Shown here: one piece after another, positions 1 to 64,000 of the stretch | Position numbering within the stretch: position 1 is the first letter of the stretch | Layout of the letters: the number at the start of each line of letters is the position of its first letter | Source of the DNA: Streptomyces deccanensis | GTDB lineage: Bacteria > Actinomycetota > Actinomycetes > Streptomycetales > Streptomycetaceae | NCBI RefSeq assembly: GCF_022385335.1 | Contig: NZ_CP092431.1 | Location: 9,734,001 to 9,798,000, forward strand | Direction: 5' to 3' | DNA length: 64,000 nucleotides | Notes under the pieces: generated by a model | Seen by the model: the letters and a program-made list of their open reading frames with translations, nothing else | Databases searched by the model: none | What the model was told of the DNA's origin: nothing | Program-made: the position numbers and the translations under genes

Positions 1-40
1 GGCCCGCCCGTCGGGACCGCGCGCCACGGCCGTGCGCCAC

Positions 41-77
41 GGCCCGAACGTCCCTGCGGACAGGGGCCGTTCGGCAC
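41..77. promoter_or_regulatory. Tandem OsdR/DosR-like boxes upstream of the first USP
   Basis: Two GC-rich dyads lie head to tail: GGCCCGAACGTCCC at 41-54 and GGGCCGTTCGGCAC at 64-77, centres 23 bp apart. The second is about 120 nt upstream of the USP start at 191. They match the pattern GGGNCCG-NN-CGGNCCC found before many genes in this window. Binding by OsdR is inferred. Confidence 0.55.
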
Positions 78-190
78 GCCCACGGGTCACCCGGCTCCTG
101 CCCGGGGCGGCGGTCCACGACGAACATCGAGAGTGGGGGGCCACCATCCGGCGCTCCTCGGTCACCGTCCGTCGAAAGGGAAGCGGAGCC

Positions 191-1021
191 ATGACCCACA
201 ACGATGTGGTCGTAGGAGTGGACGGCACCCTCGCCTCCACCAGGGCCCTGGACTGGGCCGCCGGGGAAGCGATCCGGCGCGGTGCCGAGCTGCGCCTGGT
301 GTGCGCCGCTTCCGACCGCGACGAGGCCGCGCCGATCCTCGGGGCCGCCGTCGCGCGCGTCCACCATCGGCACCCCGGTCTCCCGGTCCTGACCGTCGCG
401 GCCGAGGGCGGCGCCGTGCGGGCGCTGGCGCGGGAGAGCGCCGACGCGGTACTCACTGTCGTCGGCACCCGGGGCATGGGGCGCACCGCCGGCCTGCTGC
501 TCGGATCGGTCAGCCTGCGGCTGTCCCGTCGCGTGCGGGGTCCGCTGCTCGTCGTGCGCGGGGACCACCCGTGCGACAGAGGGCGCGAGGTGGTGCTCGG
601 CCTGGAGGACGACACGGACGAGCGGGCCGCCCTCTACGCCTTCGAGGAGGCCCGCCGACGCGGCGCCCACCTGCGCGTCCTGCACTCCTGGTCCCACCGC
701 CACCTCACCCCCGCACTGCCGCCGCTCGTGCCCACCGAGGGCCCGCGACAGGATCCGGCCACCTCCTACGAGCGCGTCGAGGAGGCCGTCCCGCGCTTCG
801 CCCTGGCCGCACTGCGGGAGCGGTACGCCGATGTCCCGGTGGAAGCCGTCACGGTGCGCACGGGCGCGCCGGAGGCTTTGCTGGAGTCGACCCGCGAGGC
901 CGGTCTGGTGGTCGTCGGCTCGCACCACCGGACGTCCGCCGTCGCCCCGCACCACACGCAGGTCGCCCCCGTCCTGCTGCGCCGCGCGCACTGCCCGGTG
1001 GTCGTCGTCCCCGCCGCGTGA
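191..1021 (+). CDS. Universal stress protein, two UspA domains
   Basis: A tandem-domain universal stress protein of 276 residues, probably cytoplasmic. Domain 1 begins at VVVGVDGTLAS and carries the ATP-loop pattern G-2x-G-9x-G-S as GTRGMGRTAGLLLGS. Domain 2 begins at VVLGLEDD and ends CPVVVVP, but its loop (VVGSHHRTSAV) lacks the full pattern, so ATP binding there is doubtful. The frame is open further upstream, but ATG 191 is chosen because homology starts there and AAGGGAAGCGGAG precedes it. A second USP follows after 26 nt, so the two are probably an operon read from the tandem boxes at 41-77. Paired-domain USPs such as Rv2623 are classic DosR-regulon members. Confidence 0.9.
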   Translation: MTHNDVVVGVDGTLASTRALDWAAGEAIRRGAELRLVCAASDRDEAAPILGAAVARVHHRHPGLPVLTVAAEGGAVRALARESADAVLTVVGTRGMGRTAGLLLGSVSLRLSRRVRGPLLVVRGDHPCDRGREVVLGLEDDTDERAALYAFEEARRRGAHLRVLHSWSHRHLTPALPPLVPTEGPRQDPATSYERVEEAVPRFALAALRERYADVPVEAVTVRTGAPEALLESTREAGLVVVGSHHRTSAVAPHHTQVAPVLLRRAHCPVVVVPAA

Positions 1022-1047
1022 ACCGTACGACTCCAGGAGGCCCACCC

Positions 1048-1911
1048 ATGTCCCGTGTCGTCGCCGTGGGTCTGGACGGATCGCCGGAGAGCCGCGCGGC
1101 CGCGGACTGGGCCGCCCGTGAGGCCCGGCTGCACTCCGTCGCCCTTCGGGTCGTGCACGCCGACGACCTGCCCCCGCACCATTACGTGCCCTTCGCCGGC
1201 GAACAGATCGCTCCGCCCGGCGCGGACCGTTCCGCCGCGCTGCTGCGCGAGTCGATCGCCCGGCTGGCCCACCGCCACCCGGGCCTGCCGATCGAGGGCG
1301 AGCGACTGCCCGGGCACCCCGCGTCGGCCCTGGTCGCCGTGGCCGAGGGCAGCGAACTGCTGGCGCTCGGGTCGCGGGGGCTGGGCAGGGCCGCCGGGTT
1401 CCTGCTCGGCTCCGTCGCGGCGGCCGTGGTGGCGCGGGCCGGACGGCCGGTCGTCCTCGTCCGCGCCGAAGCCGCGAGCGAGTACCGCACCGACGCGTCC
1501 GGGAACGCGACGACCGCCTACCGGGACGTCGTGCTGGGGCTGAACCTCGGCGAAACCGACGACACGGTCGTCGCGTTCGCCTTCGACGCGGCCGCACGGC
1601 GCGCGACGGGACTGCGCGTCGTCCACGGCCGCGGCACCCCGCGGCCCGGCGACAGCTGGACTGCCGGGGCCGAACAGGAGCCGTCCGTCCGCCTCGCGCC
1701 CTGGCGGGACAAGTTCCCCGGTGTGGAGGTGACCGAGGAGGCCGTGGTCGGCCGGGCCGGAAAGCAGTTGGTGAACGCTTCCCTCGACGCCTCCCTCGTG
1801 GTCGTCGGCCGCCGTGTCCGCCGGGCCCCGCCGGCCTCGCACATCGGTCCCGTGACCTACGCGGTCGTACGGCGCTCCCTCGCCCCGGTCGCCGTCGTCC
1901 CGCACCTCTGA
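1048..1911 (+). CDS. Universal stress protein, two UspA domains
   Basis: A 287-residue tandem USP. Domain 1 starts VVAVGLDGSPES and has an intact ATP loop, GSRGLGRAAGFLLGS. Domain 2 starts at DVVLGLNLGETDD and ends LAPVAVVPHL; its loop (GRRVRRAPPASHIGP) is the degenerate type usual in second domains of this family. The start is set by AGGAGG at 1035-1040, eight bases before ATG 1048. It follows the first USP by 26 nt and is probably co-transcribed. USPs of this type bind ATP and slow growth in mycobacteria (Rv2623); that role is inferred here. A strong hairpin at 1929-1960 ends the unit. Confidence 0.9.
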   Translation: MSRVVAVGLDGSPESRAAADWAAREARLHSVALRVVHADDLPPHHYVPFAGEQIAPPGADRSAALLRESIARLAHRHPGLPIEGERLPGHPASALVAVAEGSELLALGSRGLGRAAGFLLGSVAAAVVARAGRPVVLVRAEAASEYRTDASGNATTAYRDVVLGLNLGETDDTVVAFAFDAAARRATGLRVVHGRGTPRPGDSWTAGAEQEPSVRLAPWRDKFPGVEVTEEAVVGRAGKQLVNASLDASLVVVGRRVRRAPPASHIGPVTYAVVRRSLAPVAVVPHL

Positions 1912-1928
1912 CACCGCGCACGCCCGAA

Positions 1929-1960
1929 CCGCCCTGCCCCGGACAGGAGGGGCAGGGCGG
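1929..1960. terminator. Bidirectional hairpin terminator
   Basis: A perfect 12-bp stem (CCGCCCTGCCCC with GGGGCAGGGCGG) encloses an 8-nt loop between the convergent ends of the USP pair and ppdK. It has no U-tract, as is common in Streptomyces. Confidence 0.7.
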
Positions 1961-2008
1961 CGCTCCAGTGCGCGTGGGACGCGGCGGGACGGGATCGAGC
2001 GACACCGG

Positions 2009-4696
2009 TCACCGGCTGTCGCTGACATCCGTCCCGGTCAGGGTGGCCCGGCCGGCCTCCAGGCGGGCCACGGGGACGCGGAAGGGGGAGCAGGAGACGT
2101 AGTCGAGTCCGGCCGCGTGGAAGAAGTGCACCGACTCAGGGTCGCCGCCGTGCTCGCCGCACACCCCGATCGTCAGGTCGGGGCGGGCGGCGCGGCCCTC
2201 GTCGACCGCGATCCGGACCAGGCGGCCCACACCCTCGCGGTCGATCGTCTCGAACGGCGAGGCGGTGAACACGCCCTTGTCGAGGTAGGCGGAGAAGAAC
2301 TCCGCCTCGACGTCGTCGCGGGAGAAGCCCCACGCCGTCTGGGTGAGGTCGTTGGTGCCGAAGGAGAAGAACTCCGCCTCCTCGGCGATCCGGCCCGCGG
2401 TGAGCGCGGCCCTCGGCAGTTCGATCATCGTGCCGACGGGGCACCGCACGGGCACACCGGTCTCCTCCCCGACCCTGGCCAGCACCTGCTCCACCTCCTC
2501 ACGGGCGAGCCGTAGCTCCTCGACCGCGCCGACCAGCGGAACCATGATTTCCGCGTGCGGTGCGCCACCGGCCCGGACGCGCTGCGCGACTGCCTCGGCG
2601 ATCGCCCTCACCTGCATGGCGACCAGCCCGGGAACCACCAGCCCGAGGCGCACGCCCCGCAGGCCGAGCATCGGGTTCTCCTCGTGCATGCGGTCGACCG
2701 CCGTCAACAGCTCGGTGTCGTGCGCGGCGGGCAGCTCACCCCGGGCCTCGGCGGTGGCGACCCGGACGGCGAGTTCGGTGCGGTCGGGCAGGAACTCGTG
2801 CAGCGGCGGGTCCAGCAGACGAATGGTGACCGGCAGGCCGTCCATCGCCTCCAGGATGCCGACGAAGTCGCGTCGCTGCAGGGGCAGCAGAACCCCGAGT
2901 GCCCGCGCCCGCTGGGCGTCGGTGCGGGCCAGGATCATCTCCTCGACCAGCTTGCGCCGCTCGCCGAGGAACATGTGCTCGGTCCGGCACAGTCCGATGC
3001 CCTGCGCGCCGAACCGCCGGGCGCGGGCCGCGTCCTCGGGCGTGTCGGCGTTGGCGCGCACCTCCAGCCGCCGTACGGCGTCGGCGTGTTGCAGGGCCCG
3101 GGCGCCGGCCGCGACGATCCCGTTCGCCTGCTCGCCGGTCTCCAGGTAGCGCATGAACGCCGAGGCGACCAACGGAACGCCACCCGGGTACACGGCGCCG
3201 GCCGAGCCGTCGACCGAGACGACGGTGCCCTCCTCGACGACGGTGCCCGCCCGTGTGGTGAAGCGCCGGGCGTCGGTGTTCACGGTGAGTTCCTCGGCGC
3301 CGCACACACAGACCTTGCCCATGCCGCGGGCCACCACGGCCGCGTGGCTGGTCTTGCCGCCCCGGCTGGTCAGCACCGCCTGGGCCGCCAGCATGCCGGG
3401 CAGGTCGTCGGGGGTGGTCTCCTGGCGCACGAGGACCACCTGCTCGCCGGCGGCCGCCCGGCGTACGGCCTCGGCAGAGTCGAAGACCGCCGCACCGACA
3501 GCGGCACCGGGCGAGGCCGGGATGCCGTGGGCGAGGGCGTCACCGGTCGCGGCGGTGTCGAAGCGCGGGAACATGAGCCGGGCGAGCCCGTCCCCGCTGA
3601 CCCGGGCGAGCGCCTCGTCCGGCGTGATGAGCCCCTCCTCGACCAGCTCGGCGGCGATGGCGAACGCGGCCTCGGCGGTGCGCTTGCCGACCCGGGTCTG
3701 GAGCATCCACAGGGTGCCGCGCTCGATGGTGAACTCGATGTCGCACAGGTCGCGGTAGTGCCGCTCCAGGGTGCCCATGTGGTCGCACAGGCGTCGGTAC
3801 GACCCCGGGTCCAGCCGCTCCAGGTCCGTCAGGGGGACCGTGTTGCGGATACCGGCCACGACGTCCTCGCCCTGGGCGTTGGACAGGTAGTCGCCGTAGA
3901 GCCCGGGGCGCCCGGTGGCGGGGTCCCGCGTGAAGGCGACACCACTGCCGGAATCGGCGCCGAGGTTGCCGAAGACCATGCGCTGCACGGTGACCGCCGT
4001 GCCGAGATCCTCGGGGATGTGCTCGCGCCTGCGGTACAGGCGGGCGCGTTCGCCGTTCCAGGAGCGGAAGACCGCGAGGACGGCGAGACGGAGTTGCTCG
4101 GCAGGGGACTGGGGGAAGTCCTGTCCGGTCTCGTCGCGGATCAGGGACTTGTAGGTCTCCACGAGCCAGGCGAGGTCGCCCGCGTCGAGATCCACGTCGT
4201 CCTGGACCTCCCGGGCCTCCTTGAGCAGGGTGATGGTCCCTTCGAACAGGGCCGTGTCGACCCCCATGACCGTGCTGCCGAACATCTGGACGAGCCGGCG
4301 GTAGGAGTCCCAGGCGAACCGCTCGTTCCCGGACGTCTTGGCGAGCCCCTGGACGGATTCGTCGTTCAGGCCGATGTCGAGGACCGTCTCCATCATGCCG
4401 GGCATCGAGAAGCGCGCTCCCGAACGGACCGACAGCAGCAGCGGGTCGTCCCGCTGCCCCAGGGACCGTCCGGCGGCCCGCTCCATCGCCGTGAGATGCC
4501 GGGAGATCTCCGCCGTCATCCCCTCCGGTTCCGCACCCGTGGCCAGGAAGGCCCGGCAGGCCTCCGTGGTGACGGTGAAACCGGGCGGGACCGGGAGGCC
4601 CAGCCGGGTCATCTCGGCCAGGTTCGCTCCCTTGCCGCCGAGCAGGTCGGCCATCTCCCGGCCGCCCTCCGCGAAGTCGTACACGTAACGGACCAT
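2009..4696 (-). CDS. ppdK: Pyruvate, phosphate dikinase
   Basis: An 895-residue PPDK, the normal family length. It interconverts pyruvate + ATP + Pi with phosphoenolpyruvate + AMP + PPi. The N-terminal nucleotide-binding domain opens with GGKGANLAEMTRLGLPVPPG, the phospho-histidine is H451 in GGKTSHAAVVARGMG, and the C-terminal TIM-barrel has the catalytic cysteine C846 in GVCGEHGGDPES. The start ATG (4696) follows a GGAGG-like site on the minus strand. An OsdR-type box, GGGCCGATGGGCCC, lies about 100 nt upstream at 4792-4805. PPDK can run toward ATP from PPi in energy-limited cells or toward PEP in gluconeogenesis. The nearby phosphofructokinase with PPi-type residues (56952-57977) makes the PPi-saving direction attractive, but this is inference. 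Confidence 0.97.
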   Translation of the reverse strand: MVRYVYDFAEGGREMADLLGGKGANLAEMTRLGLPVPPGFTVTTEACRAFLATGAEPEGMTAEISRHLTAMERAAGRSLGQRDDPLLLSVRSGARFSMPGMMETVLDIGLNDESVQGLAKTSGNERFAWDSYRRLVQMFGSTVMGVDTALFEGTITLLKEAREVQDDVDLDAGDLAWLVETYKSLIRDETGQDFPQSPAEQLRLAVLAVFRSWNGERARLYRRREHIPEDLGTAVTVQRMVFGNLGADSGSGVAFTRDPATGRPGLYGDYLSNAQGEDVVAGIRNTVPLTDLERLDPGSYRRLCDHMGTLERHYRDLCDIEFTIERGTLWMLQTRVGKRTAEAAFAIAAELVEEGLITPDEALARVSGDGLARLMFPRFDTAATGDALAHGIPASPGAAVGAAVFDSAEAVRRAAAGEQVVLVRQETTPDDLPGMLAAQAVLTSRGGKTSHAAVVARGMGKVCVCGAEELTVNTDARRFTTRAGTVVEEGTVVSVDGSAGAVYPGGVPLVASAFMRYLETGEQANGIVAAGARALQHADAVRRLEVRANADTPEDAARARRFGAQGIGLCRTEHMFLGERRKLVEEMILARTDAQRARALGVLLPLQRRDFVGILEAMDGLPVTIRLLDPPLHEFLPDRTELAVRVATAEARGELPAAHDTELLTAVDRMHEENPMLGLRGVRLGLVVPGLVAMQVRAIAEAVAQRVRAGGAPHAEIMVPLVGAVEELRLAREEVEQVLARVGEETGVPVRCPVGTMIELPRAALTAGRIAEEAEFFSFGTNDLTQTAWGFSRDDVEAEFFSAYLDKGVFTASPFETIDREGVGRLVRIAVDEGRAARPDLTIGVCGEHGGDPESVHFFHAAGLDYVSCSPFRVPVARLEAGRATLTGTDVSDSR

Positions 4697-4791
4697 GACA
4701 CCGGTCTCCTCCGGTTGGCTGCGGACTCGCTGCAGCTCCAGCGTCGAACGGACGGCGGCCCGCCCGGCAGGTGCTGTCCGTCCCCGGGGGC

Positions 4792-4805
4792 GGGCCGATG
4801 GGCCC
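4792..4805. promoter_or_regulatory. OsdR/DosR-like box between ppdK and the kinase relic
   Basis: GGGCCGATGGGCCC, an imperfect 14-bp dyad centred 102 nt upstream of the ppdK start and 141 nt upstream of the GTG of the kinase relic on the other strand. It may serve both directions. Confidence 0.6.
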
Positions 4806-4886
4806 TGGTCCGCTTTGGTCCGCTGTTGGTCTCCGGCCGCGCGGATGACCGTGGCTGATGACCGGAACGGTCTGTGCCCCCTGGCC

Positions 4887-4926
4887 GGGACAGCGCGGAA
4901 CAGCGCAGGACAGAGCGGGGCAGAGC
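4887..4926 (+). repeat. Four tandem 10-bp repeats
   Basis: Consecutive 10-mers GGGACAGCGC, GGAACAGCGC, AGGACAGAGC and GGGGCAGAGC share the pattern GGRACAGMGC. They sit directly upstream of the GTG that begins the kinase-head relic. One unit per helical turn could bind a protein on one face, but it may be simple slippage. Confidence 0.6.
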
Positions 4927-4939
4927 AGCCAGGAGCACG

Positions 4940-5128
4940 GTGGCAAGCTCCGACGACGCCCGTGTCCGGTTGCCGCAGTTGAGGTTGGACGAGCTGTTGG
5001 AGGAGTTGCAGGCGCGTCTGGATGCGGCGCGGGGGGCTCCCGGGGAACCCGGCGGGGGGAGGGGACGTCCGGCGTCGGGAGGAGGCCGCTCGGCCCCGTG
5101 CCGGGGACGGCCGGGAGTCCGACGCTGA
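4940..5128 (+). pseudogene. Relic of the 5' end of an OsdK-type sensor kinase
   Basis: A GTG-initiated frame of 62 codons. Its first 32 residues match the start of the sensor kinase at 13497: both begin with GTG-GCA-AGC and share LPQLRLDELLEELQARLDAA. The DNA is identical for 65 nt (4971-5035 equals 13537-13601). After DAARG the homology stops and a low-complexity Gly/Arg/Pro tail runs to a stop. No GAF, HisKA or ATPase domain is present. It is therefore a truncated duplicate, or one recombination footprint of the kinase gene. It could still be translated as a coiled leader peptide. It lies 40 nt upstream of the CBS-BON gene. Confidence 0.75.
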
Positions 5129-5168
5129 AGGTGTCGCAGTGTGTCACCCGAGCATCTCGGAGGTCGCC

Positions 5169-5948
5169 ATGACCGGCACTCCCCATCTCGTGAGCGATGT
5201 GATGACCCGCACGGTGGGGGCCGTGCGCCACCGGGCGGCGTTCAAGGACATCGTGAAGGCCATGCGGCAGTGGCACGTCAGCGCGGTTCCCGTCGTGGAC
5301 GACGAGGAACGCGTCGTGGGCGTCGTCTCCGAGGCGGACCTGCTGCACAAGGAAGAACTGCGTGACGGCGACCCGGACCTGCCCAGGGCCGGACACGCAC
5401 CGGCCGGAGGATTCCCGTATCCGCGGCTCCGGCGACTGTCCGACCTCGGCAAGGCGGCCGCGGTGGAGGCGGAGGGGTTGATGACCGCGCCGGCCGTCAC
5501 CGTCCACGGCGACACGACCCTGGCGCAGGCCGCCCGGCTGATGGCCCGGCACCGGGTCAAGCGGCTTCCGGTGGTCGACGCCGAGGGTCGGCTGCGGGGC
5601 GTCGTCAGCCGCTCCGACCTGTTGAAGGTGTTCCTGCGCGACGACGCGGACATCGCCGAGGAGATCCGGCGCGACGTCGTGCCGATGCTCGACCCGGACT
5701 CGGACGGACCGGGGTCGGACGGACCGTTCCGGGATGAACCGGTCCGGGTGGCCGTGCGCAAGGGAGTCGTCACCCTCACGGGCCGGCCCCGGAACACCGC
5801 CCTCGTCCCCGTGGCCGCCCGTCTCGCACGCGCCGTCGAGGGCGTGGTGGACGTCGACTGCGCGTTCACCGGCACGGACTCCGGCCCCGGCCCGGACCAG
5901 CAGAGGAGGAGTGAAGCCGGACGTCCGACCGCGAAGGAGGGGGCATGA
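5169..5948 (+). CDS. CBS-pair and BON domain protein (Hrp1-like with BON tail)
   Basis: A 259-residue cytoplasmic protein. CBS1 starts at VSDVMTRTVGAVRH and contains the VVDDEERVVGVVSEADLL core; CBS2 (about 100-170) contains RHRVKRLPVVDAEGRLRGVVS; a BON domain (about 180-245) carries RKGVVTLTGRP and ends VEGVVDVDC. CBS pairs commonly bind adenylates or other nucleotides; BON is usually a lipid/protein-interaction fold. The ligand is unknown. ATG 5169 is chosen because GGAGG lies 8 nt upstream. The stop overlaps the start of the next gene (ATGA), so translation is coupled to the phosphoglucomutase. One of five such genes in the window. The CBS half resembles mycobacterial Hrp1 (Rv2626c), a DosR-regulon protein. 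Confidence 0.88.
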   Translation: MTGTPHLVSDVMTRTVGAVRHRAAFKDIVKAMRQWHVSAVPVVDDEERVVGVVSEADLLHKEELRDGDPDLPRAGHAPAGGFPYPRLRRLSDLGKAAAVEAEGLMTAPAVTVHGDTTLAQAARLMARHRVKRLPVVDAEGRLRGVVSRSDLLKVFLRDDADIAEEIRRDVVPMLDPDSDGPGSDGPFRDEPVRVAVRKGVVTLTGRPRNTALVPVAARLARAVEGVVDVDCAFTGTDSGPGPDQQRRSEAGRPTAKEGA

Positions 5949-6697
5949 GCATCGCATCCCGGCAACCGCTCGCTCCCGTGCTGCGGGAGGTCCGGGCGGT
6001 CGTGTTCGACACCGACGGAGTGATCACCGACTCGGCACGGGTGCACGCCGCGGCCTGGAAGACCGCCTTCGACGCCTTCCTGCGCGCGCATCCGCCCGAC
6101 GACCCGCGGCAGGGGCGCCCCTTCGACGTCCGGGACGACTATCTGCGCTTCGTGGACGGCAGATCACGGCTCGACGGGGCCGGCGCCTTCCTCGCGTCGC
6201 GTGGCCTCGAACCGTCGGCGCGGACGGTGCGCGCCGTGGCGGCGGAGAAGGAACGGCTGTTCACCCGGCGACTCGGCGAACAGGGCGTCGAGGCCTACCC
6301 GGGGACCGTACGGCTGGTCCGTGCCCTGCGGGCGGCACGCCGGCCGGTGGCCGCGGTGTCCGCCTCCCGGCACGCCCGCGAGCTGCTCAGCGGGGCCGGG
6401 GTGGTCGATCTCTTCGACGCCCTGGTCGACGGAGGAGAGGCGGCCCGCCTGGGGCTGGCCGGAAAGCCCTGCCCCGACCTGTTCCTGGAAGCGGCTCGAC
6501 GTCTCGATGTCCCCCCGGACCGTGCGGCGGTCGTCGAGGACGCCCTGGCCGGAGTCGAGGCCGGCCGACGCGGCGGCTTCCGCCTGGTCGTCGGAGTGGA
6601 CCGCGCCCATGGCCCCGACACCGGGGAACGTCTGCTCCGGCACGGCGCCGACATCGTGGTGGCCGACCTCGGTGAACTCCTCGAAGGCGGACCGTGA
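5945..6697 (+). CDS. pgmB: HAD-family beta-phosphoglucomutase
   Basis: A 250-residue HAD hydrolase with the nucleophile motif VVFDTDGVITDSA (Asp nucleophile, Asp +2), a helical cap, a Ser/Thr motif in AAVSASRHA, the Lys in LAGKPCPD and the acidic motif AAVVEDALAGVEAG. The cap and the VEDALAG motif are typical of beta-phosphoglucomutase, which converts beta-glucose-1-phosphate to glucose-6-phosphate. That substrate is the product of GH65 disaccharide phosphorylases, one of which is at 34217-36592. The two genes are usually adjacent in other genomes but are 28 kb apart here. It overlaps the CBS-BON gene by 4 nt. A related HAD phosphatase cannot be excluded. Confidence 0.85.
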   Translation: MSIASRQPLAPVLREVRAVVFDTDGVITDSARVHAAAWKTAFDAFLRAHPPDDPRQGRPFDVRDDYLRFVDGRSRLDGAGAFLASRGLEPSARTVRAVAAEKERLFTRRLGEQGVEAYPGTVRLVRALRAARRPVAAVSASRHARELLSGAGVVDLFDALVDGGEAARLGLAGKPCPDLFLEAARRLDVPPDRAAVVEDALAGVEAGRRGGFRLVVGVDRAHGPDTGERLLRHGADIVVADLGELLEGGP

Positions 6698-6717
6698 GAG
6701 ACGAGCAGGGACGAGCA

Positions 6718-6736
6718 GGGCAGGCAGCCCCTGCCC
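6718..6736. terminator. Weak hairpin between convergent genes
   Basis: A 7-bp stem (GGGCAGG with CCTGCCC) with a 5-nt loop lies in the 41-nt gap between the convergent pgmB and the membrane-protein gene. It is short, and the function is presumed. Confidence 0.4.
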
Positions 6737-6738
6737 GG

Positions 6739-7329
6739 TCAGCTCGTCCTCTGGCTCCACAGCGGGCCGATCCGGGCCCAGTCCGTCCCCCATCGCTCGA
6801 CGCGCCGCCGGTCGATCCACCGGCGTCCGGCGCCGCCGGCGCCGAACACCAGACCGCTCAGGGCGAGCCCGGCGACGACGCCCAGGACCCCTGCCTCCAC
6901 GGCCGCCTCGGTGGGCGTGGGCGGCTCGGTGCTCAGCGCGCCCCGTCCGTCGGTCCAGACCTCGACCTCGGCGCCGGCCCGCTGTCCGGTCTCCACCATG
7001 GTCGAACCGGTACGGGTGACCCCTTCGGGGGTCGTCCAGCGCACCTGCGCCGAGGTCCTGTCGTTCCCGTCGCCCACACCCGAGGCCGTCAGCGGGACGT
7101 CGGAGACGAGGACAGCCGAGGCGGTACGACGGTCGGCACGCTGTGCGGCGAAGACGCCCTCCGCGGAGCGAGTGGTCATGACGCCGGTGATCGTGCCGCC
7201 GACCACGACGGCGATCCACACGGCCAGCACGATCCACGCCTCTGTCACGTCGTCCCGCCGGCGCAGCGGATTGCGCCGCCACCGCCACAGTGCCCTGCTC
7301 GTCTTCCTCGGGTGCCTGCCGCAGTTCAT
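6739..7329 (-). CDS. Rv1733c-like two-helix membrane protein
   Basis: A 196-residue membrane protein. A basic N-terminus with RRRNPLRRRDD-type residues precedes a first membrane helix (about 30-50, AWIVLAVWIAVVVGGTITGV). A large extracytoplasmic domain follows, with VRWTTPEGVTRTG and VEVWTDGRG, then a second helix (about 144-163, AGVLGVVAGLALSGLVFG) and a basic tail ending W-x-R-IGPLWSQR. This architecture and ending match the family of mycobacterial Rv1733c, a DosR-regulon antigen of unknown function. A paralogue is at 51221-51826 (shared ending EPLWS-x-R). The start is ATG 7329; a weak GGAGG-like site precedes it on the minus strand. A possible box lies at 7448-7461. Confidence 0.8.
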   Translation of the reverse strand: MNCGRHPRKTSRALWRWRRNPLRRRDDVTEAWIVLAVWIAVVVGGTITGVMTTRSAEGVFAAQRADRRTASAVLVSDVPLTASGVGDGNDRTSAQVRWTTPEGVTRTGSTMVETGQRAGAEVEVWTDGRGALSTEPPTPTEAAVEAGVLGVVAGLALSGLVFGAGGAGRRWIDRRRVERWGTDWARIGPLWSQRTS

Positions 7330-7447
7330 CGGTCCCAGCCTCCTCGTGTCACCGTCTCCCCAGGAAGGTGACAGCCGGGGCACGGCGGTCACAGGGGCCG
7401 AGGGGGTGCCCCCAGCGGGCCGACCGGGACCGACTCGTCGCCGAGAG

Positions 7448-7461
7448 GGGACCTTCAGCCC
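7448..7461. promoter_or_regulatory. Candidate OsdR box for the Rv1733c-like gene
   Basis: GGGACCTTCAGCCC, a degenerate dyad centred 125 nt upstream of the minus-strand start at 7329. The whole 388-nt gap 7330-7717 is a divergent promoter region; apart from this dyad and the one at 7568-7582 I see only GC-rich spacer. Confidence 0.35.
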
Positions 7462-7567
7462 TGGCCCGGCGGGGACCAGCGGCCTGCGGGCCTTGACGCG
7501 AAGCCTTCGCCCGGAGCGACGGGCGCCGGTCCGCCGAGTGGGCCCCTTGCCCCTCCGGCACCGGGTG

Positions 7568-7582
7568 GGGACCGGCCGGCCC
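7568..7582. promoter_or_regulatory. Candidate OsdR box for the alcohol dehydrogenase
   Basis: GGGACCGGCCGGCCC, a good dyad centred 143 nt upstream of the adh start codon at 7718. Confidence 0.5.
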
Positions 7583-7717
7583 ATGCGAGGTCCGGCCGAG
7601 AGGACCAAGCTGGATCTGCGGGGCCAACCCGGCACCGCACCGGCGTCCGGAAGTACGGCCCGTGGGTCGACCACCGGTCCGCAGGGCCCGGGAAACAGAG
7701 AAGGGCAGGGGATCGTC

Positions 7718-8788
7718 ATGAAGGGCTTGGTCTTCCACGGCCCCGGAGAGTCGTCCTGGCAGGAGGTGCCCGACCCGGGGATCAAGGACCCCACCGACGC
7801 GATCGTCCGAGTCGACACCGTCACGATCTGCGGGACGGACCTGCACATCCTCAAGGGCGACGTGCCCGAGGTCCGCCCCGGCACGGTCCTCGGCCACGAG
7901 GCCGTCGGGGAGATCGTCGAGGTCGGCAGCGACGTACGGACCGTGCGGCCCGGTGACCGGGTGCTGGTCTCCTGCATCACCGCCTGCGGCCGGTGCCGCT
8001 ACTGCCGGGAGGGCGCGTACGGCCAGTGCCGGGGCGGCGGAGGCTGGATCCTCGGCCACCTGGTCGACGGAACCCAGGCCGAGTACGTCCGGGTCCCGTA
8101 CGCCGACCTGTCCGTCCACCCGCTGCCCAGCACGCTGACCGCCAAGGACGCCGTCCTGCTGGCGGACATCTTCCCCACCTCCTACGAGGTGGGCGTCGTC
8201 AACGGGTGCGTCCGCCCCGGCGACACCGTCGCCGTCGTGGGCGCCGGCCCCATCGGCCTCGCGGCGATCGCCACCGCCCGGCTGTTCTCGCCCGAGCGGA
8301 TCGTCGCCGTGGATCTGGCTCCGGCCCGACTGGAGGCCGCCAGGCGACTCGGGGCGGACGCGGTGGCCGACGCCCGGGAGGCTCCGGAGCAACTGGTCTC
8401 CGACCTCACCGACGGACTCGGCGCGGATGTCGTGATCGAGGCGGTCGGCGTACCGGAGAGCTTCGAGCTCTGCACCCGCATGGTGCGCCCCGGCGGGCAT
8501 GTGGCCAACGTCGGCGTGCACGGCAAACCGGCGACGCTGCACCTCGAAGACCTGTGGATCAAGAACGTGACCATCACCACGGGCCTGGTGGACACCCATT
8601 CCACCCCCACCCTGCTGCGGATGGCGGCCGCCGGCCGACTGCCCACATCGTCCCTGGTCACCCACACCTTCCCGCTGGACGAAATGGAACAGGCGTACGA
8701 CGTCTTCTCCCGGGCGGCCGACACCGGCGCGCTCAAGGTCGTGCTCGGCGAGCCCCAGCACGACGTCGTCGCCGTCCCGGCGGCCTGA
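7718..8788 (+). CDS. Zinc-dependent alcohol dehydrogenase (MDR family)
   Basis: A 356-residue medium-chain dehydrogenase. The catalytic zinc ligands are in ICGTDLH (Cys) and GHEAVG (His-Glu); the structural zinc site is ACGRCRYCREGAYGQC. The Rossmann motif VAVVGAGPIGLAAI is followed by the acidic VAVDLAPARLEAAR, which favours NAD over NADP. The length is normal. The start ATG follows an AAGGGCAGGGG stretch. Substrate cannot be read from sequence; relatives act on primary and secondary alcohols or formaldehyde-type substrates. S. coelicolor carries a comparable dehydrogenase in its Osd gene region. It is likely part of reductant disposal with AdhE (9549-12266). Confidence 0.9.
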   Translation: MKGLVFHGPGESSWQEVPDPGIKDPTDAIVRVDTVTICGTDLHILKGDVPEVRPGTVLGHEAVGEIVEVGSDVRTVRPGDRVLVSCITACGRCRYCREGAYGQCRGGGGWILGHLVDGTQAEYVRVPYADLSVHPLPSTLTAKDAVLLADIFPTSYEVGVVNGCVRPGDTVAVVGAGPIGLAAIATARLFSPERIVAVDLAPARLEAARRLGADAVADAREAPEQLVSDLTDGLGADVVIEAVGVPESFELCTRMVRPGGHVANVGVHGKPATLHLEDLWIKNVTITTGLVDTHSTPTLLRMAAAGRLPTSSLVTHTFPLDEMEQAYDVFSRAADTGALKVVLGEPQHDVVAVPAA

Positions 8789-8885
8789 CGCGGCCGGTCG
8801 CACGGCGATCGGCTTCCGAAGCCGCGTCCGGCGGGACCCGGGTCGGGCGGACGACCACAGGTCTGGGCCGCTCTCCGGCCCGGCC

Positions 8886-8900
8886 GGGACCGATGGCCCC
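8886..8900. promoter_or_regulatory. OsdR/DosR-like box upstream of the split-barrel gene
   Basis: GGGACCGATGGCCCC, centred 94 nt upstream of ATG 8987, the usual spacing for these boxes in this window. Confidence 0.6.
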
Positions 8901-8986
8901 TGATCGGGGGAGCGCGACGGAGGGACGATGGTGCGCACACCCGACGTACGGGTGGGCTGGGCACGAGGCATGGGACGGGCGGGCTG

Positions 8987-9427
8987 ATGTACGCCAACGA
9001 CGGATTCCGCGAACTGGACAGGCAGGAATGTCTACGGCTGCTGGCGAAGGCGACCGTCGGCCGCATCGTCCACACCCGCCAGGCGCTGCCGGCGGTTCTG
9101 CCGGTCAACTTTTCCCTGGACGGGGAGGGTTCGGTCGTCCTGCGCACGTCTGCCGCCTCGGAACTCGCCCGCGTGGTGGACGGGGTGGTCGTGGCCTTCG
9201 AGGCCGACGAGGTCGACCCGGCCGCCCACTCCGGCTGGAGCGTCGTCGTCACCGGCCGGGCCTCGATCGTGACCGATCCGGCCCAGCGCGCACGGCTGGC
9301 CCGCAGCGGCCCGCGCTCGTGGGTCGCCTCCCCGCAGGACCTCTTCCTCCGTATCGAGGCGGAACTGGTCACCGGCCGTGAACTCGTCGGCGGCCGGGCG
9401 ATGTACGGCGTGGACCTGATTCCCTGA
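8987..9427 (+). CDS. Pyridoxamine 5'-phosphate oxidase-like FMN/F420 split-barrel protein
   Basis: A 146-residue single-domain split beta-barrel protein. The family pattern is clear: ECLRLLAKATVGRIVHT, then LPAVLPVNFSLDGEG, VAFEADEVDPA and GWSVVVTGRASIVTD. Such small barrels bind FMN, F420 or heme and act as reductases or flavin carriers; which applies here cannot be told. Relatives (Rv0080, Rv3129) are in the DosR regulon, and two more copies are in this window (31436-31891 and the C-terminal part of 48367-49290). ATG 8987 is the only good start, although the ribosome site is weak. A powerful terminator follows. Confidence 0.85.
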   Translation: MYANDGFRELDRQECLRLLAKATVGRIVHTRQALPAVLPVNFSLDGEGSVVLRTSAASELARVVDGVVVAFEADEVDPAAHSGWSVVVTGRASIVTDPAQRARLARSGPRSWVASPQDLFLRIEAELVTGRELVGGRAMYGVDLIP

Positions 9428-9452
9428 CGTCCTGGTTCGTGGCAACGCGGCC

Positions 9453-9509
9453 GTACACACCGGAGCCGCCGTCCGCACACAGGGTGCGGACGGCGGCTCC
9501 GGTGTGTAC
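9453..9509. terminator. Strong bidirectional hairpin terminator
   Basis: A perfect 26-bp inverted repeat (9453-9478 with 9484-9509) with a 5-nt loop (ACAGG) between the convergent split-barrel gene and adhE. It lacks a U-tract. Confidence 0.85.
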
Positions 9510-9548
9510 GGGGCCGGACCCAGCCCCCCGGGGTCCGGCCCCGCCCCC

Positions 9549-12266
9549 TCACACGGCGGCCGTCGGGTCCTCACCCGTGGCCGCCCCGCCGCGGCCGGTC
9601 CCCCGGTAGGCCGCGCGCATCAGGGTCTCCATGTCGGCGAGCATCGGCATGCGCGGGTTGGCGGGGGCGCACTGGTCGTCGTAGGCGTTCAGGGCCTGTT
9701 GGGGCAGCGCGTCGAGGAAGGCCCGCTCGTCGACGCCGAGGGCCCGGAACGACGGCTCGATGCCCACGGCGTCCCGCAGCCGCTCCACGGCCGTGGCCAG
9801 GGACTCGACGCCCTCCGCCGGGGTGGCGGCGGGCAGGCCGAGCGTACGGGCGATGTCCTGGAAGCGTTCGGGGGCGCGGTAGTGCTCGTACTTGGGCCAG
9901 CCGGTCAGCTTCGTCGGGACGGTGCCGTTGTAGCGGATCACATGGGGCAGCAGGACCGCGTTGGCGCGGCCGTGGGCGATGTGGAAAGTGGCGCCGAGGG
10001 TGTGCGACATGGCGTGGACGATGCCGAGGAAGGCGTTGCCGAAGGCCATGCCCGCGATGGTGCCCGCGTTGTGCATCTTCTCCCTCGCCCGAGGGCTGTC
10101 CGCGCGGTGGTTGACGGCCGCCTCCAGGTGGTCGAGGACCAGCCGGATCGCGTGCAGGGCGAGCCCGTCGGTGAAGTCGTTGGCGTACACCGACACATAC
10201 GCCTCGATGGCGTGGGTGAGCGCGTCGAAGCCGCTGTCGGCGGCCAGCGCCGGGGGCAGCTCCATGGTGAGCAGGGGGTCGACGATGGCCACGCTCGGGG
10301 TGAGCGCGTAGTCGGCGAGAGGGTACTTCTTGCCCGTCGCCGGGTCGGAGATCACGGCGAAGGGCGTGACCTCGGCGCCCGTCCCGGACGTCGTGGGCAC
10401 ACAGACCAGGCGGGCGCGCGCCCCGGGCACCGGGAAGCGGAAGGCACGCTTGCGGATGTCGGAGAACTTCTGCCGCATGTCCGCGAAGTCCATGTCCCGG
10501 CCGGCGGCCTGCTGCTCGTACAGCAGCCACATCACCTTCGCCGCGTCCATCGGGGAACCGCCGCCCAGCGCGATGATCGTGTCCGGGCGGAAGTCCCGCA
10601 TCAACCGGGCGCCGCGCTGCACGGAGTCGATGCTCGGCTCCGGCTCGACGTTGTCGATGACCTGCACGGTCACCGGTTCACGGCGTCGCTGCAGGACGCG
10701 GTTGACGCGGTCGACGAAGCCCAGGCGGGTCATGGTGGCGTCGGTGACGACCGTGACGCGGTGGACGTCCGGCATCGACTGGAGATACCGGATGGCCTGC
10801 GGCTCGAAGTAGATCTTCGGCGGGACCTTGAACCACTGCAGGTTGTTGCGCCGGTTGGAGACCCGCTTGATGTTCAGAAGCTGCGCGGCGGAGACGTTGT
10901 CGGACACCGACGTGCTGCCCCACGAGCCGCAGCCCAGCGTCAGCGACGGCAGCAGGCCGTTGTAGATACCGCCGATGGCCCCTTGCGAGGAAGGGGAGTT
11001 GACGATGATCCGCACGGTCTTCATCCGCCTGCCGTACGCCTCGGCGACCGCCCGGTCCTCGGCGTGGATCACGGCGCTGTGCCCCTGGCCGTGGAACGCG
11101 ACCATGTCGGCGGCCAGCTCGAAGCCCTGTTCCTGGGAACCCGCGCGCAGCACGGTGAGCACCGGGCAGAGCTTCTCCCGGGTCAACGGCTCGGCAGGGC
11201 CGACCCGTTCGGCCTCGACCAGGATGAGCGAGGTGCCGGCGGGCACGCTGAAGCCGGCCTGCTCGGCGATCCACTCCGGGCTCTGCCCGACGGCCGCGGA
11301 GTTGACCTTGGGCTCGCAGCCGCCGCCCATGGCCCCGCCTCCCACGGCCCCGCCGCCAGGGAAGAGGAAGGCCTCCAGCTTCGCCTTCTCCTCGGCGGTC
11401 GCCAGGTGGGCGCGCAGGGTACGGAACTCGGTGAGGGCCGCGTCGTAGATCTCGGCGTCCAGGATGACGGCCTGCTCCGAGGCGCAGATCATCCCGTTGT
11501 CGAAGGACTTCGACAGCACCAGGTCGTTCACGGCCCGGCGCAGTTCGGCGCTCCTGTGCACATACGCCGGTACGTTGCCCGCTCCGACGCCCAGGGCGGG
11601 CTTGCCCGCCGAGTAGGCGGCCTTGACCATGCTGTTGCCGCCGGTGGCGAGGATCAGCGAGACACCGGGGTGCCGCATCAGCATGCCGGTCGCCTCGACG
11701 GACGGGGTCTCGATCCACTGCACGCAGTGCTCGGGGGCCCCCGCCGTGACGGCCGCGTCGCGCACGACGCGGGCCGCCTCCGCGCTGCAGCGCTGGGCGG
11801 AGGGGTGGAAGGCGAAGACGATCGGATTGCGGGTCTTCAGGGCCATCAACGCCTTGAAGATCGTGGTGGACGTCGGGTTGGTCACGGGAGTGACCGCGCA
11901 CACCACCCCCACCGGCTCGGCGATCTCCACCATGTCCTCGATGTCGTCGCGGGCGATGACGCCGACCGTCTTCATCGGACCCATGCTGTGCGTGACGTGC
12001 TCGCACGCGAACATGTTCTTGGCCGCCTTGTCCTCGAACACACCGCGCCCGGTCTCCTCCACCGCGAGGCGGGCCAGCGCCGTGTGCCGGTCCAGGGCGG
12101 CCACCGACGCCTTCTTGACGATGTGGTCGACCTGTTCCTGGGTGAGGCCGTCGTAGTCGGCCAGCGCCTTGAGGCCGTCCGTGACCAGACGGTCCACGGC
12201 CACGGCCGTCCGGGACGGCGCGTAGGTGGCCGTGCCGGCCGAGGGGTCGCTTTCGTGACGGGTCAT
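9549..12266 (-). CDS. adhE: Bifunctional acetaldehyde-CoA/alcohol dehydrogenase
   Basis: A 905-residue AdhE that reduces acetyl-CoA to ethanol through acetaldehyde, oxidising two NADH. The N-terminal aldehyde dehydrogenase half has its catalytic cysteine C261 in DNGMICASEQAV. The C-terminal iron-dependent alcohol dehydrogenase half has GGGSPMDAAK, the metal-site stretch FHIAHGRANAVLLPH and GAEVTPFAVI. A glycine-rich insert, GGGAVGGGAMGGG, sits near residues 300-315 between conserved blocks. ATG 12266 is preferred because GGAGG lies 8 nt upstream and the homology starts there, although the frame runs on upstream. AdhE is a fermentative enzyme, so its presence in an aerobic-type actinomycete fits an oxygen-limitation island. 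It is divergent from osdR across a box-rich promoter region. Confidence 0.96.
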   Translation of the reverse strand: MTRHESDPSAGTATYAPSRTAVAVDRLVTDGLKALADYDGLTQEQVDHIVKKASVAALDRHTALARLAVEETGRGVFEDKAAKNMFACEHVTHSMGPMKTVGVIARDDIEDMVEIAEPVGVVCAVTPVTNPTSTTIFKALMALKTRNPIVFAFHPSAQRCSAEAARVVRDAAVTAGAPEHCVQWIETPSVEATGMLMRHPGVSLILATGGNSMVKAAYSAGKPALGVGAGNVPAYVHRSAELRRAVNDLVLSKSFDNGMICASEQAVILDAEIYDAALTEFRTLRAHLATAEEKAKLEAFLFPGGGAVGGGAMGGGCEPKVNSAAVGQSPEWIAEQAGFSVPAGTSLILVEAERVGPAEPLTREKLCPVLTVLRAGSQEQGFELAADMVAFHGQGHSAVIHAEDRAVAEAYGRRMKTVRIIVNSPSSQGAIGGIYNGLLPSLTLGCGSWGSTSVSDNVSAAQLLNIKRVSNRRNNLQWFKVPPKIYFEPQAIRYLQSMPDVHRVTVVTDATMTRLGFVDRVNRVLQRRREPVTVQVIDNVEPEPSIDSVQRGARLMRDFRPDTIIALGGGSPMDAAKVMWLLYEQQAAGRDMDFADMRQKFSDIRKRAFRFPVPGARARLVCVPTTSGTGAEVTPFAVISDPATGKKYPLADYALTPSVAIVDPLLTMELPPALAADSGFDALTHAIEAYVSVYANDFTDGLALHAIRLVLDHLEAAVNHRADSPRAREKMHNAGTIAGMAFGNAFLGIVHAMSHTLGATFHIAHGRANAVLLPHVIRYNGTVPTKLTGWPKYEHYRAPERFQDIARTLGLPAATPAEGVESLATAVERLRDAVGIEPSFRALGVDERAFLDALPQQALNAYDDQCAPANPRMPMLADMETLMRAAYRGTGRGGAATGEDPTAAV

Positions 12267-12405
12267 GAGGAGTGCCTCCGGAGTCGAGCGCCACCGTCGT
12301 GCGACCGGTGGCGTACGGGGTGGGACGGTGCCGTACGAGGCAGCCGTCCCGGGACCGATGTCGCTCACCCGCTCACTCTCCTCCGCCCCCGGCCCTGTTC
12401 CGGAG

Positions 12406-12439
12406 GTGCCGATGGTCCCTCGTCGGGGCTGAACGGCCC
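12406..12439. promoter_or_regulatory. Tandem OsdR/DosR-like boxes on the adhE side of the adhE-osdR region
   Basis: GTGCCGATGGTCCC (12406-12419) and GGGCTGAACGGCCC (12426-12439) have centres exactly 20 bp apart, two helical turns. They lie 146-166 nt upstream of adhE. The 336-nt gap 12267-12602 contains these and two more dyads (next entry) and no gene. Confidence 0.6.
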
Positions 12440-12489
12440 GACCGAGCCGGCCGGCCGTCGTCGATCCGTCGATGGTCCGCTCGCGAAAG

Positions 12490-12518
12490 AGGGCCGACCG
12501 GCCCTGGCCGTTCGGCCC
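12490..12518. promoter_or_regulatory. OsdR/DosR-like dyads upstream of osdR (autoregulation candidate)
   Basis: AGGGCCGACCGGCCCT (12490-12505) directly abuts TGGCCGTTCGGCCC (12505-12518). They are centred 105 and 91 nt upstream of the osdR start at 12603. Regulator genes of the DosR type are commonly autoregulated, so these are plausible OsdR sites. Confidence 0.6.
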
Positions 12519-12602
12519 GGACACGACGAGGATTGCGGGTCGAGGCCGATACTGTCCGTGGCGGACAGGACGGCGTGAAGTGCGGAACCGAGGAGTGAAG
12601 CG

Positions 12603-13295
12603 ATGCCGGTCAGCGAGCAGCCGGGCCCGGACAGCCCGATCCGGGTCTTCCTGCTGGACGACCACGAGGTCGTACGCCGGGGTGTACGCGACCTGCTGAA
12701 CGACGAGCCGGACATCTCGGTGATCGGCGAGGCCGGCACCGTGGAACAGGCCCTGGTGCGCGTTCCCGCCCTGCGCCCGCAGGTGGCGGTGCTCGACGTC
12801 CGCCTGCCCGACGGCGACGGGATCACCGTGTGCCGGGAGCTGCGGTCGCGCATGCCGGAACTGTCCTGTCTGATGCTGACCTCCTTCGACGACGAGGAGG
12901 CGCTCCTGGACTCGATCATGGCGGGTGCGTCCGGGTACGTCCTGAAGCAGATCCACGGCTCGGATCTGGTCTCGGCGGTGCGCACCGTGGCCGCCGGCCA
13001 GTCGTTGCTCGATCCCAGCGCCACCGCCCGGCTCATGGCGAGGCTGCGGCAGGGCCCCAAGGAGGAGAAGGAGCCCGAGGCACTGCCGGGCCTGACCGAG
13101 CGCGAGCGGGAGATCCTGGCCCTGATCGGTGAGGGCCTGACCAACCGACAGATCGGTCAGCGGCTCTTCCTCGCCGAGAAGACGGTCAAGAACCACATCT
13201 CCCGGCTGCTCGCCAAGCTCGGTGTGGAACGACGCGTGCAGGCCGCCGTCATCGCCACCCAGGCCCAGGACAGGCTGCGGCAGGAAGGGCGGTAG
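12603..13295 (+). CDS. osdR: DosR/DevR-type response regulator, NarL/LuxR family
   Basis: A 230-residue response regulator. The receiver domain has the acidic pair LLDDHE (D19/D20), the phosphoacceptor D65 in [12 protein letters not shown]93 and K115 (GYVLKQI). After a charged linker (about 150-160), a LuxR-type helix-turn-helix occupies about 162-220. Its recognition helix [18 protein letters not shown] is nearly the same as in mycobacterial DosR, including K192, K195 and N196 at the base-contact positions. This justifies assigning it to the DosR/OsdR subgroup rather than generic NarL. The start follows CCGAGGAGTGAAGCG. The cognate kinase starts 200 nt downstream. It is the likely master regulator of this island, acting on the repeated GC-centred box. 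Confidence 0.93.
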
Positions 13296-13496
13296 GCCGC
13301 GTACTCCCCGGGTGAACCCGCAGGCCGCGCACCGTTCGTCCGGAAGGTCCGGGCGGGCGCGGCTGGACTCCTTCCAGGCCGGACCCGCGCGCGACCGGAT
13401 CCGCTACCGTGCCCCCTGACGGGTCGTGACCGTGGCTCAGGACAGCGGCGGAACGGGCGGCTGCCGGCAGGCTGTGGGGAATGTGGAGGGGCACCG

Positions 13497-15224
13497 GTGG
13501 CAAGCGTGGAGAGGGCCGGGGAGGCTCGTGTACTGCTGCCGCAGTTGAGGTTGGACGAGCTGTTGGAGGAGTTGCAGGCGCGTCTGGATGCGGCGCGGGG
13601 GACGCGGGATCGGGTGCACAGTCTGTTGGAGGCGGTGCTGTCGGTCGGGCGTGAGCTGGAGTTGGAGCAGGCGTTGCGGGGCATCGTGGAGGCGGCGGCG
13701 GTGCTGGTGGATGCGGAGTACGCGGCGTTGGGGGTGATCGGGCCGGATGGGAAGCGGTTGTCGGCTTTTCATACGGTGGGGGTGGGTGCGGAGGAGATCG
13801 CGGGGATCGGTGCGTATCCGGAGGGGCATGGGATTCTGGGTGAGTTGATCAGTCATCCGGAGCCGTTGCGTCTGGCGAAGTTGTCGGAGCATCCGTCGTC
13901 GTATGGTTTTCCGCCGAATCATCCGCCGATGAATTCGTTTCTGGGTGTGCCGATCCGGGTGCGTGAGCAGGTGTTCGGGAATCTGTATCTGACGGAGAAG
14001 CGGGGTGGGGCGCAGTTCGACGAGGAGGACGAGTCGGTTCTGTCGACGTTGGCGGTGGCGGCGGGTGTGGCGATCGACAACGCGCGGTTGTACGAGGAGT
14101 CCCGGTTGCGGGAGCGGTGGCTGCGGGCCAACGCGGAGATCACCCACAGCCTGATGTCCGGCGGCGAGCCCGCCGAGGTCCTCCAAGTGATCGCCGAACG
14201 GGCCAGGGAGATCATGACCGCGGCCCTCGCGGTCGTCGCGGTGCCGATGGAGGGCACCGAGTCGCTCACGGTCGACCTCGCCATCGGCGAGGGAGCGGCA
14301 GCGCACCGCGGGCTGGTACTGCCCCTGGAGGGCAACCTGATCGGCCAGGCCTTCTCCGGCGCCGCTCCTGTCACCAGCGCGGACGTCTCCGGTGACGACT
14401 CCGGCGTGACGGGCGCGCCGAGCCTCACGGGTCTCGGCCCCGCCGTGGCCGTTCCCATCGGATCGGGTGAGGGGACCCGGGGCATTCTGCTGCTGGCGCG
14501 CGCGGTCGGGCACACGGTGTTCACCGAGCCGGAGATCGAGCGCCTCCAGGGCTTCGCCGCGCAGGCCGCGGTCGTCATGGAGCTGGCCGAACGCCGTCGG
14601 GACGCCGAACAGATAGCGCTGTTGGAGGACCGCGACCGGATCGCCCGGGACCTGCACGACCTCGCCATCCAGCGCCTCTTCGCCACCGGGATGACCCTGC
14701 AGAGCGCGGGCCGCTTCATCGAACACGCGGAGGCCTCCGAGCGGGTCCGGCGCGCGGTGGAGGACCTGGACGAGACCATCAAGATCATCAGGTCGACCAT
14801 CTTCGGCCTGCGCTCACGCGAGGGCGCCACCGGTGTCGGTCTGCGGGCCCGCGTGGTGCGCGTGGTCGGCGAGGCGGCTCCGGTCCTGGGCTTCGCCCCC
14901 AGCCTGCGGCTGGAGGGACTGCTGGACACCGAGGTGCCCAAGGAGGTCGCCGACCATGTGGTCGCCGTGCTCTCCGAGGCACTGACGAACGTCGCCCGTC
15001 ACGCCCGGGCGTCCCGGGCCGACGTCGTGGTGGAGACCGCCGCGGGGGAGGTGCGCCTCACGGTGTCCGACGACGGGGTGGGCATTCCCGCCGAGGGCCG
15101 CCGCAGCGGACTGCGCAACATGGCCGAGCGCGCCCGGCAGTCGGGCGGCGAGTTGGAGACGACCAGCCCACCCGGCGGCGGCACGACCCTCGTGTGGCGG
15201 GTGCCGTCGAAGCACGCCCAGTAG
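13497..15224 (+). CDS. osdK: DosS/DevS-type GAF sensor histidine kinase
   Basis: A 575-residue soluble kinase: N-terminal coiled segment (LPQLRLDELLEELQARLD), GAF-A (about 40-200), GAF-B (about 210-355), HisKA_3 with phosphoacceptor H387 in DRIARDLHDLAIQRLF, and a HATPase domain with EALTNVARHA, DDGVGIP and GLRNMAERA. GAF-A contains SEHPSSYGFPPNHPPM; H142 there appears to align with the heme ligand H149 of mycobacterial DevS, so oxygen/redox sensing by heme is likely but inferred. GTG 13497 is the start, with GGAGGGG 7 nt upstream. Codon use is odd: about 15 TTG leucines plus TTT, TAT and CAT codons in the first 200 codons, against two TTG in the remaining 375. Confidence 0.94.
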   Translation: MASVERAGEARVLLPQLRLDELLEELQARLDAARGTRDRVHSLLEAVLSVGRELELEQALRGIVEAAAVLVDAEYAALGVIGPDGKRLSAFHTVGVGAEEIAGIGAYPEGHGILGELISHPEPLRLAKLSEHPSSYGFPPNHPPMNSFLGVPIRVREQVFGNLYLTEKRGGAQFDEEDESVLSTLAVAAGVAIDNARLYEESRLRERWLRANAEITHSLMSGGEPAEVLQVIAERAREIMTAALAVVAVPMEGTESLTVDLAIGEGAAAHRGLVLPLEGNLIGQAFSGAAPVTSADVSGDDSGVTGAPSLTGLGPAVAVPIGSGEGTRGILLLARAVGHTVFTEPEIERLQGFAAQAAVVMELAERRRDAEQIALLEDRDRIARDLHDLAIQRLFATGMTLQSAGRFIEHAEASERVRRAVEDLDETIKIIRSTIFGLRSREGATGVGLRARVVRVVGEAAPVLGFAPSLRLEGLLDTEVPKEVADHVVAVLSEALTNVARHARASRADVVVETAAGEVRLTVSDDGVGIPAEGRRSGLRNMAERARQSGGELETTSPPGGGTTLVWRVPSKHAQ

Positions 15225-15248
15225 CGGAGGAACCCTCGGCGAGGACCC

Positions 15249-16271
15249 CTACGGGGTGGGCGCCGGCTGCTCGCCCGAACCCCGGACGATCAGCCGGGTG
15301 GGGACGGTGAGCGTGCGCGCGCGGGAGCGGTCGCCGTCGAGCCGGGCCAGAGCGGTGGTCGCGGCGGTCCGGCCGAGCTCCTCGGGGTCCTGCGCGACGA
15401 CGGTCAGAGCGGGCTCCAGCGCCTCGGCCAGCGACACGTCGTCGAAGGCGACGACCGCCACCTCCTTGCGCTTGCTGCGCGCGAGTTCGGCGACGATCCC
15501 GAGCGCCATGATGTTGTTCCCGGCGAACAGGGCGGTGGGCGGGTCGGGCAGTTCGAGGAGCCGGGCGGTCGCGGCCTCGGCACCCCGCTGGTCGTGCGCG
15601 TCGGCGACCAGCGCGGGGTCGTAGGGGATGCCCGCCTCGCCCAGAGCGGCGCGGTAGCCGGCGAGCCGCTCGCGGCGGGTGTACAGCTTGGCGGGCAGGT
15701 CACCGACGAATCCGATGCGTCGGTGCCCGTGGGCGATGAGGTGGGTGACGCCGTCCTGGGCCCCAGCCCGGTTGGAGCTGACGATGCTGTCCGTGGTGAG
15801 TCCGACGCCGGGGCGGTCGAGGAAGACGACGGGCAGGCCCGCCGTGCGCTGCGCCCGCAGGTGCGCGTGGTCGGCGCCGACCGACGGCACGACGATCAGG
15901 ATGCTGACGCGCCGGGCCAGGAACTTGGCCGTCAGGGCGCGTTCACGGTCGGGGTCGTCCGCGGACGACCCCATGAGCAGCGTCAGCCCGCGTTCGCGGA
16001 CGCTGTCCTCGATGCCCCGGGCGACGGCTCCGAAGAAGGGGTTGCCGAGGTCGGGCACGACCAGTCCGACGGTGGTGTCCGGACCGCCGACGCGCATGTT
16101 GCGTGCCATGAGATTCGGCTGGAAACCCAGCGCGGCCACTGCGGCGAGCACCTGTTCCCGGGTCCGCGCCGAGACGGGGCCGTCCTCGTTCAGGACCCGT
16201 GAGACTGTCTTGGCGCTGACGCCGACTTCTCGGGCGACGTCGGCCAGGGTGGGGCGGCGGTTCGCTGCCAT
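15249..16271 (-). CDS. LacI-family transcriptional repressor of the fructose-type operon
   Basis: A 340-residue LacI regulator. The HTH with hinge helix is typical (PTLADVAREVGVSAKTVSRV, then PNLMARNMRVG), and a periplasmic-binding-protein-like sensor domain follows (about 65-335). It is the last gene of a minus-strand run with the importer genes 19361 to 16348, separated from the ATPase gene by 76 nt. Its target is probably the pair of 12-bp dyads at 19425-19452 between the importer and the divergent sugar kinase. The inducer is expected to be the transported sugar or its phosphate. Confidence 0.9.
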   Translation of the reverse strand: MAANRRPTLADVAREVGVSAKTVSRVLNEDGPVSARTREQVLAAVAALGFQPNLMARNMRVGGPDTTVGLVVPDLGNPFFGAVARGIEDSVRERGLTLLMGSSADDPDRERALTAKFLARRVSILIVVPSVGADHAHLRAQRTAGLPVVFLDRPGVGLTTDSIVSSNRAGAQDGVTHLIAHGHRRIGFVGDLPAKLYTRRERLAGYRAALGEAGIPYDPALVADAHDQRGAEAATARLLELPDPPTALFAGNNIMALGIVAELARSKRKEVAVVAFDDVSLAEALEPALTVVAQDPEELGRTAATTALARLDGDRSRARTLTVPTRLIVRGSGEQPAPTP

Positions 16272-16347
16272 GGAGGAAACCGTCTCCTGTGGGCTCTCGG
16301 TCCCGGCCGCGGCCTTCGGCCGGAACTGCGAGAGCGGTGTCGTGCTG

Positions 16348-17178
16348 TCAGGTGGCCTGTACTCCGGCGGCCTTCGCGGCCTCCGAATCCGCTACGACAG
16401 TAGCGCCGGCCGCGTCCACGGTGAGCGCGCCGGTCATGATGGCGACGACCTCCGCCATCGAGTAGTCCGACGGCTTGATCACCGCGGCGCGCCGGCCGAG
16501 GCGGTGGACGTGGATCCGGTCGGCGATCTCGAAGACATGGGGCATGTTGTGGCTGATCAGGACGACCGGCATGCCCTTGTCGCGGACCCTGCGGATGAGG
16601 TCCAGGACCTGACCGGACTCCTTGACGCCGAGGGCGGCGGTGGGCTCGTCCATGACGACGACGCTGCGGGCCCAGGCGACGGCACGGGCCACCGCGACGG
16701 CCTGCCGCTGGCCGCCGGAGAGGGTCTCGACGGACTGGGTGAGCGAACGCAGGCCGATCTTCAGGTCGGCCATGTGCTCGGCGGCCTCCTGACGCATGCG
16801 CTTCTTGTCCAGCATGCGGAAGGCACTGCCGAGCACACCGGGGCGGCGCAGCTCGCGGCCGAGGAACATGTTCGAGGCGATGTCCATGGACGCGGCCACG
16901 GCGAGGTCCTGGTACACCGTCTCGATGCCGTGGGCGCGGGCGCTCTGCGGCCCGGAGAAGGTGATGGGCTCCCCGTTGAGGCGGATCTCGCCCGCGTCCG
17001 GGGTCACCGCGCCGGTGAGGGCCTTGATCATGCTGGTCTTGCCGGCGCCGTTGTCACCGATGACGGCCAGCACCTCGCCCGGCATGAGGTCGAAGTCGGC
17101 GCCGTCGATGGCGGTCACATGGCCGTACCGCTTGACCAGACCGCGGGCCTGCAGAACGGGGGTCGGGGTGGCGGTCAT
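16348..17178 (-). CDS. frcA: Sugar ABC transporter ATP-binding protein (FrcA-like)
   Basis: A 276-residue single ATPase domain. Walker A is GDNGAGKTS, the signature is LSGGQRQ, Walker B is VVVMDEPTAAL, and the switch histidine is in LISHNMPH. Most CUT2 sugar importers have a double ATPase of about 500 residues; a single domain of this size is typical of the FrcA type used for fructose uptake. The start overlaps the stop of the permease gene by 4 nt, so translation is coupled. A C-terminal extension (VDAAGATVVADSEAAKAAG) follows the conserved part. Confidence 0.88.
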   Translation of the reverse strand: MTATPTPVLQARGLVKRYGHVTAIDGADFDLMPGEVLAVIGDNGAGKTSMIKALTGAVTPDAGEIRLNGEPITFSGPQSARAHGIETVYQDLAVAASMDIASNMFLGRELRRPGVLGSAFRMLDKKRMRQEAAEHMADLKIGLRSLTQSVETLSGGQRQAVAVARAVAWARSVVVMDEPTAALGVKESGQVLDLIRRVRDKGMPVVLISHNMPHVFEIADRIHVHRLGRRAAVIKPSDYSMAEVVAIMTGALTVDAAGATVVADSEAAKAAGVQAT

Positions 17179-18188
17179 CGGGCCTTCTTCCGGGAGATCT
17201 GGTCGACGGTCACCGCGAGGATCACCAGCACACCGGTGATCAGGGTCTGGTAGATCGAGGCGACACCCATCAGCTGCAGGCCATTGCGGAAGACACCGAC
17301 GATCAGGACACCGATGAAGGTGCCCAGGACCGAACCGCGTCCCCCGAAGAGGCTGGTGCCGCCGAGGACCACGGCGGTGATGCTGTCGAGGTTGTCGGTC
17401 TGCCCGGCCTGCGGATCGCCCACGCCCGTACGGGAGATGAGCAGCAGGGCGGCGATGCCGTACAGCACGCCCGCCACGGTGTAGACGCCGATGGTCAGCC
17501 GGGAGGTGCGGATACCGTTCAGCCGGGCCGCCTCCGGGCTGTTGCCCAGCGCGTAGACGTGCCGGCCCCAGCCGGTGCTGCTCAGCGCGTAGGCGAGCAG
17601 GAGGAACAGGGCGATGGTGACCAGCGAGCCGTAGGTCACGTCGGTGTAGCCGAGCGGGAAGGTCTCCCCGAGCGCCGTCAGCGGACCGGGCAGGTTGGTG
17701 ACCGTCTGTTCCTCGGAGTAGATGTGGGTCAGCGCGAACGCCACGTTCAGCATGCCGAGGGTGACGATGAACGGCGGCAGCGGGATCTTCTGCACCAACA
17801 CCCCGTTGAGCAGACCGAATCCGCCGCAGACGACCAGGCCCAGGGCGATGGCGGCCAGCGGCGGCAGGGTGCCCTCGGCCGCCATCCTGGCGATCACGAT
17901 GCTGCCGAACGCCATCACCGCACCGCACGACAGGTCGATGCCGGCCGTGAGGATGATCAGGGTCTGCCCGATGGCGAGGGTGCCGACGACCATGACCTGC
18001 TGGATGATCAGCGAGAAGTTGCCGCCGGTGAGGAACTGGTCGGTCGAGAGGGAGAAGAAGGCGCAGGCCAGGAGAAGCGCGGCCAGCGGGCCGGTGGTCG
18101 GCGCCGTGAGCAGCCTGCGGGCCGTCGTCGGCGCTTTCAGCTCCGCGTACGGCGAGGATGTGCTCGGGGGCGTGGACGTGGCTGTCAT
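17175..18188 (-). CDS. frcC: Sugar ABC transporter permease (FrcC/RbsC-like)
   Basis: A 337-residue integral membrane permease of the CUT2 (BPD_transp_2) family with about nine to ten hydrophobic helices. The family motif region is seen in TAGIDLSCGAVMAFGS and in VLGGTSLFGGRGSVLGTFIG, the cytoplasmic loop contacting the ATPase. It sits between the binding-protein and ATPase genes and overlaps the latter by 4 nt. ATG 18188 is chosen. Specificity is inferred from the neighbouring binding protein. Confidence 0.88.
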   Translation of the reverse strand: MTATSTPPSTSSPYAELKAPTTARRLLTAPTTGPLAALLLACAFFSLSTDQFLTGGNFSLIIQQVMVVGTLAIGQTLIILTAGIDLSCGAVMAFGSIVIARMAAEGTLPPLAAIALGLVVCGGFGLLNGVLVQKIPLPPFIVTLGMLNVAFALTHIYSEEQTVTNLPGPLTALGETFPLGYTDVTYGSLVTIALFLLLAYALSSTGWGRHVYALGNSPEAARLNGIRTSRLTIGVYTVAGVLYGIAALLLISRTGVGDPQAGQTDNLDSITAVVLGGTSLFGGRGSVLGTFIGVLIVGVFRNGLQLMGVASIYQTLITGVLVILAVTVDQISRKKAR

Positions 18189-18332
18189 GCGAAGTCCTTG
18201 TCGGAAGACAGAGTTTCCTTGTCGCCAGGACAAGGGGGGCGGCCGCTCCCACCGGTCGGGGAGGTGGCGGGCCGACCGCCCCGCTCAGGGAGGTGGCAGT
18301 CTCGTACGGTCCTCGGGGCCTGTCGGGGCGGC

Positions 18333-19361
18333 TCAGCCCCAGCAGTTCTCCAGGCCGTAGGCGGTGTCCTTCGACGCGACGCCGTCCTGGGCCTTGTCGG
18401 AGATCAGCGTGACCCCGGTGTCGGTGTAACCGGACGCCTTCTTGCCGTCCTTCGCGTACGTCACCACGGCCTTGACGCCCTCGGCGGCCATCTTCAGCGG
18501 GTACTGCTGCGAGGTCGCCGCGATCTTCCCGTCCTTGACGGCCTGGGTGCCGGTGCAGCCGCCGTCGACGGAGACGATCAGGACGTCCTTCTCCCGGCCC
18601 TTGGCCTTCAGCGCTGTGTACGCGCCGAGTGCGGCCGGTTCGTTGATGGTGTAGACGACGTTGATGTCCGGCTCCTTCTGGAGGCAGTTCTCCATCGCCG
18701 TCTGCCCCTTGGCCTGGTCGCCGCCGGTGTCCTGGGCGCACAGGACGTCCTTGTCGGTGGCGCCGAAGCCCTTCAGGAAGCCCTCGTGGCGCTGCACGCC
18801 GACGGAGACGCCGGGCGCGAGGTCGAGGGTGGCTATCTTCGCGTCCTTGCCCTTCATCACGGCCTTGGCGTACTCGCCGATCAGCTCGCCGGCCTTGACG
18901 TTGTCGGTGGCGAAGAGGGCGTCGACCGCGCTCTCCGGCTCGGTCGGGGTGTCCAGGGCGATGACCAGGACGCCCTTGGCCTTCGCCTTCTCGATCGCGG
19001 GGACGATCGCCTTGGAGTCGCTGGGGGTGATCAGGATGCCCTTCACCCCGGCGGCCACCATGTTCTCGATGGCGGTGACCTGTCCGGCGTTGTCCCCGTC
19101 GAACTTGCCGGCCGCGGTCATCAGCTCGACGCCCTCGGCCTTCGCGGTCTTCTCCGCGCCCTCCTTCATCTTCACGAAGAACGGGTTGGTGTCGGTCTTG
19201 GTGATCAGACCGACCTTGACGTCGCCCGAGCCGGCGCTGGACGAACCCGAGCCCGTGTCGGTGCCGGAACCGGGGCCGCAGGCGGTCAGGGCGAGGGCCG
19301 CGACACCGGTGACGGCGGCGGCTCTGAGGACGGCGGAGGACAGGCGAGTGGTGCGAGACAT
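18333..19361 (-). CDS. frcB: Sugar ABC transporter substrate-binding lipoprotein (FrcB-like)
   Basis: A 342-residue lipoprotein. A type II signal with lipobox LTAC (after VTGVAALA) makes the cysteine about residue 29 the lipid anchor, followed by a Ser/Gly-rich linker. The Peripla_BP_4 domain has VGLITKTDTNPFFVKMKEGA, GILITPSDSKAIVPAIEKA and VIALDTPTEPE. From memory these resemble the rhizobial fructose-binding protein FrcB, hence the fructose prediction. ATG 19361 is preferred over the upstream GTG 19367 because AGGAG is correctly spaced for it. First gene of the importer operon. Confidence 0.85.
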   Translation of the reverse strand: MSRTTRLSSAVLRAAAVTGVAALALTACGPGSGTDTGSGSSSAGSGDVKVGLITKTDTNPFFVKMKEGAEKTAKAEGVELMTAAGKFDGDNAGQVTAIENMVAAGVKGILITPSDSKAIVPAIEKAKAKGVLVIALDTPTEPESAVDALFATDNVKAGELIGEYAKAVMKGKDAKIATLDLAPGVSVGVQRHEGFLKGFGATDKDVLCAQDTGGDQAKGQTAMENCLQKEPDINVVYTINEPAALGAYTALKAKGREKDVLIVSVDGGCTGTQAVKDGKIAATSQQYPLKMAAEGVKAVVTYAKDGKKASGYTDTGVTLISDKAQDGVASKDTAYGLENCWG

Positions 19362-19424
19362 GAACACTCCTGTGGGATGACGAGCGGCACGGGGCCGGGA
19401 GTTCGGAGCATGCCGCCCCGATGT

Positions 19425-19452
19425 GTCATCGCTGACTTATGTCATCGTTGAC
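19425..19452. promoter_or_regulatory. Paired LacI-type operators
   Basis: Two imperfect 12-bp dyads with the CG centre typical of LacI operators: GTCATCGCTGAC (19425-19436) and GTCATCGTTGAC (19441-19452), centres 16 bp apart. They lie between the divergent frcB and the PfkB kinase gene, and the LacI gene at 15249 is the obvious candidate regulator. Confidence 0.75.
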
Positions 19453-19614
19453 ACTGCATGGCGAGGATGATGGACTCCGTGTCGCGGCAACGTCAATGCC
19501 TTGCACCCGTCACAAATCGGCAACGTCCCACCACCGCCGTCCCCGCCGCCCGGTCGGTGGCCGTGCCACGAAGCGCCCCGCTGTCCCGGTGCCCGCCGGA
19601 GAGAAGAGCAGCCC

Positions 19615-20577
19615 ATGAGCCCGCGCCAGATCACCGTCCTGGGGGAGTGCGTAGCGGACGCCTTCACCGAACCCCCGGCCGCCGCGAACGAGCTCGCGCT
19701 GCGCGTACTGCCCGGCGGCGGCCCCGCGAACACGGCGGTGGCTCTGGCCCGCCTCGGCACCCCGGCACGCTTCCTCGCCCGCCTCTCCGGCGACCTGTTC
19801 GGACGTCTCTTCCGGTCCCACCTGGAGGCTTCCGGAGTGGACCTGTCCTACGCCGTCGCCGCCGCGGAACCCAGCACGCTGGCCGTGGCGGAACTGGACG
19901 CACGGGGCCAGGCCGCGTTCTCCTTCCACGCCCAGAACACCGCCGACTGGCAATGGACCCCGGAGGAACTGGGGCGTGCGGACCTCTCGGACGCGGCCTG
20001 CGTGCACACCGGATCACTGGCGCTGGTCCGCGCGCCGGGCGCGAGCGCGGTGGAGGAGTTCCTCGACCGCGCCGCGCCCCGGGCCACCATCAGCATCGAC
20101 CCCAACGTCCGGCCGCTGCTGGTCCACCCCGACGTCTACCGGGAACGGCTCGCCCGCTGGTGCCGTCTCACCGACATCCTGCGGCTGAGCGAGGACGACC
20201 TGGAACTGCTGCTGCCGGGCACCGCGCCGGAGCGGGCGTGCGACCTCTGGCACGCAGCGGGGGCACGCCTGGTCGTGATCACCCTCGGCGCCGACGGCGC
20301 CCTCGCCTCCCTCGACGGCGAACGGGTGCGGGTGCCCGGGGTGACCACCCAGGTCGTCGACACGGTGGGAGCGGGGGACTCCTTCACCGCCGGGCTGCTG
20401 CACCACCTCGCGGAACGGGACCTCCTCGGCGGCCGGCTGACCGGTCTCGACATCGACGACGTGGCCGAGGCCTGCCGTTTCGGCGCCCGGGTCGCCGCCC
20501 TGACCTGCTCGGTCGCCGGCCCCAATCCGCCCTGGCGGGAGCAGGTGGCACAACCGGTGACCGCCGCCGACGCGTGA
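19615..20577 (+). CDS. PfkB-family carbohydrate kinase (fructokinase-like)
   Basis: A 320-residue ribokinase-fold kinase. The N-terminal substrate motif is LPGGGPANTAVALARLG; the C-terminal ATP/anion-hole motif is VDTVGAGDSFTAGLL with the catalytic Asp in GAGD. It is divergent from a fructose-type importer and shares its operator region, so it probably phosphorylates the imported sugar, most simply fructose to fructose-6-phosphate. Start ATG 19615 has GGAGAGAAG upstream. A 66-nt gap leads to a small monooxygenase gene that may be co-transcribed. Confidence 0.88.
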   Translation: MSPRQITVLGECVADAFTEPPAAANELALRVLPGGGPANTAVALARLGTPARFLARLSGDLFGRLFRSHLEASGVDLSYAVAAAEPSTLAVAELDARGQAAFSFHAQNTADWQWTPEELGRADLSDAACVHTGSLALVRAPGASAVEEFLDRAAPRATISIDPNVRPLLVHPDVYRERLARWCRLTDILRLSEDDLELLLPGTAPERACDLWHAAGARLVVITLGADGALASLDGERVRVPGVTTQVVDTVGAGDSFTAGLLHHLAERDLLGGRLTGLDIDDVAEACRFGARVAALTCSVAGPNPPWREQVAQPVTAADA

Positions 20578-20643
20578 CGGCCCGTACGCCTCCCGGCTCC
20601 TGAACAGCGACCCCGGCCCACCCACGGACAAGGACACGCAATC

Positions 20644-20946
20644 ATGACGAAGACCCTGCTCGCCGAGTTCACCGCCCGAGAGGGAGCGGAGGACGAGGTC
20701 ACCCGCCTGATCAAGGACTACGCCCTGAAGGCGCGCGCCGAAGAGGGCAACCTCGCCTTCGACGTCTACACCAAGGAGGCCGCGCCGCGCGCCTACTGGA
20801 TCTTCGAGGTCTACCGGGACGACGACGCCTTCCAGGCGCACCTGAACGCTCCCTACGGCGCCCCGTTCAACGCCGCCCTCAGTCCGCTGATCGAGGAGGA
20901 CGCCTCGGTGCTGACGTTCCTCGAACCGCTGGACACGCGAGGGTGA
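20644..20946 (+). CDS. ABM-domain quinol-type monooxygenase
   Basis: A 100-residue antibiotic-biosynthesis-monooxygenase (ABM) ferredoxin-like fold protein with the usual blocks: LLAEFTAREGAEDEV, EEGNLAFDVYTK and YWIFEVYRDDDAFQAHLNAP. Small ABM proteins act as cofactor-free quinol monooxygenases or as aldolase-like enzymes; none can be assigned. The length is normal for the family. It follows the PfkB kinase in the same direction, which may mean co-transcription. Confidence 0.8.
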   Translation: MTKTLLAEFTAREGAEDEVTRLIKDYALKARAEEGNLAFDVYTKEAAPRAYWIFEVYRDDDAFQAHLNAPYGAPFNAALSPLIEEDASVLTFLEPLDTRG

Positions 20947-20974
20947 CCCGCTCACCGCCGTGATCGTCGCGGGT

Positions 20975-21011
20975 GGGGCCAACAGGCCCTCACCCGAGGG
21001 CCGTTCGGCAT
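20975..21011. promoter_or_regulatory. Tandem OsdR/DosR-like boxes upstream of the GAF gene
   Basis: GGGGCCAACAGGCCCT (20975-20990) and GGGCCGTTCGGCAT (20998-21011) have centres 22 bp apart and lie 75-96 nt upstream of ATG 21079. Confidence 0.6.
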
Positions 21012-21078
21012 CTGCGGAGCGTCGCGGCCCCCGGCGAGGCTGTGCGGGCAGGCAGGAAGCAAGGACGCGGGAGGTGCC

Positions 21079-21858
21079 ATGGACGCGTCGACCTCCCCGT
21101 CGATGCCCGCGCCGCTCGCCCCGCACGAGCAGTACGTGGCCGAGCCCTCGCGCGGAGCCCCGCCCGAGACGCGACCTCTGGTGTTCGAGTCATGGCAACG
21201 CTGTGAGTCGTGCGGCGTGCGGCCCGACGGAAGCCGACTGCCGCCGCTGCGCCGCACGTCCCAGGACCTGGCGGCCTACCGCAGCACGCACCCCCTGGCC
21301 GCTGTCATGCCCCTGCTACGGGAGCTGCTCGGTTCCGGGGCGGCGGACGACGGGCACATGTTCGCGGTCGGGGACGCCGAGGGAACCCTGCTGTGGGTCG
21401 AGGGTGACTCCAGGACCGTCGCACGCGCCGAGAGGATGCACTTCGCGGAAGGAGCCGGGTGGTCCGAGGCGCAGGCTGGAACAAACGCCCCCGGCACCGC
21501 ACTGGCGCTGGGCCACCCCGTCCAGATCCTCAACGGCGAGCACTACAACTCGGCCGCACACGCCTGGTCCTGCGCGGCGGCCCCCGTACGCGACCCCGCC
21601 ACCGGGCCGCTGCTGGGCGTGGTCGACCTGACCGGTGGCAGCACCATCGCCACGCCCCCCGCGCTCGCGGCGGTGCGTGCCGCCGCGCTGGCCGCCGAGG
21701 CGGAACTCGCGCGCGGGCTCCCCGCACCGCCCGTCCTGCTCGGGCCCGACGGACGAGCGCTGAGCCCACCCGAAGCCGTCGCCACGCGGTACGGCACCGA
21801 CGTGGGGCTGACGGCGCGGAATCGGGCGCCGGACAGAGGGGCTACGCACGGGAGCTGA
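21079..21858 (+). CDS. GAF-domain regulator, 3' truncated by a deletion junction
   Basis: A 259-residue frame. The N-terminal part FESWQRCESCGVRPDGSRLP and a GAF domain (about 70-215, with AEGAGWSEAQAGTNAPGTAL and APVRDPATGPLLGVVDLTGG) match the N-terminal half of Streptomyces GAF regulators. Those proteins usually continue after the segment LLGPDGRALS into a winged-helix output domain, which is absent here. The last 15-20 residues run into a relic of pntA read in another frame, so the true 3' end was lost in a deletion near 21830. It may still act as a stand-alone GAF sensor, or be a pseudogene. It has intact tandem boxes upstream. Confidence 0.7.
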   Translation: MDASTSPSMPAPLAPHEQYVAEPSRGAPPETRPLVFESWQRCESCGVRPDGSRLPPLRRTSQDLAAYRSTHPLAAVMPLLRELLGSGAADDGHMFAVGDAEGTLLWVEGDSRTVARAERMHFAEGAGWSEAQAGTNAPGTALALGHPVQILNGEHYNSAAHAWSCAAAPVRDPATGPLLGVVDLTGGSTIATPPALAAVRAAALAAEAELARGLPAPPVLLGPDGRALSPPEAVATRYGTDVGLTARNRAPDRGATHGS

Positions 21859-22285
21859 CCGAGGACGAGCAGCGGGCCCAACGCGAGGCGCTGGACGCGC
21901 ACATCGCCCGCTCCGACGTCGTGATCACCACCGCCCAGGTCCCCGGACGCAAGCCCCCGCTGCTGGTGACCGGCACCGCACTGGCGGGCATGAAGCCGGG
22001 CTCGGTCGTCGTCGACCTCGCGGCGAGCGAACTCGGCGGGAACGTCGAGGGCTCCGAGCCCGACAAGACGGACGTGCGAGCGGGCGGGGTCACCGTCATC
22101 GGCGCCGGACGACTGCCGTCGACGATGGCGACCGCCGCGTCCACGGCGTACGCCTGCAACCTCGTCGCGCTGCTGCGCCACCTCGTGCGCGACGGGGAAC
22201 TCGTCCTAGGACCGGGATGTTCTTCACCGACGCGAAGAAGGGACTGGCACAACTGAAGTCGGCCGTGCGGGAGTTCGTCGGCTGA
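21838..22285 (+). pseudogene. Relic of NAD(P) transhydrogenase genes (pntA 3' part joined to pntB 3' end)
   Basis: From 21840 a frame encodes a stretch typical of PntA: GYARELTEDEQRAQREAL, then VVITTAQVPGRKPPLLVT, GMKPGSVVVDLAASELGGN and a decayed SELYARN-like segment, ending at DGELVLG near 22210. A different frame then encodes MFFTDAKKGLAQLKSAV up to a stop at 22283-22285, which resembles the extreme C-terminus of PntB (compare [15 protein letters not shown] in the intact copy at 61400-61460). There is no start codon and most of both genes is missing. It is a deletion remnant of a second pnt operon, fused to the GAF gene. Confidence 0.7.
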
Positions 22286-22319
22286 GAGCGAGGAGGGGGC
22301 ACCGGGGGCCGCGAGGGGA

Positions 22320-22348
22320 GAGCCGGAGGGCCGGGAGCCCTCCGGCTC
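22320..22348. terminator. Hairpin terminator
   Basis: A perfect 11-bp stem (GAGCCGGAGGG with CCCTCCGGCTC) with a 7-nt loop, between the pnt relic and the 3' end of the phosphatase gene on the other strand. Confidence 0.65.
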
Positions 22349-22363
22349 GGCCGCGCTCGGGCG

Positions 22364-24319
22364 TCACAGCTTGAGCGTGAACCAGGTGGTCTTCCCGTCG
22401 TCCGTGGGGCGCACTCCCCAGCTGTCGGAGAGCGCGCGGACCAGGTGCAGACCACGTCCCGACTCCTCGTCCTCGGCCGCGAGGCGCGGCTGGGGCAGTT
22501 GGGGACTGCTGTCGCTGACCTCGACCGTCAGATCCGTGTCGGTCCGGCACACCTGCAGACCGATGGGGCCCTCGGCGTGCTGGACTGCGTTCGTCAGGGT
22601 CTCGGAGAGCAGCAGCAGTGCGTAATCCGCCGATCCGACGCAGCCCCAGGAGGCGAGAGCCTTGGTGAGGAACTCACGGCCCTCGGGCACCGACGAGGGC
22701 ATGGCGGGCAGATGGGTGGTGACGGACGCCAGCGGGGCGGCCGGCAGCTGGGCGAGGAGCAGCGTGACGTCGTCGTTGTGGCTCTCGGCGTCGGGCAGCA
22801 GCCGTGCGAGCACATGGTCGGCGGCTGCCTCCAGACACGAGTCGTGGACGAAGAACCCGTCGAGCGAGGAGACGAGTTCACCGATGTGGTCGTCGATGTC
22901 GCTGCCGGGGGTCTCGACCAGACCGTCCGTGTACAGGACGAGCGTGGCGCCCGGCGGGATCTGCTCGCAGGACTGCTGGTAGAGGATGCCGCCGACACCC
23001 AGGGGCGCGTTGACGGGCGTCGTGAGCCGCCGGACGTGATCGCCGGGGGAGGCGATGAGCGTCGGCAGATGGCCGGCCGAACAGACGGTCACGGTGCCCG
23101 TGTCGGGGGCGATGACCAGGTAGCAGCAGGTGACGAGTTGGTCGGGGACGTCGAGGTCGGCCACGCAGGTGTCGAGGGCCTGCATCAACTGACGTGGCTG
23201 CATACCGGTCTTGGCGAGCGCGTGCGCGGCGGACCGCAACTGGCCCATCACGGCGGCCGCCTCCAGGCCACGGCCCATCACGTCACCGATCAGCACCCCG
23301 ACCCGGCCCGCCCCCAGCGGGATCAGGTCGAACCAGTCGCCACCCACGCCCGCACCCTGGGTGGCCGGACGATAGCGGCTCGCGGTGGCCAGCCCGGCGA
23401 TCGCGGGCGGGGTCCCCATCAGGCTGCGCTGCAGCGTGAGCGCGATGTGCCGCTGTTGCTCGTACAGGGCGGTGAGTTCGGCCTCCGCACGCTTGCGGTC
23501 ACTGATGTCCCGGACGATGGCGCAGGCCCCGACGACCGTGCCGTCGGTGTCCCTGGTCGGCCACAGCGTGACGTCGACGTCCAGCAGTGCCCCCGTCCGG
23601 GTGAGGCGCAGGGTTTCGAAGTGTTCCACCTTCTCGCCCCGCCGCAGCAGTTCCATGAGCGCGTTGACCTCGTGCCTGCGGTCCGTCGGAGCGAGGAACG
23701 ACATGTGGCGACCGATGGCCTGCTCGGCCGTGTAGCCGTACAGCCGCTGGGCGGCGGCGTTCCAGTAGGTGATGTGGCCGTTGAGGGTCTTGGCGAGGAT
23801 CGCGTCCTGGGACGACTCGACGAGCGCGGCCAGTTCGTTGATGCGCCGCTCGGCGGCCTTGCGCTCGCTGACGTCCCGGACGGCGGCGGACACCAGCAGC
23901 CCGTCCGCGGTCTCCAGGGGGCTGAGGCTGATCTCGACCGGGAACTCGGTGCCGTCCTGGCGCAGGCCGTGCAACTCCAGTCCGGCGCCCATCGGGCGCA
24001 CCTGCCGGTTGGCGGCGTAGCCGCCTCGGTGCCGGGTGTGATGGTCACGGAAACGGTGCGGGATGAGCAACTCGACCGGGTGGCCGAGCAGTTCCTCGCG
24101 CCGGTAGCCGAAGAGAGCCTCCGTCTGGGCATTGACCAGACGGATGGTTCCGGTGTCGTCGACGATGACCATGGCGTCCGGCGCGGCCTCCAGCAGCCCT
24201 CGGAACCGCTCCTCGACCACACTCGGTCCACCGTCTCGGTCCCGTGGCGCGCATCGGCAGTGCTCCCGGTCGCCGGTCTCGGCGTGTCGTGCCCGCACCA
24301 CCGGGACGAAGTTGTCCAT
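22364..24319 (-). CDS. PAS-PAS-PP2C (RsbU/SpoIIE-type) phosphatase with anti-sigma ATPase domain
   Basis: A 651-residue soluble signalling protein. PAS1 (about 38-155: FRGLLEAAPDAMVIVDDTG) and PAS2 (about 165-285: SSQDAILAKTLNGHITYWN) precede a PP2C-type phosphatase with metal motifs GVGGDWFDLIPL, GVLIGDVMGRGLEAA, LVLYTDGLVE and NDDVTLLLAQ. A C-terminal HATPase_c kinase domain of the RsbW type follows (ETLTNAVQHA, GRGLHLVRALSDSWG). Such proteins both dephosphorylate anti-sigma antagonists and phosphorylate them. ATG 24319 is taken because homology and a G-rich ribosome site start there. The 250 nt upstream to the USP gene contain no evident site. Confidence 0.92.
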   Translation of the reverse strand: MDNFVPVVRARHAETGDREHCRCAPRDRDGGPSVVEERFRGLLEAAPDAMVIVDDTGTIRLVNAQTEALFGYRREELLGHPVELLIPHRFRDHHTRHRGGYAANRQVRPMGAGLELHGLRQDGTEFPVEISLSPLETADGLLVSAAVRDVSERKAAERRINELAALVESSQDAILAKTLNGHITYWNAAAQRLYGYTAEQAIGRHMSFLAPTDRRHEVNALMELLRRGEKVEHFETLRLTRTGALLDVDVTLWPTRDTDGTVVGACAIVRDISDRKRAEAELTALYEQQRHIALTLQRSLMGTPPAIAGLATASRYRPATQGAGVGGDWFDLIPLGAGRVGVLIGDVMGRGLEAAAVMGQLRSAAHALAKTGMQPRQLMQALDTCVADLDVPDQLVTCCYLVIAPDTGTVTVCSAGHLPTLIASPGDHVRRLTTPVNAPLGVGGILYQQSCEQIPPGATLVLYTDGLVETPGSDIDDHIGELVSSLDGFFVHDSCLEAAADHVLARLLPDAESHNDDVTLLLAQLPAAPLASVTTHLPAMPSSVPEGREFLTKALASWGCVGSADYALLLLSETLTNAVQHAEGPIGLQVCRTDTDLTVEVSDSSPQLPQPRLAAEDEESGRGLHLVRALSDSWGVRPTDDGKTTWFTLKL

Positions 24320-24569
24320 GCCGGCCCCACCCCGCTTTCCCTGAGATCGGGTCATCCCACTGCACCCGGGGCGGGCGGACCACTGTTTGTCGGCAACTGT
24401 GCGCCTACCGAATGAATTTGCCCGGTTCGCGCCTCGGATGCCCGACCTGACACCGCCGCTGTCCGAGCCGGAGTCAGGGGCACGGCCGCAAGGGACGTAC
24501 GAGAGCGAGATGCAGGCCGTGGGATCACCCTCGTCCTGACCACGTCGCTCGACACGCTCGCCGTTCGAC

Positions 24570-25082
24570 CTACGCGGCTCCACGACCGGCGAGGGGCGCG
24601 GTACCGGAGGGGACCGGTGGGGAGGCGTGTCGTCGCGGAACGGGCACCGTGACGACGGGGACCGTGGCGTGGCGCAGACAGTCACGGGTGACGGCGCCGA
24701 TCGCGGGGAGCCCTTGGTCGGGGTGGTCGGGGCGACCGAGGGCCAGGAGCTGTGCGTCGCGGGCGTGCTTCAGCAGGACCCGCGAGGGTGAGCCCTCGGC
24801 CACGACCGCGCGTACGGGGGTGTCGACGTGCGGGCCGAGGGACCTGCGCACCGCCCCCGCGAGCAACTGCTCGGCCCGAAGGCGTTCCTCGGCGGGGCCG
24901 GGGTGGGACGACGCCGGAGCGTAGGGGGCGAGCGTGGCCCCGGACCATTCCCAGGCATGGACGGCTATCACGTCCGCGCGCCGGGAGTGGGCCTGACGTA
25001 CGGCCCAGCGCAGCGCGGCCACGGACGCGTCGGATCCGTCGACGCCCACGACGATGTGGTTCCCGGCGGTCGGTTCCGTCAT
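24570..25082 (-). CDS. Universal stress protein, single domain
   Basis: A 170-residue one-domain USP, unlike the tandem-domain versions elsewhere in the window. It opens HIVVGVDGSDASVAALRWA and contains VIAVHAWEW. The ATP-loop region is degenerate (ALGRPDHPDQGLPAIGAVT lacks the second invariant Gly), so nucleotide binding is uncertain. A proline-rich tail follows the last strand. The start at 25082 has GGGAGG upstream, and an OsdR-like box is 88 nt upstream. Confidence 0.85.
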   Translation of the reverse strand: MTEPTAGNHIVVGVDGSDASVAALRWAVRQAHSRRADVIAVHAWEWSGATLAPYAPASSHPGPAEERLRAEQLLAGAVRRSLGPHVDTPVRAVVAEGSPSRVLLKHARDAQLLALGRPDHPDQGLPAIGAVTRDCLRHATVPVVTVPVPRRHASPPVPSGTAPLAGRGAA

Positions 25083-25162
25083 GACAGCCTCCCTGGACGG
25101 TCTCTGGTCCCACCATGCCCTCGACGGGCACGGCGGGGCCTGGGCCGAGGGGGCTCGCCCGG

Positions 25163-25177
25163 GTGCCGAACGGTCCC
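25163..25177. promoter_or_regulatory. OsdR/DosR-like box upstream of the one-domain USP
   Basis: GTGCCGAACGGTCCC (reverse complement GGGACCGTTCGGCAC), centred 88 nt upstream of the minus-strand start at 25082. Confidence 0.6.
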
Positions 25178-25310
25178 TTGCCGCCGGTCAGGCCGGCCCG
25201 CCGGGCCGCCGGCGGACACGAGCCTGTCCCCCGGGGAGCGGGGCGGCTGTCGCTCCATGACCGTGACCGCCCCGCGCCCCGGACCGGCCGGCGTGCCCGA
25301 CGGCTCGGTG

Positions 25311-25571
25311 TCATGCCTGGACAGGGCCGGTGAGTTGAACGATGTCGTCGGAGGCGACGTCGTGGAGGCGGATGGCCAGGTCCTCCAGGGCACGGCTCGC
25401 GGCGAGTTCGTCGCCGATCTCCGGGATGGGGCGGTCGATCGGGTTGCGCCGGGCCACCCCCCTGCCCATGAGGCGCGACGTGTCACGCGTGGCCAGGACG
25501 GCACGCGCGTGCGTCTCGTCTCCTTCTTCACTGATGTAGACCTGGACGGTCCACTGTTTGGCTTCCATCAT
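25311..25571 (-). CDS. DUF1876 small protein (Rv1738-like)
   Basis: An 86-residue protein: MMEAKQWTVQVYISEEGDET, a central RNA-binding-fold-like block (VGRGVA-type GRGVARRNPIDRPIPEIGDE) and ASRALEDLAIRLHDVASDD. This is the DUF1876 family. Mycobacterial Rv1738, a strongly DosR-induced member, resembles a ribosome hibernation factor in fold, so a translation-silencing role is possible but not shown here. GGGAGTG precedes the double ATG; 25571 is the first. A paralogue is at 49509-49796. Confidence 0.85.
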   Translation of the reverse strand: MMEAKQWTVQVYISEEGDETHARAVLATRDTSRLMGRGVARRNPIDRPIPEIGDELAASRALEDLAIRLHDVASDDIVQLTGPVQA

Positions 25572-25986
25572 GATCACTCCCGTCGGGATGCGCGTCCTGC
25601 GCTCTCGTCCTCTGCTCCAGTCGTCCGTTTTCGTTCTTCGCTTTTCAGCGTGCGCCGGTTCCGAGGGCCGGTCCAGCAAGGGGAGGCGACGGCCGGCAGG
25701 GCGGCCCGAGCTGCGACCATGATCCGGCGACCGCGGGGGTCGACCGCGTACGGCCGAGGCGTGGGCAGGCCCCCACCTGGTGCCAGGTGAAGGCCTGCGG
25801 GGACGTGCCCGTCGGGGGTGAGAGTCATGAACTCACGGGCACGCCGGCCGATGACCCACGTGCGGCCACCGCTTCGCCCGAGAGCGGCCCCGGCACGAAC
25901 GCCCTCACATGGAGAAGGGGGGGCGGCGGGCCACCCGTAACGTTCGTGCCCGATTACAGCGTCGATCCGTCCGCGCCTCCGTTGAA

Positions 25987-26022
25987 GGGCCTACCGGCCC
26001 CGGTGCGAGGAGGGTCGGCCCT
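25987..26022. promoter_or_regulatory. Orphan OsdR-like boxes in a 560-nt gene-free gap
   Basis: GGGCCTACCGGCCC (25987-26000) and a weaker GGAGGGTCGGCCC (26010-26022) have centres about 22 bp apart. The gap 25572-26131 has no convincing gene. The nearest starts are DUF1876, over 400 nt away on the minus strand, and none on the plus strand before the antisense 3' end of the hydrolase gene. Either DUF1876 has a long leader or an unannotated RNA is made here. Also present is a 9-bp inverted repeat (25804-25812 with 25835-25843). Confidence 0.4.
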
Positions 26023-26131
26023 TGCCATTGCGTTCGGACGCGCGAGTGAGAACAGGTCACACGGAACGAACCCGAGACGCCACGCCCGTCGCCGGCGGCG
26101 TCCGGCCCACCCGTGCCCACCCCGGCCGCGA

Positions 26132-27478
26132 TCAGGCCGACCGGCGGTGTCCGGCGACCGGCTGGGCGAGATGGGTGGTGAACCAGTCGCGGGCCAGTTC
26201 GGCGACCGTGGCCAGGGTTCCGGGCTCCTCGAAGAGGTGGGTGGCGCCCGGGACGACAGCGAGGCGGTGTTCACAGCGCAACCGGTCGGCGGCGAGGCGG
26301 TTGAGGCTGAGCACCCTCGTGTCCAGACTCCCCACCACGAAGAGCGTCGGGGTCCGCACACGGCCCAGGACCGCCGGGGTGGCCAGGTCGGGGCGCCCGC
26401 CCCGGGAGACGATCGCGCGGATGTCGGCCCCGGGCGCGGTCGCGGCCTCCAGAGTGGCCGCGGCTCCGGTGCTGGCACCGAAGTAGCTCACCGGTACTCC
26501 GGTTCCGTCGCGCAGCCAGGTGGCGGCCGCGTGCAGCCGGCCCGCCAGGAGAGCGACGTCGAAGACATTGCGGCGGTCGCCCTCCTCCTCCGCCGTGAGC
26601 AGGTCGAGCAGCAGGGTGCCCAGGCCGGCCCGGTTGAGGGTGTCGGCCACATACCGATTGCGTGGACTGTGACGTCCGCTGCCGCTGCCGTGCGCGAAGA
26701 GGACCACCGCCGGGGCCCCGTCGGGCAGCACCAGCCGGGCGGGCAGCCGTACGTGACCGGCGGGCACTTCCACCTCACCCCTGTCCAACCCCTCCGCCCG
26801 CCGCTCCACGGACGTCGTCCCGGGGGCGGGCGTCGGCGGCTGAGCGGACGTGGCACGTGTGAGGAGGTCGATCACCTTCGTGTCGGGCGTCTGCGTGAAG
26901 TCGCGGTACCAGGCGCCGACCGAGCCCAGGTTTCCCAGCGTTTCGAGGCCGACGACCTGGTCGGTGACGCCGCGCAGCCGGGCGACGGCCTCCGTCGATC
27001 CCACCGGGACGGCGAGAACGACCCGCGCCGCACCCTGGCCCCGCACCACCCGGCAGGCCGCCTCGGCGGTGGCGCCGGTGGCCAGCCCGTCGTCCACGAC
27101 CAGCACCGTGCGACCCGCGAGGGACACGGGGGCGCGCCCGGGGCGGTAGCGGGCCACACGCCGGCCCAGCTCCGCCCGCTCGTCCCGCTCGACGCGGGCC
27201 TGTTCCTCGTCCCGTATCCCGCAGCTGACGAGCACGTCCTGGTTGAGGACCCGGACACCGTGCTCACCGAGGGCACCGAAGGCCAGCTCCGGCTGCCACG
27301 GCACCCCGAGCTTGCGCACCACGAGCACGTCCAGCGGCGCCTTCAGCGTTCGGGCCACCTCGTACGCGACCGGAAGGCCGCCCCGAGGCAGCCCCAGGAC
27401 CACGATGTCCTCGTCGCGCAGGTGCTCAAGACGTCGGGCCAGTCGGCGTCCGGCGTCCGTACGGTCGTCGAAGGGCAT
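26132..27478 (-). CDS. Phosphoribosyltransferase-dienelactone hydrolase fusion (Rv0571c-like)
   Basis: A 448-residue fusion. The N-terminal type I phosphoribosyltransferase (about 1-215) has its PRPP loop VLVVDDGLATGATAEAA and an FGALGEHGVRV-type loop. The C-terminal alpha/beta hydrolase (about 230-445) has the nucleophile elbow FGASTGAAATLEAA, an acid region near VVGSLDTRV and the His in PGATHLFEEPG. The same domain order is found in mycobacterial Rv0571c, a DosR-regulon gene; substrates are unknown. ATG 27478 has GAGGAGGTGG upstream. Paired boxes lie 115-135 nt upstream, shared with a divergent nitroreductase gene. Confidence 0.9.
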   Translation of the reverse strand: MPFDDRTDAGRRLARRLEHLRDEDIVVLGLPRGGLPVAYEVARTLKAPLDVLVVRKLGVPWQPELAFGALGEHGVRVLNQDVLVSCGIRDEEQARVERDERAELGRRVARYRPGRAPVSLAGRTVLVVDDGLATGATAEAACRVVRGQGAARVVLAVPVGSTEAVARLRGVTDQVVGLETLGNLGSVGAWYRDFTQTPDTKVIDLLTRATSAQPPTPAPGTTSVERRAEGLDRGEVEVPAGHVRLPARLVLPDGAPAVVLFAHGSGSGRHSPRNRYVADTLNRAGLGTLLLDLLTAEEEGDRRNVFDVALLAGRLHAAATWLRDGTGVPVSYFGASTGAAATLEAATAPGADIRAIVSRGGRPDLATPAVLGRVRTPTLFVVGSLDTRVLSLNRLAADRLRCEHRLAVVPGATHLFEEPGTLATVAELARDWFTTHLAQPVAGHRRSA

Positions 27479-27586
27479 AGGCCACCTCCTCGTGCGCCTA
27501 CCGCGACGAAGCGGAGGAATCGGCGGGACGCAAGGATGCCTCCAGCCGTCATCTCCATTGCAGCGCGCCTCCTGCCGTCGCGCGAG

Positions 27587-27619
27587 GGGCCTTCGGCCCG
27601 GGTGAGGGCCGGACGGCCC
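27587..27619. promoter_or_regulatory. Tandem OsdR/DosR-like boxes between divergent genes
   Basis: GGGCCTTCGGCCC (27587-27599) and GGGCCGGACGGCCC (27606-27619) have centres about 20 bp apart. They are 115-135 nt from the phosphoribosyltransferase start and about 210-230 nt from the nitroreductase start. The 342-nt gap 27479-27820 holds nothing else I can identify. Confidence 0.65.
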
Positions 27620-27820
27620 CTCCCGGTGGCGGCGGCACCGCCGCAGACTGGGGACGAAGCGGACACTGCGAATGTCTCGCAGGGTGGGACGCCGCACCGA
27701 CGCGGCGGGCCCCGGGCGGCGGTGGCCACCGAGCCGCAGCCGCGAGCCGCGGCCCAGAGGGGGCCGGTGGAGGGACCCGCGGTCTCGGGCGGTCGACGCT
27801 CGGTGGGCGAGGAGGTTGCG

Positions 27821-28816
27821 ATGACCACGCGAGAGCTGGACACGAAGACGGTGACCGAACTCGTCGCCGACGCCACGGCCGCACCGTCCATGCACAACGC
27901 GCAGCCCTGGCGCTTCCGCTTCCTGACCGACGAGCGCGCCCTGCTGCTGCGCGCGGACCTCGGTCGGGCCATGCGTCGCAGCGACCCCACCCACCGGGCG
28001 CTGCACATCGGCTGCGGGGCGGCGCTGTTCAACCTTCGCGTCGCCGCCGCGCACTCCGGCCTGTCCCCGTTGGTCCGACTGCTGCCGGACCAGGGCGACC
28101 CGCAGTTGCTGGCCGCCGTCCACCTGGCGGGCCCCGGGGGACCGGCACCGGACGCAGCGGATCTGGCACGGCTGTATCCCGCCATCCGCCAGCGGCACAC
28201 CAGCCGCTATCCCTTCGACGACCGGGACGTCCCCGAGGACGTACGGTCACGGCTGCGGGCGGCCGCCGCGCGGGAGGGGGCCGAGCTGTCGTTCCCCGAG
28301 TCCTGGCACCTCGACACCGTCCTGGGGCTGGTCCATGACGCCGAGAGCCGCGACAGCCTGGATCCCGGCGGCAGGGAGGACCTGGAGCGCTGGACCCGGC
28401 TGGGCCCGGAGGCCGACGTCGCCACCGACGGGGTTCCCGAGTACGCCTTCGGCCCGCGCCGCAGGGACGGCCGGGCCCCGCTGCGGGACTTCGCCGGCCG
28501 TCGGCCGGTGGCCGACCGCGGCAGCACCGTCTTCGAGAAGAGCCCGCACCTGGCCCTGCTGTACACCGGCGGTGACGCGCCCCTCGACTGGCTGCGCGCC
28601 GGGCAGGGTCTGGAACACGTCCTGCTGGAGGCCACCACGGCCGGACTGGCCGGCTCGCTGACCTCCCACCCGCTGGAGAACGACGACCTGCGCACACTCG
28701 CCCGGGACCCGGTCTCCGGGCGGGGGTACGTCCAGATGGTGCTGCGCCTCGGCTACGGGCCGCACGGCCCGGCCACGCCCCGCCGAGCCGTCCGGGACGT
28801 CCTGGACATCACCTGA
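27821..28816 (+). CDS. Acg-type nitroreductase-family protein
   Basis: A 331-residue protein of the Acg family (Rv2032/Rv3127/Rv3131 in mycobacteria, all DosR-regulated). The N-terminal signature is DATAAPSMHNAQPWRFRF, then THRALHIGCGAALFNLRVA, and near the C-terminus YVQMVLRLGYGP. The fold is a duplicated nitroreductase that binds FMN but lacks the usual dimer flavin exchange; a flavin-storage role has been proposed for Acg. GAGGAGG precedes ATG 27821. A second copy of the same length is at 29064-30059, convergent with this gene. Confidence 0.88.
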   Translation: MTTRELDTKTVTELVADATAAPSMHNAQPWRFRFLTDERALLLRADLGRAMRRSDPTHRALHIGCGAALFNLRVAAAHSGLSPLVRLLPDQGDPQLLAAVHLAGPGGPAPDAADLARLYPAIRQRHTSRYPFDDRDVPEDVRSRLRAAAAREGAELSFPESWHLDTVLGLVHDAESRDSLDPGGREDLERWTRLGPEADVATDGVPEYAFGPRRRDGRAPLRDFAGRRPVADRGSTVFEKSPHLALLYTGGDAPLDWLRAGQGLEHVLLEATTAGLAGSLTSHPLENDDLRTLARDPVSGRGYVQMVLRLGYGPHGPATPRRAVRDVLDIT

Positions 28817-28918
28817 CCGGCCCCGCACGATCGTTTCCGCGTCGGCGGTCGCCCGAGCCGACTGCCCCCGCGTCGGCTGCCCCCGCACCGTTGGTCACCC
28901 GCCCGGCCCGGTGTCGAG

Positions 28919-28960
28919 GCAGCCTGCAGCCCGCAGCCCGCAGCCTGCAGCCCGCGGCCC
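28919..28960 (+). repeat. Six tandem 7-bp repeats between convergent genes
   Basis: Units GCAGCCT, GCAGCCC, GCAGCCC, GCAGCCT, GCAGCCC and GCGGCCC run without gaps in the 247-nt spacer between the two nitroreductase genes. A 12-bp direct repeat, GGCAGGACCGGG, lies close by at 29028-29039 and 29046-29057. Confidence 0.7.
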
Positions 28961-29063
28961 GCGTCGAGGACATCGAGGTTGTGCGAGGGGTGCCCCGAGC
29001 CACCGGGTCGTGTCTCGGCAATGTGAGGGCAGGACCGGGCCCGGTGGCAGGACCGGGTCCGAC

Positions 29064-30059
29064 TCACCGGGAGAGGGGCAGCACACGCTCGTCCAGCACC
29101 TGCCCCACCGACCGGCGCGGTGAAGCAACGCCTTCCGGGCCGTAGCCGAGCCGGAGCACCATCTGGGCGTGGACGCGGCGGTCGCCCGTCGGCGGAACCA
29201 GCTGCTCGCGCAGGTCCGGCCATTCCAGGGCCTGGTGCAGCAGGGAGGCCCGCAACCCGCGGGCGGTGGCAACCAGCAGGACGCGTTCGAGAGCCTGTCC
29301 GGCCCGCAGCCAGTCGGCTCTCCGGTCGTGCGCGGTGAACAGCACGGCGATCGACGGCCGCTTCTCGAAGGGGCGGCTGGTCAGCGCGGAGGCGTGCCGG
29401 TGGGCGCCGAAGTCCCGCAGCGGAATCCGCTCGCGGAAGTCCTGTGGGCCCACTGCCGTGGGCGGCATGCCGAGAGACGCCCCGTTGGGCTCGTGCACCC
29501 AACGACGGCTCTCCACCGCCCTGTAGGCGTCGGCGGTGTTGCGGTGCTCGGCCTCACGCGTGAGCCGTAGCAGTCGTTCCGTCGCGCCGGGTGCGGGACG
29601 ACTCAACAGGGCACCCTCGCTGTGGGCGGCCTCGGTGAGCTCCGCCGCCACCGCGGTGGGCACGGGCACGTCGGAGAAGGGGAACCGGCTGCTGTGCCGG
29701 CGCCACAGCGCCTCGTGCAGCCCGGGGAAGGGGGTGCTGCGCACCGGACCGCCGAATCGTACGGTGGCGAGCAGATCCGGTTCGTCGGGCCGGGGCAGCA
29801 GCCGTGTCACCGGCTCCCGGCCGAAGTGGGCCACCGCCACCCGCAGGTTGAGGACGGCGCAGCCGACGGAGAGGTGCAGCGCACGGCCGGTGGGATCGAT
29901 GTGGCGCAGGCCGCGGTCCGCCACGGCCCGGATCTCCAGAGTCACGGTGTCCGGATCGAGCCGGAACCGCCAGGGCTGGGTGTTGTGGATGGAGGGCGCG
30001 GCCACGGCCGCCGAGATCAGCGTCTCCAGCGCCCGGCCGTCGAGGGTCTCGGACCACAT
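29064..30059 (-). CDS. Acg-type nitroreductase-family protein, second copy
   Basis: A 331-residue paralogue of 27821-28816 with the same landmarks: AAVAAPSIHNTQPWRFRL, GRALHLSVGCAVLNLRVAV and HAQMVLRLGYGPEG. The two sequences are clearly diverged, so the duplication is not recent. GGGGAGGAG lies upstream of ATG 30059. A perfect palindrome at 30149-30166 is centred 98 nt upstream. The role in flavin or quinone handling under hypoxia is inferred from mycobacterial Acg proteins. Confidence 0.88.
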   Translation of the reverse strand: MWSETLDGRALETLISAAVAAPSIHNTQPWRFRLDPDTVTLEIRAVADRGLRHIDPTGRALHLSVGCAVLNLRVAVAHFGREPVTRLLPRPDEPDLLATVRFGGPVRSTPFPGLHEALWRRHSSRFPFSDVPVPTAVAAELTEAAHSEGALLSRPAPGATERLLRLTREAEHRNTADAYRAVESRRWVHEPNGASLGMPPTAVGPQDFRERIPLRDFGAHRHASALTSRPFEKRPSIAVLFTAHDRRADWLRAGQALERVLLVATARGLRASLLHQALEWPDLREQLVPPTGDRRVHAQMVLRLGYGPEGVASPRRSVGQVLDERVLPLSR

Positions 30060-30148
30060 CGGATACTCCTCCCCGCTCCGTGTGCGCGGAGCCGCTGGGC
30101 CTCGGAGGTGGACCCTGCCCAGTGTGCTGGCCCCCTGTCGGGCGCCGC

Positions 30149-30184
30149 ATGGGCCGTACGGCCCATGCCGGTGCCGGTCGGCCC
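30149..30184. promoter_or_regulatory. Perfect OsdR-type palindrome with a second box 20 bp away
   Basis: ATGGGCCGTACGGCCCAT (30149-30166) is a perfect palindrome, and symmetry extends two more bases on each side. GTGCCGGTCGGCCC (30171-30184) is centred 20 bp further. They sit between the divergent nitroreductase (start 30059) and USP (start 30320) genes. Confidence 0.75.
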
Positions 30185-30210
30185 GGTCTTCGAGGTGCCG
30201 CGCGGCAGTT

Positions 30211-30225
30211 GGGGCCGAAGGGCCC
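30211..30225. promoter_or_regulatory. OsdR/DosR-like box upstream of the USP at 30320
   Basis: GGGGCCGAAGGGCCC, centred 102 nt upstream of ATG 30320. Confidence 0.55.
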
Positions 30226-30319
30226 GACAAAAGGACTGTGCGGCCCCCTGCGGGGGAGGCGGCTCTCCGCGAGGCTTCGGCACAACAGGAGCCAGGCCCG
30301 AGCGCAGGAGGTACGCATC

Positions 30320-31234
30320 ATGCTTCGGCACGTGACCGCAGGAGTCGACGAATCGACCGAGAGCCTGGCCGCCGCCCACTGGGCGGCCGGGGAAGCCCTG
30401 CGCCTGGGCGCCGAGTTGAGGCTCGTGCACACCTGGGCGTGGCACCCGCGGCCGCCCGCCTCCGTGCCGGCCGACGTCAGCGAGCGCCACTGGGCCGAGC
30501 AGACGCTGGACCGGGCGGTCGTCAGCGTCCGCTCCGCGCACCCCGGACTGCGGATCGTCGACCGGCTCGTCGCGGACTCCCCGGTGAACACGTTGCTGGA
30601 GGAGGCGGACAAGGCGGAGCTGCTGGTGCTCGGCTCCCGAGGGCTGGGCGCGGTCACGGGGTTCGTCGTCGGCTCGGTCTCTCAGCGCCTGGTCGGCAGG
30701 TCATCGCGTCCCGTGGTGCTCGTCCGGGCCCGGCAGACGCTCGCCGACGACCACCTCCCGGCCCCGGACGGTATCTCGCCCGACGAGATACCGCAGACCC
30801 CCTACCGGGACGTGGTCCTCGGGCTGGACACCGCGCGCCCCTGCGACGAACTCATCGAGTTCGCCTTCGCCGCCGCCGCGCGTCGCGACGCCCGGCTCCG
30901 TGTGATCCACGCGTACCGGCTGCCGACGGCGCACACGGTCGACGCCGGCTCCGTACCGACGCCGGCCCCCGCGCTGGTCGCGGAGCGGGAGCGCGCCGTC
31001 GTCGCGACGCTGCGCCCCTGGTGCGAGAAGTTCCCCCGGGTCCCCGTCGTGGAGAGCGTCGTGCGGGGACGGGCGGCCACCGAGCTCGTCCAGGCCGCGA
31101 CCGGGGCCGGGCTGATCGTCGTGGGGCGTCGGACGCGGGACGCGCACCTCGGCATCGGTCCGCACATCGGCCCGGTCACCCACGCGGTGCTGCACCACGC
31201 CGGCTGCCCCGTCGCCGTCGTCCCGCACCCCTGA
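30320..31234 (+). CDS. Universal stress protein, two UspA domains
   Basis: A 304-residue tandem USP. Domain 1 starts VTAGVDESTESLAAA and has the intact ATP loop GSRGLGAVTGFVVGS. Domain 2 starts DVVLGLDTARPCDEL and ends CPVAVVPHP with the degenerate loop GRRTRDAHLGIGPHIGP. GCAGGAGG precedes ATG 30320. It is divergent from an Acg-type gene over three box-like sites. The downstream spacer 31235-31435 contains short direct repeats (GTCGGCCCGCCTG at 31378 and 31411; several GTGTCCCG units near 31293-31316). Confidence 0.9.
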   Translation: MLRHVTAGVDESTESLAAAHWAAGEALRLGAELRLVHTWAWHPRPPASVPADVSERHWAEQTLDRAVVSVRSAHPGLRIVDRLVADSPVNTLLEEADKAELLVLGSRGLGAVTGFVVGSVSQRLVGRSSRPVVLVRARQTLADDHLPAPDGISPDEIPQTPYRDVVLGLDTARPCDELIEFAFAAAARRDARLRVIHAYRLPTAHTVDAGSVPTPAPALVAERERAVVATLRPWCEKFPRVPVVESVVRGRAATELVQAATGAGLIVVGRRTRDAHLGIGPHIGPVTHAVLHHAGCPVAVVPHP

Positions 31235-31435
31235 GCCGACCCGGCAACAGCGTGTCCCGGCACCGGGTCCTGCCGATGGCGCATGTCGCACGTGTGTCCC
31301 GTGTCCCGGTGTCCCGGTCGGCGTGGGACGCCGACCTGACGGCGGCGCCCCACGCCACGTGGGCGGCCGCCTGTGGTGTCGGCCCGCCTGTGGTGCCGGC
31401 CGCCCAAAGCGTCGGCCCGCCTGACCTCCCGGCCG

Positions 31436-31891
31436 TCAGACGTCGGCCTCGACGGCTGTGAGACGGATGCCGGTGACCAGGTCCGGGCGGATACGGACCG
31501 CGTGGTCCATGGATCCGCTCACCCAGGGCCGCAGCATCGCCTGATAGCGGGCCAGCTCCTCGGGATCGGTGACCGGGCGGGCGAAGCCCGTGACGACCAC
31601 GCTCCAGCCGAGGTGGGTCTCCGGGTCGATCGAGTCGGCCTCGTACGCCACCACGACGCCCAGGTCGTCCGCCTCCTGGGCCCGCGCGGTCAGCGCCGTG
31701 CCCTCGTGCGTACGGATGACGATGCCGCCGTCGTCCAGCACATGGTTGACGGGGCGGACGGTCGGCAGCGCGTGCCGGGTGAACACGATCCGCCCGAAGG
31801 ACACACTGCCGAGCAGCCGCAGTGCCTCGTCGCTGTCGAGGTCGACTGACCGCCGGGGCTTGGCGGCTCCGTTGTGGTTGCTGATCGGCAT
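31436..31891 (-). CDS. Pyridoxamine 5'-phosphate oxidase-like split-barrel protein
   Basis: A 151-residue split-barrel protein. The landmarks are LGSVSFGRIVFTRHALPTV, PVNHVLDDGGIVIRT, VVAYEADSIDPET and LGWSVVVTGFARPVTDPEE, the same order as the paralogue at 8987. It may bind FMN, F420 or another cofactor; the substrate is unknown. The start ATG 31891 fits the conserved N-terminus. A box is centred 94 nt upstream. It lies downstream of the CBS-BON gene on the same strand with a 132-nt gap that has its own sites. Confidence 0.85.
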   Translation of the reverse strand: MPISNHNGAAKPRRSVDLDSDEALRLLGSVSFGRIVFTRHALPTVRPVNHVLDDGGIVIRTHEGTALTARAQEADDLGVVVAYEADSIDPETHLGWSVVVTGFARPVTDPEELARYQAMLRPWVSGSMDHAVRIRPDLVTGIRLTAVEADV

Positions 31892-31976
31892 CGTGATCTT
31901 CCGCGCGGGTGGGTGTGCGTGCTGACGGGTTTCGGCTCGGGCGGCCTCCATGGAACGGCGGCCGTCCGGATCGCGG

Positions 31977-32021
31977 TAGGGCCGTTCGGCCCCGGTCCTC
32001 GGGCGAGGGGCCCGTCGGGCC
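31977..32021. promoter_or_regulatory. OsdR/DosR-like boxes upstream of the split-barrel gene
   Basis: TAGGGCCGTTCGGCCCC (31977-31993) is a near-perfect dyad centred 94 nt upstream of the start at 31891. GGGGCCCGTCGGGCC (32007-32021) follows and abuts the stop of the upstream CBS-BON gene. Confidence 0.65.
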
Positions 32022-32023
32022 GC

Positions 32024-32731
32024 TCAGCTCGCCAGCCGGGAGCGGCGCGACGGGCCCGGTTCCGGGTCCGCGGACGCGTCGGTGTCGTCGATCCGGTGGT
32101 CCAGGTCGGCGGAGACGTCGACCACTCCGTCGACGCCGCCGCACAGCCGCACCACGACCGGGACCAGGGACTTGCGCTCGACGGTGCCACGGAGCGTGAC
32201 GCGCCCGTCGACCACCCGCACGAGGATCGCGTCCGGCGAGATGCCCAGGGTGCGCAGCAGGACGTCTCCGTTGATCTCCTCGCGGATGGCGCGGTCGCCC
32301 CGCAGGAAGACGCGGAGCAGGTCGGCCCGGCTGACCAGCCCGACCAGCCGACCGACCTCGTCGACGACCGGCAGCCGCTTGACCCGGTGCCGCTCCATGA
32401 CCTGGGCGGCCTCCACGACCGTCCACTGCGGCCGGGCGGTCACGGCCGGACTGTTCATCAGACCCGCGGCCGTTGCCGCCTCCGCCTTCGCACGGGCGGC
32501 GGGTTTCGGGTGCAGCACCGGCAGCAGACCGGCCGGATCCAGCTGCGCGGCCTCCTTGCGCAGCAGATCCGCCTCGGAGACGACTCCCACGGGACGGTCG
32601 TCGTCGTCCACCACCGGTACGGCCGTGATGTCGTACTCGGCGAGCAGCTTGGCGATCTCCTTGAACCCGGTGTCGGGACGCACCCGGACGACCGACGTGG
32701 TCATGAGGTCGCTCACCATCCGGTGCCGCAT
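32024..32731 (-). CDS. CBS-pair and BON domain protein
   Basis: A 235-residue protein with CBS1 (VSDLMTTSVVRVRPDTGFKE, VVSEADLLRKEAA), CBS2 (RHRVKRLPVVDEVGRLVGLVS) and a BON domain (VVDGRVTLRGTVERKSLV, ending GVVDVSAD). The architecture is the same as at 5169, 40744, 44805 and 47610. It is probably a soluble nucleotide-responsive factor; ligand and partner are unknown. AGGAGGCG precedes ATG 32731. Two boxes exactly 20 bp apart lie upstream, shared with the divergent GAPDH gene. Confidence 0.88.
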   Translation of the reverse strand: MRHRMVSDLMTTSVVRVRPDTGFKEIAKLLAEYDITAVPVVDDDDRPVGVVSEADLLRKEAAQLDPAGLLPVLHPKPAARAKAEAATAAGLMNSPAVTARPQWTVVEAAQVMERHRVKRLPVVDEVGRLVGLVSRADLLRVFLRGDRAIREEINGDVLLRTLGISPDAILVRVVDGRVTLRGTVERKSLVPVVVRLCGGVDGVVDVSADLDHRIDDTDASADPEPGPSRRSRLAS

Positions 32732-32811
32732 GGCACTCGCCTCCTGAGGACGCTCGTGTTTCTCCAGTTGCCTTCCCACCCACTGTCCGCCGGTGGCGGA
32801 CCCGCCTCCAT

Positions 32812-32846
32812 GGGCCGGTCGGCCCCGGGCGGGGACCTGCGGCCCC
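32812..32846. promoter_or_regulatory. Tandem OsdR/DosR-like boxes between CBS-BON and GAPDH genes
   Basis: GGGCCGGTCGGCCC (32812-32825) and GGGGACCTGCGGCCCC (32831-32846) have centres 20 bp apart, 87 nt from the CBS-BON start and about 138 nt from the gap start. Confidence 0.65.
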
Positions 32847-32976
32847 TGCTCCCGGAGCCCGCGCTGCCACGACGCTGCCATCGGGGAGCCCGGCCACGAG
32901 GCCGGGGTGACCGTCACGGTCGCCGGTCCTCGCCCGAACCACGCGCAGTTACCGACCCTGTGAGGAGCCCACCGTC

Positions 32977-33990
32977 ATGACCGTTCGCGTCGGCATCAAC
33001 GGCTTCGGCCGTATCGGCCGCACCTACCTGCGCGCCGCCCTCGACCGCGCCGAGGTCGGCACCCAGGACGTCGAGGTGGTCGCGATCAACGACATCACCT
33101 CGCCGGCCACGCTCGCGCATCTGCTGGAGTACGACTCGACGTTCGGACGCATCGGACGCGAGGTCCTCCACGACGACAGCTCCATCACCGTCGACGGCCG
33201 GCGCATCGCGGTCACCGCCGAACGCGACCCGGCCGCCCTTCGCTGGGCCGACCACGGCGCCGACATCGTCGTGGAGTCCACCGGCCGCTTCCGTGACCGT
33301 GAGTCCGCCGCCCTGCACCTGAAGGCAGGCGCCCACACAGTGCTGCTGTCCGCGCCGGGCAGGAACGTGGACGCCACCATCGTCATGGGCGTCAACGACG
33401 CCACCTACGACCGCCACCGCGACCGGATCGTCTCGGCCGCCTCGTGCACCACCAACTGCGTCGCCCCCATGGTGAAGGTCCTCGACGACGCCTTCGGCAT
33501 CGAGCGCGGCGTGATGACCACCATCCACGGCTACACCAACGACCAGGCCCTCCTGGACGGCCCGCACAAGGACCTGCGCCGCGCGCGCTCGGCAGCGCTG
33601 AGCATCATCCCGACCAGCACGGGCGCCGCCCGAGCCGTAGGCCTGGTGATGCCGGAACTGGCCGGCGCCCTGGACGGGATCGCGGTCCGGGTGCCCGTCG
33701 AGGACGGCTCCCTGACCGACCTGGCCGTCGTGCTGGAGCGCGAGGCCACGGTGAGGGACGTCAACGCCGCGTTCGAAACGGCCGCCGCGGGCCCCCTCCA
33801 CGGCATCCTGCGCGTGTCGAAGGCCCCGATCGTCTCCCGTGACGTGATCGGGGACCCGTCGTCCTGCGTCTTCGATCCGGCCCTCACCCAGGTGAACGGC
33901 ACCCTGGCCAAGGTCTTCGGCTGGTACGACAACGAGTGGGGCTACACCAACCGCCTCCTCGACCTGACCGCCCTGGTCGCCGACGGCTGA
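32977..33990 (+). CDS. gap: Glyceraldehyde-3-phosphate dehydrogenase, type I
   Basis: A 337-residue GAPDH: NAD-binding VGINGFGRIGR, catalytic cysteine C157 in SAASCTTNCVAP, MTTIHGYTNDQ, and the C-terminal WYDNEWGYTNRL. It oxidises glyceraldehyde-3-phosphate to 1,3-bisphosphoglycerate. VAINDIT at the end of the second strand suggests NAD rather than NADP. As a stress-island isoform it would work with the phosphofructokinase and PPDK found here. It is expected to be additional to a housekeeping copy elsewhere, which cannot be checked in this window. Confidence 0.95.
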   Translation: MTVRVGINGFGRIGRTYLRAALDRAEVGTQDVEVVAINDITSPATLAHLLEYDSTFGRIGREVLHDDSSITVDGRRIAVTAERDPAALRWADHGADIVVESTGRFRDRESAALHLKAGAHTVLLSAPGRNVDATIVMGVNDATYDRHRDRIVSAASCTTNCVAPMVKVLDDAFGIERGVMTTIHGYTNDQALLDGPHKDLRRARSAALSIIPTSTGAARAVGLVMPELAGALDGIAVRVPVEDGSLTDLAVVLEREATVRDVNAAFETAAAGPLHGILRVSKAPIVSRDVIGDPSSCVFDPALTQVNGTLAKVFGWYDNEWGYTNRLLDLTALVADG

Positions 33991-34216
33991 GGCCACCACG
34001 GCCGCACGGCCGAGCTCCGGGACCGAGGGCCTCGGGCCGAGGGCCTGGGGCCGACCACCGAGGACACACGGGAGTCACTGATCCCCCGTCTGCCGCCGTA
34101 ACCGCGTCGCGCGGGACGGGGGGCCCTAGGCTCGACACGACGATGGGACGCCCACGAGCTCCGCGCGGCTTCGCCGCCGAGGCGGCCTCGCGGAGCCCGA
34201 CGCACCGGAGGACCGG

Positions 34217-36592
34217 ATGCGCGACCGGATCTGGGAGTACCAGGGATACGACCCGGGGCAGGAGGGCTTGCGTGAAGCGCTGTGCACCCTCGGCAACGGC
34301 TACTTCGCGACCCGGGGCGCACTGCCCGAGTGCGGCGCCGACTCCGTGCACTACCCGGGCACCTACGCGGCCGGCTGCTACGACCGGGGCACCTCCGAGG
34401 TCGCGGGCCACCACGTCGAGAACGAGGACATGGTCAACCTGCCCAACTGGCTGCCGCTGCGCTTCCGCCTCGTCGGCGAGGACTGGCTGACCCCGGACGG
34501 CCCCCGGCTCCTCGACCACAGCCTGGGGCTCGACCCGGGGACCGGCCTCCTGGAGCGCCGTTCCACGTACGCCGTCGGCACCGGCCGCCGGCTACGGATA
34601 CGGCAGCTGCGGCTTGTGCACATGGCGGATCCCCATCTCGCGGCGATGCGCACGGAGTTCACCGCCGAGGACCTCACGGGCGAACTGGAGGTGGAGGCCG
34701 CCCTGGACGGCCGGGTGCGCAACACCGGAGTGGCGCGCTACCGGGACCTGGAGACCCGGCACCTCGTGCACGTCCACACCGACTCGGCGGACGCCGACAC
34801 CGTGTGGCTGCGCTGTCGCACCAGCGCCTCGGACATCCGTATCGGCATGGCTGCACGGACGGTCGGCGCGAACGGCGAGACCTCCGAGGCACACCACCAG
34901 GGGCGGCGCGCGGTCCAGCGGTTCCGCCTCGGGCTCGCGCCCGGCCGCACCGTCACCGTGGACAAGACCGTCTCCCTGTTCACCTCCCGCGACCCGGCGA
35001 TCGACGACCCGCTCCAGGCGGCCGTCGACCGGGTCGGCCGCGCACCCGGCTTCGACGAACTGCTGGAGTCCCACCTCACCGCGTGGGACCTGCTGTGGCG
35101 CCGGGCGGACCTGGAGGTGCCGGGGGAAGCCGGCCGCATCCTCCGGCTGCACCTGTTCCACGTCCTGCAGACCCTCTCCCCGCACACCGCTGACCTCGAC
35201 GTCGGCGTCCCCGCGCGCGGGCTGCACGGCGAGGCCTACCGCGGACACGTCTTCTGGGACGAACTGTTCGTCCTGCCCTATCTGAACCTGCACTTCCCCG
35301 AGGTCTCCCGGGCGCTGCTGACCTACCGCCACCGCCGACTGGACCGGGCCCTGGCGGCGGCCGGGGACAGCGGGCGGACCGGGGCCATGTACCCCTGGCA
35401 GAGCGCGAGCGACGGCCGTGAGGAGACCCAGCGTCTGCACCTCAACCCGCGCTCGGGGCGCTGGCTGCCCGACCACTCGCACCTCCAGTACCACGTGGGC
35501 TCGGCCATCGCCTACAACGTGTGGCGGTACTACGAGGCCAGCGGCGACATCGAGTTCCTGCACACCAAGGGTGCCGAGATGCTGCTGCAGATCGCCCGTT
35601 TCTGGGCCGACGCGGCCACCTGGGACGAGGGCCTCGGCCGCTACCGCGTGCGCGGTGTCGTCGGACCCGACGAATACCACGACGCCTACCCCGGCGCCGA
35701 CCGGCCGGGACTCGACGACAACGCCTACACCAACGTCACCGCCGCCTGGGTCCTCGCCCACGCCGGCGAACTGCTGCAGACGCTCCCGTGGCCGCGCCGT
35801 CTCGAACTCGCCGACCGCACCGGCTTCGACGGCGGCGAACTCGAACTGTGGGAGGACGTCTCCCGCTCCCTGCACGTGCCCTTCCACGACGGCGTGATCA
35901 GCCAGTTCGAGGGATACGGCGAGCTCGCCGAACTCGACTGGGCGGCGTACACGGCGAAGTACGGCGACATCCGGCGGCTGGACCGGATCCTGGAGGCCGA
36001 GGGCGACACCGTCAACCGCTACAAGGCGTCCAAGCAGGCCGACGCGCTGATGCTCGGCCATCTCTTCTCGCCCGCCGAACTGCGCGCCCTCTTCGACCGG
36101 CTCGGGTACCGGCTGGACGACGAGACGTGGCGGCGCACCGTGGACTACTACCTGGGCCGTACCTCCCACGGCTCCACGCTCAGCGCCCTCGTGCACGGCT
36201 GGGTGCTCGCCAGGGCACGGCGCGCCGAGGCATGGACCTTTGTCCAGGAAGCGCTCGCCGGGGACATCGCCGACCTCCAGGGCGGCACCACCGGCGAGGG
36301 GATCCACCTGGGCGCCATGGCGGGCACCCTCGACCTCGTGCAGCGCGGTCTGACCGGACTGGAGACGCGCGGCGACACGCTGAGGCTCGACCCCGTACCG
36401 ATCCCGGAGCTGTCCGAGTACGGGTTCTCGATCCGCTACCGGGGCCACTGGGGCGTGCATCTGCGGCTGCGGTCCGGGCAGCTGCACATCACCGTGCCCG
36501 ACTCCGACCGCGCCCCGATCGTCGTCGCCCTCGCCGACCGCACCGTCCCCGTCGCACCGGGGGAGTCCCGCACGCTCGTCCTTCCGCACTGA
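34217..36592 (+). CDS. Glycoside hydrolase family 65 disaccharide phosphorylase
   Basis: A 791-residue GH65 protein. An N-terminal beta-sandwich (about 1-260, starting CTLGNGYFATRGALPE) is followed by an alpha/alpha barrel with LHGEAYRGHVFWDELFVLPY and the general acid E486 in VGPDEYHDAYPG. The phosphate-binding region is near YKASKQADALML and RTSHGSTLSALVH. Such enzymes phosphorolyse trehalose, maltose, kojibiose or related disaccharides to beta-glucose-1-phosphate; specificity cannot be read. The product would feed the PgmB at 5945. GGAGG precedes ATG 34217 at the usual spacing. The 226-nt upstream spacer has only a weak GGGACCGAGGGCCT dyad near 34019. Confidence 0.93.
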   Translation: MRDRIWEYQGYDPGQEGLREALCTLGNGYFATRGALPECGADSVHYPGTYAAGCYDRGTSEVAGHHVENEDMVNLPNWLPLRFRLVGEDWLTPDGPRLLDHSLGLDPGTGLLERRSTYAVGTGRRLRIRQLRLVHMADPHLAAMRTEFTAEDLTGELEVEAALDGRVRNTGVARYRDLETRHLVHVHTDSADADTVWLRCRTSASDIRIGMAARTVGANGETSEAHHQGRRAVQRFRLGLAPGRTVTVDKTVSLFTSRDPAIDDPLQAAVDRVGRAPGFDELLESHLTAWDLLWRRADLEVPGEAGRILRLHLFHVLQTLSPHTADLDVGVPARGLHGEAYRGHVFWDELFVLPYLNLHFPEVSRALLTYRHRRLDRALAAAGDSGRTGAMYPWQSASDGREETQRLHLNPRSGRWLPDHSHLQYHVGSAIAYNVWRYYEASGDIEFLHTKGAEMLLQIARFWADAATWDEGLGRYRVRGVVGPDEYHDAYPGADRPGLDDNAYTNVTAAWVLAHAGELLQTLPWPRRLELADRTGFDGGELELWEDVSRSLHVPFHDGVISQFEGYGELAELDWAAYTAKYGDIRRLDRILEAEGDTVNRYKASKQADALMLGHLFSPAELRALFDRLGYRLDDETWRRTVDYYLGRTSHGSTLSALVHGWVLARARRAEAWTFVQEALAGDIADLQGGTTGEGIHLGAMAGTLDLVQRGLTGLETRGDTLRLDPVPIPELSEYGFSIRYRGHWGVHLRLRSGQLHITVPDSDRAPIVVALADRTVPVAPGESRTLVLPH

Positions 36593-36689
36593 GGAAACCG
36601 CCGTGGCATTCTGAACTACCTTGCGAACGTGGATGGTTGGAGGAACCGGACGGTACCGCGGAGGCATCGGTACAGGCATGCGACGGCTG

Positions 36690-37600
36690 GTGTCGCCACG
36701 GTGATCGAGGGGCCCGCACACTCCTCGCGAAGCGGTCCCTGTGCGCGGTGATCGGCCCCACCACCGTCGCCGCGGCCCACGTGGTGGTCCCCCCGGTACG
36801 GGAAGGCGTACACGCCGGTCCTGCCCCTCGCGGTCGACTCCAGCGGCTTGGGACTGTCCTCCGACGAGACCCGCACCCGCTGTGCGACCGTGCTCCCGTC
36901 CAGCTTCCGCACCCTGCCCGTGCTCTCCTACCTGACCCGGGTGCACCAGGTCGAGCGCACCGCCGTCGTCCAGGACCAGGCCGATCCCGGGATGGCCGAG
37001 ACCGCTCGCAATCTGCGCGAGTCACCGCCCGGCGGCGGCAGCGCCACGGTTCACCCGGTGGCGTCCGGCACGGACGGCTTCGGCCCGGCCGTCGCCGCCG
37101 CGCCGGCCACGCGCCCCGAGGCCGTCGTCTACTCGGGCACCTCCGCGGCCCGGGCCGCGGCCCTGGTGCAGGAAGCTCGTGTTCTCGGGTTCGAGGGCGT
37201 GGGTGAGGTCCTGGGTGAAGCGGATGGGCTTGTCCACCCGGTCGTGGCGGAGTTCGAAGAGGCGTTCGACGACCTGCCCGGGAGTGATGCCGGCACCGCC
37301 GCCGTGGGCGTCCAGGGCGGCGATGACCAGTCCGACCGCGTCGTAGGCTTCGGCTGCCCAGCGGGCGGGAGGCACGCCGAAGCGGTCGCGGTACGCGGCG
37401 GTGAACGCCTTGGCGGCCTCGGTGTCCGACGACTGCGGTTCGCTGTGGGGGCCTCGAACACCCAGCCCTCGGCCGCCTCGCCGGCGGTCTGCGCGAAGGC
37501 CGGGCGCATGACGGGTTCGAAGGTCACTCGGGGGGTCGAGGACGGGCAGTTCCGCTTCCTCGGCCGGTACGACCAGGTGGGCCGCTCCGCGCCGACCACG
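36690..37600 (+). pseudogene. Broken ABC branched-chain-type substrate-binding protein gene with an internal inverted segment
   Basis: Plus-strand frames encode the middle of a Peripla_BP_6 protein: ARTLLAKRSLCAVIGPTT, then after a one-base frameshift near 36790 YGKAYTPVLPLAVDSSGLG, to VVYSGTSAARAAA near 37155. From about 37161 to 37530 the continuation is on the minus strand, read backwards: VMRPAFAQTAGEAAEGWVF, a second frameshift, KAFTAAYRDRFGVPP, AEAYDAVGLVIAALD and HALEPENTSFLHQ. The plus strand then resumes at 37535 with VEDGQFRFLGRYDQVG, which joins naturally to SFLHQ. So a segment of about 370 bp has flipped in place. The 5' end and signal peptide are lost. The left junction coincides with a perfect 18-bp palindrome at 37143-37160. 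This explains most of the 1444-nt space 36593-38036. Confidence 0.8.
37143..37160. repeat. Perfect 18-bp palindrome at the inversion junction
   Basis: CCGCGGCCCGGGCCGCGG is fully self-complementary and lies exactly where the plus-strand binding-protein homology stops and the inverted segment begins. Confidence 0.85.
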
Positions 37601-37838
37601 TCCGTCCCGAGTGGATCACGCGGTGAGGGACTCCGAGGCGGGCCGCACGCCGGCCCTGCCGGATGCACCGGCTGCCCGCAGGCCGACGCAGCGCGATCCG
37701 CGGCGGATCGGGCCGTTCCGGGACCGGCAGGGGCGTGTTCGCGCACCACGCAGGTCGGCCTCCCGCCGACCGCCCGCCGCGCGGGCCGGGCCGCCACCGC
37801 CGCGGCCGGGCGCTCCTCCGCTCCCGCCCCGACGCCGA

Positions 37839-37953
37839 AGGCCGACCGGCCCTCTCACTCCGCCGGGAGAACCAGGGCGAGGACGTCTGCCGCTGCCGAG
37901 GTGCCGTGGCGCCCCGGGCCGTCGGACTCGTCCGGTCGGGGCCGACCGGCCCC
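37839..37953. promoter_or_regulatory. OsdR/DosR-like boxes upstream of the acyl-CoA synthetase operon
   Basis: AGGCCGACCGGCCCT (37839-37853) and the stronger GGGGCCGACCGGCCCC (37938-37953). The latter is centred 91 nt upstream of ATG 38037, the usual distance. Confidence 0.6.
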
Positions 37954-38036
37954 ATACACGCCCCCGAACAGCCCCTGGGACCACCTCCCCGTCCGCTGGA
38001 TGCTCGAAGTGTCACCGGCCCGGAGGAGAACCTGCC

Positions 38037-40730
38037 ATGACGGACGACCTGCTCAGCCGCCCCCCTGTCCACGCCCTGCTCGCGGACGGCACGACCGTGC
38101 GCATCCGGGCCGTGGAGCGTGGCGATCACGAGCAGCTGCAAGGACTCTACGAGGAGATGTCCCCGGAGAATCTGCGGCTGCGGTTCTTCGCGGCGAGCCG
38201 CCGTTCGGCCGAGCTGGCGGCGGACCGGGCCTGCGCCCCCCGGCGTCCGGGCTACCGGGCGCTGCTGGCGGAGCGCGAGGGCCAGGTGATCGGCCTCGCC
38301 GAGTACGAGACCGGTGAGGACACCGCCACGGCAGAGATCTCCATCGCGGTCGCCGACGGACTGCACCACCGGGGCGTCGGAACCCTGCTGATCGAACACC
38401 TCGTCTCGGCCGCCCGGGCGGAGGGCATCACCACCTTCACCGCCGACGCGCTCAGCGAGAACAGCGAGGTGCTCCGGCTCTTCTCCGACCTCGGGCTGAG
38501 CATGTCCCGCAGGTTCGACGGCCCCGAGGTGCGCTGCGCCATCGCCCTGACCGAGGACGACACCTACCTCACGGCCGTCGAGGCCCGCGGCCGGGCCGCC
38601 GATGTCGCCAGCCTGGTGCCGCTGCTGCGACCCCGTACCGTCGCCGTGGTCGGCGCCGGCCGCAAGCCCGGTTCCGTGGGACGTGCCGTCCTGCACCACC
38701 TGCAGACCGGCGGCTTCACCGGACGGCTGTTCGCGGTGAACCCCGCCGCCACGTCCGTCTTCGGGGTCCCCTGCCACCCGTCCGTCTCCGCCCTGCCCCG
38801 CACCCCCGACCTCGCGGTCGTCGCCGTACCCGCCGCCGCGGTCCCCGCCACGGCCGAGGAGTGCGGCAAGGCCGGCGTACGGGCCCTGCTCGTCGTGACG
38901 GCGGGCCTGGACCGCGACCAGGCACGGGCCCTGATGGCGGCCTGCCGCTCCCACGGCATGCGCCTGGTCGGCCCCAACTGCCTGGGCATCTCCCACACCG
39001 ACCCCGCCGTCCGCCTCGACGCCACCTTCGCCGTCGGCCATCCGAGCCCCGGCACCGCCGGTGTCGCCGTGCAGTCGGGCGGGGTGGGCATCGCGCTGCT
39101 CGACGGGCTGACCCGGCTCGGCATCGGGGTGTCCTCGTTCGCCTCGCTCGGCGACAAGTACGACGTCAGCGGCAACGACATGCTCCAGTGGTGGGAGAGC
39201 GACGGCCGCACCGACCTCGCCCTGCTCCACCTGGAGTCCTTCGGCAATCCCAGGGCGTTCTCGCGCACCGCGCGCCGGGTGACCCGCCGTCTGCCGGTGC
39301 TCACCGTCGACGCGGGCCGCACCGAGGCGGGGCGCCGGGCCGCCGCCTCGCACACGGCCGCCGCCGCCACCCCGACCATGACCCGCAGAGCCCTGTTCAC
39401 CCAGGCCGGCGTCACCGCCACCGGCTCGGTCGGCGAACTCCTCGAAACCGCCGCCCTGCTGCACTCCCAGCCCCTGCCGAAGGGCTTCCGCGTCGCCGTT
39501 CTCACCAACGCCGGAGGCGCCGGCGTCCTGGCCGCCGACGCCTGTGTGGAGGCCGGACTGCTCCTTCCGGCGTTCGCCCCCGAACTGGTCGACGATCTGC
39601 TCACCCTGTTGCCCGGCGGCGCCTCCGTCGGCAACCCCGTCGACGCCACCGCCGCCGTCACGGAGGAACAGCTCAAGGACTGTGTGGAACGGGTCCTGCG
39701 GAACGGCGGGATCGACGCCGTGCTGCTGGCCCTCGTCCCCACGGCGGTCGCCGCGGCCACCGGCGACGACCTCGTCAGGGCACTCACCGACGCCCGGGGC
39801 CACCGGATCAAGCCGGTCGCCGCGGTACGCCTCGAACAGGACCTTCCGGTCCGGCTGCTGCCCACCACCGGCGGCGGCACCGTCCCGTCGTACGCCGAAC
39901 CCCAGGCCGCGGCCCGGGCCCTGACCCACGCCGCCCGCCGCAACGCCTGGCTCGCCCGCCCCGCCGGAACGGTTCCGGACCTGGACGGCGTCGACGCCCA
40001 GCGCGTCCACGACCTCGCCGAGACGTTCCTGGCCGCCCATCCGGAAGGCGGCTGGCTCGACCCGCGCGCCTGCGCCGACCTGCTGTCCTGCTACGGCATC
40101 CCGCAGATCCCCTGGGCCTGGGCCGAGACCGAGGACGCCGCCGTCCTCGCCGCAGACCGGTTGCGCGGCCCCGACGGCCGGGTGGTCATGAAGGCCCACT
40201 GGCCGGGCCTCGTCCACAAGAGCGAACAGCGTGCCGTCCACCTCGACCTCCAGGGCGACTCCCAGGTCCGCGCCGCCTTCCGCGACTTCGAGACCCGGTT
40301 CGGGGACCTGATGGACGGCGTCGTCGTCCAGCCGCTCGCCCCACGCGGCACCGAACTGTTCGCCGGTGTCGTCCAGGACGAGGTCTTCGGCCCGCTCGTG
40401 CTGTTCGGACTCGGCGGCACCGCCACCGAAGTCCTCGGCGACCACGCCGCCCGGCTCGCCCCGCTCACCGACCACGACGTCCACGACCTGATCACCGCGC
40501 CGCGCTGCGCCCCGCTGCTGTTCGGGGCACGCGGCAGCGGACCGGTCGACCTCGAACGCCTGGAACGGCTGCTGCTGGGCCTGTCCCGCATGGCGGCCGA
40601 CCTGCCGCAGCTCGCCGAGGCCGACTTCAACCCCGTGCTCGCGACATCGGCCGGAGTCTCGGTGCTCGACGCGCGGGTACGCCTGCTGCCCCGCAGGCCC
40701 CATGACCCCTATCTGCGGCGCCTTCGTTGA
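38037..40730 (+). CDS. GNAT acetyltransferase-acyl-CoA synthetase (NDP-forming) fusion, Pat-like
   Basis: An 897-residue protein. An N-terminal GNAT domain (about 1-175) has the acetyl-CoA loop HHRGVGTLLIEHLV. It is followed by an NDP-forming acyl-CoA synthetase: CoA-binding domain (VAVVGAGRKPGSVGRAVLHH), ligase domains with VGPNCLGISHTDPAVR, the region ASHTAAAATPTMTRRA where the catalytic His of the family lies, and a C-terminal ATP-grasp (about 690-897). Proteins with this content (Pat/PatZ type) acetylate lysines of metabolic enzymes; the N-terminal GNAT order is the less common actinobacterial form. GGAGGAG precedes ATG 38037. It is followed by CBS-BON (gap 13 nt) and flavodoxin genes in an operon. 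Confidence 0.9.
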   Translation: MTDDLLSRPPVHALLADGTTVRIRAVERGDHEQLQGLYEEMSPENLRLRFFAASRRSAELAADRACAPRRPGYRALLAEREGQVIGLAEYETGEDTATAEISIAVADGLHHRGVGTLLIEHLVSAARAEGITTFTADALSENSEVLRLFSDLGLSMSRRFDGPEVRCAIALTEDDTYLTAVEARGRAADVASLVPLLRPRTVAVVGAGRKPGSVGRAVLHHLQTGGFTGRLFAVNPAATSVFGVPCHPSVSALPRTPDLAVVAVPAAAVPATAEECGKAGVRALLVVTAGLDRDQARALMAACRSHGMRLVGPNCLGISHTDPAVRLDATFAVGHPSPGTAGVAVQSGGVGIALLDGLTRLGIGVSSFASLGDKYDVSGNDMLQWWESDGRTDLALLHLESFGNPRAFSRTARRVTRRLPVLTVDAGRTEAGRRAAASHTAAAATPTMTRRALFTQAGVTATGSVGELLETAALLHSQPLPKGFRVAVLTNAGGAGVLAADACVEAGLLLPAFAPELVDDLLTLLPGGASVGNPVDATAAVTEEQLKDCVERVLRNGGIDAVLLALVPTAVAAATGDDLVRALTDARGHRIKPVAAVRLEQDLPVRLLPTTGGGTVPSYAEPQAAARALTHAARRNAWLARPAGTVPDLDGVDAQRVHDLAETFLAAHPEGGWLDPRACADLLSCYGIPQIPWAWAETEDAAVLAADRLRGPDGRVVMKAHWPGLVHKSEQRAVHLDLQGDSQVRAAFRDFETRFGDLMDGVVVQPLAPRGTELFAGVVQDEVFGPLVLFGLGGTATEVLGDHAARLAPLTDHDVHDLITAPRCAPLLFGARGSGPVDLERLERLLLGLSRMAADLPQLAEADFNPVLATSAGVSVLDARVRLLPRRPHDPYLRRLR

Positions 40731-40743
40731 GGAGGGAACAGAG

Positions 40744-41475
40744 ATGAAGCACGACAAGGTCGGCTCCGTGATGACGACGGACGTCGTCCGTGCCGCGTAC
40801 GACACCCCGTTCAAGGAGGTCGCCCAGCTGCTCGCCGACCACCGGATCAGCGGACTGCCGGTGGTCGACGACGACGAGAAGGTCATCGGGGTCGTCTCCG
40901 AGACCGATCTGATGGCCCGGCAGGCGCAGGCCCCCGACCCGTACGAGCCGCCCCGGCGCCTCCGCTTCGCCCCGCTGACCCGCCGGGCACGACGGCAGGC
41001 CGCCAAGGCGCGCGCCCTTGGCGCCGGCCTGCTGATGACCGAGCCGCCGATCACCTTGCACGCCGAGGACACCGTCGTCGAGGCCGCCCGGACCATGGCC
41101 CGGCACCGCGTGGAAGGGCTGCCCGTCGTGGACGAGGAGGAGCGCCTCGTCGGCATCGTCACCCGGCGCGACCTGCTCCAGGTCTTCCTGCGGCCCGACG
41201 ACGAGATCCGCGACATCGTGATCCGGGAAGTGCTGACGCGCACCCTGTGGCTGGCCCCGCACAGCATCGACGTGGCGGTGGACCAGGGCGTCGTCACCCT
41301 CTCCGGCCACATGGAACGCAAGAGCGAGACGGAGATCGCCGTCTCCATGACCCGCCAGGTCGACGGAGTCGTCGGCGTGGTCGACAAACTCACCTGGCGG
41401 CTGGACGACGCGCACATCGAGCCGGCCGGACAGGCGCAGCACGGAGTCACGGACCACTGGCTGCGCGGGCTGTGA
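40744..41475 (+). CDS. CBS-pair and BON domain protein
   Basis: A 243-residue protein: CBS1 (VGSVMTTDVVRAAYDTPFKE, GVVSETDLMARQAQ), a long basic linker (about 65-95, RRARRQAAKARAL), CBS2 (RHRVEGLPVVDEEERLVGIVT) and BON (VDQGVVTLSGHMERKSETE, GVVGVVDKLTW). It is in an operon with the acetyltransferase-synthetase upstream and the flavodoxin 30 nt downstream. Being next to a CoA- and nucleotide-using enzyme, it may sense adenylates for it, but this is speculation. GAGGAGGGAACAG precedes ATG 40744. Confidence 0.88.
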   Translation: MKHDKVGSVMTTDVVRAAYDTPFKEVAQLLADHRISGLPVVDDDEKVIGVVSETDLMARQAQAPDPYEPPRRLRFAPLTRRARRQAAKARALGAGLLMTEPPITLHAEDTVVEAARTMARHRVEGLPVVDEEERLVGIVTRRDLLQVFLRPDDEIRDIVIREVLTRTLWLAPHSIDVAVDQGVVTLSGHMERKSETEIAVSMTRQVDGVVGVVDKLTWRLDDAHIEPAGQAQHGVTDHWLRGL

Positions 41476-41505
41476 CGCGCAGGCCGTGAGAGGAGACGTA
41501 CCGCC

Positions 41506-42024
41506 ATGACCGTCAAAGTCCTGGTCGCCTACGGGACGACCAACGGATCCACGGCCCGGATAGCCGAGACCATCGCCGAGACGCTGACCGAGGAGGGGCT
41601 GACGGCCGAGGCCCGGCCCGCCGAATCCGTCGTCACCCTGATGCCGTACGACGCCGTCGTGGTCGGCGCCGGGGTGTATGCCGGGCGCTGGCAGAAGAAC
41701 GCTCGCCGGTTCCTGCGCCAACACCGGCGCGAGCTCCCGCTGCGCCCGCTGTGGCTGTTCAGCAGCGGCCCCCTCGACGCCTCCGCCTCCGAGCGGGACA
41801 TCCCGCCCGTGCCCGGCGTCCGCAGGGCCATGATCCGCTTCGACGCCAGGGAACACATCACCTTCGGCGGCTGCCTGGAGAAGGGCGCCAAGGGCTTCAT
41901 CGCCCACCGGATCCTGGAGTCCGGCAAGGGAGGCGACTTCCGGGACTTCCCCTCGATCGAGGCGTGGGCGGGCCGGATCGCGAAGGAACTGCGGGGGGCG
42001 CCGCAGGAGCAGAGGAAGGGCTGA
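41506..42024 (+). CDS. Flavodoxin-domain protein (HemG-like)
   Basis: A 172-residue flavodoxin: FMN phosphate loop VLVAYGTTNGSTARIAETIA, then YDAVVVGAGVYAGRWQKNAR, LWLFSSGPLDAS and FGGCLEKGAKGFIAHRI. The family includes menaquinone-dependent protoporphyrinogen oxidase HemG and actinobacterial flavodoxins of unknown partner. It is last in the three-gene operon from 38037. It could carry electrons or act in anaerobic-type heme synthesis, which is not shown. AGAGGAG lies upstream of ATG 41506. Confidence 0.85.
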   Translation: MTVKVLVAYGTTNGSTARIAETIAETLTEEGLTAEARPAESVVTLMPYDAVVVGAGVYAGRWQKNARRFLRQHRRELPLRPLWLFSSGPLDASASERDIPPVPGVRRAMIRFDAREHITFGGCLEKGAKGFIAHRILESGKGGDFRDFPSIEAWAGRIAKELRGAPQEQRKG

Positions 42025-42038
42025 AACCGGAGACGAGC

Positions 42039-42084
42039 GGGCACGGTGCGGCGGGCGGCGGATCGCCCGCCGCACCGTGTGCCC
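42039..42084. terminator. Bidirectional hairpin terminator
   Basis: A 19-bp stem with a 2-nt bulge: 42039-42057 pairs with 42064-42084 around a 6-nt loop. It lies between the convergent flavodoxin and P-type ATPase genes. Confidence 0.75.
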
Positions 42085-42129
42085 CCGTTCCGTCGGCCGT
42101 GCTGCGCCAGGTCCCTCACCGCCAGGTCC

Positions 42130-44427
<2,298 letters not shown>

Positions 44428-44531
44428 CAGCCGGCCTCCCGGCCCCGCCGACGCGGCTCCGCTCGCCGGGCGGGCCTTCGGTCGGCACAGGGCTCCGATC
44501 CCAGCGTCTCGCGCGAGCGGAGTTCGGGCTC

Positions 44532-44591
44532 GGGGCCGCACGGACCGGGCAGGGGGACGGACGGCCCCTCCTCGGGCGCCCCAACGGTCCC
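44532..44591. promoter_or_regulatory. Three tandem OsdR/DosR-like boxes upstream of the ATPase
   Basis: GGGGCCGCACGGACC (44532-44546), GGGACGGACGGCCCC (44554-44568) and GCCCCAACGGTCCC (44578-44591) are spaced about 22 bp centre to centre, starting 112 nt upstream of the start at 44427. The rest of the 377-nt gap 44428-44804 has no recognisable gene. Confidence 0.5.
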
Positions 44592-44804
44592 GGGCGCCGG
44601 AACGGATGGTTCACGAGGACGGAACACCATTTCCGTGTCGTACGAAGTCCTTGCTCCCGAACGGCCCGCAAGGTGCGCGCCGACGCCGTGCGACGGCGGC
44701 CGCCCACCCGCACCGGCCGGCCGGCGCAAGGCATGGCGCCGACGACGGTCACGGCGCGGTCCTGGAGCTACCGCGGAGTCACGCGGACCGGTCAGCGGGC
44801 GCCG

Positions 44805-45431
44805 TCAGCGGTGCGAGAGGTCGAGACGGATGTCGACGACCCCTTCGACCGCCCGCACGGACCGGGCCAGGACGGGCACGAGTCCCCGTTCGGGCAGCGA
44901 ACCGCCCAGGGTCACCACGCCCTCCGCGACGGTCACCGTGATCGCCTCCGTGGACGGGAGCGAGGCGAGCACGGAGCCGCGCACCTCCTCCGCGATCTCC
45001 TCGTCGGGGCGCAGGAACACCTTGAGCAGGTCACCTCGGCTGACCACGCCCTGAAGCATCCCGAGCGCGTCGACCACCGGGAGCCTCTTGACCTTCCGAC
45101 GCGCCATGATGCGGGCGGCCTCGGCCAGTGTGGCGTCGGGGCGGACGGAGACGGCGGGCGCGTTCATCAGCTCGCCGGCGGTCACCGCGCCCGCCTTGAG
45201 ACGGGCCGCGAAGTCGCCGGAGGTGTCGTCGGCGTCCCGGAACTCCTCCTTGTGCAGCAGGTCGGCCTCCGAGACCACGCCCACGACCCGGCCCTCGCCC
45301 TCCAGCACGGGCAGGGCACTGACCTTCCACTGATCGAACAATTGGACGATCTCCTTGAAGGGTGCGTCGCGCCCCACGGCGACGACGGTATGGGTCATCA
45401 CGTCGCTCACGGTGTACGGCGAGTCAGGCAT
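44805..45431 (-). CDS. CBS-pair and BON domain protein
   Basis: A 208-residue protein, the shortest of the five: CBS1 (VSDVMTHTVVAVGRDAPFKE, VVGVVSEADLLHKEEF), CBS2 (RRKVKRLPVVDALGMLQGVVS, RGDLLKVFLRPDEEIAEEV) and BON (VAEGVVTLGGSLPERGLV, ending VVDIRLDLS). AAGGAGG precedes ATG 45431. Only 37 nt separate it from the upstream DUF4389 gene, so it is probably the last gene of a three-gene operon (46416 to 44805) of membrane proteins. Confidence 0.88.
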   Translation of the reverse strand: MPDSPYTVSDVMTHTVVAVGRDAPFKEIVQLFDQWKVSALPVLEGEGRVVGVVSEADLLHKEEFRDADDTSGDFAARLKAGAVTAGELMNAPAVSVRPDATLAEAARIMARRKVKRLPVVDALGMLQGVVSRGDLLKVFLRPDEEIAEEVRGSVLASLPSTEAITVTVAEGVVTLGGSLPERGLVPVLARSVRAVEGVVDIRLDLSHR

Positions 45432-45468
45432 CGGGGCCTCCTTCGGGTACGGACGACGGGTCCGCAGG

Positions 45469-46137
45469 TCATGGCAGCCTCTCCGGCTCCCGGCCGCCCT
45501 GGTCGAGCCGGAACGGGGGGTAGACGTCCGTGAGCAGCGAGGTGTACGCGGCGACCCGCAGCACCCAGCGATCGAGACCGATCACCAGATCGAAGATGCC
45601 GCGCGGATAGACACCGGTGAAGAGCAGGGCGACTCCGGCGAAGAACGTCAGGAGCGCGATCAGCCCTCCCGAGGTCCAGGCGACGTGGACGCCGCCCGCG
45701 ATGATGCCCAGCACCAGGTAGTGGGGGATGGCCAGGAGCCACCACTTCACCAGGACCAGCCCTCGGGACAACTGCTCGGGGTACGCCACGTCCAGGTGCG
45801 CCGGGTAGTCCGGCACCTCGGCGAGGGTGAAGGGCGGGTAGCGGTCGGTGCCGAGAGCGCCGTACGTGTAGTAGGCCACCCGCCAGCTCCAGCGCAGCAC
45901 GCCGGTGCTGAAGTCGAACAGCGGGCGTGGGTAGCGGCCGGTGAACAGGATCGCGAAGAACGCCACCACGCCCACCAGCACGAACGCCACCCACAGGAAG
46001 ACCAGGACGACGTAGTGGGGGAGCGCGAGCAGCCACTTCACCAGCCACAGCCAGCGGGACAGCTGTGGATCACAGGTCGCGGTCAGCCGGACCGGCTGGA
46101 CGGGGCTCACACTCGGCGGGACTGTTTCCGATGCCAT
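45469..46137 (-). CDS. DUF4389 membrane protein, duplicated module
   Basis: A 222-residue membrane protein of four hydrophobic helices arranged as two copies of one module: LVKWLLALPHYVVLVFLWVA with LFTGRYPRPLFDFSTGVLRW, then LVKWWLLAIPHYLVLGI with LFTGVYPRGIFDLVIGLDRW. Each module ends with Y-PPF. This is the DUF4389 pattern; the function is unknown. It lies between a small membrane protein and a CBS-BON gene on the same strand. Confidence 0.82.
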   Translation of the reverse strand: MASETVPPSVSPVQPVRLTATCDPQLSRWLWLVKWLLALPHYVVLVFLWVAFVLVGVVAFFAILFTGRYPRPLFDFSTGVLRWSWRVAYYTYGALGTDRYPPFTLAEVPDYPAHLDVAYPEQLSRGLVLVKWWLLAIPHYLVLGIIAGGVHVAWTSGGLIALLTFFAGVALLFTGVYPRGIFDLVIGLDRWVLRVAAYTSLLTDVYPPFRLDQGGREPERLP

Positions 46138-46191
46138 GGTTCTCGGTCCTTTCCCGGCATTTCTCGGTCTCCCCCCTGCGGCACGTGCGGA

Positions 46192-46416
46192 TCACTGCCG
46201 GTAGTGGCGATGGTCGTCGTGCTCGCCGATGTAGTGGCGCTCCTCCAGGACGACCTCGCGTTCGCCGGGCCGCCGGACCACGCCCGGGGTGCCCAGGAAG
46301 GCGATGAGCCCGAGGAAGCCGAACGCCATCAGGACGAAGCCGACGACGAACGAGCTGTAGCCGAAGATCAGGCAGGCGCCGAGCACTGCCGCGCCGATCA
46401 GAATGAACGGGATCAT
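46192..46416 (-). CDS. Small membrane protein of unknown function
   Basis: A 74-residue protein with two closely spaced hydrophobic helices (FILIGAAVLGACLIFGYSSF and FVLMAFGFLGLIAFLG) and a hydrophilic, His-rich tail (HYIGEHDDHRHYRQ). A DUF6458-like family is possible but I do not recognise it firmly. ATG 46416 follows a GGAGGGGATC ribosome site. First gene of the apparent three-gene operon. The tail could bind metal; that is a guess. Confidence 0.7.
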   Translation of the reverse strand: MIPFILIGAAVLGACLIFGYSSFVVGFVLMAFGFLGLIAFLGTPGVVRRPGEREVVLEERHYIGEHDDHRHYRQ

Positions 46417-46599
46417 GATCCCCTCCTGGAGCGGACCCGGACCCGGACCGTGCCCGGGACGCGGGAGCCCCGGGGCGGACGGACCTCGGTGAGGTCCCCC
46501 GGTCGAGTCGGACGGCTCCTCGCTCCCAGCCTCCGACGGACGGAGTCCCGGTCCCAGGGGCTGAACGGGTACCAGGGCGTGCCGGACGTCCCTCGCCCA

Positions 46600-46644
46600 C
46601 CCCGGCACGTACACGCCCCGGACCGGGGCGTGTACGTGCCGGGG
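46600..46644. repeat. 22-bp perfect inverted repeat in a divergent promoter region
   Basis: Arms 46600-46621 and 46623-46644 are perfectly complementary with one base between them, giving a very stable hairpin or cruciform. It lies between the divergent small-membrane-protein and USP genes, where no terminator is expected. The 366-nt gap 46417-46782 otherwise holds only the box at 46651-46666. Confidence 0.8.
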
Positions 46645-46650
46645 CGGGCA

Positions 46651-46666
46651 GGGGCCGGTCGGTCCC
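46651..46666. promoter_or_regulatory. OsdR/DosR-like box upstream of the truncated USP
   Basis: GGGGCCGGTCGGTCCC, centred 124 nt upstream of ATG 46783 and only 7 nt after the long inverted repeat. Confidence 0.55.
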
Positions 46667-46782
46667 GCGCGACGACCTGGCGGCCCATGCCCGTGGGCCC
46701 CGGGCGGCACGACGCCGGCACTGACGAGTCGACCGGCACCGGCCGACGGTGACCAGTGGTCCGCATAGGGGAGGGACACGTC

Positions 46783-47427
46783 ATGCTTCCGCCCGTGGTC
46801 GCCGGTGTGGATGGATCGGCGCAGAGCCTGGCCGCCGCGGAGTGGGCGGCGCACGAGGCCGCCCGCCGAGGGCGCGCCCTTCGTCCAGTACACGCCCGGA
46901 ACTGGCCACCCCGCTCCTCGGAGGGCGAGGGCGAGCACGCCGCCCGGCGGTACCTGGCCCGGCGGGTCCTGCGCCGGGCGGAGGACCGTGTCCGTGCCGG
47001 CTGCCCCGAGGTACCACTGAACGACGAGCAGACCGAGGGCCCGGCCACCCAGGCCCTGCTGAGGGCCGCCGAGCAGGCCGAACCGCTCGTGCTGGGCTCG
47101 CACGGACTGAGCGGTTTCACGGGATTCCTGGTCGGTTCCGTCGCGCTGGGGGTGGTCGCGAAGGCCACCCGCCCCGTCGTCCTCGTACGGGCCGAGGAAG
47201 AGGCCGCGGACGGGCATCTGCCCGGCGCGGATGGCGGCGCGTCCACCCGGACGGGCTACCGGGACGTGGTGCTGGGTCTCGACCTCGACGATCCGTGCGA
47301 CGAGGTGATCGACTTCGCGTTCGAGGCTGCCCGGCTGCGCCGTGCCCGCCTCCGGGTCGTGCACGCCTGGCAGACCCCTTCCGTGATCTCGCAAGGTCGC
47401 CGACGCCGTGCGGCGCCGCCACCGTGA
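46783..47427 (+). CDS. Universal stress protein, truncated in the second domain
   Basis: A 214-residue frame. Domain 1 is complete (VVAGVDGSAQSLAAAEWA, ATP loop GSHGLSGFTGFLVGS). Domain 2 starts DVVLGLDLDDPCDEVIDFAF but breaks off after RVVHAWQ, where two-domain USPs normally need about 85 more residues ending in VAVVP. The next 180 nt encode no remnant of the missing part in any plus frame that I can see, so a deletion is more likely than a frameshift. The first domain could still fold. GGGGAGGGA precedes ATG 46783. Confidence 0.78.
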   Translation: MLPPVVAGVDGSAQSLAAAEWAAHEAARRGRALRPVHARNWPPRSSEGEGEHAARRYLARRVLRRAEDRVRAGCPEVPLNDEQTEGPATQALLRAAEQAEPLVLGSHGLSGFTGFLVGSVALGVVAKATRPVVLVRAEEEAADGHLPGADGGASTRTGYRDVVLGLDLDDPCDEVIDFAFEAARLRRARLRVVHAWQTPSVISQGRRRRAAPPP

Positions 47428-47609
47428 GCCTCACCGAGCACAGCGGCAGCGGGCTCGCGTTCCGCGCACAAATGAACGGCCGGCGGCCGTGCCGGCTTGC
47501 GAGCATCCGGGGCCCGGTGATGCTGGAGAGGTGCGGTCGAACACCCTCCGAAGCCCCTTGACCGCAAATGATGGCAAGCTGCTCGCTGCTCCCGAGGACC
47601 CGTGGCCCC

Positions 47610-48284
47610 ATGCCCGACGCCCACCACATCGTCAGCGATGTGATGACCTTCCCGGCGGTGGCCGTCCGTCGTGACACACCGTTCAAGGAGATTGTGCGGG
47701 CCATGACGGCGCGGCAGGTCGGTGCCGTGCCGGTGGTGGAGGGCGACGGTCGGGTCGTCGGTGTGGTCTCCGAGGCCGACCTGCTGCCCAAGGAGGAGTT
47801 CCGGGACCGCGACCTGACCCGGGCCGAGCGGCTCCGGCGCATGCCGGACCTCGCCAAGGCGGCCGCGGTGACCGCCGAGGAGGTCATGAGCACGCCCGCG
47901 ATCGTGGTGCGCCCGGACGTCACCCTGGGGCAGGCGGCCCGGATCATGGCAGTGAACCGGGTCAAGCGCCTGCCGGTGATCGACGACGAGGGGCGACTGC
48001 TGGGCGTCGTCAGCCGTGGTGACCTGTTGAAGGTCTTCCTGCGGTCGGACGAGGACATCGAGGAGGAAGTGCGGCGCACGGTGGTGGCCTATCTCTTCCC
48101 CGCGCTCACCCACACGATCCATGTGTCCGTGCACGACGGGGTCGTCACCCTGCGTGGAGAGGTCCGGGACCCCGCGCTGGGCTGGGTCGCCGAGCGCCTG
48201 ACCCGCGCCGTGGAGGGCGTGGTGGACGTGCACGCCCGGCTCGGCGACGTGGACGCCGACCCCGGCCCGACGGAGGACGGTTGA
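47610..48284 (+). CDS. CBS-pair and BON domain protein
   Basis: A 224-residue protein: CBS1 (VSDVMTFPAVAVRRDTPFKE, GVVSEADLLPKEEF), a linker resembling that at 5169 (RMPDLAKAAAVTAEEVM), CBS2 (NRVKRLPVIDDEGRLLGVVS) and BON (VHDGVVTLRGEVRDPAL, VEGVVDVHARL). It is closest to the 5169 copy by linker and motifs. GAGGA lies 12 nt before ATG 47610. It is downstream of the truncated USP with a 182-nt gap. The ligand is unknown. Confidence 0.88.
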   Translation: MPDAHHIVSDVMTFPAVAVRRDTPFKEIVRAMTARQVGAVPVVEGDGRVVGVVSEADLLPKEEFRDRDLTRAERLRRMPDLAKAAAVTAEEVMSTPAIVVRPDVTLGQAARIMAVNRVKRLPVIDDEGRLLGVVSRGDLLKVFLRSDEDIEEEVRRTVVAYLFPALTHTIHVSVHDGVVTLRGEVRDPALGWVAERLTRAVEGVVDVHARLGDVDADPGPTEDG

Positions 48285-48366
48285 TCGGTTGATCGGGGTC
48301 CTTCCTGCATCCCCTCTCCGCGGCGGGCGACGCTCCACGGCACCGCCCGGCCGGTCCGGCGCCGCC

Positions 48367-49290
48367 TCACTCGTCCGCTGCCGTGATCCGACGACCGGTC
48401 AGGCTCACGGCCCGGATCGACACCCACACGTCCCGTGCGCCGCCGGCCCAGGGCGTCGTGTGCGCCTGCCCCGTGAGGCGGCGCACGGCGTCGGCGTCCG
48501 TGACGACGCTCGCGGGGCCTACGGCGAGCACGCTCCAGCCCTGGCTCAGCGGCTCGTCCACGTGGTCGACCTCGAAGGCGACCTCCTTTCCGACGGCCGC
48601 CGCGAGCACCGAGTCGGGGGCGATCCGGAAGACGATGGTGTCGTCGACGACCTCGTAGTTGACCGGGACGACCGCCGGACGGCCGTCGGGTGCCGTCACC
48701 GCCACGCGTCCCACGCCGTGCGTGGACAGCAACTCGCGGCATTCCTCGGTGCCGAGGTCCCTCAGCCGTGGATGCGGCGGTGCCTGCCCCTGACCGGGCG
48801 GCAGGTCGACGCCTCCGCCGCGCAGAGCGGTGGCGGTGGTGCCCAGGGCGTCGGCCAGGCTGATGAGGGCCGCCTTGCTCGGGTCGGCGGGATACTCCTC
48901 CAGGTACGCCAGGTAGCGGGGCGACATCCGGGCGCGCCGCGCCGTCTCCTCGCGGCTGAGGCCCTGCCGCCGTCGCTCCGTGATCACGCGGCGGCCGATG
49001 TCACCGGGACCGACGGCGTGCGCCGTCGGCGCCTGTCCGGCGGCGGCCGGACCGTCACCCGCCGCGCGTGAGGAGGCTCCGTGGGCCGTTCCGGGCGGCG
49101 GGTGTTCGAGATGGTTGACGTGGGCGTCGGGGCCGGGGAACACGAGCGTCACCTCGTTCGTGTCCGACCAGCGCACGTCGTAGGGCGGTGTGCCGTCCTC
49201 GTGGCGGAGTCCGACGATCTCGCCGTCCCGCCGAGTGGCGCCGGACGTGGTGCCTTCGATGACGAGTTGGTCGCCGACATGAGCTTCCAT
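48367..49290 (-). CDS. DUF1918-HTH-split-barrel three-domain protein
   Basis: A 307-residue protein with three parts: a DUF1918 domain (1-60, VGDQLVIEG, PYDVRWSDTNEVTLVFPGPD), an Xre-type helix-turn-helix (about 95-155, LSREETARRARMSPRYLAYLE) and a pyridoxamine-oxidase-like split barrel (about 170-305, ECRELLSTHGVGRVAVTA, VNYEVVDDTIVFRI, GWSVLAVGPASVVTD). In mycobacteria these are mostly separate: Rv0569 (DUF1918) and small split-barrel proteins, both DosR-linked. The fusion suggests a flavin- or F420-responsive DNA-binding regulator, which is inference. ATG 49290 fits the DUF1918 start. It is 219 nt downstream of the DUF1876 gene. Confidence 0.88.
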   Translation of the reverse strand: MEAHVGDQLVIEGTTSGATRRDGEIVGLRHEDGTPPYDVRWSDTNEVTLVFPGPDAHVNHLEHPPPGTAHGASSRAAGDGPAAAGQAPTAHAVGPGDIGRRVITERRRQGLSREETARRARMSPRYLAYLEEYPADPSKAALISLADALGTTATALRGGGVDLPPGQGQAPPHPRLRDLGTEECRELLSTHGVGRVAVTAPDGRPAVVPVNYEVVDDTIVFRIAPDSVLAAAVGKEVAFEVDHVDEPLSQGWSVLAVGPASVVTDADAVRRLTGQAHTTPWAGGARDVWVSIRAVSLTGRRITAADE

Positions 49291-49508
49291 GGCTCCGCCC
49301 CTCTCCTCCGGGTCGTCCTGTGTCCGATGCCGCGAACCGAGGCCCGTGCCCGCCGCGGCCGGACCGACGGTGGCCTGCCGTCGGCCCTCGGGCCCGTACG
49401 ACCGGGCTCGACCGGTGATCTCGACGCGTCGTGCGTCCATGCCGGGCAGCTCCGGTTCCACCGGGTGGGCGTCCACGGCGTCTCATGACGGTTACCCTCC
49501 TCGGGGCC

Positions 49509-49796
49509 TTACAGGGGCCATCCGGTTTCCTGCGGTCTGCTCGGTCGCGCGGCTCCCACGCCCTCGATGTCACGCTCGGCGGCCCTGATCAGCTGCCGGG
49601 CGACGTTGTTCATGGCGCGGCCCGCCGCCAACTCGTCGCCGATCTCCGGCACATCGCTGTCCGCGGGATGACGGTGCGCCGCGCCGCGCCCGACGATCTT
49701 CGTGGCGCCGGTCTCCAGCACCAGCTGGGCCTGGGTCGTTCCCTCGTCGTCCTCGAAGAGATGGAGACGAACCTTCCACTCCGACGTGTGCGCCAT
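49509..49796 (-). CDS. DUF1876 small protein (Rv1738-like)
   Basis: A 95-residue paralogue of the 25311-25571 gene: EWKVRLHLFEDDEGTTQAQL, IVGRGAAHRHPADSDVPEIG and GRAMNNVARQLIRAAERDI. Its C-terminus is about nine residues longer. It is 11 nt downstream of pncB, so clearly in its operon. By analogy with Rv1738 it may help shut down translation in dormant cells. Confidence 0.85.
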   Translation of the reverse strand: MAHTSEWKVRLHLFEDDEGTTQAQLVLETGATKIVGRGAAHRHPADSDVPEIGDELAAGRAMNNVARQLIRAAERDIEGVGAARPSRPQETGWPL

Positions 49797-49807
49797 CGCG
49801 TTCCTCC

Positions 49808-51163
49808 TCATCCGGGCCCGGACCGATGCGCCGCGACCCTGGTCTCGACGCGGTGCCGGACCTGTGTGGTGAGTCCGGTCAGCCGCTCCGAGGGCGCGGC
49901 ACGCGGTGCGACCGGCGCTCTGATCCGGCGGGCCGACGACGGCAGCGCCGCGATGTCGTCGGCGCACCTCGCCCGGCACTCGTCGAGTGTGGCGGGCCTT
50001 CCCGTGCGCCGCCCGTTCCGCATCACCGTCTCCAGCAACGCCACGGCGTGGTCCGGTGGCTGTTCGTCGGCGAGGCCGAGCACATCGGCGCAGCCTCGTC
50101 GGCGGAACACCTGTTTGGCACCGGGGGCCGTCACCTTGGCGGACGACAGTTTCATCACCGGGCGGCCGTCGTACTCCACCATTTTGTACGCGGAGTCCAG
50201 ATACGGCGCGTCCGCCGACACCCCGACGCGCGTGCCGACGGCGTAGGTGTCGATCGGCGCCCCGGAGCGCACCAGTTCGTCGACGGCGTACTCGTCGAGA
50301 CCGCCACTGACGACGATCCGCACCCCCGAAAGGCCCGCGTCGTCGAGGATCGACCGGGCCCGTACCGCGAGGTCCCCGAGGTCGCCGCTGTCCAGTCGTA
50401 CGGCGCAGCCGGGCGCCCCGGCCGTGAGGTCCGGGTCGCGCAGGACACGCGCCGCGACCCGGACGCCCTCCTCGGCGTCGTAGGTGTCCACCAGCAGGGT
50501 CACCGGCCCGGGGTGGGCGCGGACGAAGGCGCGGAAGGCGTCCTCCTCGGAGGCGAACGCCTCCACGTAGGAGTGGGCCATCGTCCCGACGGCGGGGATG
50601 CCGAGCGCCGTGGCCGCCGCCACGTTGCTGGTCCCGGCGAATCCGGCCAGCGCTCCGAGCCGGGCGGCCTGGAACCCGGCCTGCGGGCCGTGCGTGCGGC
50701 GCAGCGAGAAGTCCACGAGCGGCCGGCCGGCCGCCGCGAGCACGCACCGTGCGGCCTTGGAGGCGATGGTCGTCTGATGGCTGAGCTGATTCAGCAGGTA
50801 CGTCTCGACCAGTTGTGCCTCGGGCAGGGAGGCCGTCACCTCCAGCAGGGGCTCACCGGCGAACACGACCCGCCCTTCAGGCACCGCCCGTACCCGGCCG
50901 GTGAACTCCAGTCCGAGCAGGGGTTCCAGGTCCCGGCGTGGCCGGTGCAACGCGGCGGCGAAGGCGTCGACGTCCTCGGGGCCCACATGGAATCCGGTCA
51001 GCTGGTCCAGTGCCGATTCCAGTCCGGCCGTGACCAGGAAGCCGCGCTCCGGAGGAAGGTCACGGACGAAGAGGCTGAACGTCGCCGGGGCGGTCATCCC
51101 CTCCCGCAGGTAGGACATGGCCATCGTGACTTCGTACAGGTCGGTGGTCGTCGCGTCCGACAT
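49808..51163 (-). CDS. pncB: Nicotinate phosphoribosyltransferase
   Basis: A 451-residue NAPRTase that converts nicotinate + PRPP (+ ATP) to NaMN in NAD salvage. Landmarks: N-terminal TTDLYEVTMAMSYLREGM, substrate block FSLRRTHGPQAGFQAAR, FAGTSNVAAATALGIP, the catalytic-His region VGTMAHSYVEAF, VTLLVDTYDAEEG, VRLDSGDLGDLA and the SGGLDEYAV loop. A basic tail of about 40 residues follows the conserved part. The mycobacterial counterpart PncB2 (Rv0573c) is in the DosR regulon, next to Rv0569-Rv0574c relatives that are also found in this window. Operon: Rv1733c-like, pncB, DUF1876. Confidence 0.95.
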   Translation of the reverse strand: MSDATTTDLYEVTMAMSYLREGMTAPATFSLFVRDLPPERGFLVTAGLESALDQLTGFHVGPEDVDAFAAALHRPRRDLEPLLGLEFTGRVRAVPEGRVVFAGEPLLEVTASLPEAQLVETYLLNQLSHQTTIASKAARCVLAAAGRPLVDFSLRRTHGPQAGFQAARLGALAGFAGTSNVAAATALGIPAVGTMAHSYVEAFASEEDAFRAFVRAHPGPVTLLVDTYDAEEGVRVAARVLRDPDLTAGAPGCAVRLDSGDLGDLAVRARSILDDAGLSGVRIVVSGGLDEYAVDELVRSGAPIDTYAVGTRVGVSADAPYLDSAYKMVEYDGRPVMKLSSAKVTAPGAKQVFRRRGCADVLGLADEQPPDHAVALLETVMRNGRRTGRPATLDECRARCADDIAALPSSARRIRAPVAPRAAPSERLTGLTTQVRHRVETRVAAHRSGPG

Positions 51164-51220
51164 CCTCGCTGCCTCCTCCCGACCGCGCCGCGCACGCCGT
51201 GCGCGACCGGTCGCGTGCGT

Positions 51221-51826
51221 TCACCGACGGAAGCGTGCCGACCACAGCGGCTCCACCCGGTCCCACTCGGCGTCCCACCGCGCGTACCTGCCCCGGTCCA
51301 GCAGCAGGCGCGTGCCCGACCGGACCGCGTAGCACCCGAAGGCCACACCGAACGCCGCCATGCCGCCCGCCAGCCAGCCGCCGGCCTTCGCGTTGAGCGA
51401 GTTCATCGGCGGCGCGGTGGGGTTTCCTTCGCGGTCCAGCCACACGCGCACCGCCGCCCCTTTGTCCGTCCCCGCCTTGACCAGGGCGTTTCCGGTGCGC
51501 ACATCGCCGTCCTCATCGGCCCAGCGGACCCGGGCGAGCTGCTTCGTCGCTTCGTTGTCGGGATCGAGGTCCTCCGCCAGCCGGGCGGTGATCTCGTGCC
51601 GTTCCGCCGTCTGCACCCGCACGGCCTCCATCGACGACGCGTACACCGTGGTCCCCGCGCTGTACGCGGCCACCGGAAGCCCGAGGACGAGCACGACCAG
51701 CAGAACACGGCGCAGCCACGACTCGAACCTGTCGGACGGACGGCTCAGGGGGTTCGCGCCCTTGGGCAGGTTCTCGTCGCGCGGGGAGGGCGGCCCCGGC
51801 GTGCACGGCGGTCCTTGTGCGGTCAT
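51221..51826 (-). CDS. Rv1733c-like two-helix membrane protein
   Basis: A 201-residue protein with the same plan as 6739-7329: basic N-terminus with NPLSRPSDRFESWLRRV, helix 1 (about 40-62, VLLVVLVLGLPVAAYSAGT), extracytoplasmic domain with RWADEDGDVRTG and VRVWLDREGN, helix 2 (about 150-170, WLAGGMAAFGVAFGCYAV), and a tail ending WDRVEPLWSARFRR. It is first in an operon with pncB and DUF1876. A box lies 85 nt upstream. Function unknown; the mycobacterial relative is DosR-induced. Confidence 0.82.
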   Translation of the reverse strand: MTAQGPPCTPGPPSPRDENLPKGANPLSRPSDRFESWLRRVLLVVLVLGLPVAAYSAGTTVYASSMEAVRVQTAERHEITARLAEDLDPDNEATKQLARVRWADEDGDVRTGNALVKAGTDKGAAVRVWLDREGNPTAPPMNSLNAKAGGWLAGGMAAFGVAFGCYAVRSGTRLLLDRGRYARWDAEWDRVEPLWSARFRR

Positions 51827-51903
51827 GGATCGGCCTCCAGCGGCAAGCTGGTCGCTCCCCCGGTGTCGATCCCAGCGTCGGACGGCGACGGGGTCGAGCC
51901 ATA

Positions 51904-51973
51904 GGGCCGAATGTCCCTGTTCTGGCGTATTCCGGCCTTGAGTGGCCGGCCGTCAGAGTTCGGCCGCTCAAGG
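51904..51973. promoter_or_regulatory. OsdR/DosR-like box and adjoining inverted repeat
   Basis: GGGCCGAATGTCCC (51904-51917) is centred 85 nt upstream of the minus-strand start at 51826. A 13-bp inverted repeat with one mismatch follows (51936-51948 with 51961-51973, CCTTGAGTGGCCG). The 343-nt gap 51827-52169 is a divergent promoter region with no other recognisable element. Confidence 0.55.
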
Positions 51974-52169
51974 GTCCGGCCGTGAGGGGCCAGCCGTCCG
52001 CGGCCCGGCCCTTGGTCCACATGCGAGGCCGGGGGGATTGCGGTAGTTGTCGAAGGAGGGAACGCAGCAGCCGCTCGGCATGTCGACGAAGTCCGGGCCA
52101 GGGGGGCAACGGATGTGTTCGCCGTCATCCACCAGCGTATCCAGCTTCGTACGAGACGGAGGCCGCGCA

Positions 52170-53039
52170 ATGGAACCTGTCGTCACCGTGGGCCTGGACG
52201 GTTCACCCGCGAGCCTCGCCGCGGCCCGCTGGGCCGCCGAGGAGGCCGAGAAGCGCAGGCTCACCCTGCGGCTGCTGCACGCGTGGCCGCTGCTGGCACC
52301 CGAACCGGTCCGCACACCTTCCGAGGTCGACCAGAACTACTGGGCGAAGCGCCTGGTCCACACCGCGCAGGCAGAGCTGAGCGCACGCCATCCGGGTCTG
52401 ACCGTCGTCGGAAGCCTGATGGCGGACGACGCCCAGGAAGCTCTGCTCCGGGCCGCCTCGGAGTCCGAGATGCTGGTGCTCGGTTCGCGGGGGCTGGGGT
52501 CGGCCGAGAGCTATTTCATGGGCGACGTCAGCCTGCCGGTCGTCGCACGGGCCGAGCGGCCCGTGGTCCTGGTCCGCACGGGGGAGGACAAGGGCCACCC
52601 GGCACCCACCCGGGTCGGCCGGGTCGTCGTGGCACTGGAGCCGCACGGATCCGGCGAGGACCTGCTCGACTTCGCGTTCCACAGCGCCGCGGCCCGCGAC
52701 GTCCCCCTCCTCGCCGTCCGCGGCCGCAGCGTGCCGCTGCACGCGCGCCTGCCCTGGGGCGTGGACCACGACGTCACCGAGGAGCTGACACGGGAGGCGC
52801 GAGAGGAGCTGAGCCAGGCGCTGAAGCCCTGGCGCGAGAAGTACCCGCAGGTGGAGGTGGACGACAGCATCCGTCTCGCGAGCCCTGCCAAGGCCGTCGT
52901 ACACGCCGCCGAGGGTGCCGAGTTGCTGGTCGTCGGGCGGCGGATGCACCGGCACGGCATGAACCACCACCTGGATCACGTGGCCCACGCGGCCATCCAT
53001 CACGCACGCTGCCCCGTCGCCGTCGTCCCTCATGACTGA
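52170..53039 (+). CDS. Universal stress protein, two UspA domains (Rv2005c-like)
   Basis: A 289-residue tandem USP. Domain 1 starts VVTVGLDGSPASLAAARWA; its ATP loop GSRGLGSAESYFMGD has Asp where Ser/Thr is usual. Domain 2 starts VVVALEPHGSGEDL and ends CPVAVVPHD. The stop overlaps the next gene's start by 8 nt. In mycobacteria a USP (Rv2005c) is likewise directly upstream of Rv2004c, and both are DosR-regulated, so this is a conserved gene pair. ACGGAGG precedes ATG 52170. Confidence 0.9.
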   Translation: MEPVVTVGLDGSPASLAAARWAAEEAEKRRLTLRLLHAWPLLAPEPVRTPSEVDQNYWAKRLVHTAQAELSARHPGLTVVGSLMADDAQEALLRAASESEMLVLGSRGLGSAESYFMGDVSLPVVARAERPVVLVRTGEDKGHPAPTRVGRVVVALEPHGSGEDLLDFAFHSAAARDVPLLAVRGRSVPLHARLPWGVDHDVTEELTREAREELSQALKPWREKYPQVEVDDSIRLASPAKAVVHAAEGAELLVVGRRMHRHGMNHHLDHVAHAAIHHARCPVAVVPHD

Positions 53040-54684
53040 GCCCGGCGTCCCCGGGGAGCGGTCGCCGCGCGCGGCGGTGGCCGAGACCCACACCGCGATC
53101 GTCTTCTTCGCGGGTGATCGAGCCTACAAGGTCAAGAAGGCGGTCGATCTGGGCTTTCTCGACTACACCGAACGGGCGGGCCGTCGGGCGGCCTGCGTAC
53201 GCGAAGTGGCCCTCAACCGCCGCTTCGCACCGGATGTCTACCTGGGCGTCGGCGAAGTCGTCGGCCCCGCGGACGAGCCGCCCGAACCTCTCGTGGTGAT
53301 GCGCCGTATGCCGTCGGAGCGCCGCCTGTCCGCGCTGGTGCGCGCGGGCGCCGACGTCGACGAGGTCCTGCGTGCCGTGGCCCGGCGTCTCGCCGCCTGG
53401 CACGCGGCGGCGCCCCACGGCCGCGACGTGGACGAGCAGGGCACCCGCGACGCGCTGGCGTCCCGCTGGGAGGCGAGCTTCGCGCAGGTGCGCGCTTCGG
53501 CCGACGTTCGCGCTTCGGCGGAGGCCCGTCCTTCGGCCGAGGACGGTCCTTCGGTCGAGGCTCGTGCTTCGGTCGAGGCCCGTGCTTCGGACGAGGGTGC
53601 CGAGCACGAGGATGTTGCCGAACCCGGGGGCGGTGCCGAGCCCGGGGGTGTGGCGGAGGCGGAGCGGCTGGTGCGCCGGTATCTCGGGGGACGTGAGGCG
53701 CTGTTCGACTCTCGCATCGAACAACGGCGGGTGGTGGACGGCCACGGCGACCTGCTCGCCGAGGACATCTTCTGCCTCGACGACGGTCCCCGCGTACTGG
53801 ACTGCCTGGAGTTCGACGACCACCTCCGCTACGTGGACGGGCTCGACGACGCCGCGTTCCTCGCCATGGACCTGGAACAGCTCGGCGCTCCGGAAGCGGC
53901 GGCCCGCTTCCTCGCCCGCTACGGCGAGTACTCCGCCGATCCCGCGCCGCCGTCCCTGTGGCACCACTACGTCGCCTATCGCGCGTTCGTCAGAGCCAAG
54001 GTGTCCCTCATCCAGGCGGACCAGGGGGCGCCTGGGGCCCGCTCGTCGGCACGGCGGCTGATCTCGACGACCCTGCGCCACCTGCGCACCTCCGCCGTCG
54101 GCCTGACGCTCGTCGGCGGGTTGCCCGGCAGCGGGAAGTCCACGCTCTCCGGCGCCCTGGCGGACCGGCTGGGCGTCACCCTCCTCAGCAGTGACCGCCT
54201 CCGCAAGGAACTGGCGGGCATCCCGCCGGACAGGCCCGCGGCGGCCGCGTACGGGGAGGGGCTGTACACCGCGGAGTGGACGACCCGGACCTATGACGCC
54301 CTCCTCGACCGCGCGGCGCTCCTCCTGTCGCGCGGGGAGCCCGTGGTCCTGGACGCCACCTGGTCCACCGCGGAACTGCGCGCGGCGGCGCGGCGGGTGG
54401 CCGAGCGCACCTGTTCCGATCTCGTGGCCCTGCACTGCCAGGCACCGGACGAGGTCGCCGCGGCTCGCCTGAACGCGCGTTCCCCCGGGCCGTCCGACGC
54501 CGACCTCGGCGTCGCCACCGCCCTCGCGGCCCGGGAACCGCCCTGGCCCGACGCCGTCACGGTCGACACCAGCGGCCCACTGGAATCCGCCGTCTCCCAC
54601 GCACTGGCCGCCGTACGCCCCTGGGGGACGGACCAGGCCCCGGTCTTCCGCCGTCCCTATGTGGCGCAGCCGGAGCAGGACTGA
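53032..54684 (+). CDS. Phosphotransferase-P-loop kinase protein (Rv2004c-like)
   Basis: A 550-residue protein. The N-terminal part (about 1-330) is aminoglycoside-phosphotransferase-like: AYKVKKAVDLGFLDYT, catalytic-loop VVDGHGDLLAEDIFC and metal region LDCLEFDDHLRYVD. The C-terminal part (about 360-530) is a zeta-toxin/gluconate-kinase-like P-loop: Walker A VGGLPGSGKST, then LLSSDRLRKELAG and VVLDATWSTAELR. The same fusion is seen in mycobacterial Rv2004c; the substrate is unknown. A run of six 18-bp repeats inserts an RAS(A/V)(E/D)A hexapeptide array at about residues 154-189, between conserved blocks. The start overlaps the USP stop by 8 nt, so translation is coupled. Confidence 0.88.
   Translation: MTEPGVPGERSPRAAVAETHTAIVFFAGDRAYKVKKAVDLGFLDYTERAGRRAACVREVALNRRFAPDVYLGVGEVVGPADEPPEPLVVMRRMPSERRLSALVRAGADVDEVLRAVARRLAAWHAAAPHGRDVDEQGTRDALASRWEASFAQVRASADVRASAEARPSAEDGPSVEARASVEARASDEGAEHEDVAEPGGGAEPGGVAEAERLVRRYLGGREALFDSRIEQRRVVDGHGDLLAEDIFCLDDGPRVLDCLEFDDHLRYVDGLDDAAFLAMDLEQLGAPEAAARFLARYGEYSADPAPPSLWHHYVAYRAFVRAKVSLIQADQGAPGARSSARRLISTTLRHLRTSAVGLTLVGGLPGSGKSTLSGALADRLGVTLLSSDRLRKELAGIPPDRPAAAAYGEGLYTAEWTTRTYDALLDRAALLLSRGEPVVLDATWSTAELRAAARRVAERTCSDLVALHCQAPDEVAAARLNARSPGPSDADLGVATALAAREPPWPDAVTVDTSGPLESAVSHALAAVRPWGTDQAPVFRRPYVAQPEQD
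53491..53598 (+). repeat. Six in-frame 18-bp tandem repeats
   Basis: Consecutive 18-mers of the type CGYGCTTCGGYCGAGGCC encode a hexapeptide array. Copies differ by a few bases, so the expansion is not brand new. A Glu/Gly-rich stretch (GGGAEPGG) follows. Confidence 0.85.
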
Positions 54685-54926
54685 CGCGTCGGCGCCGCGC
54701 GCTGTGTCCCCCCCCCGGAGACGGGAACCGAGCCCTCCTATGCATCGACCGCGCCTCCCGGTGAACGGCACCGCGGGCGGCCTGTGCCCAGCCAGGTCCT
54801 TCCGGCCCTCCCCGAGCCCCGTCACGGACGCGACAATCAGAGAACGGACGTCGGCGCGGGCCGGTTCGGCTCACCGGGTTCGGCTCACGGGTCACGCCGA
54901 CGCGCGCTGCGGGAGGCACGAGAGCC

Positions 54927-56903
54927 ATGGCCGTCACCATCGCGCTGGCCGGAGACACCATGCTGGGCCGAGGGGTCGCCGAGGTACTGGCCCGCCCCGA
55001 GCCGCGTCCGCTCTTCACGCCGGCGGTGCGCCGGGCGGTGGCCGACGCGGACCTGTTCCTGCTCAACCTCGAATGCTGCGTCTCCGACCGGGGCGCCCCC
55101 GTGGACCTGCCCGGCAAGGCGTTCTTTTTCCGCGCCCCACCCCGCGCCGTCGACGTACTGGTCGATCTCGGCGTGGACGCTGTGTCCCTGGCCAACAACC
55201 ACGCCCTCGACTACGGCCCCGACGCGCTCCTCGACACCCGTGACCTCCTGGGCCAGGCGGGCATCCGCACGGCCGGGGCGGGAGCGACGGCCGGTGAGGC
55301 CCGCGCCCCGCTGATCATGGAGGCGGAAGGGCTGCGCCTCGGCCTCCTCGCGGTCACCGACCACCCCGCCGAGTACGCGGCGGCCACCGACCGGCCCGGG
55401 GTGGCCCACGCCGACCTGTGGAACGAAGGGGTGCCCGACTGGCTCACCGACGCCATCCGCACCCTGCACGGCGAAGCCGACCTGGTCCTGGTCAGCGTCC
55501 ACTGGGGCCCGAACATGACCACCCGCCCGGTTCCCCACGTGCGCCGCGCCGCCACCGCGCTCACCGCCGCCGGTGCCGACCTGGTCCTCGGCCACTCCGC
55601 GCACGTCTTCCACGGGTTCACCCGGCAGGTCCTCTTCGACCTGGGGGACTTCGTCGACGACTACGCCGTCCATCCGGCTCTCCGCAACGACCTGGGCCTG
55701 CTGTGGCTCGTCACCCTCGACACGAGCGGTGTGCGGCGCACCGAGGCCGTTCCGATCGCCCTGGACTGCTGCCACACCCGCCTCGCCGACCAGGCCGAGT
55801 GCGTATGGATCATCGACCGCCTCACCGACGTCTGCGCCGAACTGGGCACAAGCGTCACCGCGCAGGAGGGCCGTCCCACCGTCGTCTGGCCCCGGTGGAC
55901 AGATGGTCCAGCCCGGTCCGGCAGGCCCTCCGGGGGTTGGTCTGGAACAGTGGAAGGCGGTGGAGACGGCGCGGGACGGGCCCGCGTACGGCCGCGGCGG
56001 GCGAAGGAGGACGCGATGAGCCGTCCTGTGCTGGCGGGTGTCGACGGATCCGAGCGCAGCATGGCCGCGGTCGCCTGGGCCGCGCGGGAAGCCGTCCTGC
56101 GCGGCGTGCCCCTGCGTCTCGTGCAGGCCTCCCCGTCGCTTCCGGACAAGATCGTCCCGGACCCCGCTGCGGACATGCTGCACCGCGTGGGCGAGCGGGT
56201 GCTCCAGCGGGCGATCGCCGATCTGGGCGCCCGTTGTCCGGAGTTGAAGGTGCTGGCTGAGCAGACCGCCGAGGCACCGGCCGCGGCGCTCCTCGCGGCG
56301 GCCCACGATGCCGCGCTCCTCGTGGTCGGTACGAGGGGCTCGGGCGGCTTCGACGGCCTCGCGGTCGGCTCGGTGGCGCTTCGTACGGCCGCGGCAGCCG
56401 TCTGCCCGGTCGTGCTGGTGCCCCCGCGGCCGGTCGGGGGCTTCGAGGCAGGGCAGGGAGCGGTTCGCCGCGCGCAGGTCGTGGTGGGGTTCGACTCCCA
56501 TCGTCCCGTCGGCGAGGTGGCGGACTTCGCGTTCACGTCCGCCGAGACCCGAAAGGCTCACCTGCACGCGGTGCAGGCCTGGGCTCTGCCGGCCGAGTCC
56601 GTCTCTCCGCAGAAGCTGTTCGTGACCGAGGAGGACCGAGCCACCTGGGAGGACCAGGAGGTCCTGCGGGCGGCCGACGGCCTGCGACCGTGGCGGGACC
56701 GGTACCCGGGCGTGACCGTCCGCACCGATGTCGTCCTGCTGCACCCGGCGCAGGCGCTGCTGAACGCCGCCCACGCGACGGATCTGCTGGTCGTGGGCCG
56801 CCGTAGTGATCCGCAGGCTGTCGAGGGCCGGCTGGGGCCGGTGACCCACGCCGTGCTGCACCACACCCCGTGCCCGGTCGCGGTCGTACCGCACGCGGGG
56901 TGA
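54927..56903 (+). CDS. CapA-family protein fused in frame to a universal stress protein
   Basis: A single uninterrupted 658-codon frame. Residues 1 to about 325 are a CapA/PGA-capsule metallophosphoesterase-like protein: IALAGDTMLGRGVAEVL, LFLLNLECCVSDRG, SLANNHALDYGPDALLDT, VSVHWGPNM, VLGHSAHVFHG and LFDLGDFVDDYAV. No signal peptide is visible. Residues 326-363 are a Gly/Arg-rich linker that looks like translated intergenic DNA. Residues 364-658 are a complete two-domain USP with its own ribosome site. CapA-like Rv0574c is a mycobacterial DosR-regulon gene. Either the stop of capA was lost, creating a true fusion, or the USP is mainly made from its internal start. ATG 54927 matches the family N-terminus. 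Confidence 0.85.
   Translation: MAVTIALAGDTMLGRGVAEVLARPEPRPLFTPAVRRAVADADLFLLNLECCVSDRGAPVDLPGKAFFFRAPPRAVDVLVDLGVDAVSLANNHALDYGPDALLDTRDLLGQAGIRTAGAGATAGEARAPLIMEAEGLRLGLLAVTDHPAEYAAATDRPGVAHADLWNEGVPDWLTDAIRTLHGEADLVLVSVHWGPNMTTRPVPHVRRAATALTAAGADLVLGHSAHVFHGFTRQVLFDLGDFVDDYAVHPALRNDLGLLWLVTLDTSGVRRTEAVPIALDCCHTRLADQAECVWIIDRLTDVCAELGTSVTAQEGRPTVVWPRWTDGPARSGRPSGGWSGTVEGGGDGAGRARVRPRRAKEDAMSRPVLAGVDGSERSMAAVAWAAREAVLRGVPLRLVQASPSLPDKIVPDPAADMLHRVGERVLQRAIADLGARCPELKVLAEQTAEAPAAALLAAAHDAALLVVGTRGSGGFDGLAVGSVALRTAAAAVCPVVLVPPRPVGGFEAGQGAVRRAQVVVGFDSHRPVGEVADFAFTSAETRKAHLHAVQAWALPAESVSPQKLFVTEEDRATWEDQEVLRAADGLRPWRDRYPGVTVRTDVVLLHPAQALLNAAHATDLLVVGRRSDPQAVEGRLGPVTHAVLHHTPCPVAVVPHAG
56016..56903 (+). 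CDS. Universal stress protein readable from an internal start within the CapA fusion
   Basis: A 295-residue tandem USP beginning at ATG 56016, six bases after GAAGGAGG (56003-56010), a near-consensus ribosome site. Domain 1 starts VLAGVDGSERSMAAVAWA with the intact ATP loop GTRGSGGFDGLAVGS. Domain 2 starts QVVVGFDSHRPVGEV and ends CPVAVVPHAG. It is in the same frame as the CapA-like part with no stop between, so this entry is the alternative product of the 54927-56903 frame. Confidence 0.75.
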   Translation: MSRPVLAGVDGSERSMAAVAWAAREAVLRGVPLRLVQASPSLPDKIVPDPAADMLHRVGERVLQRAIADLGARCPELKVLAEQTAEAPAAALLAAAHDAALLVVGTRGSGGFDGLAVGSVALRTAAAAVCPVVLVPPRPVGGFEAGQGAVRRAQVVVGFDSHRPVGEVADFAFTSAETRKAHLHAVQAWALPAESVSPQKLFVTEEDRATWEDQEVLRAADGLRPWRDRYPGVTVRTDVVLLHPAQALLNAAHATDLLVVGRRSDPQAVEGRLGPVTHAVLHHTPCPVAVVPHAG

Positions 56904-56951
56904 CGCGGGAGCGGGACGTGGGCGACGGAACGTGGACGACAGGGCAGCGGA

Positions 56952-57977
56952 TCACCCGAAGAACACCTCGAACTCCTCGTACAGCGACGGATCCACCAGC
57001 TTCGTCCCCTTCCTGGCCTCGGTGAGGGGAACACGTACGATCTCGGTGCCGCGCAGGGCCGTCATCGTGCCGAAATCGCCGTCCTTGACCGCGTCGACCG
57101 CGTGCAGCCCGAAACGCGTGGCGAGCCAGCGGTCGAAGGCACTCGGGGTGCCTCCCCGCTGGATGTGACCGAGGACGGTGGTACGCGCCTCCGTCGAGGT
57201 ACGTCCCTCGATCTCCTGGGCCAGCCACTCGCCGATGCCGGACAGCCGTACGTGACCGTACTCGTCCAGTGACCGGTCCTTGAGGACCATCTGCCCCTCC
57301 TTGGGCATGGCCCCTTCGGCGGCGACGACGATCGGCGCGTATCTGATCTTGAACCGGCTCTTCACCCACTCACAGACCTCATCGATGTCGAACGGCCGCT
57401 CCGGGACGAGGATCGCGTTGGCACCGCCCGCCACACCGGCGTGCAGGGCGATCCAGCCGGAGTGCCTCCCCATCACCTCCACCACCAGGGTCCGCATGTG
57501 CGACTCGGCGGTGGTGTGGAGACGATCGATGGCCTCCGTCGCGATGCCGACCGCCGTGTCGAAGCCGAAGGTGTAGTCGGTGCCGGCCACGTCGTTGTCG
57601 ATGGTCTTGGGGACGCCGACGAGGTTGATCCCCTGACGGCTCAGCTCCGTGGCGGCGCCGAGGGTGTCCTCGCCGCCGATGACGACGAGCGCGTCCACCT
57701 CGTGCGCGGCGAGGGTGTCCTGGATGCGCCGAACCCCGTCCTCGTGCTTCAACGGGTTGGTACGGGACGACCCCAGGATGGTGCCACCGCGCGGGAGGAT
57801 TCCTCGTACGTCGGAGATTTCCAGCGGTACGACGTCGTCCTGGAGCGCACCGCGCCAGCCGTCCCGCAGGCCGACGAAGTCGAAGGAGTACTCCTGAACG
57901 CCCTTGCGGACGACGCTGCGGATCACGGCGTTGAGGCCGGGACAGTCGCCGCCACCGGTCAGCACTCCGACCTTCAT
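56952..57977 (-). CDS. pfkA: Phosphofructokinase with PPi-type active-site residues
   Basis: A 341-residue group III PfkA, converting fructose-6-phosphate to fructose-1,6-bisphosphate. Phosphoryl-donor motifs are GVLTGGGDCPGLNAVIR and VVIGGEDTLGAA; the catalytic loop is VPKTIDNDVAGTDYTFGFDT; EVMGRHSGW binds the sugar phosphate. At position 104 there is Asp (GGED) and at 124 Lys (PKTIDND). In characterised enzymes D104 with K124 marks pyrophosphate dependence, and G104 marks ATP dependence. A PPi-dependent enzyme is therefore predicted, which would be reversible. ATG 57977 follows AAGGGAGTG. Divergent from pntAB. Confidence 0.92.
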   Translation of the reverse strand: MKVGVLTGGGDCPGLNAVIRSVVRKGVQEYSFDFVGLRDGWRGALQDDVVPLEISDVRGILPRGGTILGSSRTNPLKHEDGVRRIQDTLAAHEVDALVVIGGEDTLGAATELSRQGINLVGVPKTIDNDVAGTDYTFGFDTAVGIATEAIDRLHTTAESHMRTLVVEVMGRHSGWIALHAGVAGGANAILVPERPFDIDEVCEWVKSRFKIRYAPIVVAAEGAMPKEGQMVLKDRSLDEYGHVRLSGIGEWLAQEIEGRTSTEARTTVLGHIQRGGTPSAFDRWLATRFGLHAVDAVKDGDFGTMTALRGTEIVRVPLTEARKGTKLVDPSLYEEFEVFFG

Positions 57978-58299
57978 GGCGTCACTCCCTTCTCTGTCGC
58001 ACATGCCGACCCCGCCCGGTTGCCGGCGGAGGCGGTCGGCCCGGGACGGGAGCCGGCTCACTCCAGCGGGTTTCCGGCTGGTGGGGTGGGGGACGGGTCT
58101 GCACCCCACCTCCGCGGACGCGACCTCCCACACTCGCGTGACTCCCTTCCAGCATGGGCGACGACCGCCCCGTCGGCGACCCGCCCCGGCGGTCCGTCAC
58201 GGAAGGGCGGTCGGCCTGTGGCCGGAGCCTTTCGGGGCCGCTCACCCCGCGAGGACAGGCATGCGGTCCCTCCTCACCACATGGCGGTGTCCTCCGGTC

Positions 58300-58314
58300 G
58301 TGCCGGGTCGGCCC
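58300..58314. promoter_or_regulatory. Candidate OsdR box in the pfkA-pntA divergent region
   Basis: GTGCCGGGTCGGCCC, a degenerate dyad about 175 nt upstream of pntA. The 505-nt gap 57978-58482 holds no gene I can support; further partial dyads (GGCGGTCGGCCCGGG near 58031, AGGGCGGTCGGCC near 58204) are weaker. Confidence 0.35.
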
Positions 58315-58482
58315 GCCCTGCCCTGGCTGAGTAGCCGTCCTGCGCACTGCTCGTCGTCATCCGCGCGGCATCAACCCCGGCATCGGACGCGCGATTGAGT
58401 GCGCCCGTCCCGTATCCACCCCGTACTCATGGGGCATGGGTCATCAAGCGGGAACAGGTACCCCAGGGAAGAGAGACACAGG

Positions 58483-60066
58483 ATGGTCCAAGAGGAACCC
58501 GAACCCCAGAGCATCGGCGTCCCGGCCGAGTCCACCGCGGGTGAGACCAGGGTGGCGGCGACCCCGACGACCGTGGGCCGACTCGTCGCGCTCGGGTACG
58601 ACGTGGTGGTCGAGCCGGGGGCGGGGGAGTCGTCCCGGTTCTCCGACACCGCCTACGAGGAGGCCGGTGCCCGGCTCGGCGACCCCTGGGCGGCGGAGGT
58701 CGTGCTCAAGGTGAACGGCCCCTCCGGCGAGGAGATCGGCCGCCTGCGTGACGGGGCCACGCTGATCGCGCTGATCAGCCCGGCGTTGAATCCTGAGCTG
58801 GTCGAGGAACTGGCCCGGCGGCCGATCACCGTGCTCGCCATGGACGCCGTGCCCCGCATCTCCCGGGCCCAGTCGCTGGACGTACTCAGTTCGATGGCGA
58901 ACATCGCCGGCTACCGGGCCGTGGTCGAGGCGGCGCACGCCTTCGGACGCTTCTTCACCGGGCAGGTGACGGCCGCCGGGAAGGTGCCGCCGGCCAAGGT
59001 GCTGGTGGCCGGTGCCGGGGTCGCCGGACTGGCGGCGATCGGCGCGGCCCGCAGTCTCGGCGCCGTGGTCCGCGCCACCGACCCCCGCCCCGAGGTCGCC
59101 GAACAGGTCCGTTCCCTGGGCGGCGAGTTCCTCACCGTCTCCGCCGCGCAGGAGGTCAGCACGGACGGCTACGCCAGGGCCACCTCGGACGACTACAACC
59201 GGCTGGCCGAGCGGCTGTATGCCGAGCAGGCGGCCGACGTCGACATCATCATCACCACCGCGCTCATCCCGGGCCGTCCGGCACCGAGGCTGATCACGGC
59301 TGCCGACGTCGCGCGCATGAAGCCCGGCAGTGTGATCGTCGACATGGCGGCGGCGCAGGGCGGCAATGTCGAGGGGACCGTCGCGGGCAAGGCCGTCGTC
59401 ACGGACAACGACGTGACGATCATCGGCTACACGGACCTGCCCGGCCGGCTTCCCGCCCAGGCCTCACAGCTGTACGGCACCAATCTCGTCAACCTGATGA
59501 CGCTGCTCACCCCCGGCAAGGACGGCCGGCTCGTCCTCGACTTCGATGACGTGGTGCAGCGGTCGATGACCGTGGTCCGCGACGGGGAGAAGACCTGGCC
59601 CCCGCCCCCGGTCCAGGTGTCGGCCGCGCCCGCCACGGCCCAGGAACCGGCCGCGGCCGCCGACGGAGCCCGGAACCCCGTCACGCCGTCCTCCTCCGGG
59701 AAGGCGGCGAAGTCGGCGCGCCCGGCCTGGTCCTCCTACGCCCTCGTCGGCGCCGGAGCGCTCGCCCTGTTCCTGGTGTCCGCGTTCTCACCGAGCGAAC
59801 TCATCGGCCACTTCACGGTGTTCGTGCTGGCGATCGTCATCGGCTTCTACGTCATCGGTCAGGTGCATCACGCGCTGCACACGCCGCTGATGTCGGTCAC
59901 CAACGCCATCTCCGGGATCGTCGTGGTCGGAGCGCTGCTGCAGATCGGGCACGGGAACACGGCGGTGACCGTGCTGTCGTTCGCGGCGATCCTGCTGGCG
60001 AGCATCAACATCTTCGGCGGATTCGCCGTCACGCGCCGCATGCTCGGCATGTTCTCGAAGGGTTGA
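58483..60066 (+). CDS. pntA: NAD(P) transhydrogenase alpha subunit
   Basis: A 527-residue PntA. Domain I (about 1-380) is the NAD(H)-binding half: [68 protein letters not shown] and [17 protein letters not shown]. After a linker rich in Ala/Pro, four membrane helices (about 420-520) complete the undivided alpha chain. The enzyme couples proton flow to hydride transfer between NADH and NADP+. ATG 58483 is chosen at the start of homology. pntB follows after 6 nt. A relic of another pntAB lies at 21838-22285. Confidence 0.95.
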
Positions 60067-60072
60067 TCAGGG

Positions 60073-61506
60073 ATGACCACCGTCACGGCCGCCCAGGCCG
60101 CCTACGTCGTCGCCGCGCTGCTGTTCATCCTCAGCCTCGCGGGGCTCTCGCAGCACCGGACGTCCCGCTCAGGCGTCGTCTGGGGCATCACGGGCATGGT
60201 CATCGCCCTGGCCGCCACCATCGGGCTCGCCTCCCGGAGCATCACCGCCACCGGTCTCGTCCTGATCGCCGTCGCCACCGCCCTCGGCGCGGGCATCGGA
60301 CTGTGGCGCGCCCGGGTCGTGGAGATGACCGGCATGCCCGAGCTGATCGCCATCATGCACAGCCTCGTCGGCCTCGCCGCCGTGTTCGTCGGCTGGAACG
60401 GCTACCTCGACGTCGACGCCGAACTCACCGGATCCCTGCTCGGCATCCACCACGCCGAGGTGTTCATCGGCGTGTTCATCGGCGCCGTCACCTTCACCGG
60501 CTCCGTCGTCGCCTACCTCAAACTCGCGGCCCGCATCGACTCCCGCCCCCTGACGCTCCCCGGCAAACACATCCTCAACGTCGGCGCGCTCGTCGCCTTC
60601 GTCGGGCTCACCATCGCCTTCGTGGCCCGGCCCGGCATGGGCCTGCTCATCGCGGTCACCGTGGTCGCGCTCGCCCTGGGCGCACATCTGGTCGCCTCCA
60701 TCGGCGGCGGTGACATGCCGGTGGTGGTCTCCATGCTCAACAGCTACTCCGGCTGGGCCGCGGCGGCCTCGGGGTTCCTGCTCGCCAACGACCTGCTCAT
60801 CGTCACCGGCGCGCTGGTCGGCTCCTCCGGCGCCTATCTCTCCTACATCATGTGCAAGGCGATGAACCGCTCCTTCCTCTCGGTGATCGCCGGCGGCTTC
60901 GGCACCCCGGCCGAGGACGGCGAGCACGGTGAGCAGGGCGAGCACCAGGAGATCGACGCCGACGAGACCGCCGCACTGCTGCGGGACGCCACCTCGGTGA
61001 TCATCGCGCCCGGCTACGGCATGGCGGTCGCGCAGGCCCAGTACCCGGTGGCCGAGCTGGCGCGCAGGCTGCGTGAGCGGGGCGTGGAGGTGCGCTTCGG
61101 CATCCATCCGGTCGCGGGCCGGCTGCCCGGCCACATGAACGTGCTGCTGGCCGAGGCCAACGTGCCCTACGACATCGTGCTCGAAATGGACGAGATCAAC
61201 GACGACTTCCCCGCCACCTCCGTGGTCCTGGTCATCGGGGCCAACGACACCGTCAACCCGGCCGCGATCGACAACCCGGCCAGCCCCATCGCCGGCATGC
61301 CGGTGCTGCACGTGTGGGAGGCGGGCCGGGTGGTCGTCTTCAAGCGGTCCATGGCCGTCGGGTACGCGGGCGTGCAGAACCCGCTGTTCTTCCGTGAGAA
61401 CACCCGGATGCTCTTCGGCGACGCCAAGCAGCGGGTCGAGGACATCCTGCGTGGCCTAGACGCCCTCGACACACCGACCCAGGCAATGGCCACCACGTCG
61501 CGCTGA
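60073..61506 (+). CDS. pntB: NAD(P) transhydrogenase beta subunit
   Basis: A 477-residue PntB. About eight to nine membrane helices (1-260) precede the NADP(H)-binding domain III (about 290-470): [73 protein letters not shown] and [16 protein letters not shown] short acidic [10 protein letters not shown] linker separates the two. Translation is probably coupled to pntA (6-nt gap). The strong hairpin at 61522-61555 ends the operon. Confidence 0.96.
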
Positions 61507-61521
61507 AGCGCCGGGTGCGTT

Positions 61522-61555
61522 CCGGGTCCCGGACGGCACGTCGTCCGGGACCCGG
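61522..61555. terminator. Bidirectional hairpin terminator
   Basis: A perfect 14-bp stem (CCGGGTCCCGGACG with CGTCCGGGACCCGG) with a 6-nt loop, between pntB and the convergent membrane-protein gene. Confidence 0.8.
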
Positions 61556-61579
61556 TACGGCACCGCACCGCCGTACCGC

Positions 61580-62449
61580 TCAGTCGTCCTTGCCGGTGGT
61601 CCCGCTCGGCAGACAGATCTGGCGGGCCCAGAGGCCCAGGAGTGCCACTCCGCCCACCAACAGCGGTACCGGGTCGTCGGCCAGCGGGGCCAGCGCGTAA
61701 CCCAGCGCCGACACCGTGCAGACGGTCAGCGGGATGAACGCCGCGGTGCCCTCCATGCCGGACCGCAACATCGGCCGGCCTGCTCCGAGGACGCTGGCCC
61801 CGCCGGGCACCCAGGGGCCGACAGCGAGGATCAGCAGGCCCACGGTGCCGCAGACGTCGGCCAGGGAGGACAGCGCCTCGTCGCCGGGTGAACCGACCCG
61901 CGACAGGCGCAGAGTGTCGCCGATCAGCAGGAGGAACACCCCGACGATCGCCGTCCACAGGGTGGCCCGCTGGTCGCTCCGGACGAGACGTCGCAGGGCG
62001 AGCAGAAAACCGAGGAACACGACTTCCGAGGCCCACAGGACGCCGAGCATCCCCGTCTCCGGCCGCCAGCCGTCACCGGATCTGCCCAGGAGAACCCACC
62101 CCGCCATGAACACGGCCCCCGCCATGACGGCCCCGTCGAGCACCCGCCGCAGCCACGCCTGCCACCCCGTACCGGCATCGGCCGCCACCACCAGACCGGC
62201 CAGCCCCAGCCCGACCGTGACCGTCACCCCGACGATCACCGCCAGGCCGGTCAACCCCGGTGTGTCCGGGGCCGGTTGCGGTGGGGTCGACAGCGCGACG
62301 AGGGAGGCCCGGTAGACGCCTCCGGCGGTCGCGGAACCCGCCACCAGGAGCAGACGGGTCCGCACCCGCCCGCACGTGCCCCAGGCCCGGAGCACCAGGG
62401 AGAGGGTCAGCACCAAGCAGCCGACGGACGGTCCCAGGGACAACAGCAT
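61580..62449 (-). CDS. Polytopic membrane protein of unknown function
   Basis: A 289-residue protein with about nine hydrophobic helices (for example GCLVLTLSLVL, GLAVIVGVTVTVGLGLAGLVV, VFLLLIGDTLRL and PLLVGGVALLGLWARQI) and short loops. It resembles the membrane N-terminal part of some actinobacterial signalling proteins, but no output domain is present. I do not recognise a family firmly. ATG 62449 fits the first helix; longer starts lack support. The upstream 260 nt to the VOC gene contain no clear site. Confidence 0.7.
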   Translation of the reverse strand: MLLSLGPSVGCLVLTLSLVLRAWGTCGRVRTRLLLVAGSATAGGVYRASLVALSTPPQPAPDTPGLTGLAVIVGVTVTVGLGLAGLVVAADAGTGWQAWLRRVLDGAVMAGAVFMAGWVLLGRSGDGWRPETGMLGVLWASEVVFLGFLLALRRLVRSDQRATLWTAIVGVFLLLIGDTLRLSRVGSPGDEALSSLADVCGTVGLLILAVGPWVPGGASVLGAGRPMLRSGMEGTAAFIPLTVCTVSALGYALAPLADDPVPLLVGGVALLGLWARQICLPSGTTGKDD

Positions 62450-62711
62450 CCACCCTCCCCACGGCCGCCGGATCCCGACACAGACCGTACGAAACTCACA
62501 CCCGAACCTACCGGGGAAGTCAGCGGATTCACTCGTGTTGCGTAAGGACGGCCGGTGCCCTTGTGCGCCGCCGGTGGTCGGCCGTCCGCTTCGCGCGGGT
62601 GAAGGGCGCGCGACCATCCGGACGTCGACCGCGTGGCGTGCCGGTGACCGTGGCCGGCGTGGTGTGCCCTGACGTTCTCGGGACGGCCCACGCGTGAAGG
62701 AGACACACGGC

Positions 62712-63104
62712 ATGTTCGGACAGACTCAGGCGTTCAGTGGCTTCGCGGTCGACGACCTCGGCGAGGCCCGCCGGTTCTACGGTGAGACGCTCGGTCTGCG
62801 GGTGGAGGAGAGCGGGCAGGGCGACATGCGGATGCTGACCCTCACGCTGGGCAGCGGCGCGCGTGTCTTCGTCTACCCGAAGGAGACGCACACCCCCGCG
62901 ACGTTCACGCTGCTCAACTTCCCCGTCGACGACATCGAGTCCGCCGTCGACGAACTGGAGCGGCGCGGCGTGAGCCTGGAGCGCTATCCGGAATTCGACC
63001 ACGACGAGAAGGGCGTCGTCCGGGTCGGCGACGGCGGTCCCGCGGCGATCGCGTGGTTCACCGACCCCGCCGGGAACGTCCTCTCCGTGCTCCAGGAGAA
63101 CTGA
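62712..63104 (+). CDS. VOC (glyoxalase/bleomycin-resistance) family protein
   Basis: A 130-residue vicinal-oxygen-chelate fold protein with two beta-alpha-beta3 modules: [25 protein letters not shown] and [21 protein letters not shown], ending [15 protein letters not shown]. Metal ligands are not all obvious, so it may be a binding protein rather than an enzyme. AAGGAG at 62697-62702 supports ATG 62712. Confidence 0.85.
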
Positions 63105-63122
63105 CGAACGAAGCTCGAGGGC

Positions 63123-63152
63123 GTCCCGGGGGGCCTCACCGCCCCCCGGGAC
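63123..63152. terminator. Bidirectional hairpin terminator
   Basis: A perfect 12-bp stem (GTCCCGGGGGGC with GCCCCCCGGGAC) with a 6-nt loop between the convergent VOC and katG genes. Confidence 0.8.
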
Positions 63153-63158
63153 CTCCGC

Positions 63159-64000
<842 letters not shown>

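Follow-up and report, generated by a model that had tools for sequence, protein, structure and literature searches.

Paired OsdR boxes and a -10-like hexamer at set distances from them around osdR of Streptomyces deccanensis

The osdR locus and its boxes

The window considered here, a stretch of 64,000 nucleotides of the Streptomyces deccanensis genome, contains the gene for the response regulator OsdR next to that for the kinase OsdK and, around them, a series of palindromes lying singly or in pairs near genes for Usp, PPDK-like, CBS-BON, nitroreductase-family and PNPOx-family proteins, among others (Table 1). OsdR is a DevR-like regulator of the NarL family that adjoins a DevS-like kinase and possesses an intact recognition helix: the KTVKN helix of DevR is kept, and K179, K182 and N183, which we take to be the base contacts, are conserved, as the preliminary description of this DNA had proposed. 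Approximately 8.3 Mb away lies a second island, in which an OsdK-like kinase is accompanied by OsdR-type boxes.

An intergenic site scoring at least 9 occurs within 300 nt of 23 called start codons, and for 14 of these 23 the nearest one is 85-145 nt upstream, the range originally indicated. The five pairs first named are all present, with starts within 2 nt of those given and spacings of 20, 20, 20, 20 and 21 bp. The far end of the series, placed at 58314, did not hold: the best site nearby, at 58304, scores 6.0 and was left out of the count.

Table 1. Boxes, accompanying hexamers and regulatory genes of the window, with matrix scores in the order of the boxes
Feature	Positions	Strand	Scores	Context
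OsdR box pair, 23 bp apart	40-55/63-78	+	13.6/12.5	Precedes Usp gene (start 191; Pfam Usp); -10-like hexamer absent at expected offsets
Box pair 4770/4791 and GACGCT 4740-4745	4740..4806	-	7.4/15.4	Hexamer 45 nt past strong box; PPDK-like gene (start 4696, -; Pfam)
Weaker pair 5061/5082 and GACGCT 5121-5126	5061..5126	+	7.4/9.8	CBS-BON gene (start 5169; Pfam)
Box pair 12405/12425, 20 bp	12405..12440	.	12.1/12.6	Gap between AldDH/Fe-ADH gene (start 12266, -; Pfam) and osdR
Strongest box of window, 12490-12505 (AGGGCCGACCGGCCCT), and GAGGAT 12528-12533	12490..12533	+	19.9	Precedes osdR; overlapped by weak site 12504; hexamer 22 nt past box
osdR, NarL-type response regulator	12603..13295	+		phmmer DevR 3c3w 272.8 bits; Response_reg and GerE
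osdK, GAF-GAF-HisKA_3-HATPase kinase	13497..15224	+		Pfam; GAF matches DosT 2vzw and DevS 2w3d
Box pair 20975/20997, 22 bp, and GAGGCT 21036-21041	20975..21041	+	11.0/12.9	Hexamer 23 nt past box
Box pair 25986/26007, 21 bp	25986..26022	.	14.5/10.3	Nearest called gene start >400 nt away
Box pair 27585/27605, 20 bp, and CAGACT 27644-27649	27585..27649	+	9.9/17.5	Between divergent genes; hexamer 23 nt past 27605, towards nitroreductase-family gene 27821 (Pfam)
Box pair 30150/30170, 20 bp, and CACACT 30121-30126	30121..30185	-	13.9/11.2	Hexamer 23 nt past box, before nitroreductase-family gene (start 30059, -; Pfam)
Box pair 30211/30232, 21 bp, and GAGGCT 30271-30276	30211..30276	+	13.0/6.9	Hexamer 23 nt past 30232 by manual count; Usp gene (start 30320; Pfam)
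Single strong box	31978..31993	-	19.4	Precedes PNPOx-family gene (start 31891, -; Pfam); -10-like hexamer absent at expected offsets
Box pair 32811/32831, 20 bp, between divergent genes	32782..32876	.	14.7/8.0	From box 32811: GACAGT 32782-32787 (-) at 23 nt, towards CBS-BON gene (Pfam); GACGCT 32871-32876 (+) at 44 nt, towards GAPDH gene (Pfam)
Single boxes 37838 and 37938, both strong	37838..37953	+	17.0/16.2	CoA-ligase/acetyltransferase gene (start 38037; Pfam); hexamer absent at expected offsets from 37838
Box pair 44532/44553, 21 bp, and GACGCT 44503-44508	44503..44568	-	7.2/14.7	Hexamer 44 nt past strong box; P-type ATPase-hemerythrin gene follows (start 44427, -; Pfam)
Boxes 46578 and 46651	46578..46666	.	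11.5/12.6	Between 74-aa gene (start 46416, -) and Usp gene (start 46783)
Strong box 51903 and GACGCT 51874-51879	51874..51918	-	16.7	Hexamer 23 nt past box; precedes gene 51826 (-); Usp gene start 52170 on other side
Box 54794 and GACAAT 54832-54837	54794..54837	+	12.3	Hexamer 22 nt past box; PGA_cap-Usp gene (start 54927; Pfam)

Box identity and enrichment over chance

Scored with a matrix built from the site table of Urem 2016 (PMC5069765), the palindromes of the window match the published box of OsdR, the Streptomyces oxygen/stress regulator, the top site reaching 19.9 where the matrix maximum is 21.8. For S. coelicolor this 16-bp palindrome, AGGGCCGATCGGCCCT, is in print with gel shifts (Urem 2016, PMC5069765); OsdR binding is lost upon mutation and improved by phosphorylation of the protein (PMC5069765). 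The two species have in common the palindrome, the regulator with its adjoining kinase, the kinds of target genes (usp, PPDK, nitroreductase, PNPOx and osdR) and a similar distance from box to start codon (PMC5069765), while the second OsdK-like kinase within a detached cluster of boxes distinguishes S. deccanensis. This comparison supports the earlier reading of the palindromes as probable OsdR operators. Could the boxes be owned by another NarL-family regulator? The genome does encode at least 33 further proteins that match OsdR at E <= 1e-20, none above 44% identity (150 of the 171 candidates scored), but the published consensus and gel shifts fit OsdR (PMC5069765), and the strongest box of the window sits at osdR's own promoter, which makes such ownership very improbable.

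The pattern initially proposed, GGGNCCG-NN-CGGNCCC, is a blurred form of this box, in which the N at position 4/13 is really a conserved G/C. Its supposed retention of GGGAC arms was not borne out: among 193 oriented sites from relatives, the arm is mostly GGGCC, with C in 81% and A in 17%. The replacement of an A/T centre by G/C was only partly right, G occurring at the left central base in 25% and C in 1% of these sites, alongside A in 42% and T in 31%; all such percentages lean towards the published-site matrix because that matrix chose the sites.

How far do the boxes exceed the dyads that G+C-rich intergenic DNA produces by chance? The 10.5 kb of intergenic DNA in the window hold 34, 26, 19 and 10 sites with matrix scores of at least 8, 10, 12 and 14, respectively; the corresponding numbers are 18, 6, 2 and 0 in 71.8 kb of intergenic DNA from 20 sampled stretches of the same genome, and 3.5, 1.2, 0.37 and 0.12 in shuffled window intergenic DNA (300 shuffles); the density in the sampled stretches is thus not equal to that of the window. 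Coding DNA is not enriched, with 9 sites scoring at least 8 in 53.5 kb of the window and 56 in 328 kb of the control. Chance accounts better for the literal pattern, which over the whole window and with up to two mismatches occurs 77 times versus 61.2 +/- 8.3 in shuffles (2 of 100 reach 77), and which was rejected as a scanner for being too loose; genome-wide, its strict form has 13 places versus 5 for the reversed control. Restricted to window intergenic DNA, the same pattern is found 10 times with up to one mismatch (1.5 in shuffles; largest of 60, 4) and 31 times with up to two (14.0 in shuffles; largest of 60, 24), control intergenic DNA, 71.1 kb in this count, having 8 and 49. Some chance dyads had been expected from the outset; the literal pattern exceeds them clearly in intergenic DNA and only weakly when the entire window is counted. 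Under the published-site matrix, neither the controls from this genome nor the shuffles come near the window. Of the 13 strict places, moreover, 9 fall within the island plus its flank or within the second island, and chance leaves the pair spacing and hexamer position described below without reason. An origin by chance is scarcely credible, and we reject it for the set as a whole, though it may account for individual weak sites, 58304 for example.

Perfect G+C-rich dyads would also fold as RNA, and might thus be terminators or other hairpins forming stem-loops at gene ends. The sites concentrate, however, in divergent and tandem gaps rather than convergent ones: across 80 loci around OsdR orthologues there are 159 in divergent gaps (1.91/kb), 141 in tandem gaps (1.16/kb) and 4 of 304 in convergent gaps (0.10/kb), with 12, 5 and 0, respectively, in the window, where Rfam has no matches at gathering thresholds. 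We consequently rejected the terminator reading as well, its probability being just as slight.

Pair spacing and the -10-like hexamer

The operator itself was already known; what is added here is the frequency of pairs two helix turns apart and their fixed distance to a likely promoter element. The pairing, already remarked in the preliminary description, is strongly supported: taking as anchors the 22 window sites scoring at least 11, 13 of them are accompanied by a second site at 20-23 bp, against a null mean of 0.24 and a largest null value of 4 in 1000. The 10 distinct pairs so formed are the five first named and 40/63, 4770/4791, 20975/20997, 25986/26007 and 30211/30232. The 80 loci of OsdR orthologues, with 302 anchors, have 20, 32, 19 and 12 partners at 20, 21, 22 and 23 bp, whereas any other spacing between 8 and 70 bp has 0-7. 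The window thus has the tandem, closely packed sites that are a feature of DevR-type systems. Neither the spacing of pairs nor a constant distance to the -10 was found in the main text of PMC5069765, where the words 'tandem', 'spacing' and 'helical' are absent and 'cooperativ' appears a single time, among the references; Table 1 of that paper includes one unremarked pair, SCO0517, with boxes at -248 and -268. A literature search that included this main text and the accessible part of PMC9739842 found no spacing of OsdR pairs in print, and found no report of a GANNNT -10 for this genus. The 80 loci also show slightly more partners than usual near 31-33 bp, which the proposed geometry does not account for.

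Position-free motif discovery in the loci of OsdR orthologues found a -10-like motif beyond the box, 21-22 nt away in 63 of 182 promoters and 42-44 nt away in 40 of 182. Mostly [GC]AnnnT, the hexamer follows the box at 22-23 nt, a distance that becomes 43-45 nt if the partner lies on the gene side. When one half was used for training and the other for testing, 20 and 19 of 83 fell in the two offset windows, compared with 2.7 and 3.7 after shuffling. Hexamer offset is coupled to pair orientation: where the partner is on the far side, the hexamer lies at 20-23 in 16 of 30 cases and at 41-46 in 2 of 30, and where it is on the gene side, in 1 of 33 and 17 of 33, respectively (p 6e-7 on cluster representatives). 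Because related promoters could inflate such counts, promoters with 55% ungapped identity in their flanks were grouped, which kept 169 of 193 and left the result unchanged. Counting against the paired arrangement, 105 of 182 promoters in relatives are without a partner scoring at least 3 at 20-23 bp, though the hexamer is at its expected place in 58 of them. When the upstream side was searched for motifs, a box-like one was returned too (log-likelihood 111, versus 149 downstream and 27 shuffled); hence it is the position peak, not the likelihood, that carries the argument for a -10.

A first search of the own genome, for TAnnnT, gave one match among 36 promoters. Since the discovered motif is itself T-poor at hexamer base 1, the count was redone without a matrix as plain NANNNT. 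In the own genome, NANNNT at offsets 22, 23 and 43-45 occurs in 23 of 171 tests versus 34 of 2204; 15 of the 36 promoters with a box have no such hexamer at the expected offsets, and only 13 of 33 have their best match to the trained -10 matrix where it is expected. In streptomycete loci T at the first base is equally rare at the peak offsets (3 of 135) and outside the peaks (4 of 141), so that the claim is one of no selection for T, not of its avoidance. Offset 25 holds 12 hexamers too, which the expected offsets do not account for.

Proposed activation and its relation to DevR

How would such an arrangement work? Very probably, phosphorylated OsdR (OsdR~P) occupies the paired boxes in a cooperative manner and acts as an activator, with one of its sites over -35, within an oxygen/NO-responsive island of stress and dormancy genes. 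OsdK would phosphorylate OsdR, and dimers of OsdR~P would then occupy two boxes 20-23 bp apart, often one strong and one weaker; this spacing, which points to cooperativity, approximates two helical turns and would therefore place both boxes on one face of the DNA. The gene-proximal box would be centred near -43, over the -35 region, a position that the hexamer geometry fits, and from there OsdR would help RNA polymerase to use the weak -10, [GC]AnnnT, whose first position shows no selection for T. Where genes diverge, a single pair could serve both promoters. For S. deccanensis, OsdR binding, activation and start sites are predicted on this basis.

OsdR might instead bind the sites and mainly repress here, given that some genes rise in the osdR mutant of S. 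coelicolor (PMC5069765 section 12) and that, at some promoters, a protein-bound box near -43 might stand in the way of polymerase. Yet the usp and nar2 genes fall in the same mutant (PMC5069765 section 12), the lack of a selected T at the -10 is as expected for activator-dependent promoters, and mycobacterial DevR activates from the same arrangement of tandem sites bound cooperatively, with the proximal site over -35 and an atypical -10 (PMC3029386, PMC4973870, PMC5360333). Predominant repression is thus very unlikely, and activation by OsdR from paired boxes is the reading that we retain.

In broader terms, we see even chances that OsdR and DevR promoters constitute one rigid composite element, with boxes 20-23 bp apart and 22-23 nt to an AnnnT -10, kept between Streptomycetaceae and the DevR-like family, that the first T is not selected in Streptomycetaceae, and that the second, detached island has its own heme-type kinase and is wired by the same boxes to the single OsdR, two kinases thus sharing one regulator as in DevS/DosT/DevR. 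Without selection for that T, streptomycete promoters should be nearly silent in the absence of the regulator. The geometry provides a testable promoter rule: it identifies the proximal box, predicts the position of the transcription start and singles out, among many G+C-rich dyads, those that merit testing. Dormancy control in DevR-bearing bacteria and the control of stress and development in streptomycetes may moreover have retained a common mode of activation while the arms of the box drifted.

An initial DosR consensus yielded no more than 18 anchors across 30 loci, each 3.6 kb long; the DevR-like set used here consists of 20 of those 30 genomes at 20 kb, with a motif refined from two seeds to the same matrix. 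Its geometry resembles that of the streptomycete loci: its 78 anchors have 7, 8 and 3 partners scoring at least 5 at 21, 22 and 23 bp, and NANNNT lies at 22 and 23 nt in 27 and 10 of 83; the -10 motif search, on only 31 promoters, placed 12 at offsets 22-23. T is the first hexamer base in 15 of 37 cases at offsets 22-23, in contrast with its rarity at the streptomycete peak offsets reported above. The arms are GGG(A/C)C(C/T) in DevR-like loci and mostly GGGCCG in streptomycete boxes, and the residue after the helix Asn is Tyr in 20 of 20 DevR-like sequences, whereas in streptomycetes it is His in 62, Asn in 8 and Ile in 1 of 71 (15 commonest types).

Identity and distribution of the palindrome

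The palindrome recurring upstream of genes in the window is a real and already known operator, the OsdR box. Its proposal as the operator of OsdR in the preliminary description fits the box AGGGCCGATCGGCCCT, which Urem et al. 2016 derived from the osdR upstream regions of 12 Streptomyces species (PMC5069765), as well as the intergenic enrichment of the motif over controls and shuffles. The same paper lists S. coelicolor OsdR sites and demonstrates binding, which mutation weakened or abolished; our scanning matrix, symmetric and independent of the window, was built from the 26 sequences of its Table 1. Gene calls come from a codon model built for this analysis, so that start codons are estimates.

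With this matrix, the intergenic DNA of the window (10.5 kb) holds 34, 26, 19 and 10 sites scoring at least 8, 10, 12 and 14, respectively, versus 18, 6, 2 and 0 in the 71.8 kb of intergenic DNA contained in twenty 20-kb control stretches of the same genome; the two densities are not equal, as the counts at 12 illustrate. The genome is a single contig of 10.1 Mb, of which the window spans bases 9,734,001-9,798,000. Shuffled intergenic segments of the window gave 3.5, 1.2, 0.37 and 0.12 sites at these thresholds, and the coding DNA of window and controls showed no box enrichment. The literal pattern first described, GGGNCCG-NN-CGGNCCC, is clear in the intergenic DNA of the window but barely exceeds shuffles over the window as a whole. 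The strict pattern RGGGMCGDHCGKCCCY occurs at 13 places genome-wide, seven of them at 9.722-9.779 Mb (five in the window, two in its upstream flank), two in a second island and four elsewhere; since its reversed control gives 5, the four outlying places may be chance.

Could such palindromes be terminators instead? This reading was rejected. Across 80 loci centred on OsdR orthologues, typed gaps contain 304 sites, of which 159 fall between divergent genes (1.91 per kb), 141 between tandem genes (1.16 per kb) and only 4 between convergent ones (0.10 per kb); the window's own counts are 12, 5 and 0 in the same order.

The description of the box as G/C-centred was half right. In 193 oriented sites of relatives, figures that lean towards the matrix because it chose the sites, the arms are mostly GGGCC, with GGGAC a minority (17% A), but the two central bases remain A/T-rich; hence the drift to G/C sits in the box shoulders. 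For DevR-like loci, RGGG(A/C)C(C/T) arms around an A/T centre emerged whether motif refinement started from a DosR seed or an OsdR one.

Box pairs and promoter geometry

That boxes often stand in pairs two turns apart was borne out. A partner scoring at least 6 lies at 20-23 bp from 13 of the 22 window sites scoring at least 11, forming 10 distinct pairs, versus a mean of 0.24 with shuffled flanks (maximum 4 in 1000); other bins hold none (16-19, 24-27, 32-35 and 36-39) or two each (28-31 and 40-43). The peak recurs in the 80 loci, which are the best of 584 confirmed stretches, come from named genomes and are all centred on osdR. Their 302 non-redundant anchors have 20, 32, 19 and 12 partners at 20, 21, 22 and 23 bp, while any other spacing between 8 and 70 bp yields 0-7. 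These loci also show a slight surplus of partners near 31-33 bp. Twenty DevR-like loci, probably from Mycobacteriaceae given that their regulators are 79-96% identical to DevR, show 7, 8 and 3 partners at 21, 22 and 23 bp, with 3 more at 33 bp and 0-2 at any other spacing. Spacing of about two helical turns would place both OsdR dimers on one DNA face.

Motif discovery downstream of oriented boxes in relatives, with position left out of the model, found a -10-like motif, roughly [GC]GA[CG]G[CA]T[GC]GA, starting 21-22 nt past the box in 63 of 182 promoters and 42-44 nt past it in 40. When half the loci were used for training and half for testing, 20 of 83 promoters had it at 20-23 nt and 19 at 41-46 nt (shuffled, 2.7 and 3.7), and 22 had no match. 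There are two distances because the partner box lies on either the far or the gene side: promoters with a far-side partner carry the -10 at 20-23 nt in 16/30 cases and at 41-46 nt in 2/30, those with a gene-side partner in 1/33 and 17/33 (p 6e-7, cluster representatives).

Plain NANNNT hexamers peak at offsets 22 (42 hexamers) and 23 (40), then again at 43, 44 and 45 (14, 20 and 19), in 178-190 promoters each, with 0-7 per offset away from these peaks, except for 12 at offset 25. This small extra peak, seen in the 80 loci, has G as first base in 11 of its hexamers. First-base makeup is alike inside (G 73, C 45, A 14, T 3; n=135) and outside the peaks (G 79, C 40, A 18, T 4; n=141), and therefore no T is selected at this base; for comparison, PMC6448022 gives first-base T in 63% of M. 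smegmatis ANNNT promoters. In the window, its upstream flank and the second island, NANNNT occurs at expected offsets in 23/171 tests versus 34/2204, and 21 of 36 box promoters carry one 21-24 or 42-46 nt past the box, the other 15 having none at these distances.

If the hexamer's first base is taken as -12, the proximal box would be centred near -43 and the distal near -64. On these predicted start sites, the layout would match that reported for DosR promoters in PMC5360333, PMC3029386 and PMC4973870, namely tandem sites bound cooperatively, the proximal one overlying -35, and an atypical -10. We found no earlier report of such pair spacing and promoter geometry for OsdR in searchable papers.

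Regulator, kinases and the wider island

The genome encodes a single close OsdR, whose recognition helix (KTVKNH) is nearly the same as that of DevR (KTVKNY); 33 further matches are at most 44% identical. A threshold of E <= 1e-40 gave two OsdK-type kinases: osdK itself, in the window, and a second, 53% identical to it, at 1.459-1.461 Mb. Each has GAF matches to DevS and DosT and retains HPPM, whose His binds heme. Relatives of the second kinase are frequent in the genus, where 52 of 61 genomes sampled have one or more matches at E <= 1e-100 and several have two to four, a search that osdK itself also matches. The tRNA-Ser (gga) may be a false call, since Rfam at gathering threshold has no match for it.

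Features of the window, its upstream flank (stretch L023) and the second island (stretch L021)
Feature	Coordinates	Remark
P-type ATPase fused to C-terminal hemerythrin domain	window 42130-44427	single gene, behind box pair
PGA_cap (capsule synthesis type) fused to Usp domains	window 54927-56903	single gene, behind box
tRNA-Ser (gga)	window 62941-63040	ARAGORN; overlaps called ORF 62712-63104
Upstream extension of island	G000:C1:9722096-9733960 (L023:8096-19960)	4 more intergenic boxes >=14, before MCRA-family gene, gene starting L023:14612, Usp-like gene and STAS-domain gene
Second island	G000:C1:1459498-1473510 (L021:4498-18510)	detached OsdR-type box cluster, ~8.3 Mb from window

The genome-wide search for OsdR placed no close match in the second island, which has 6 intergenic sites scoring at least 12 in 20 kb and carries genes for the OsdK-like kinase, Usp, phosphoketolase, PNPOx-family and cNMP-binding proteins.
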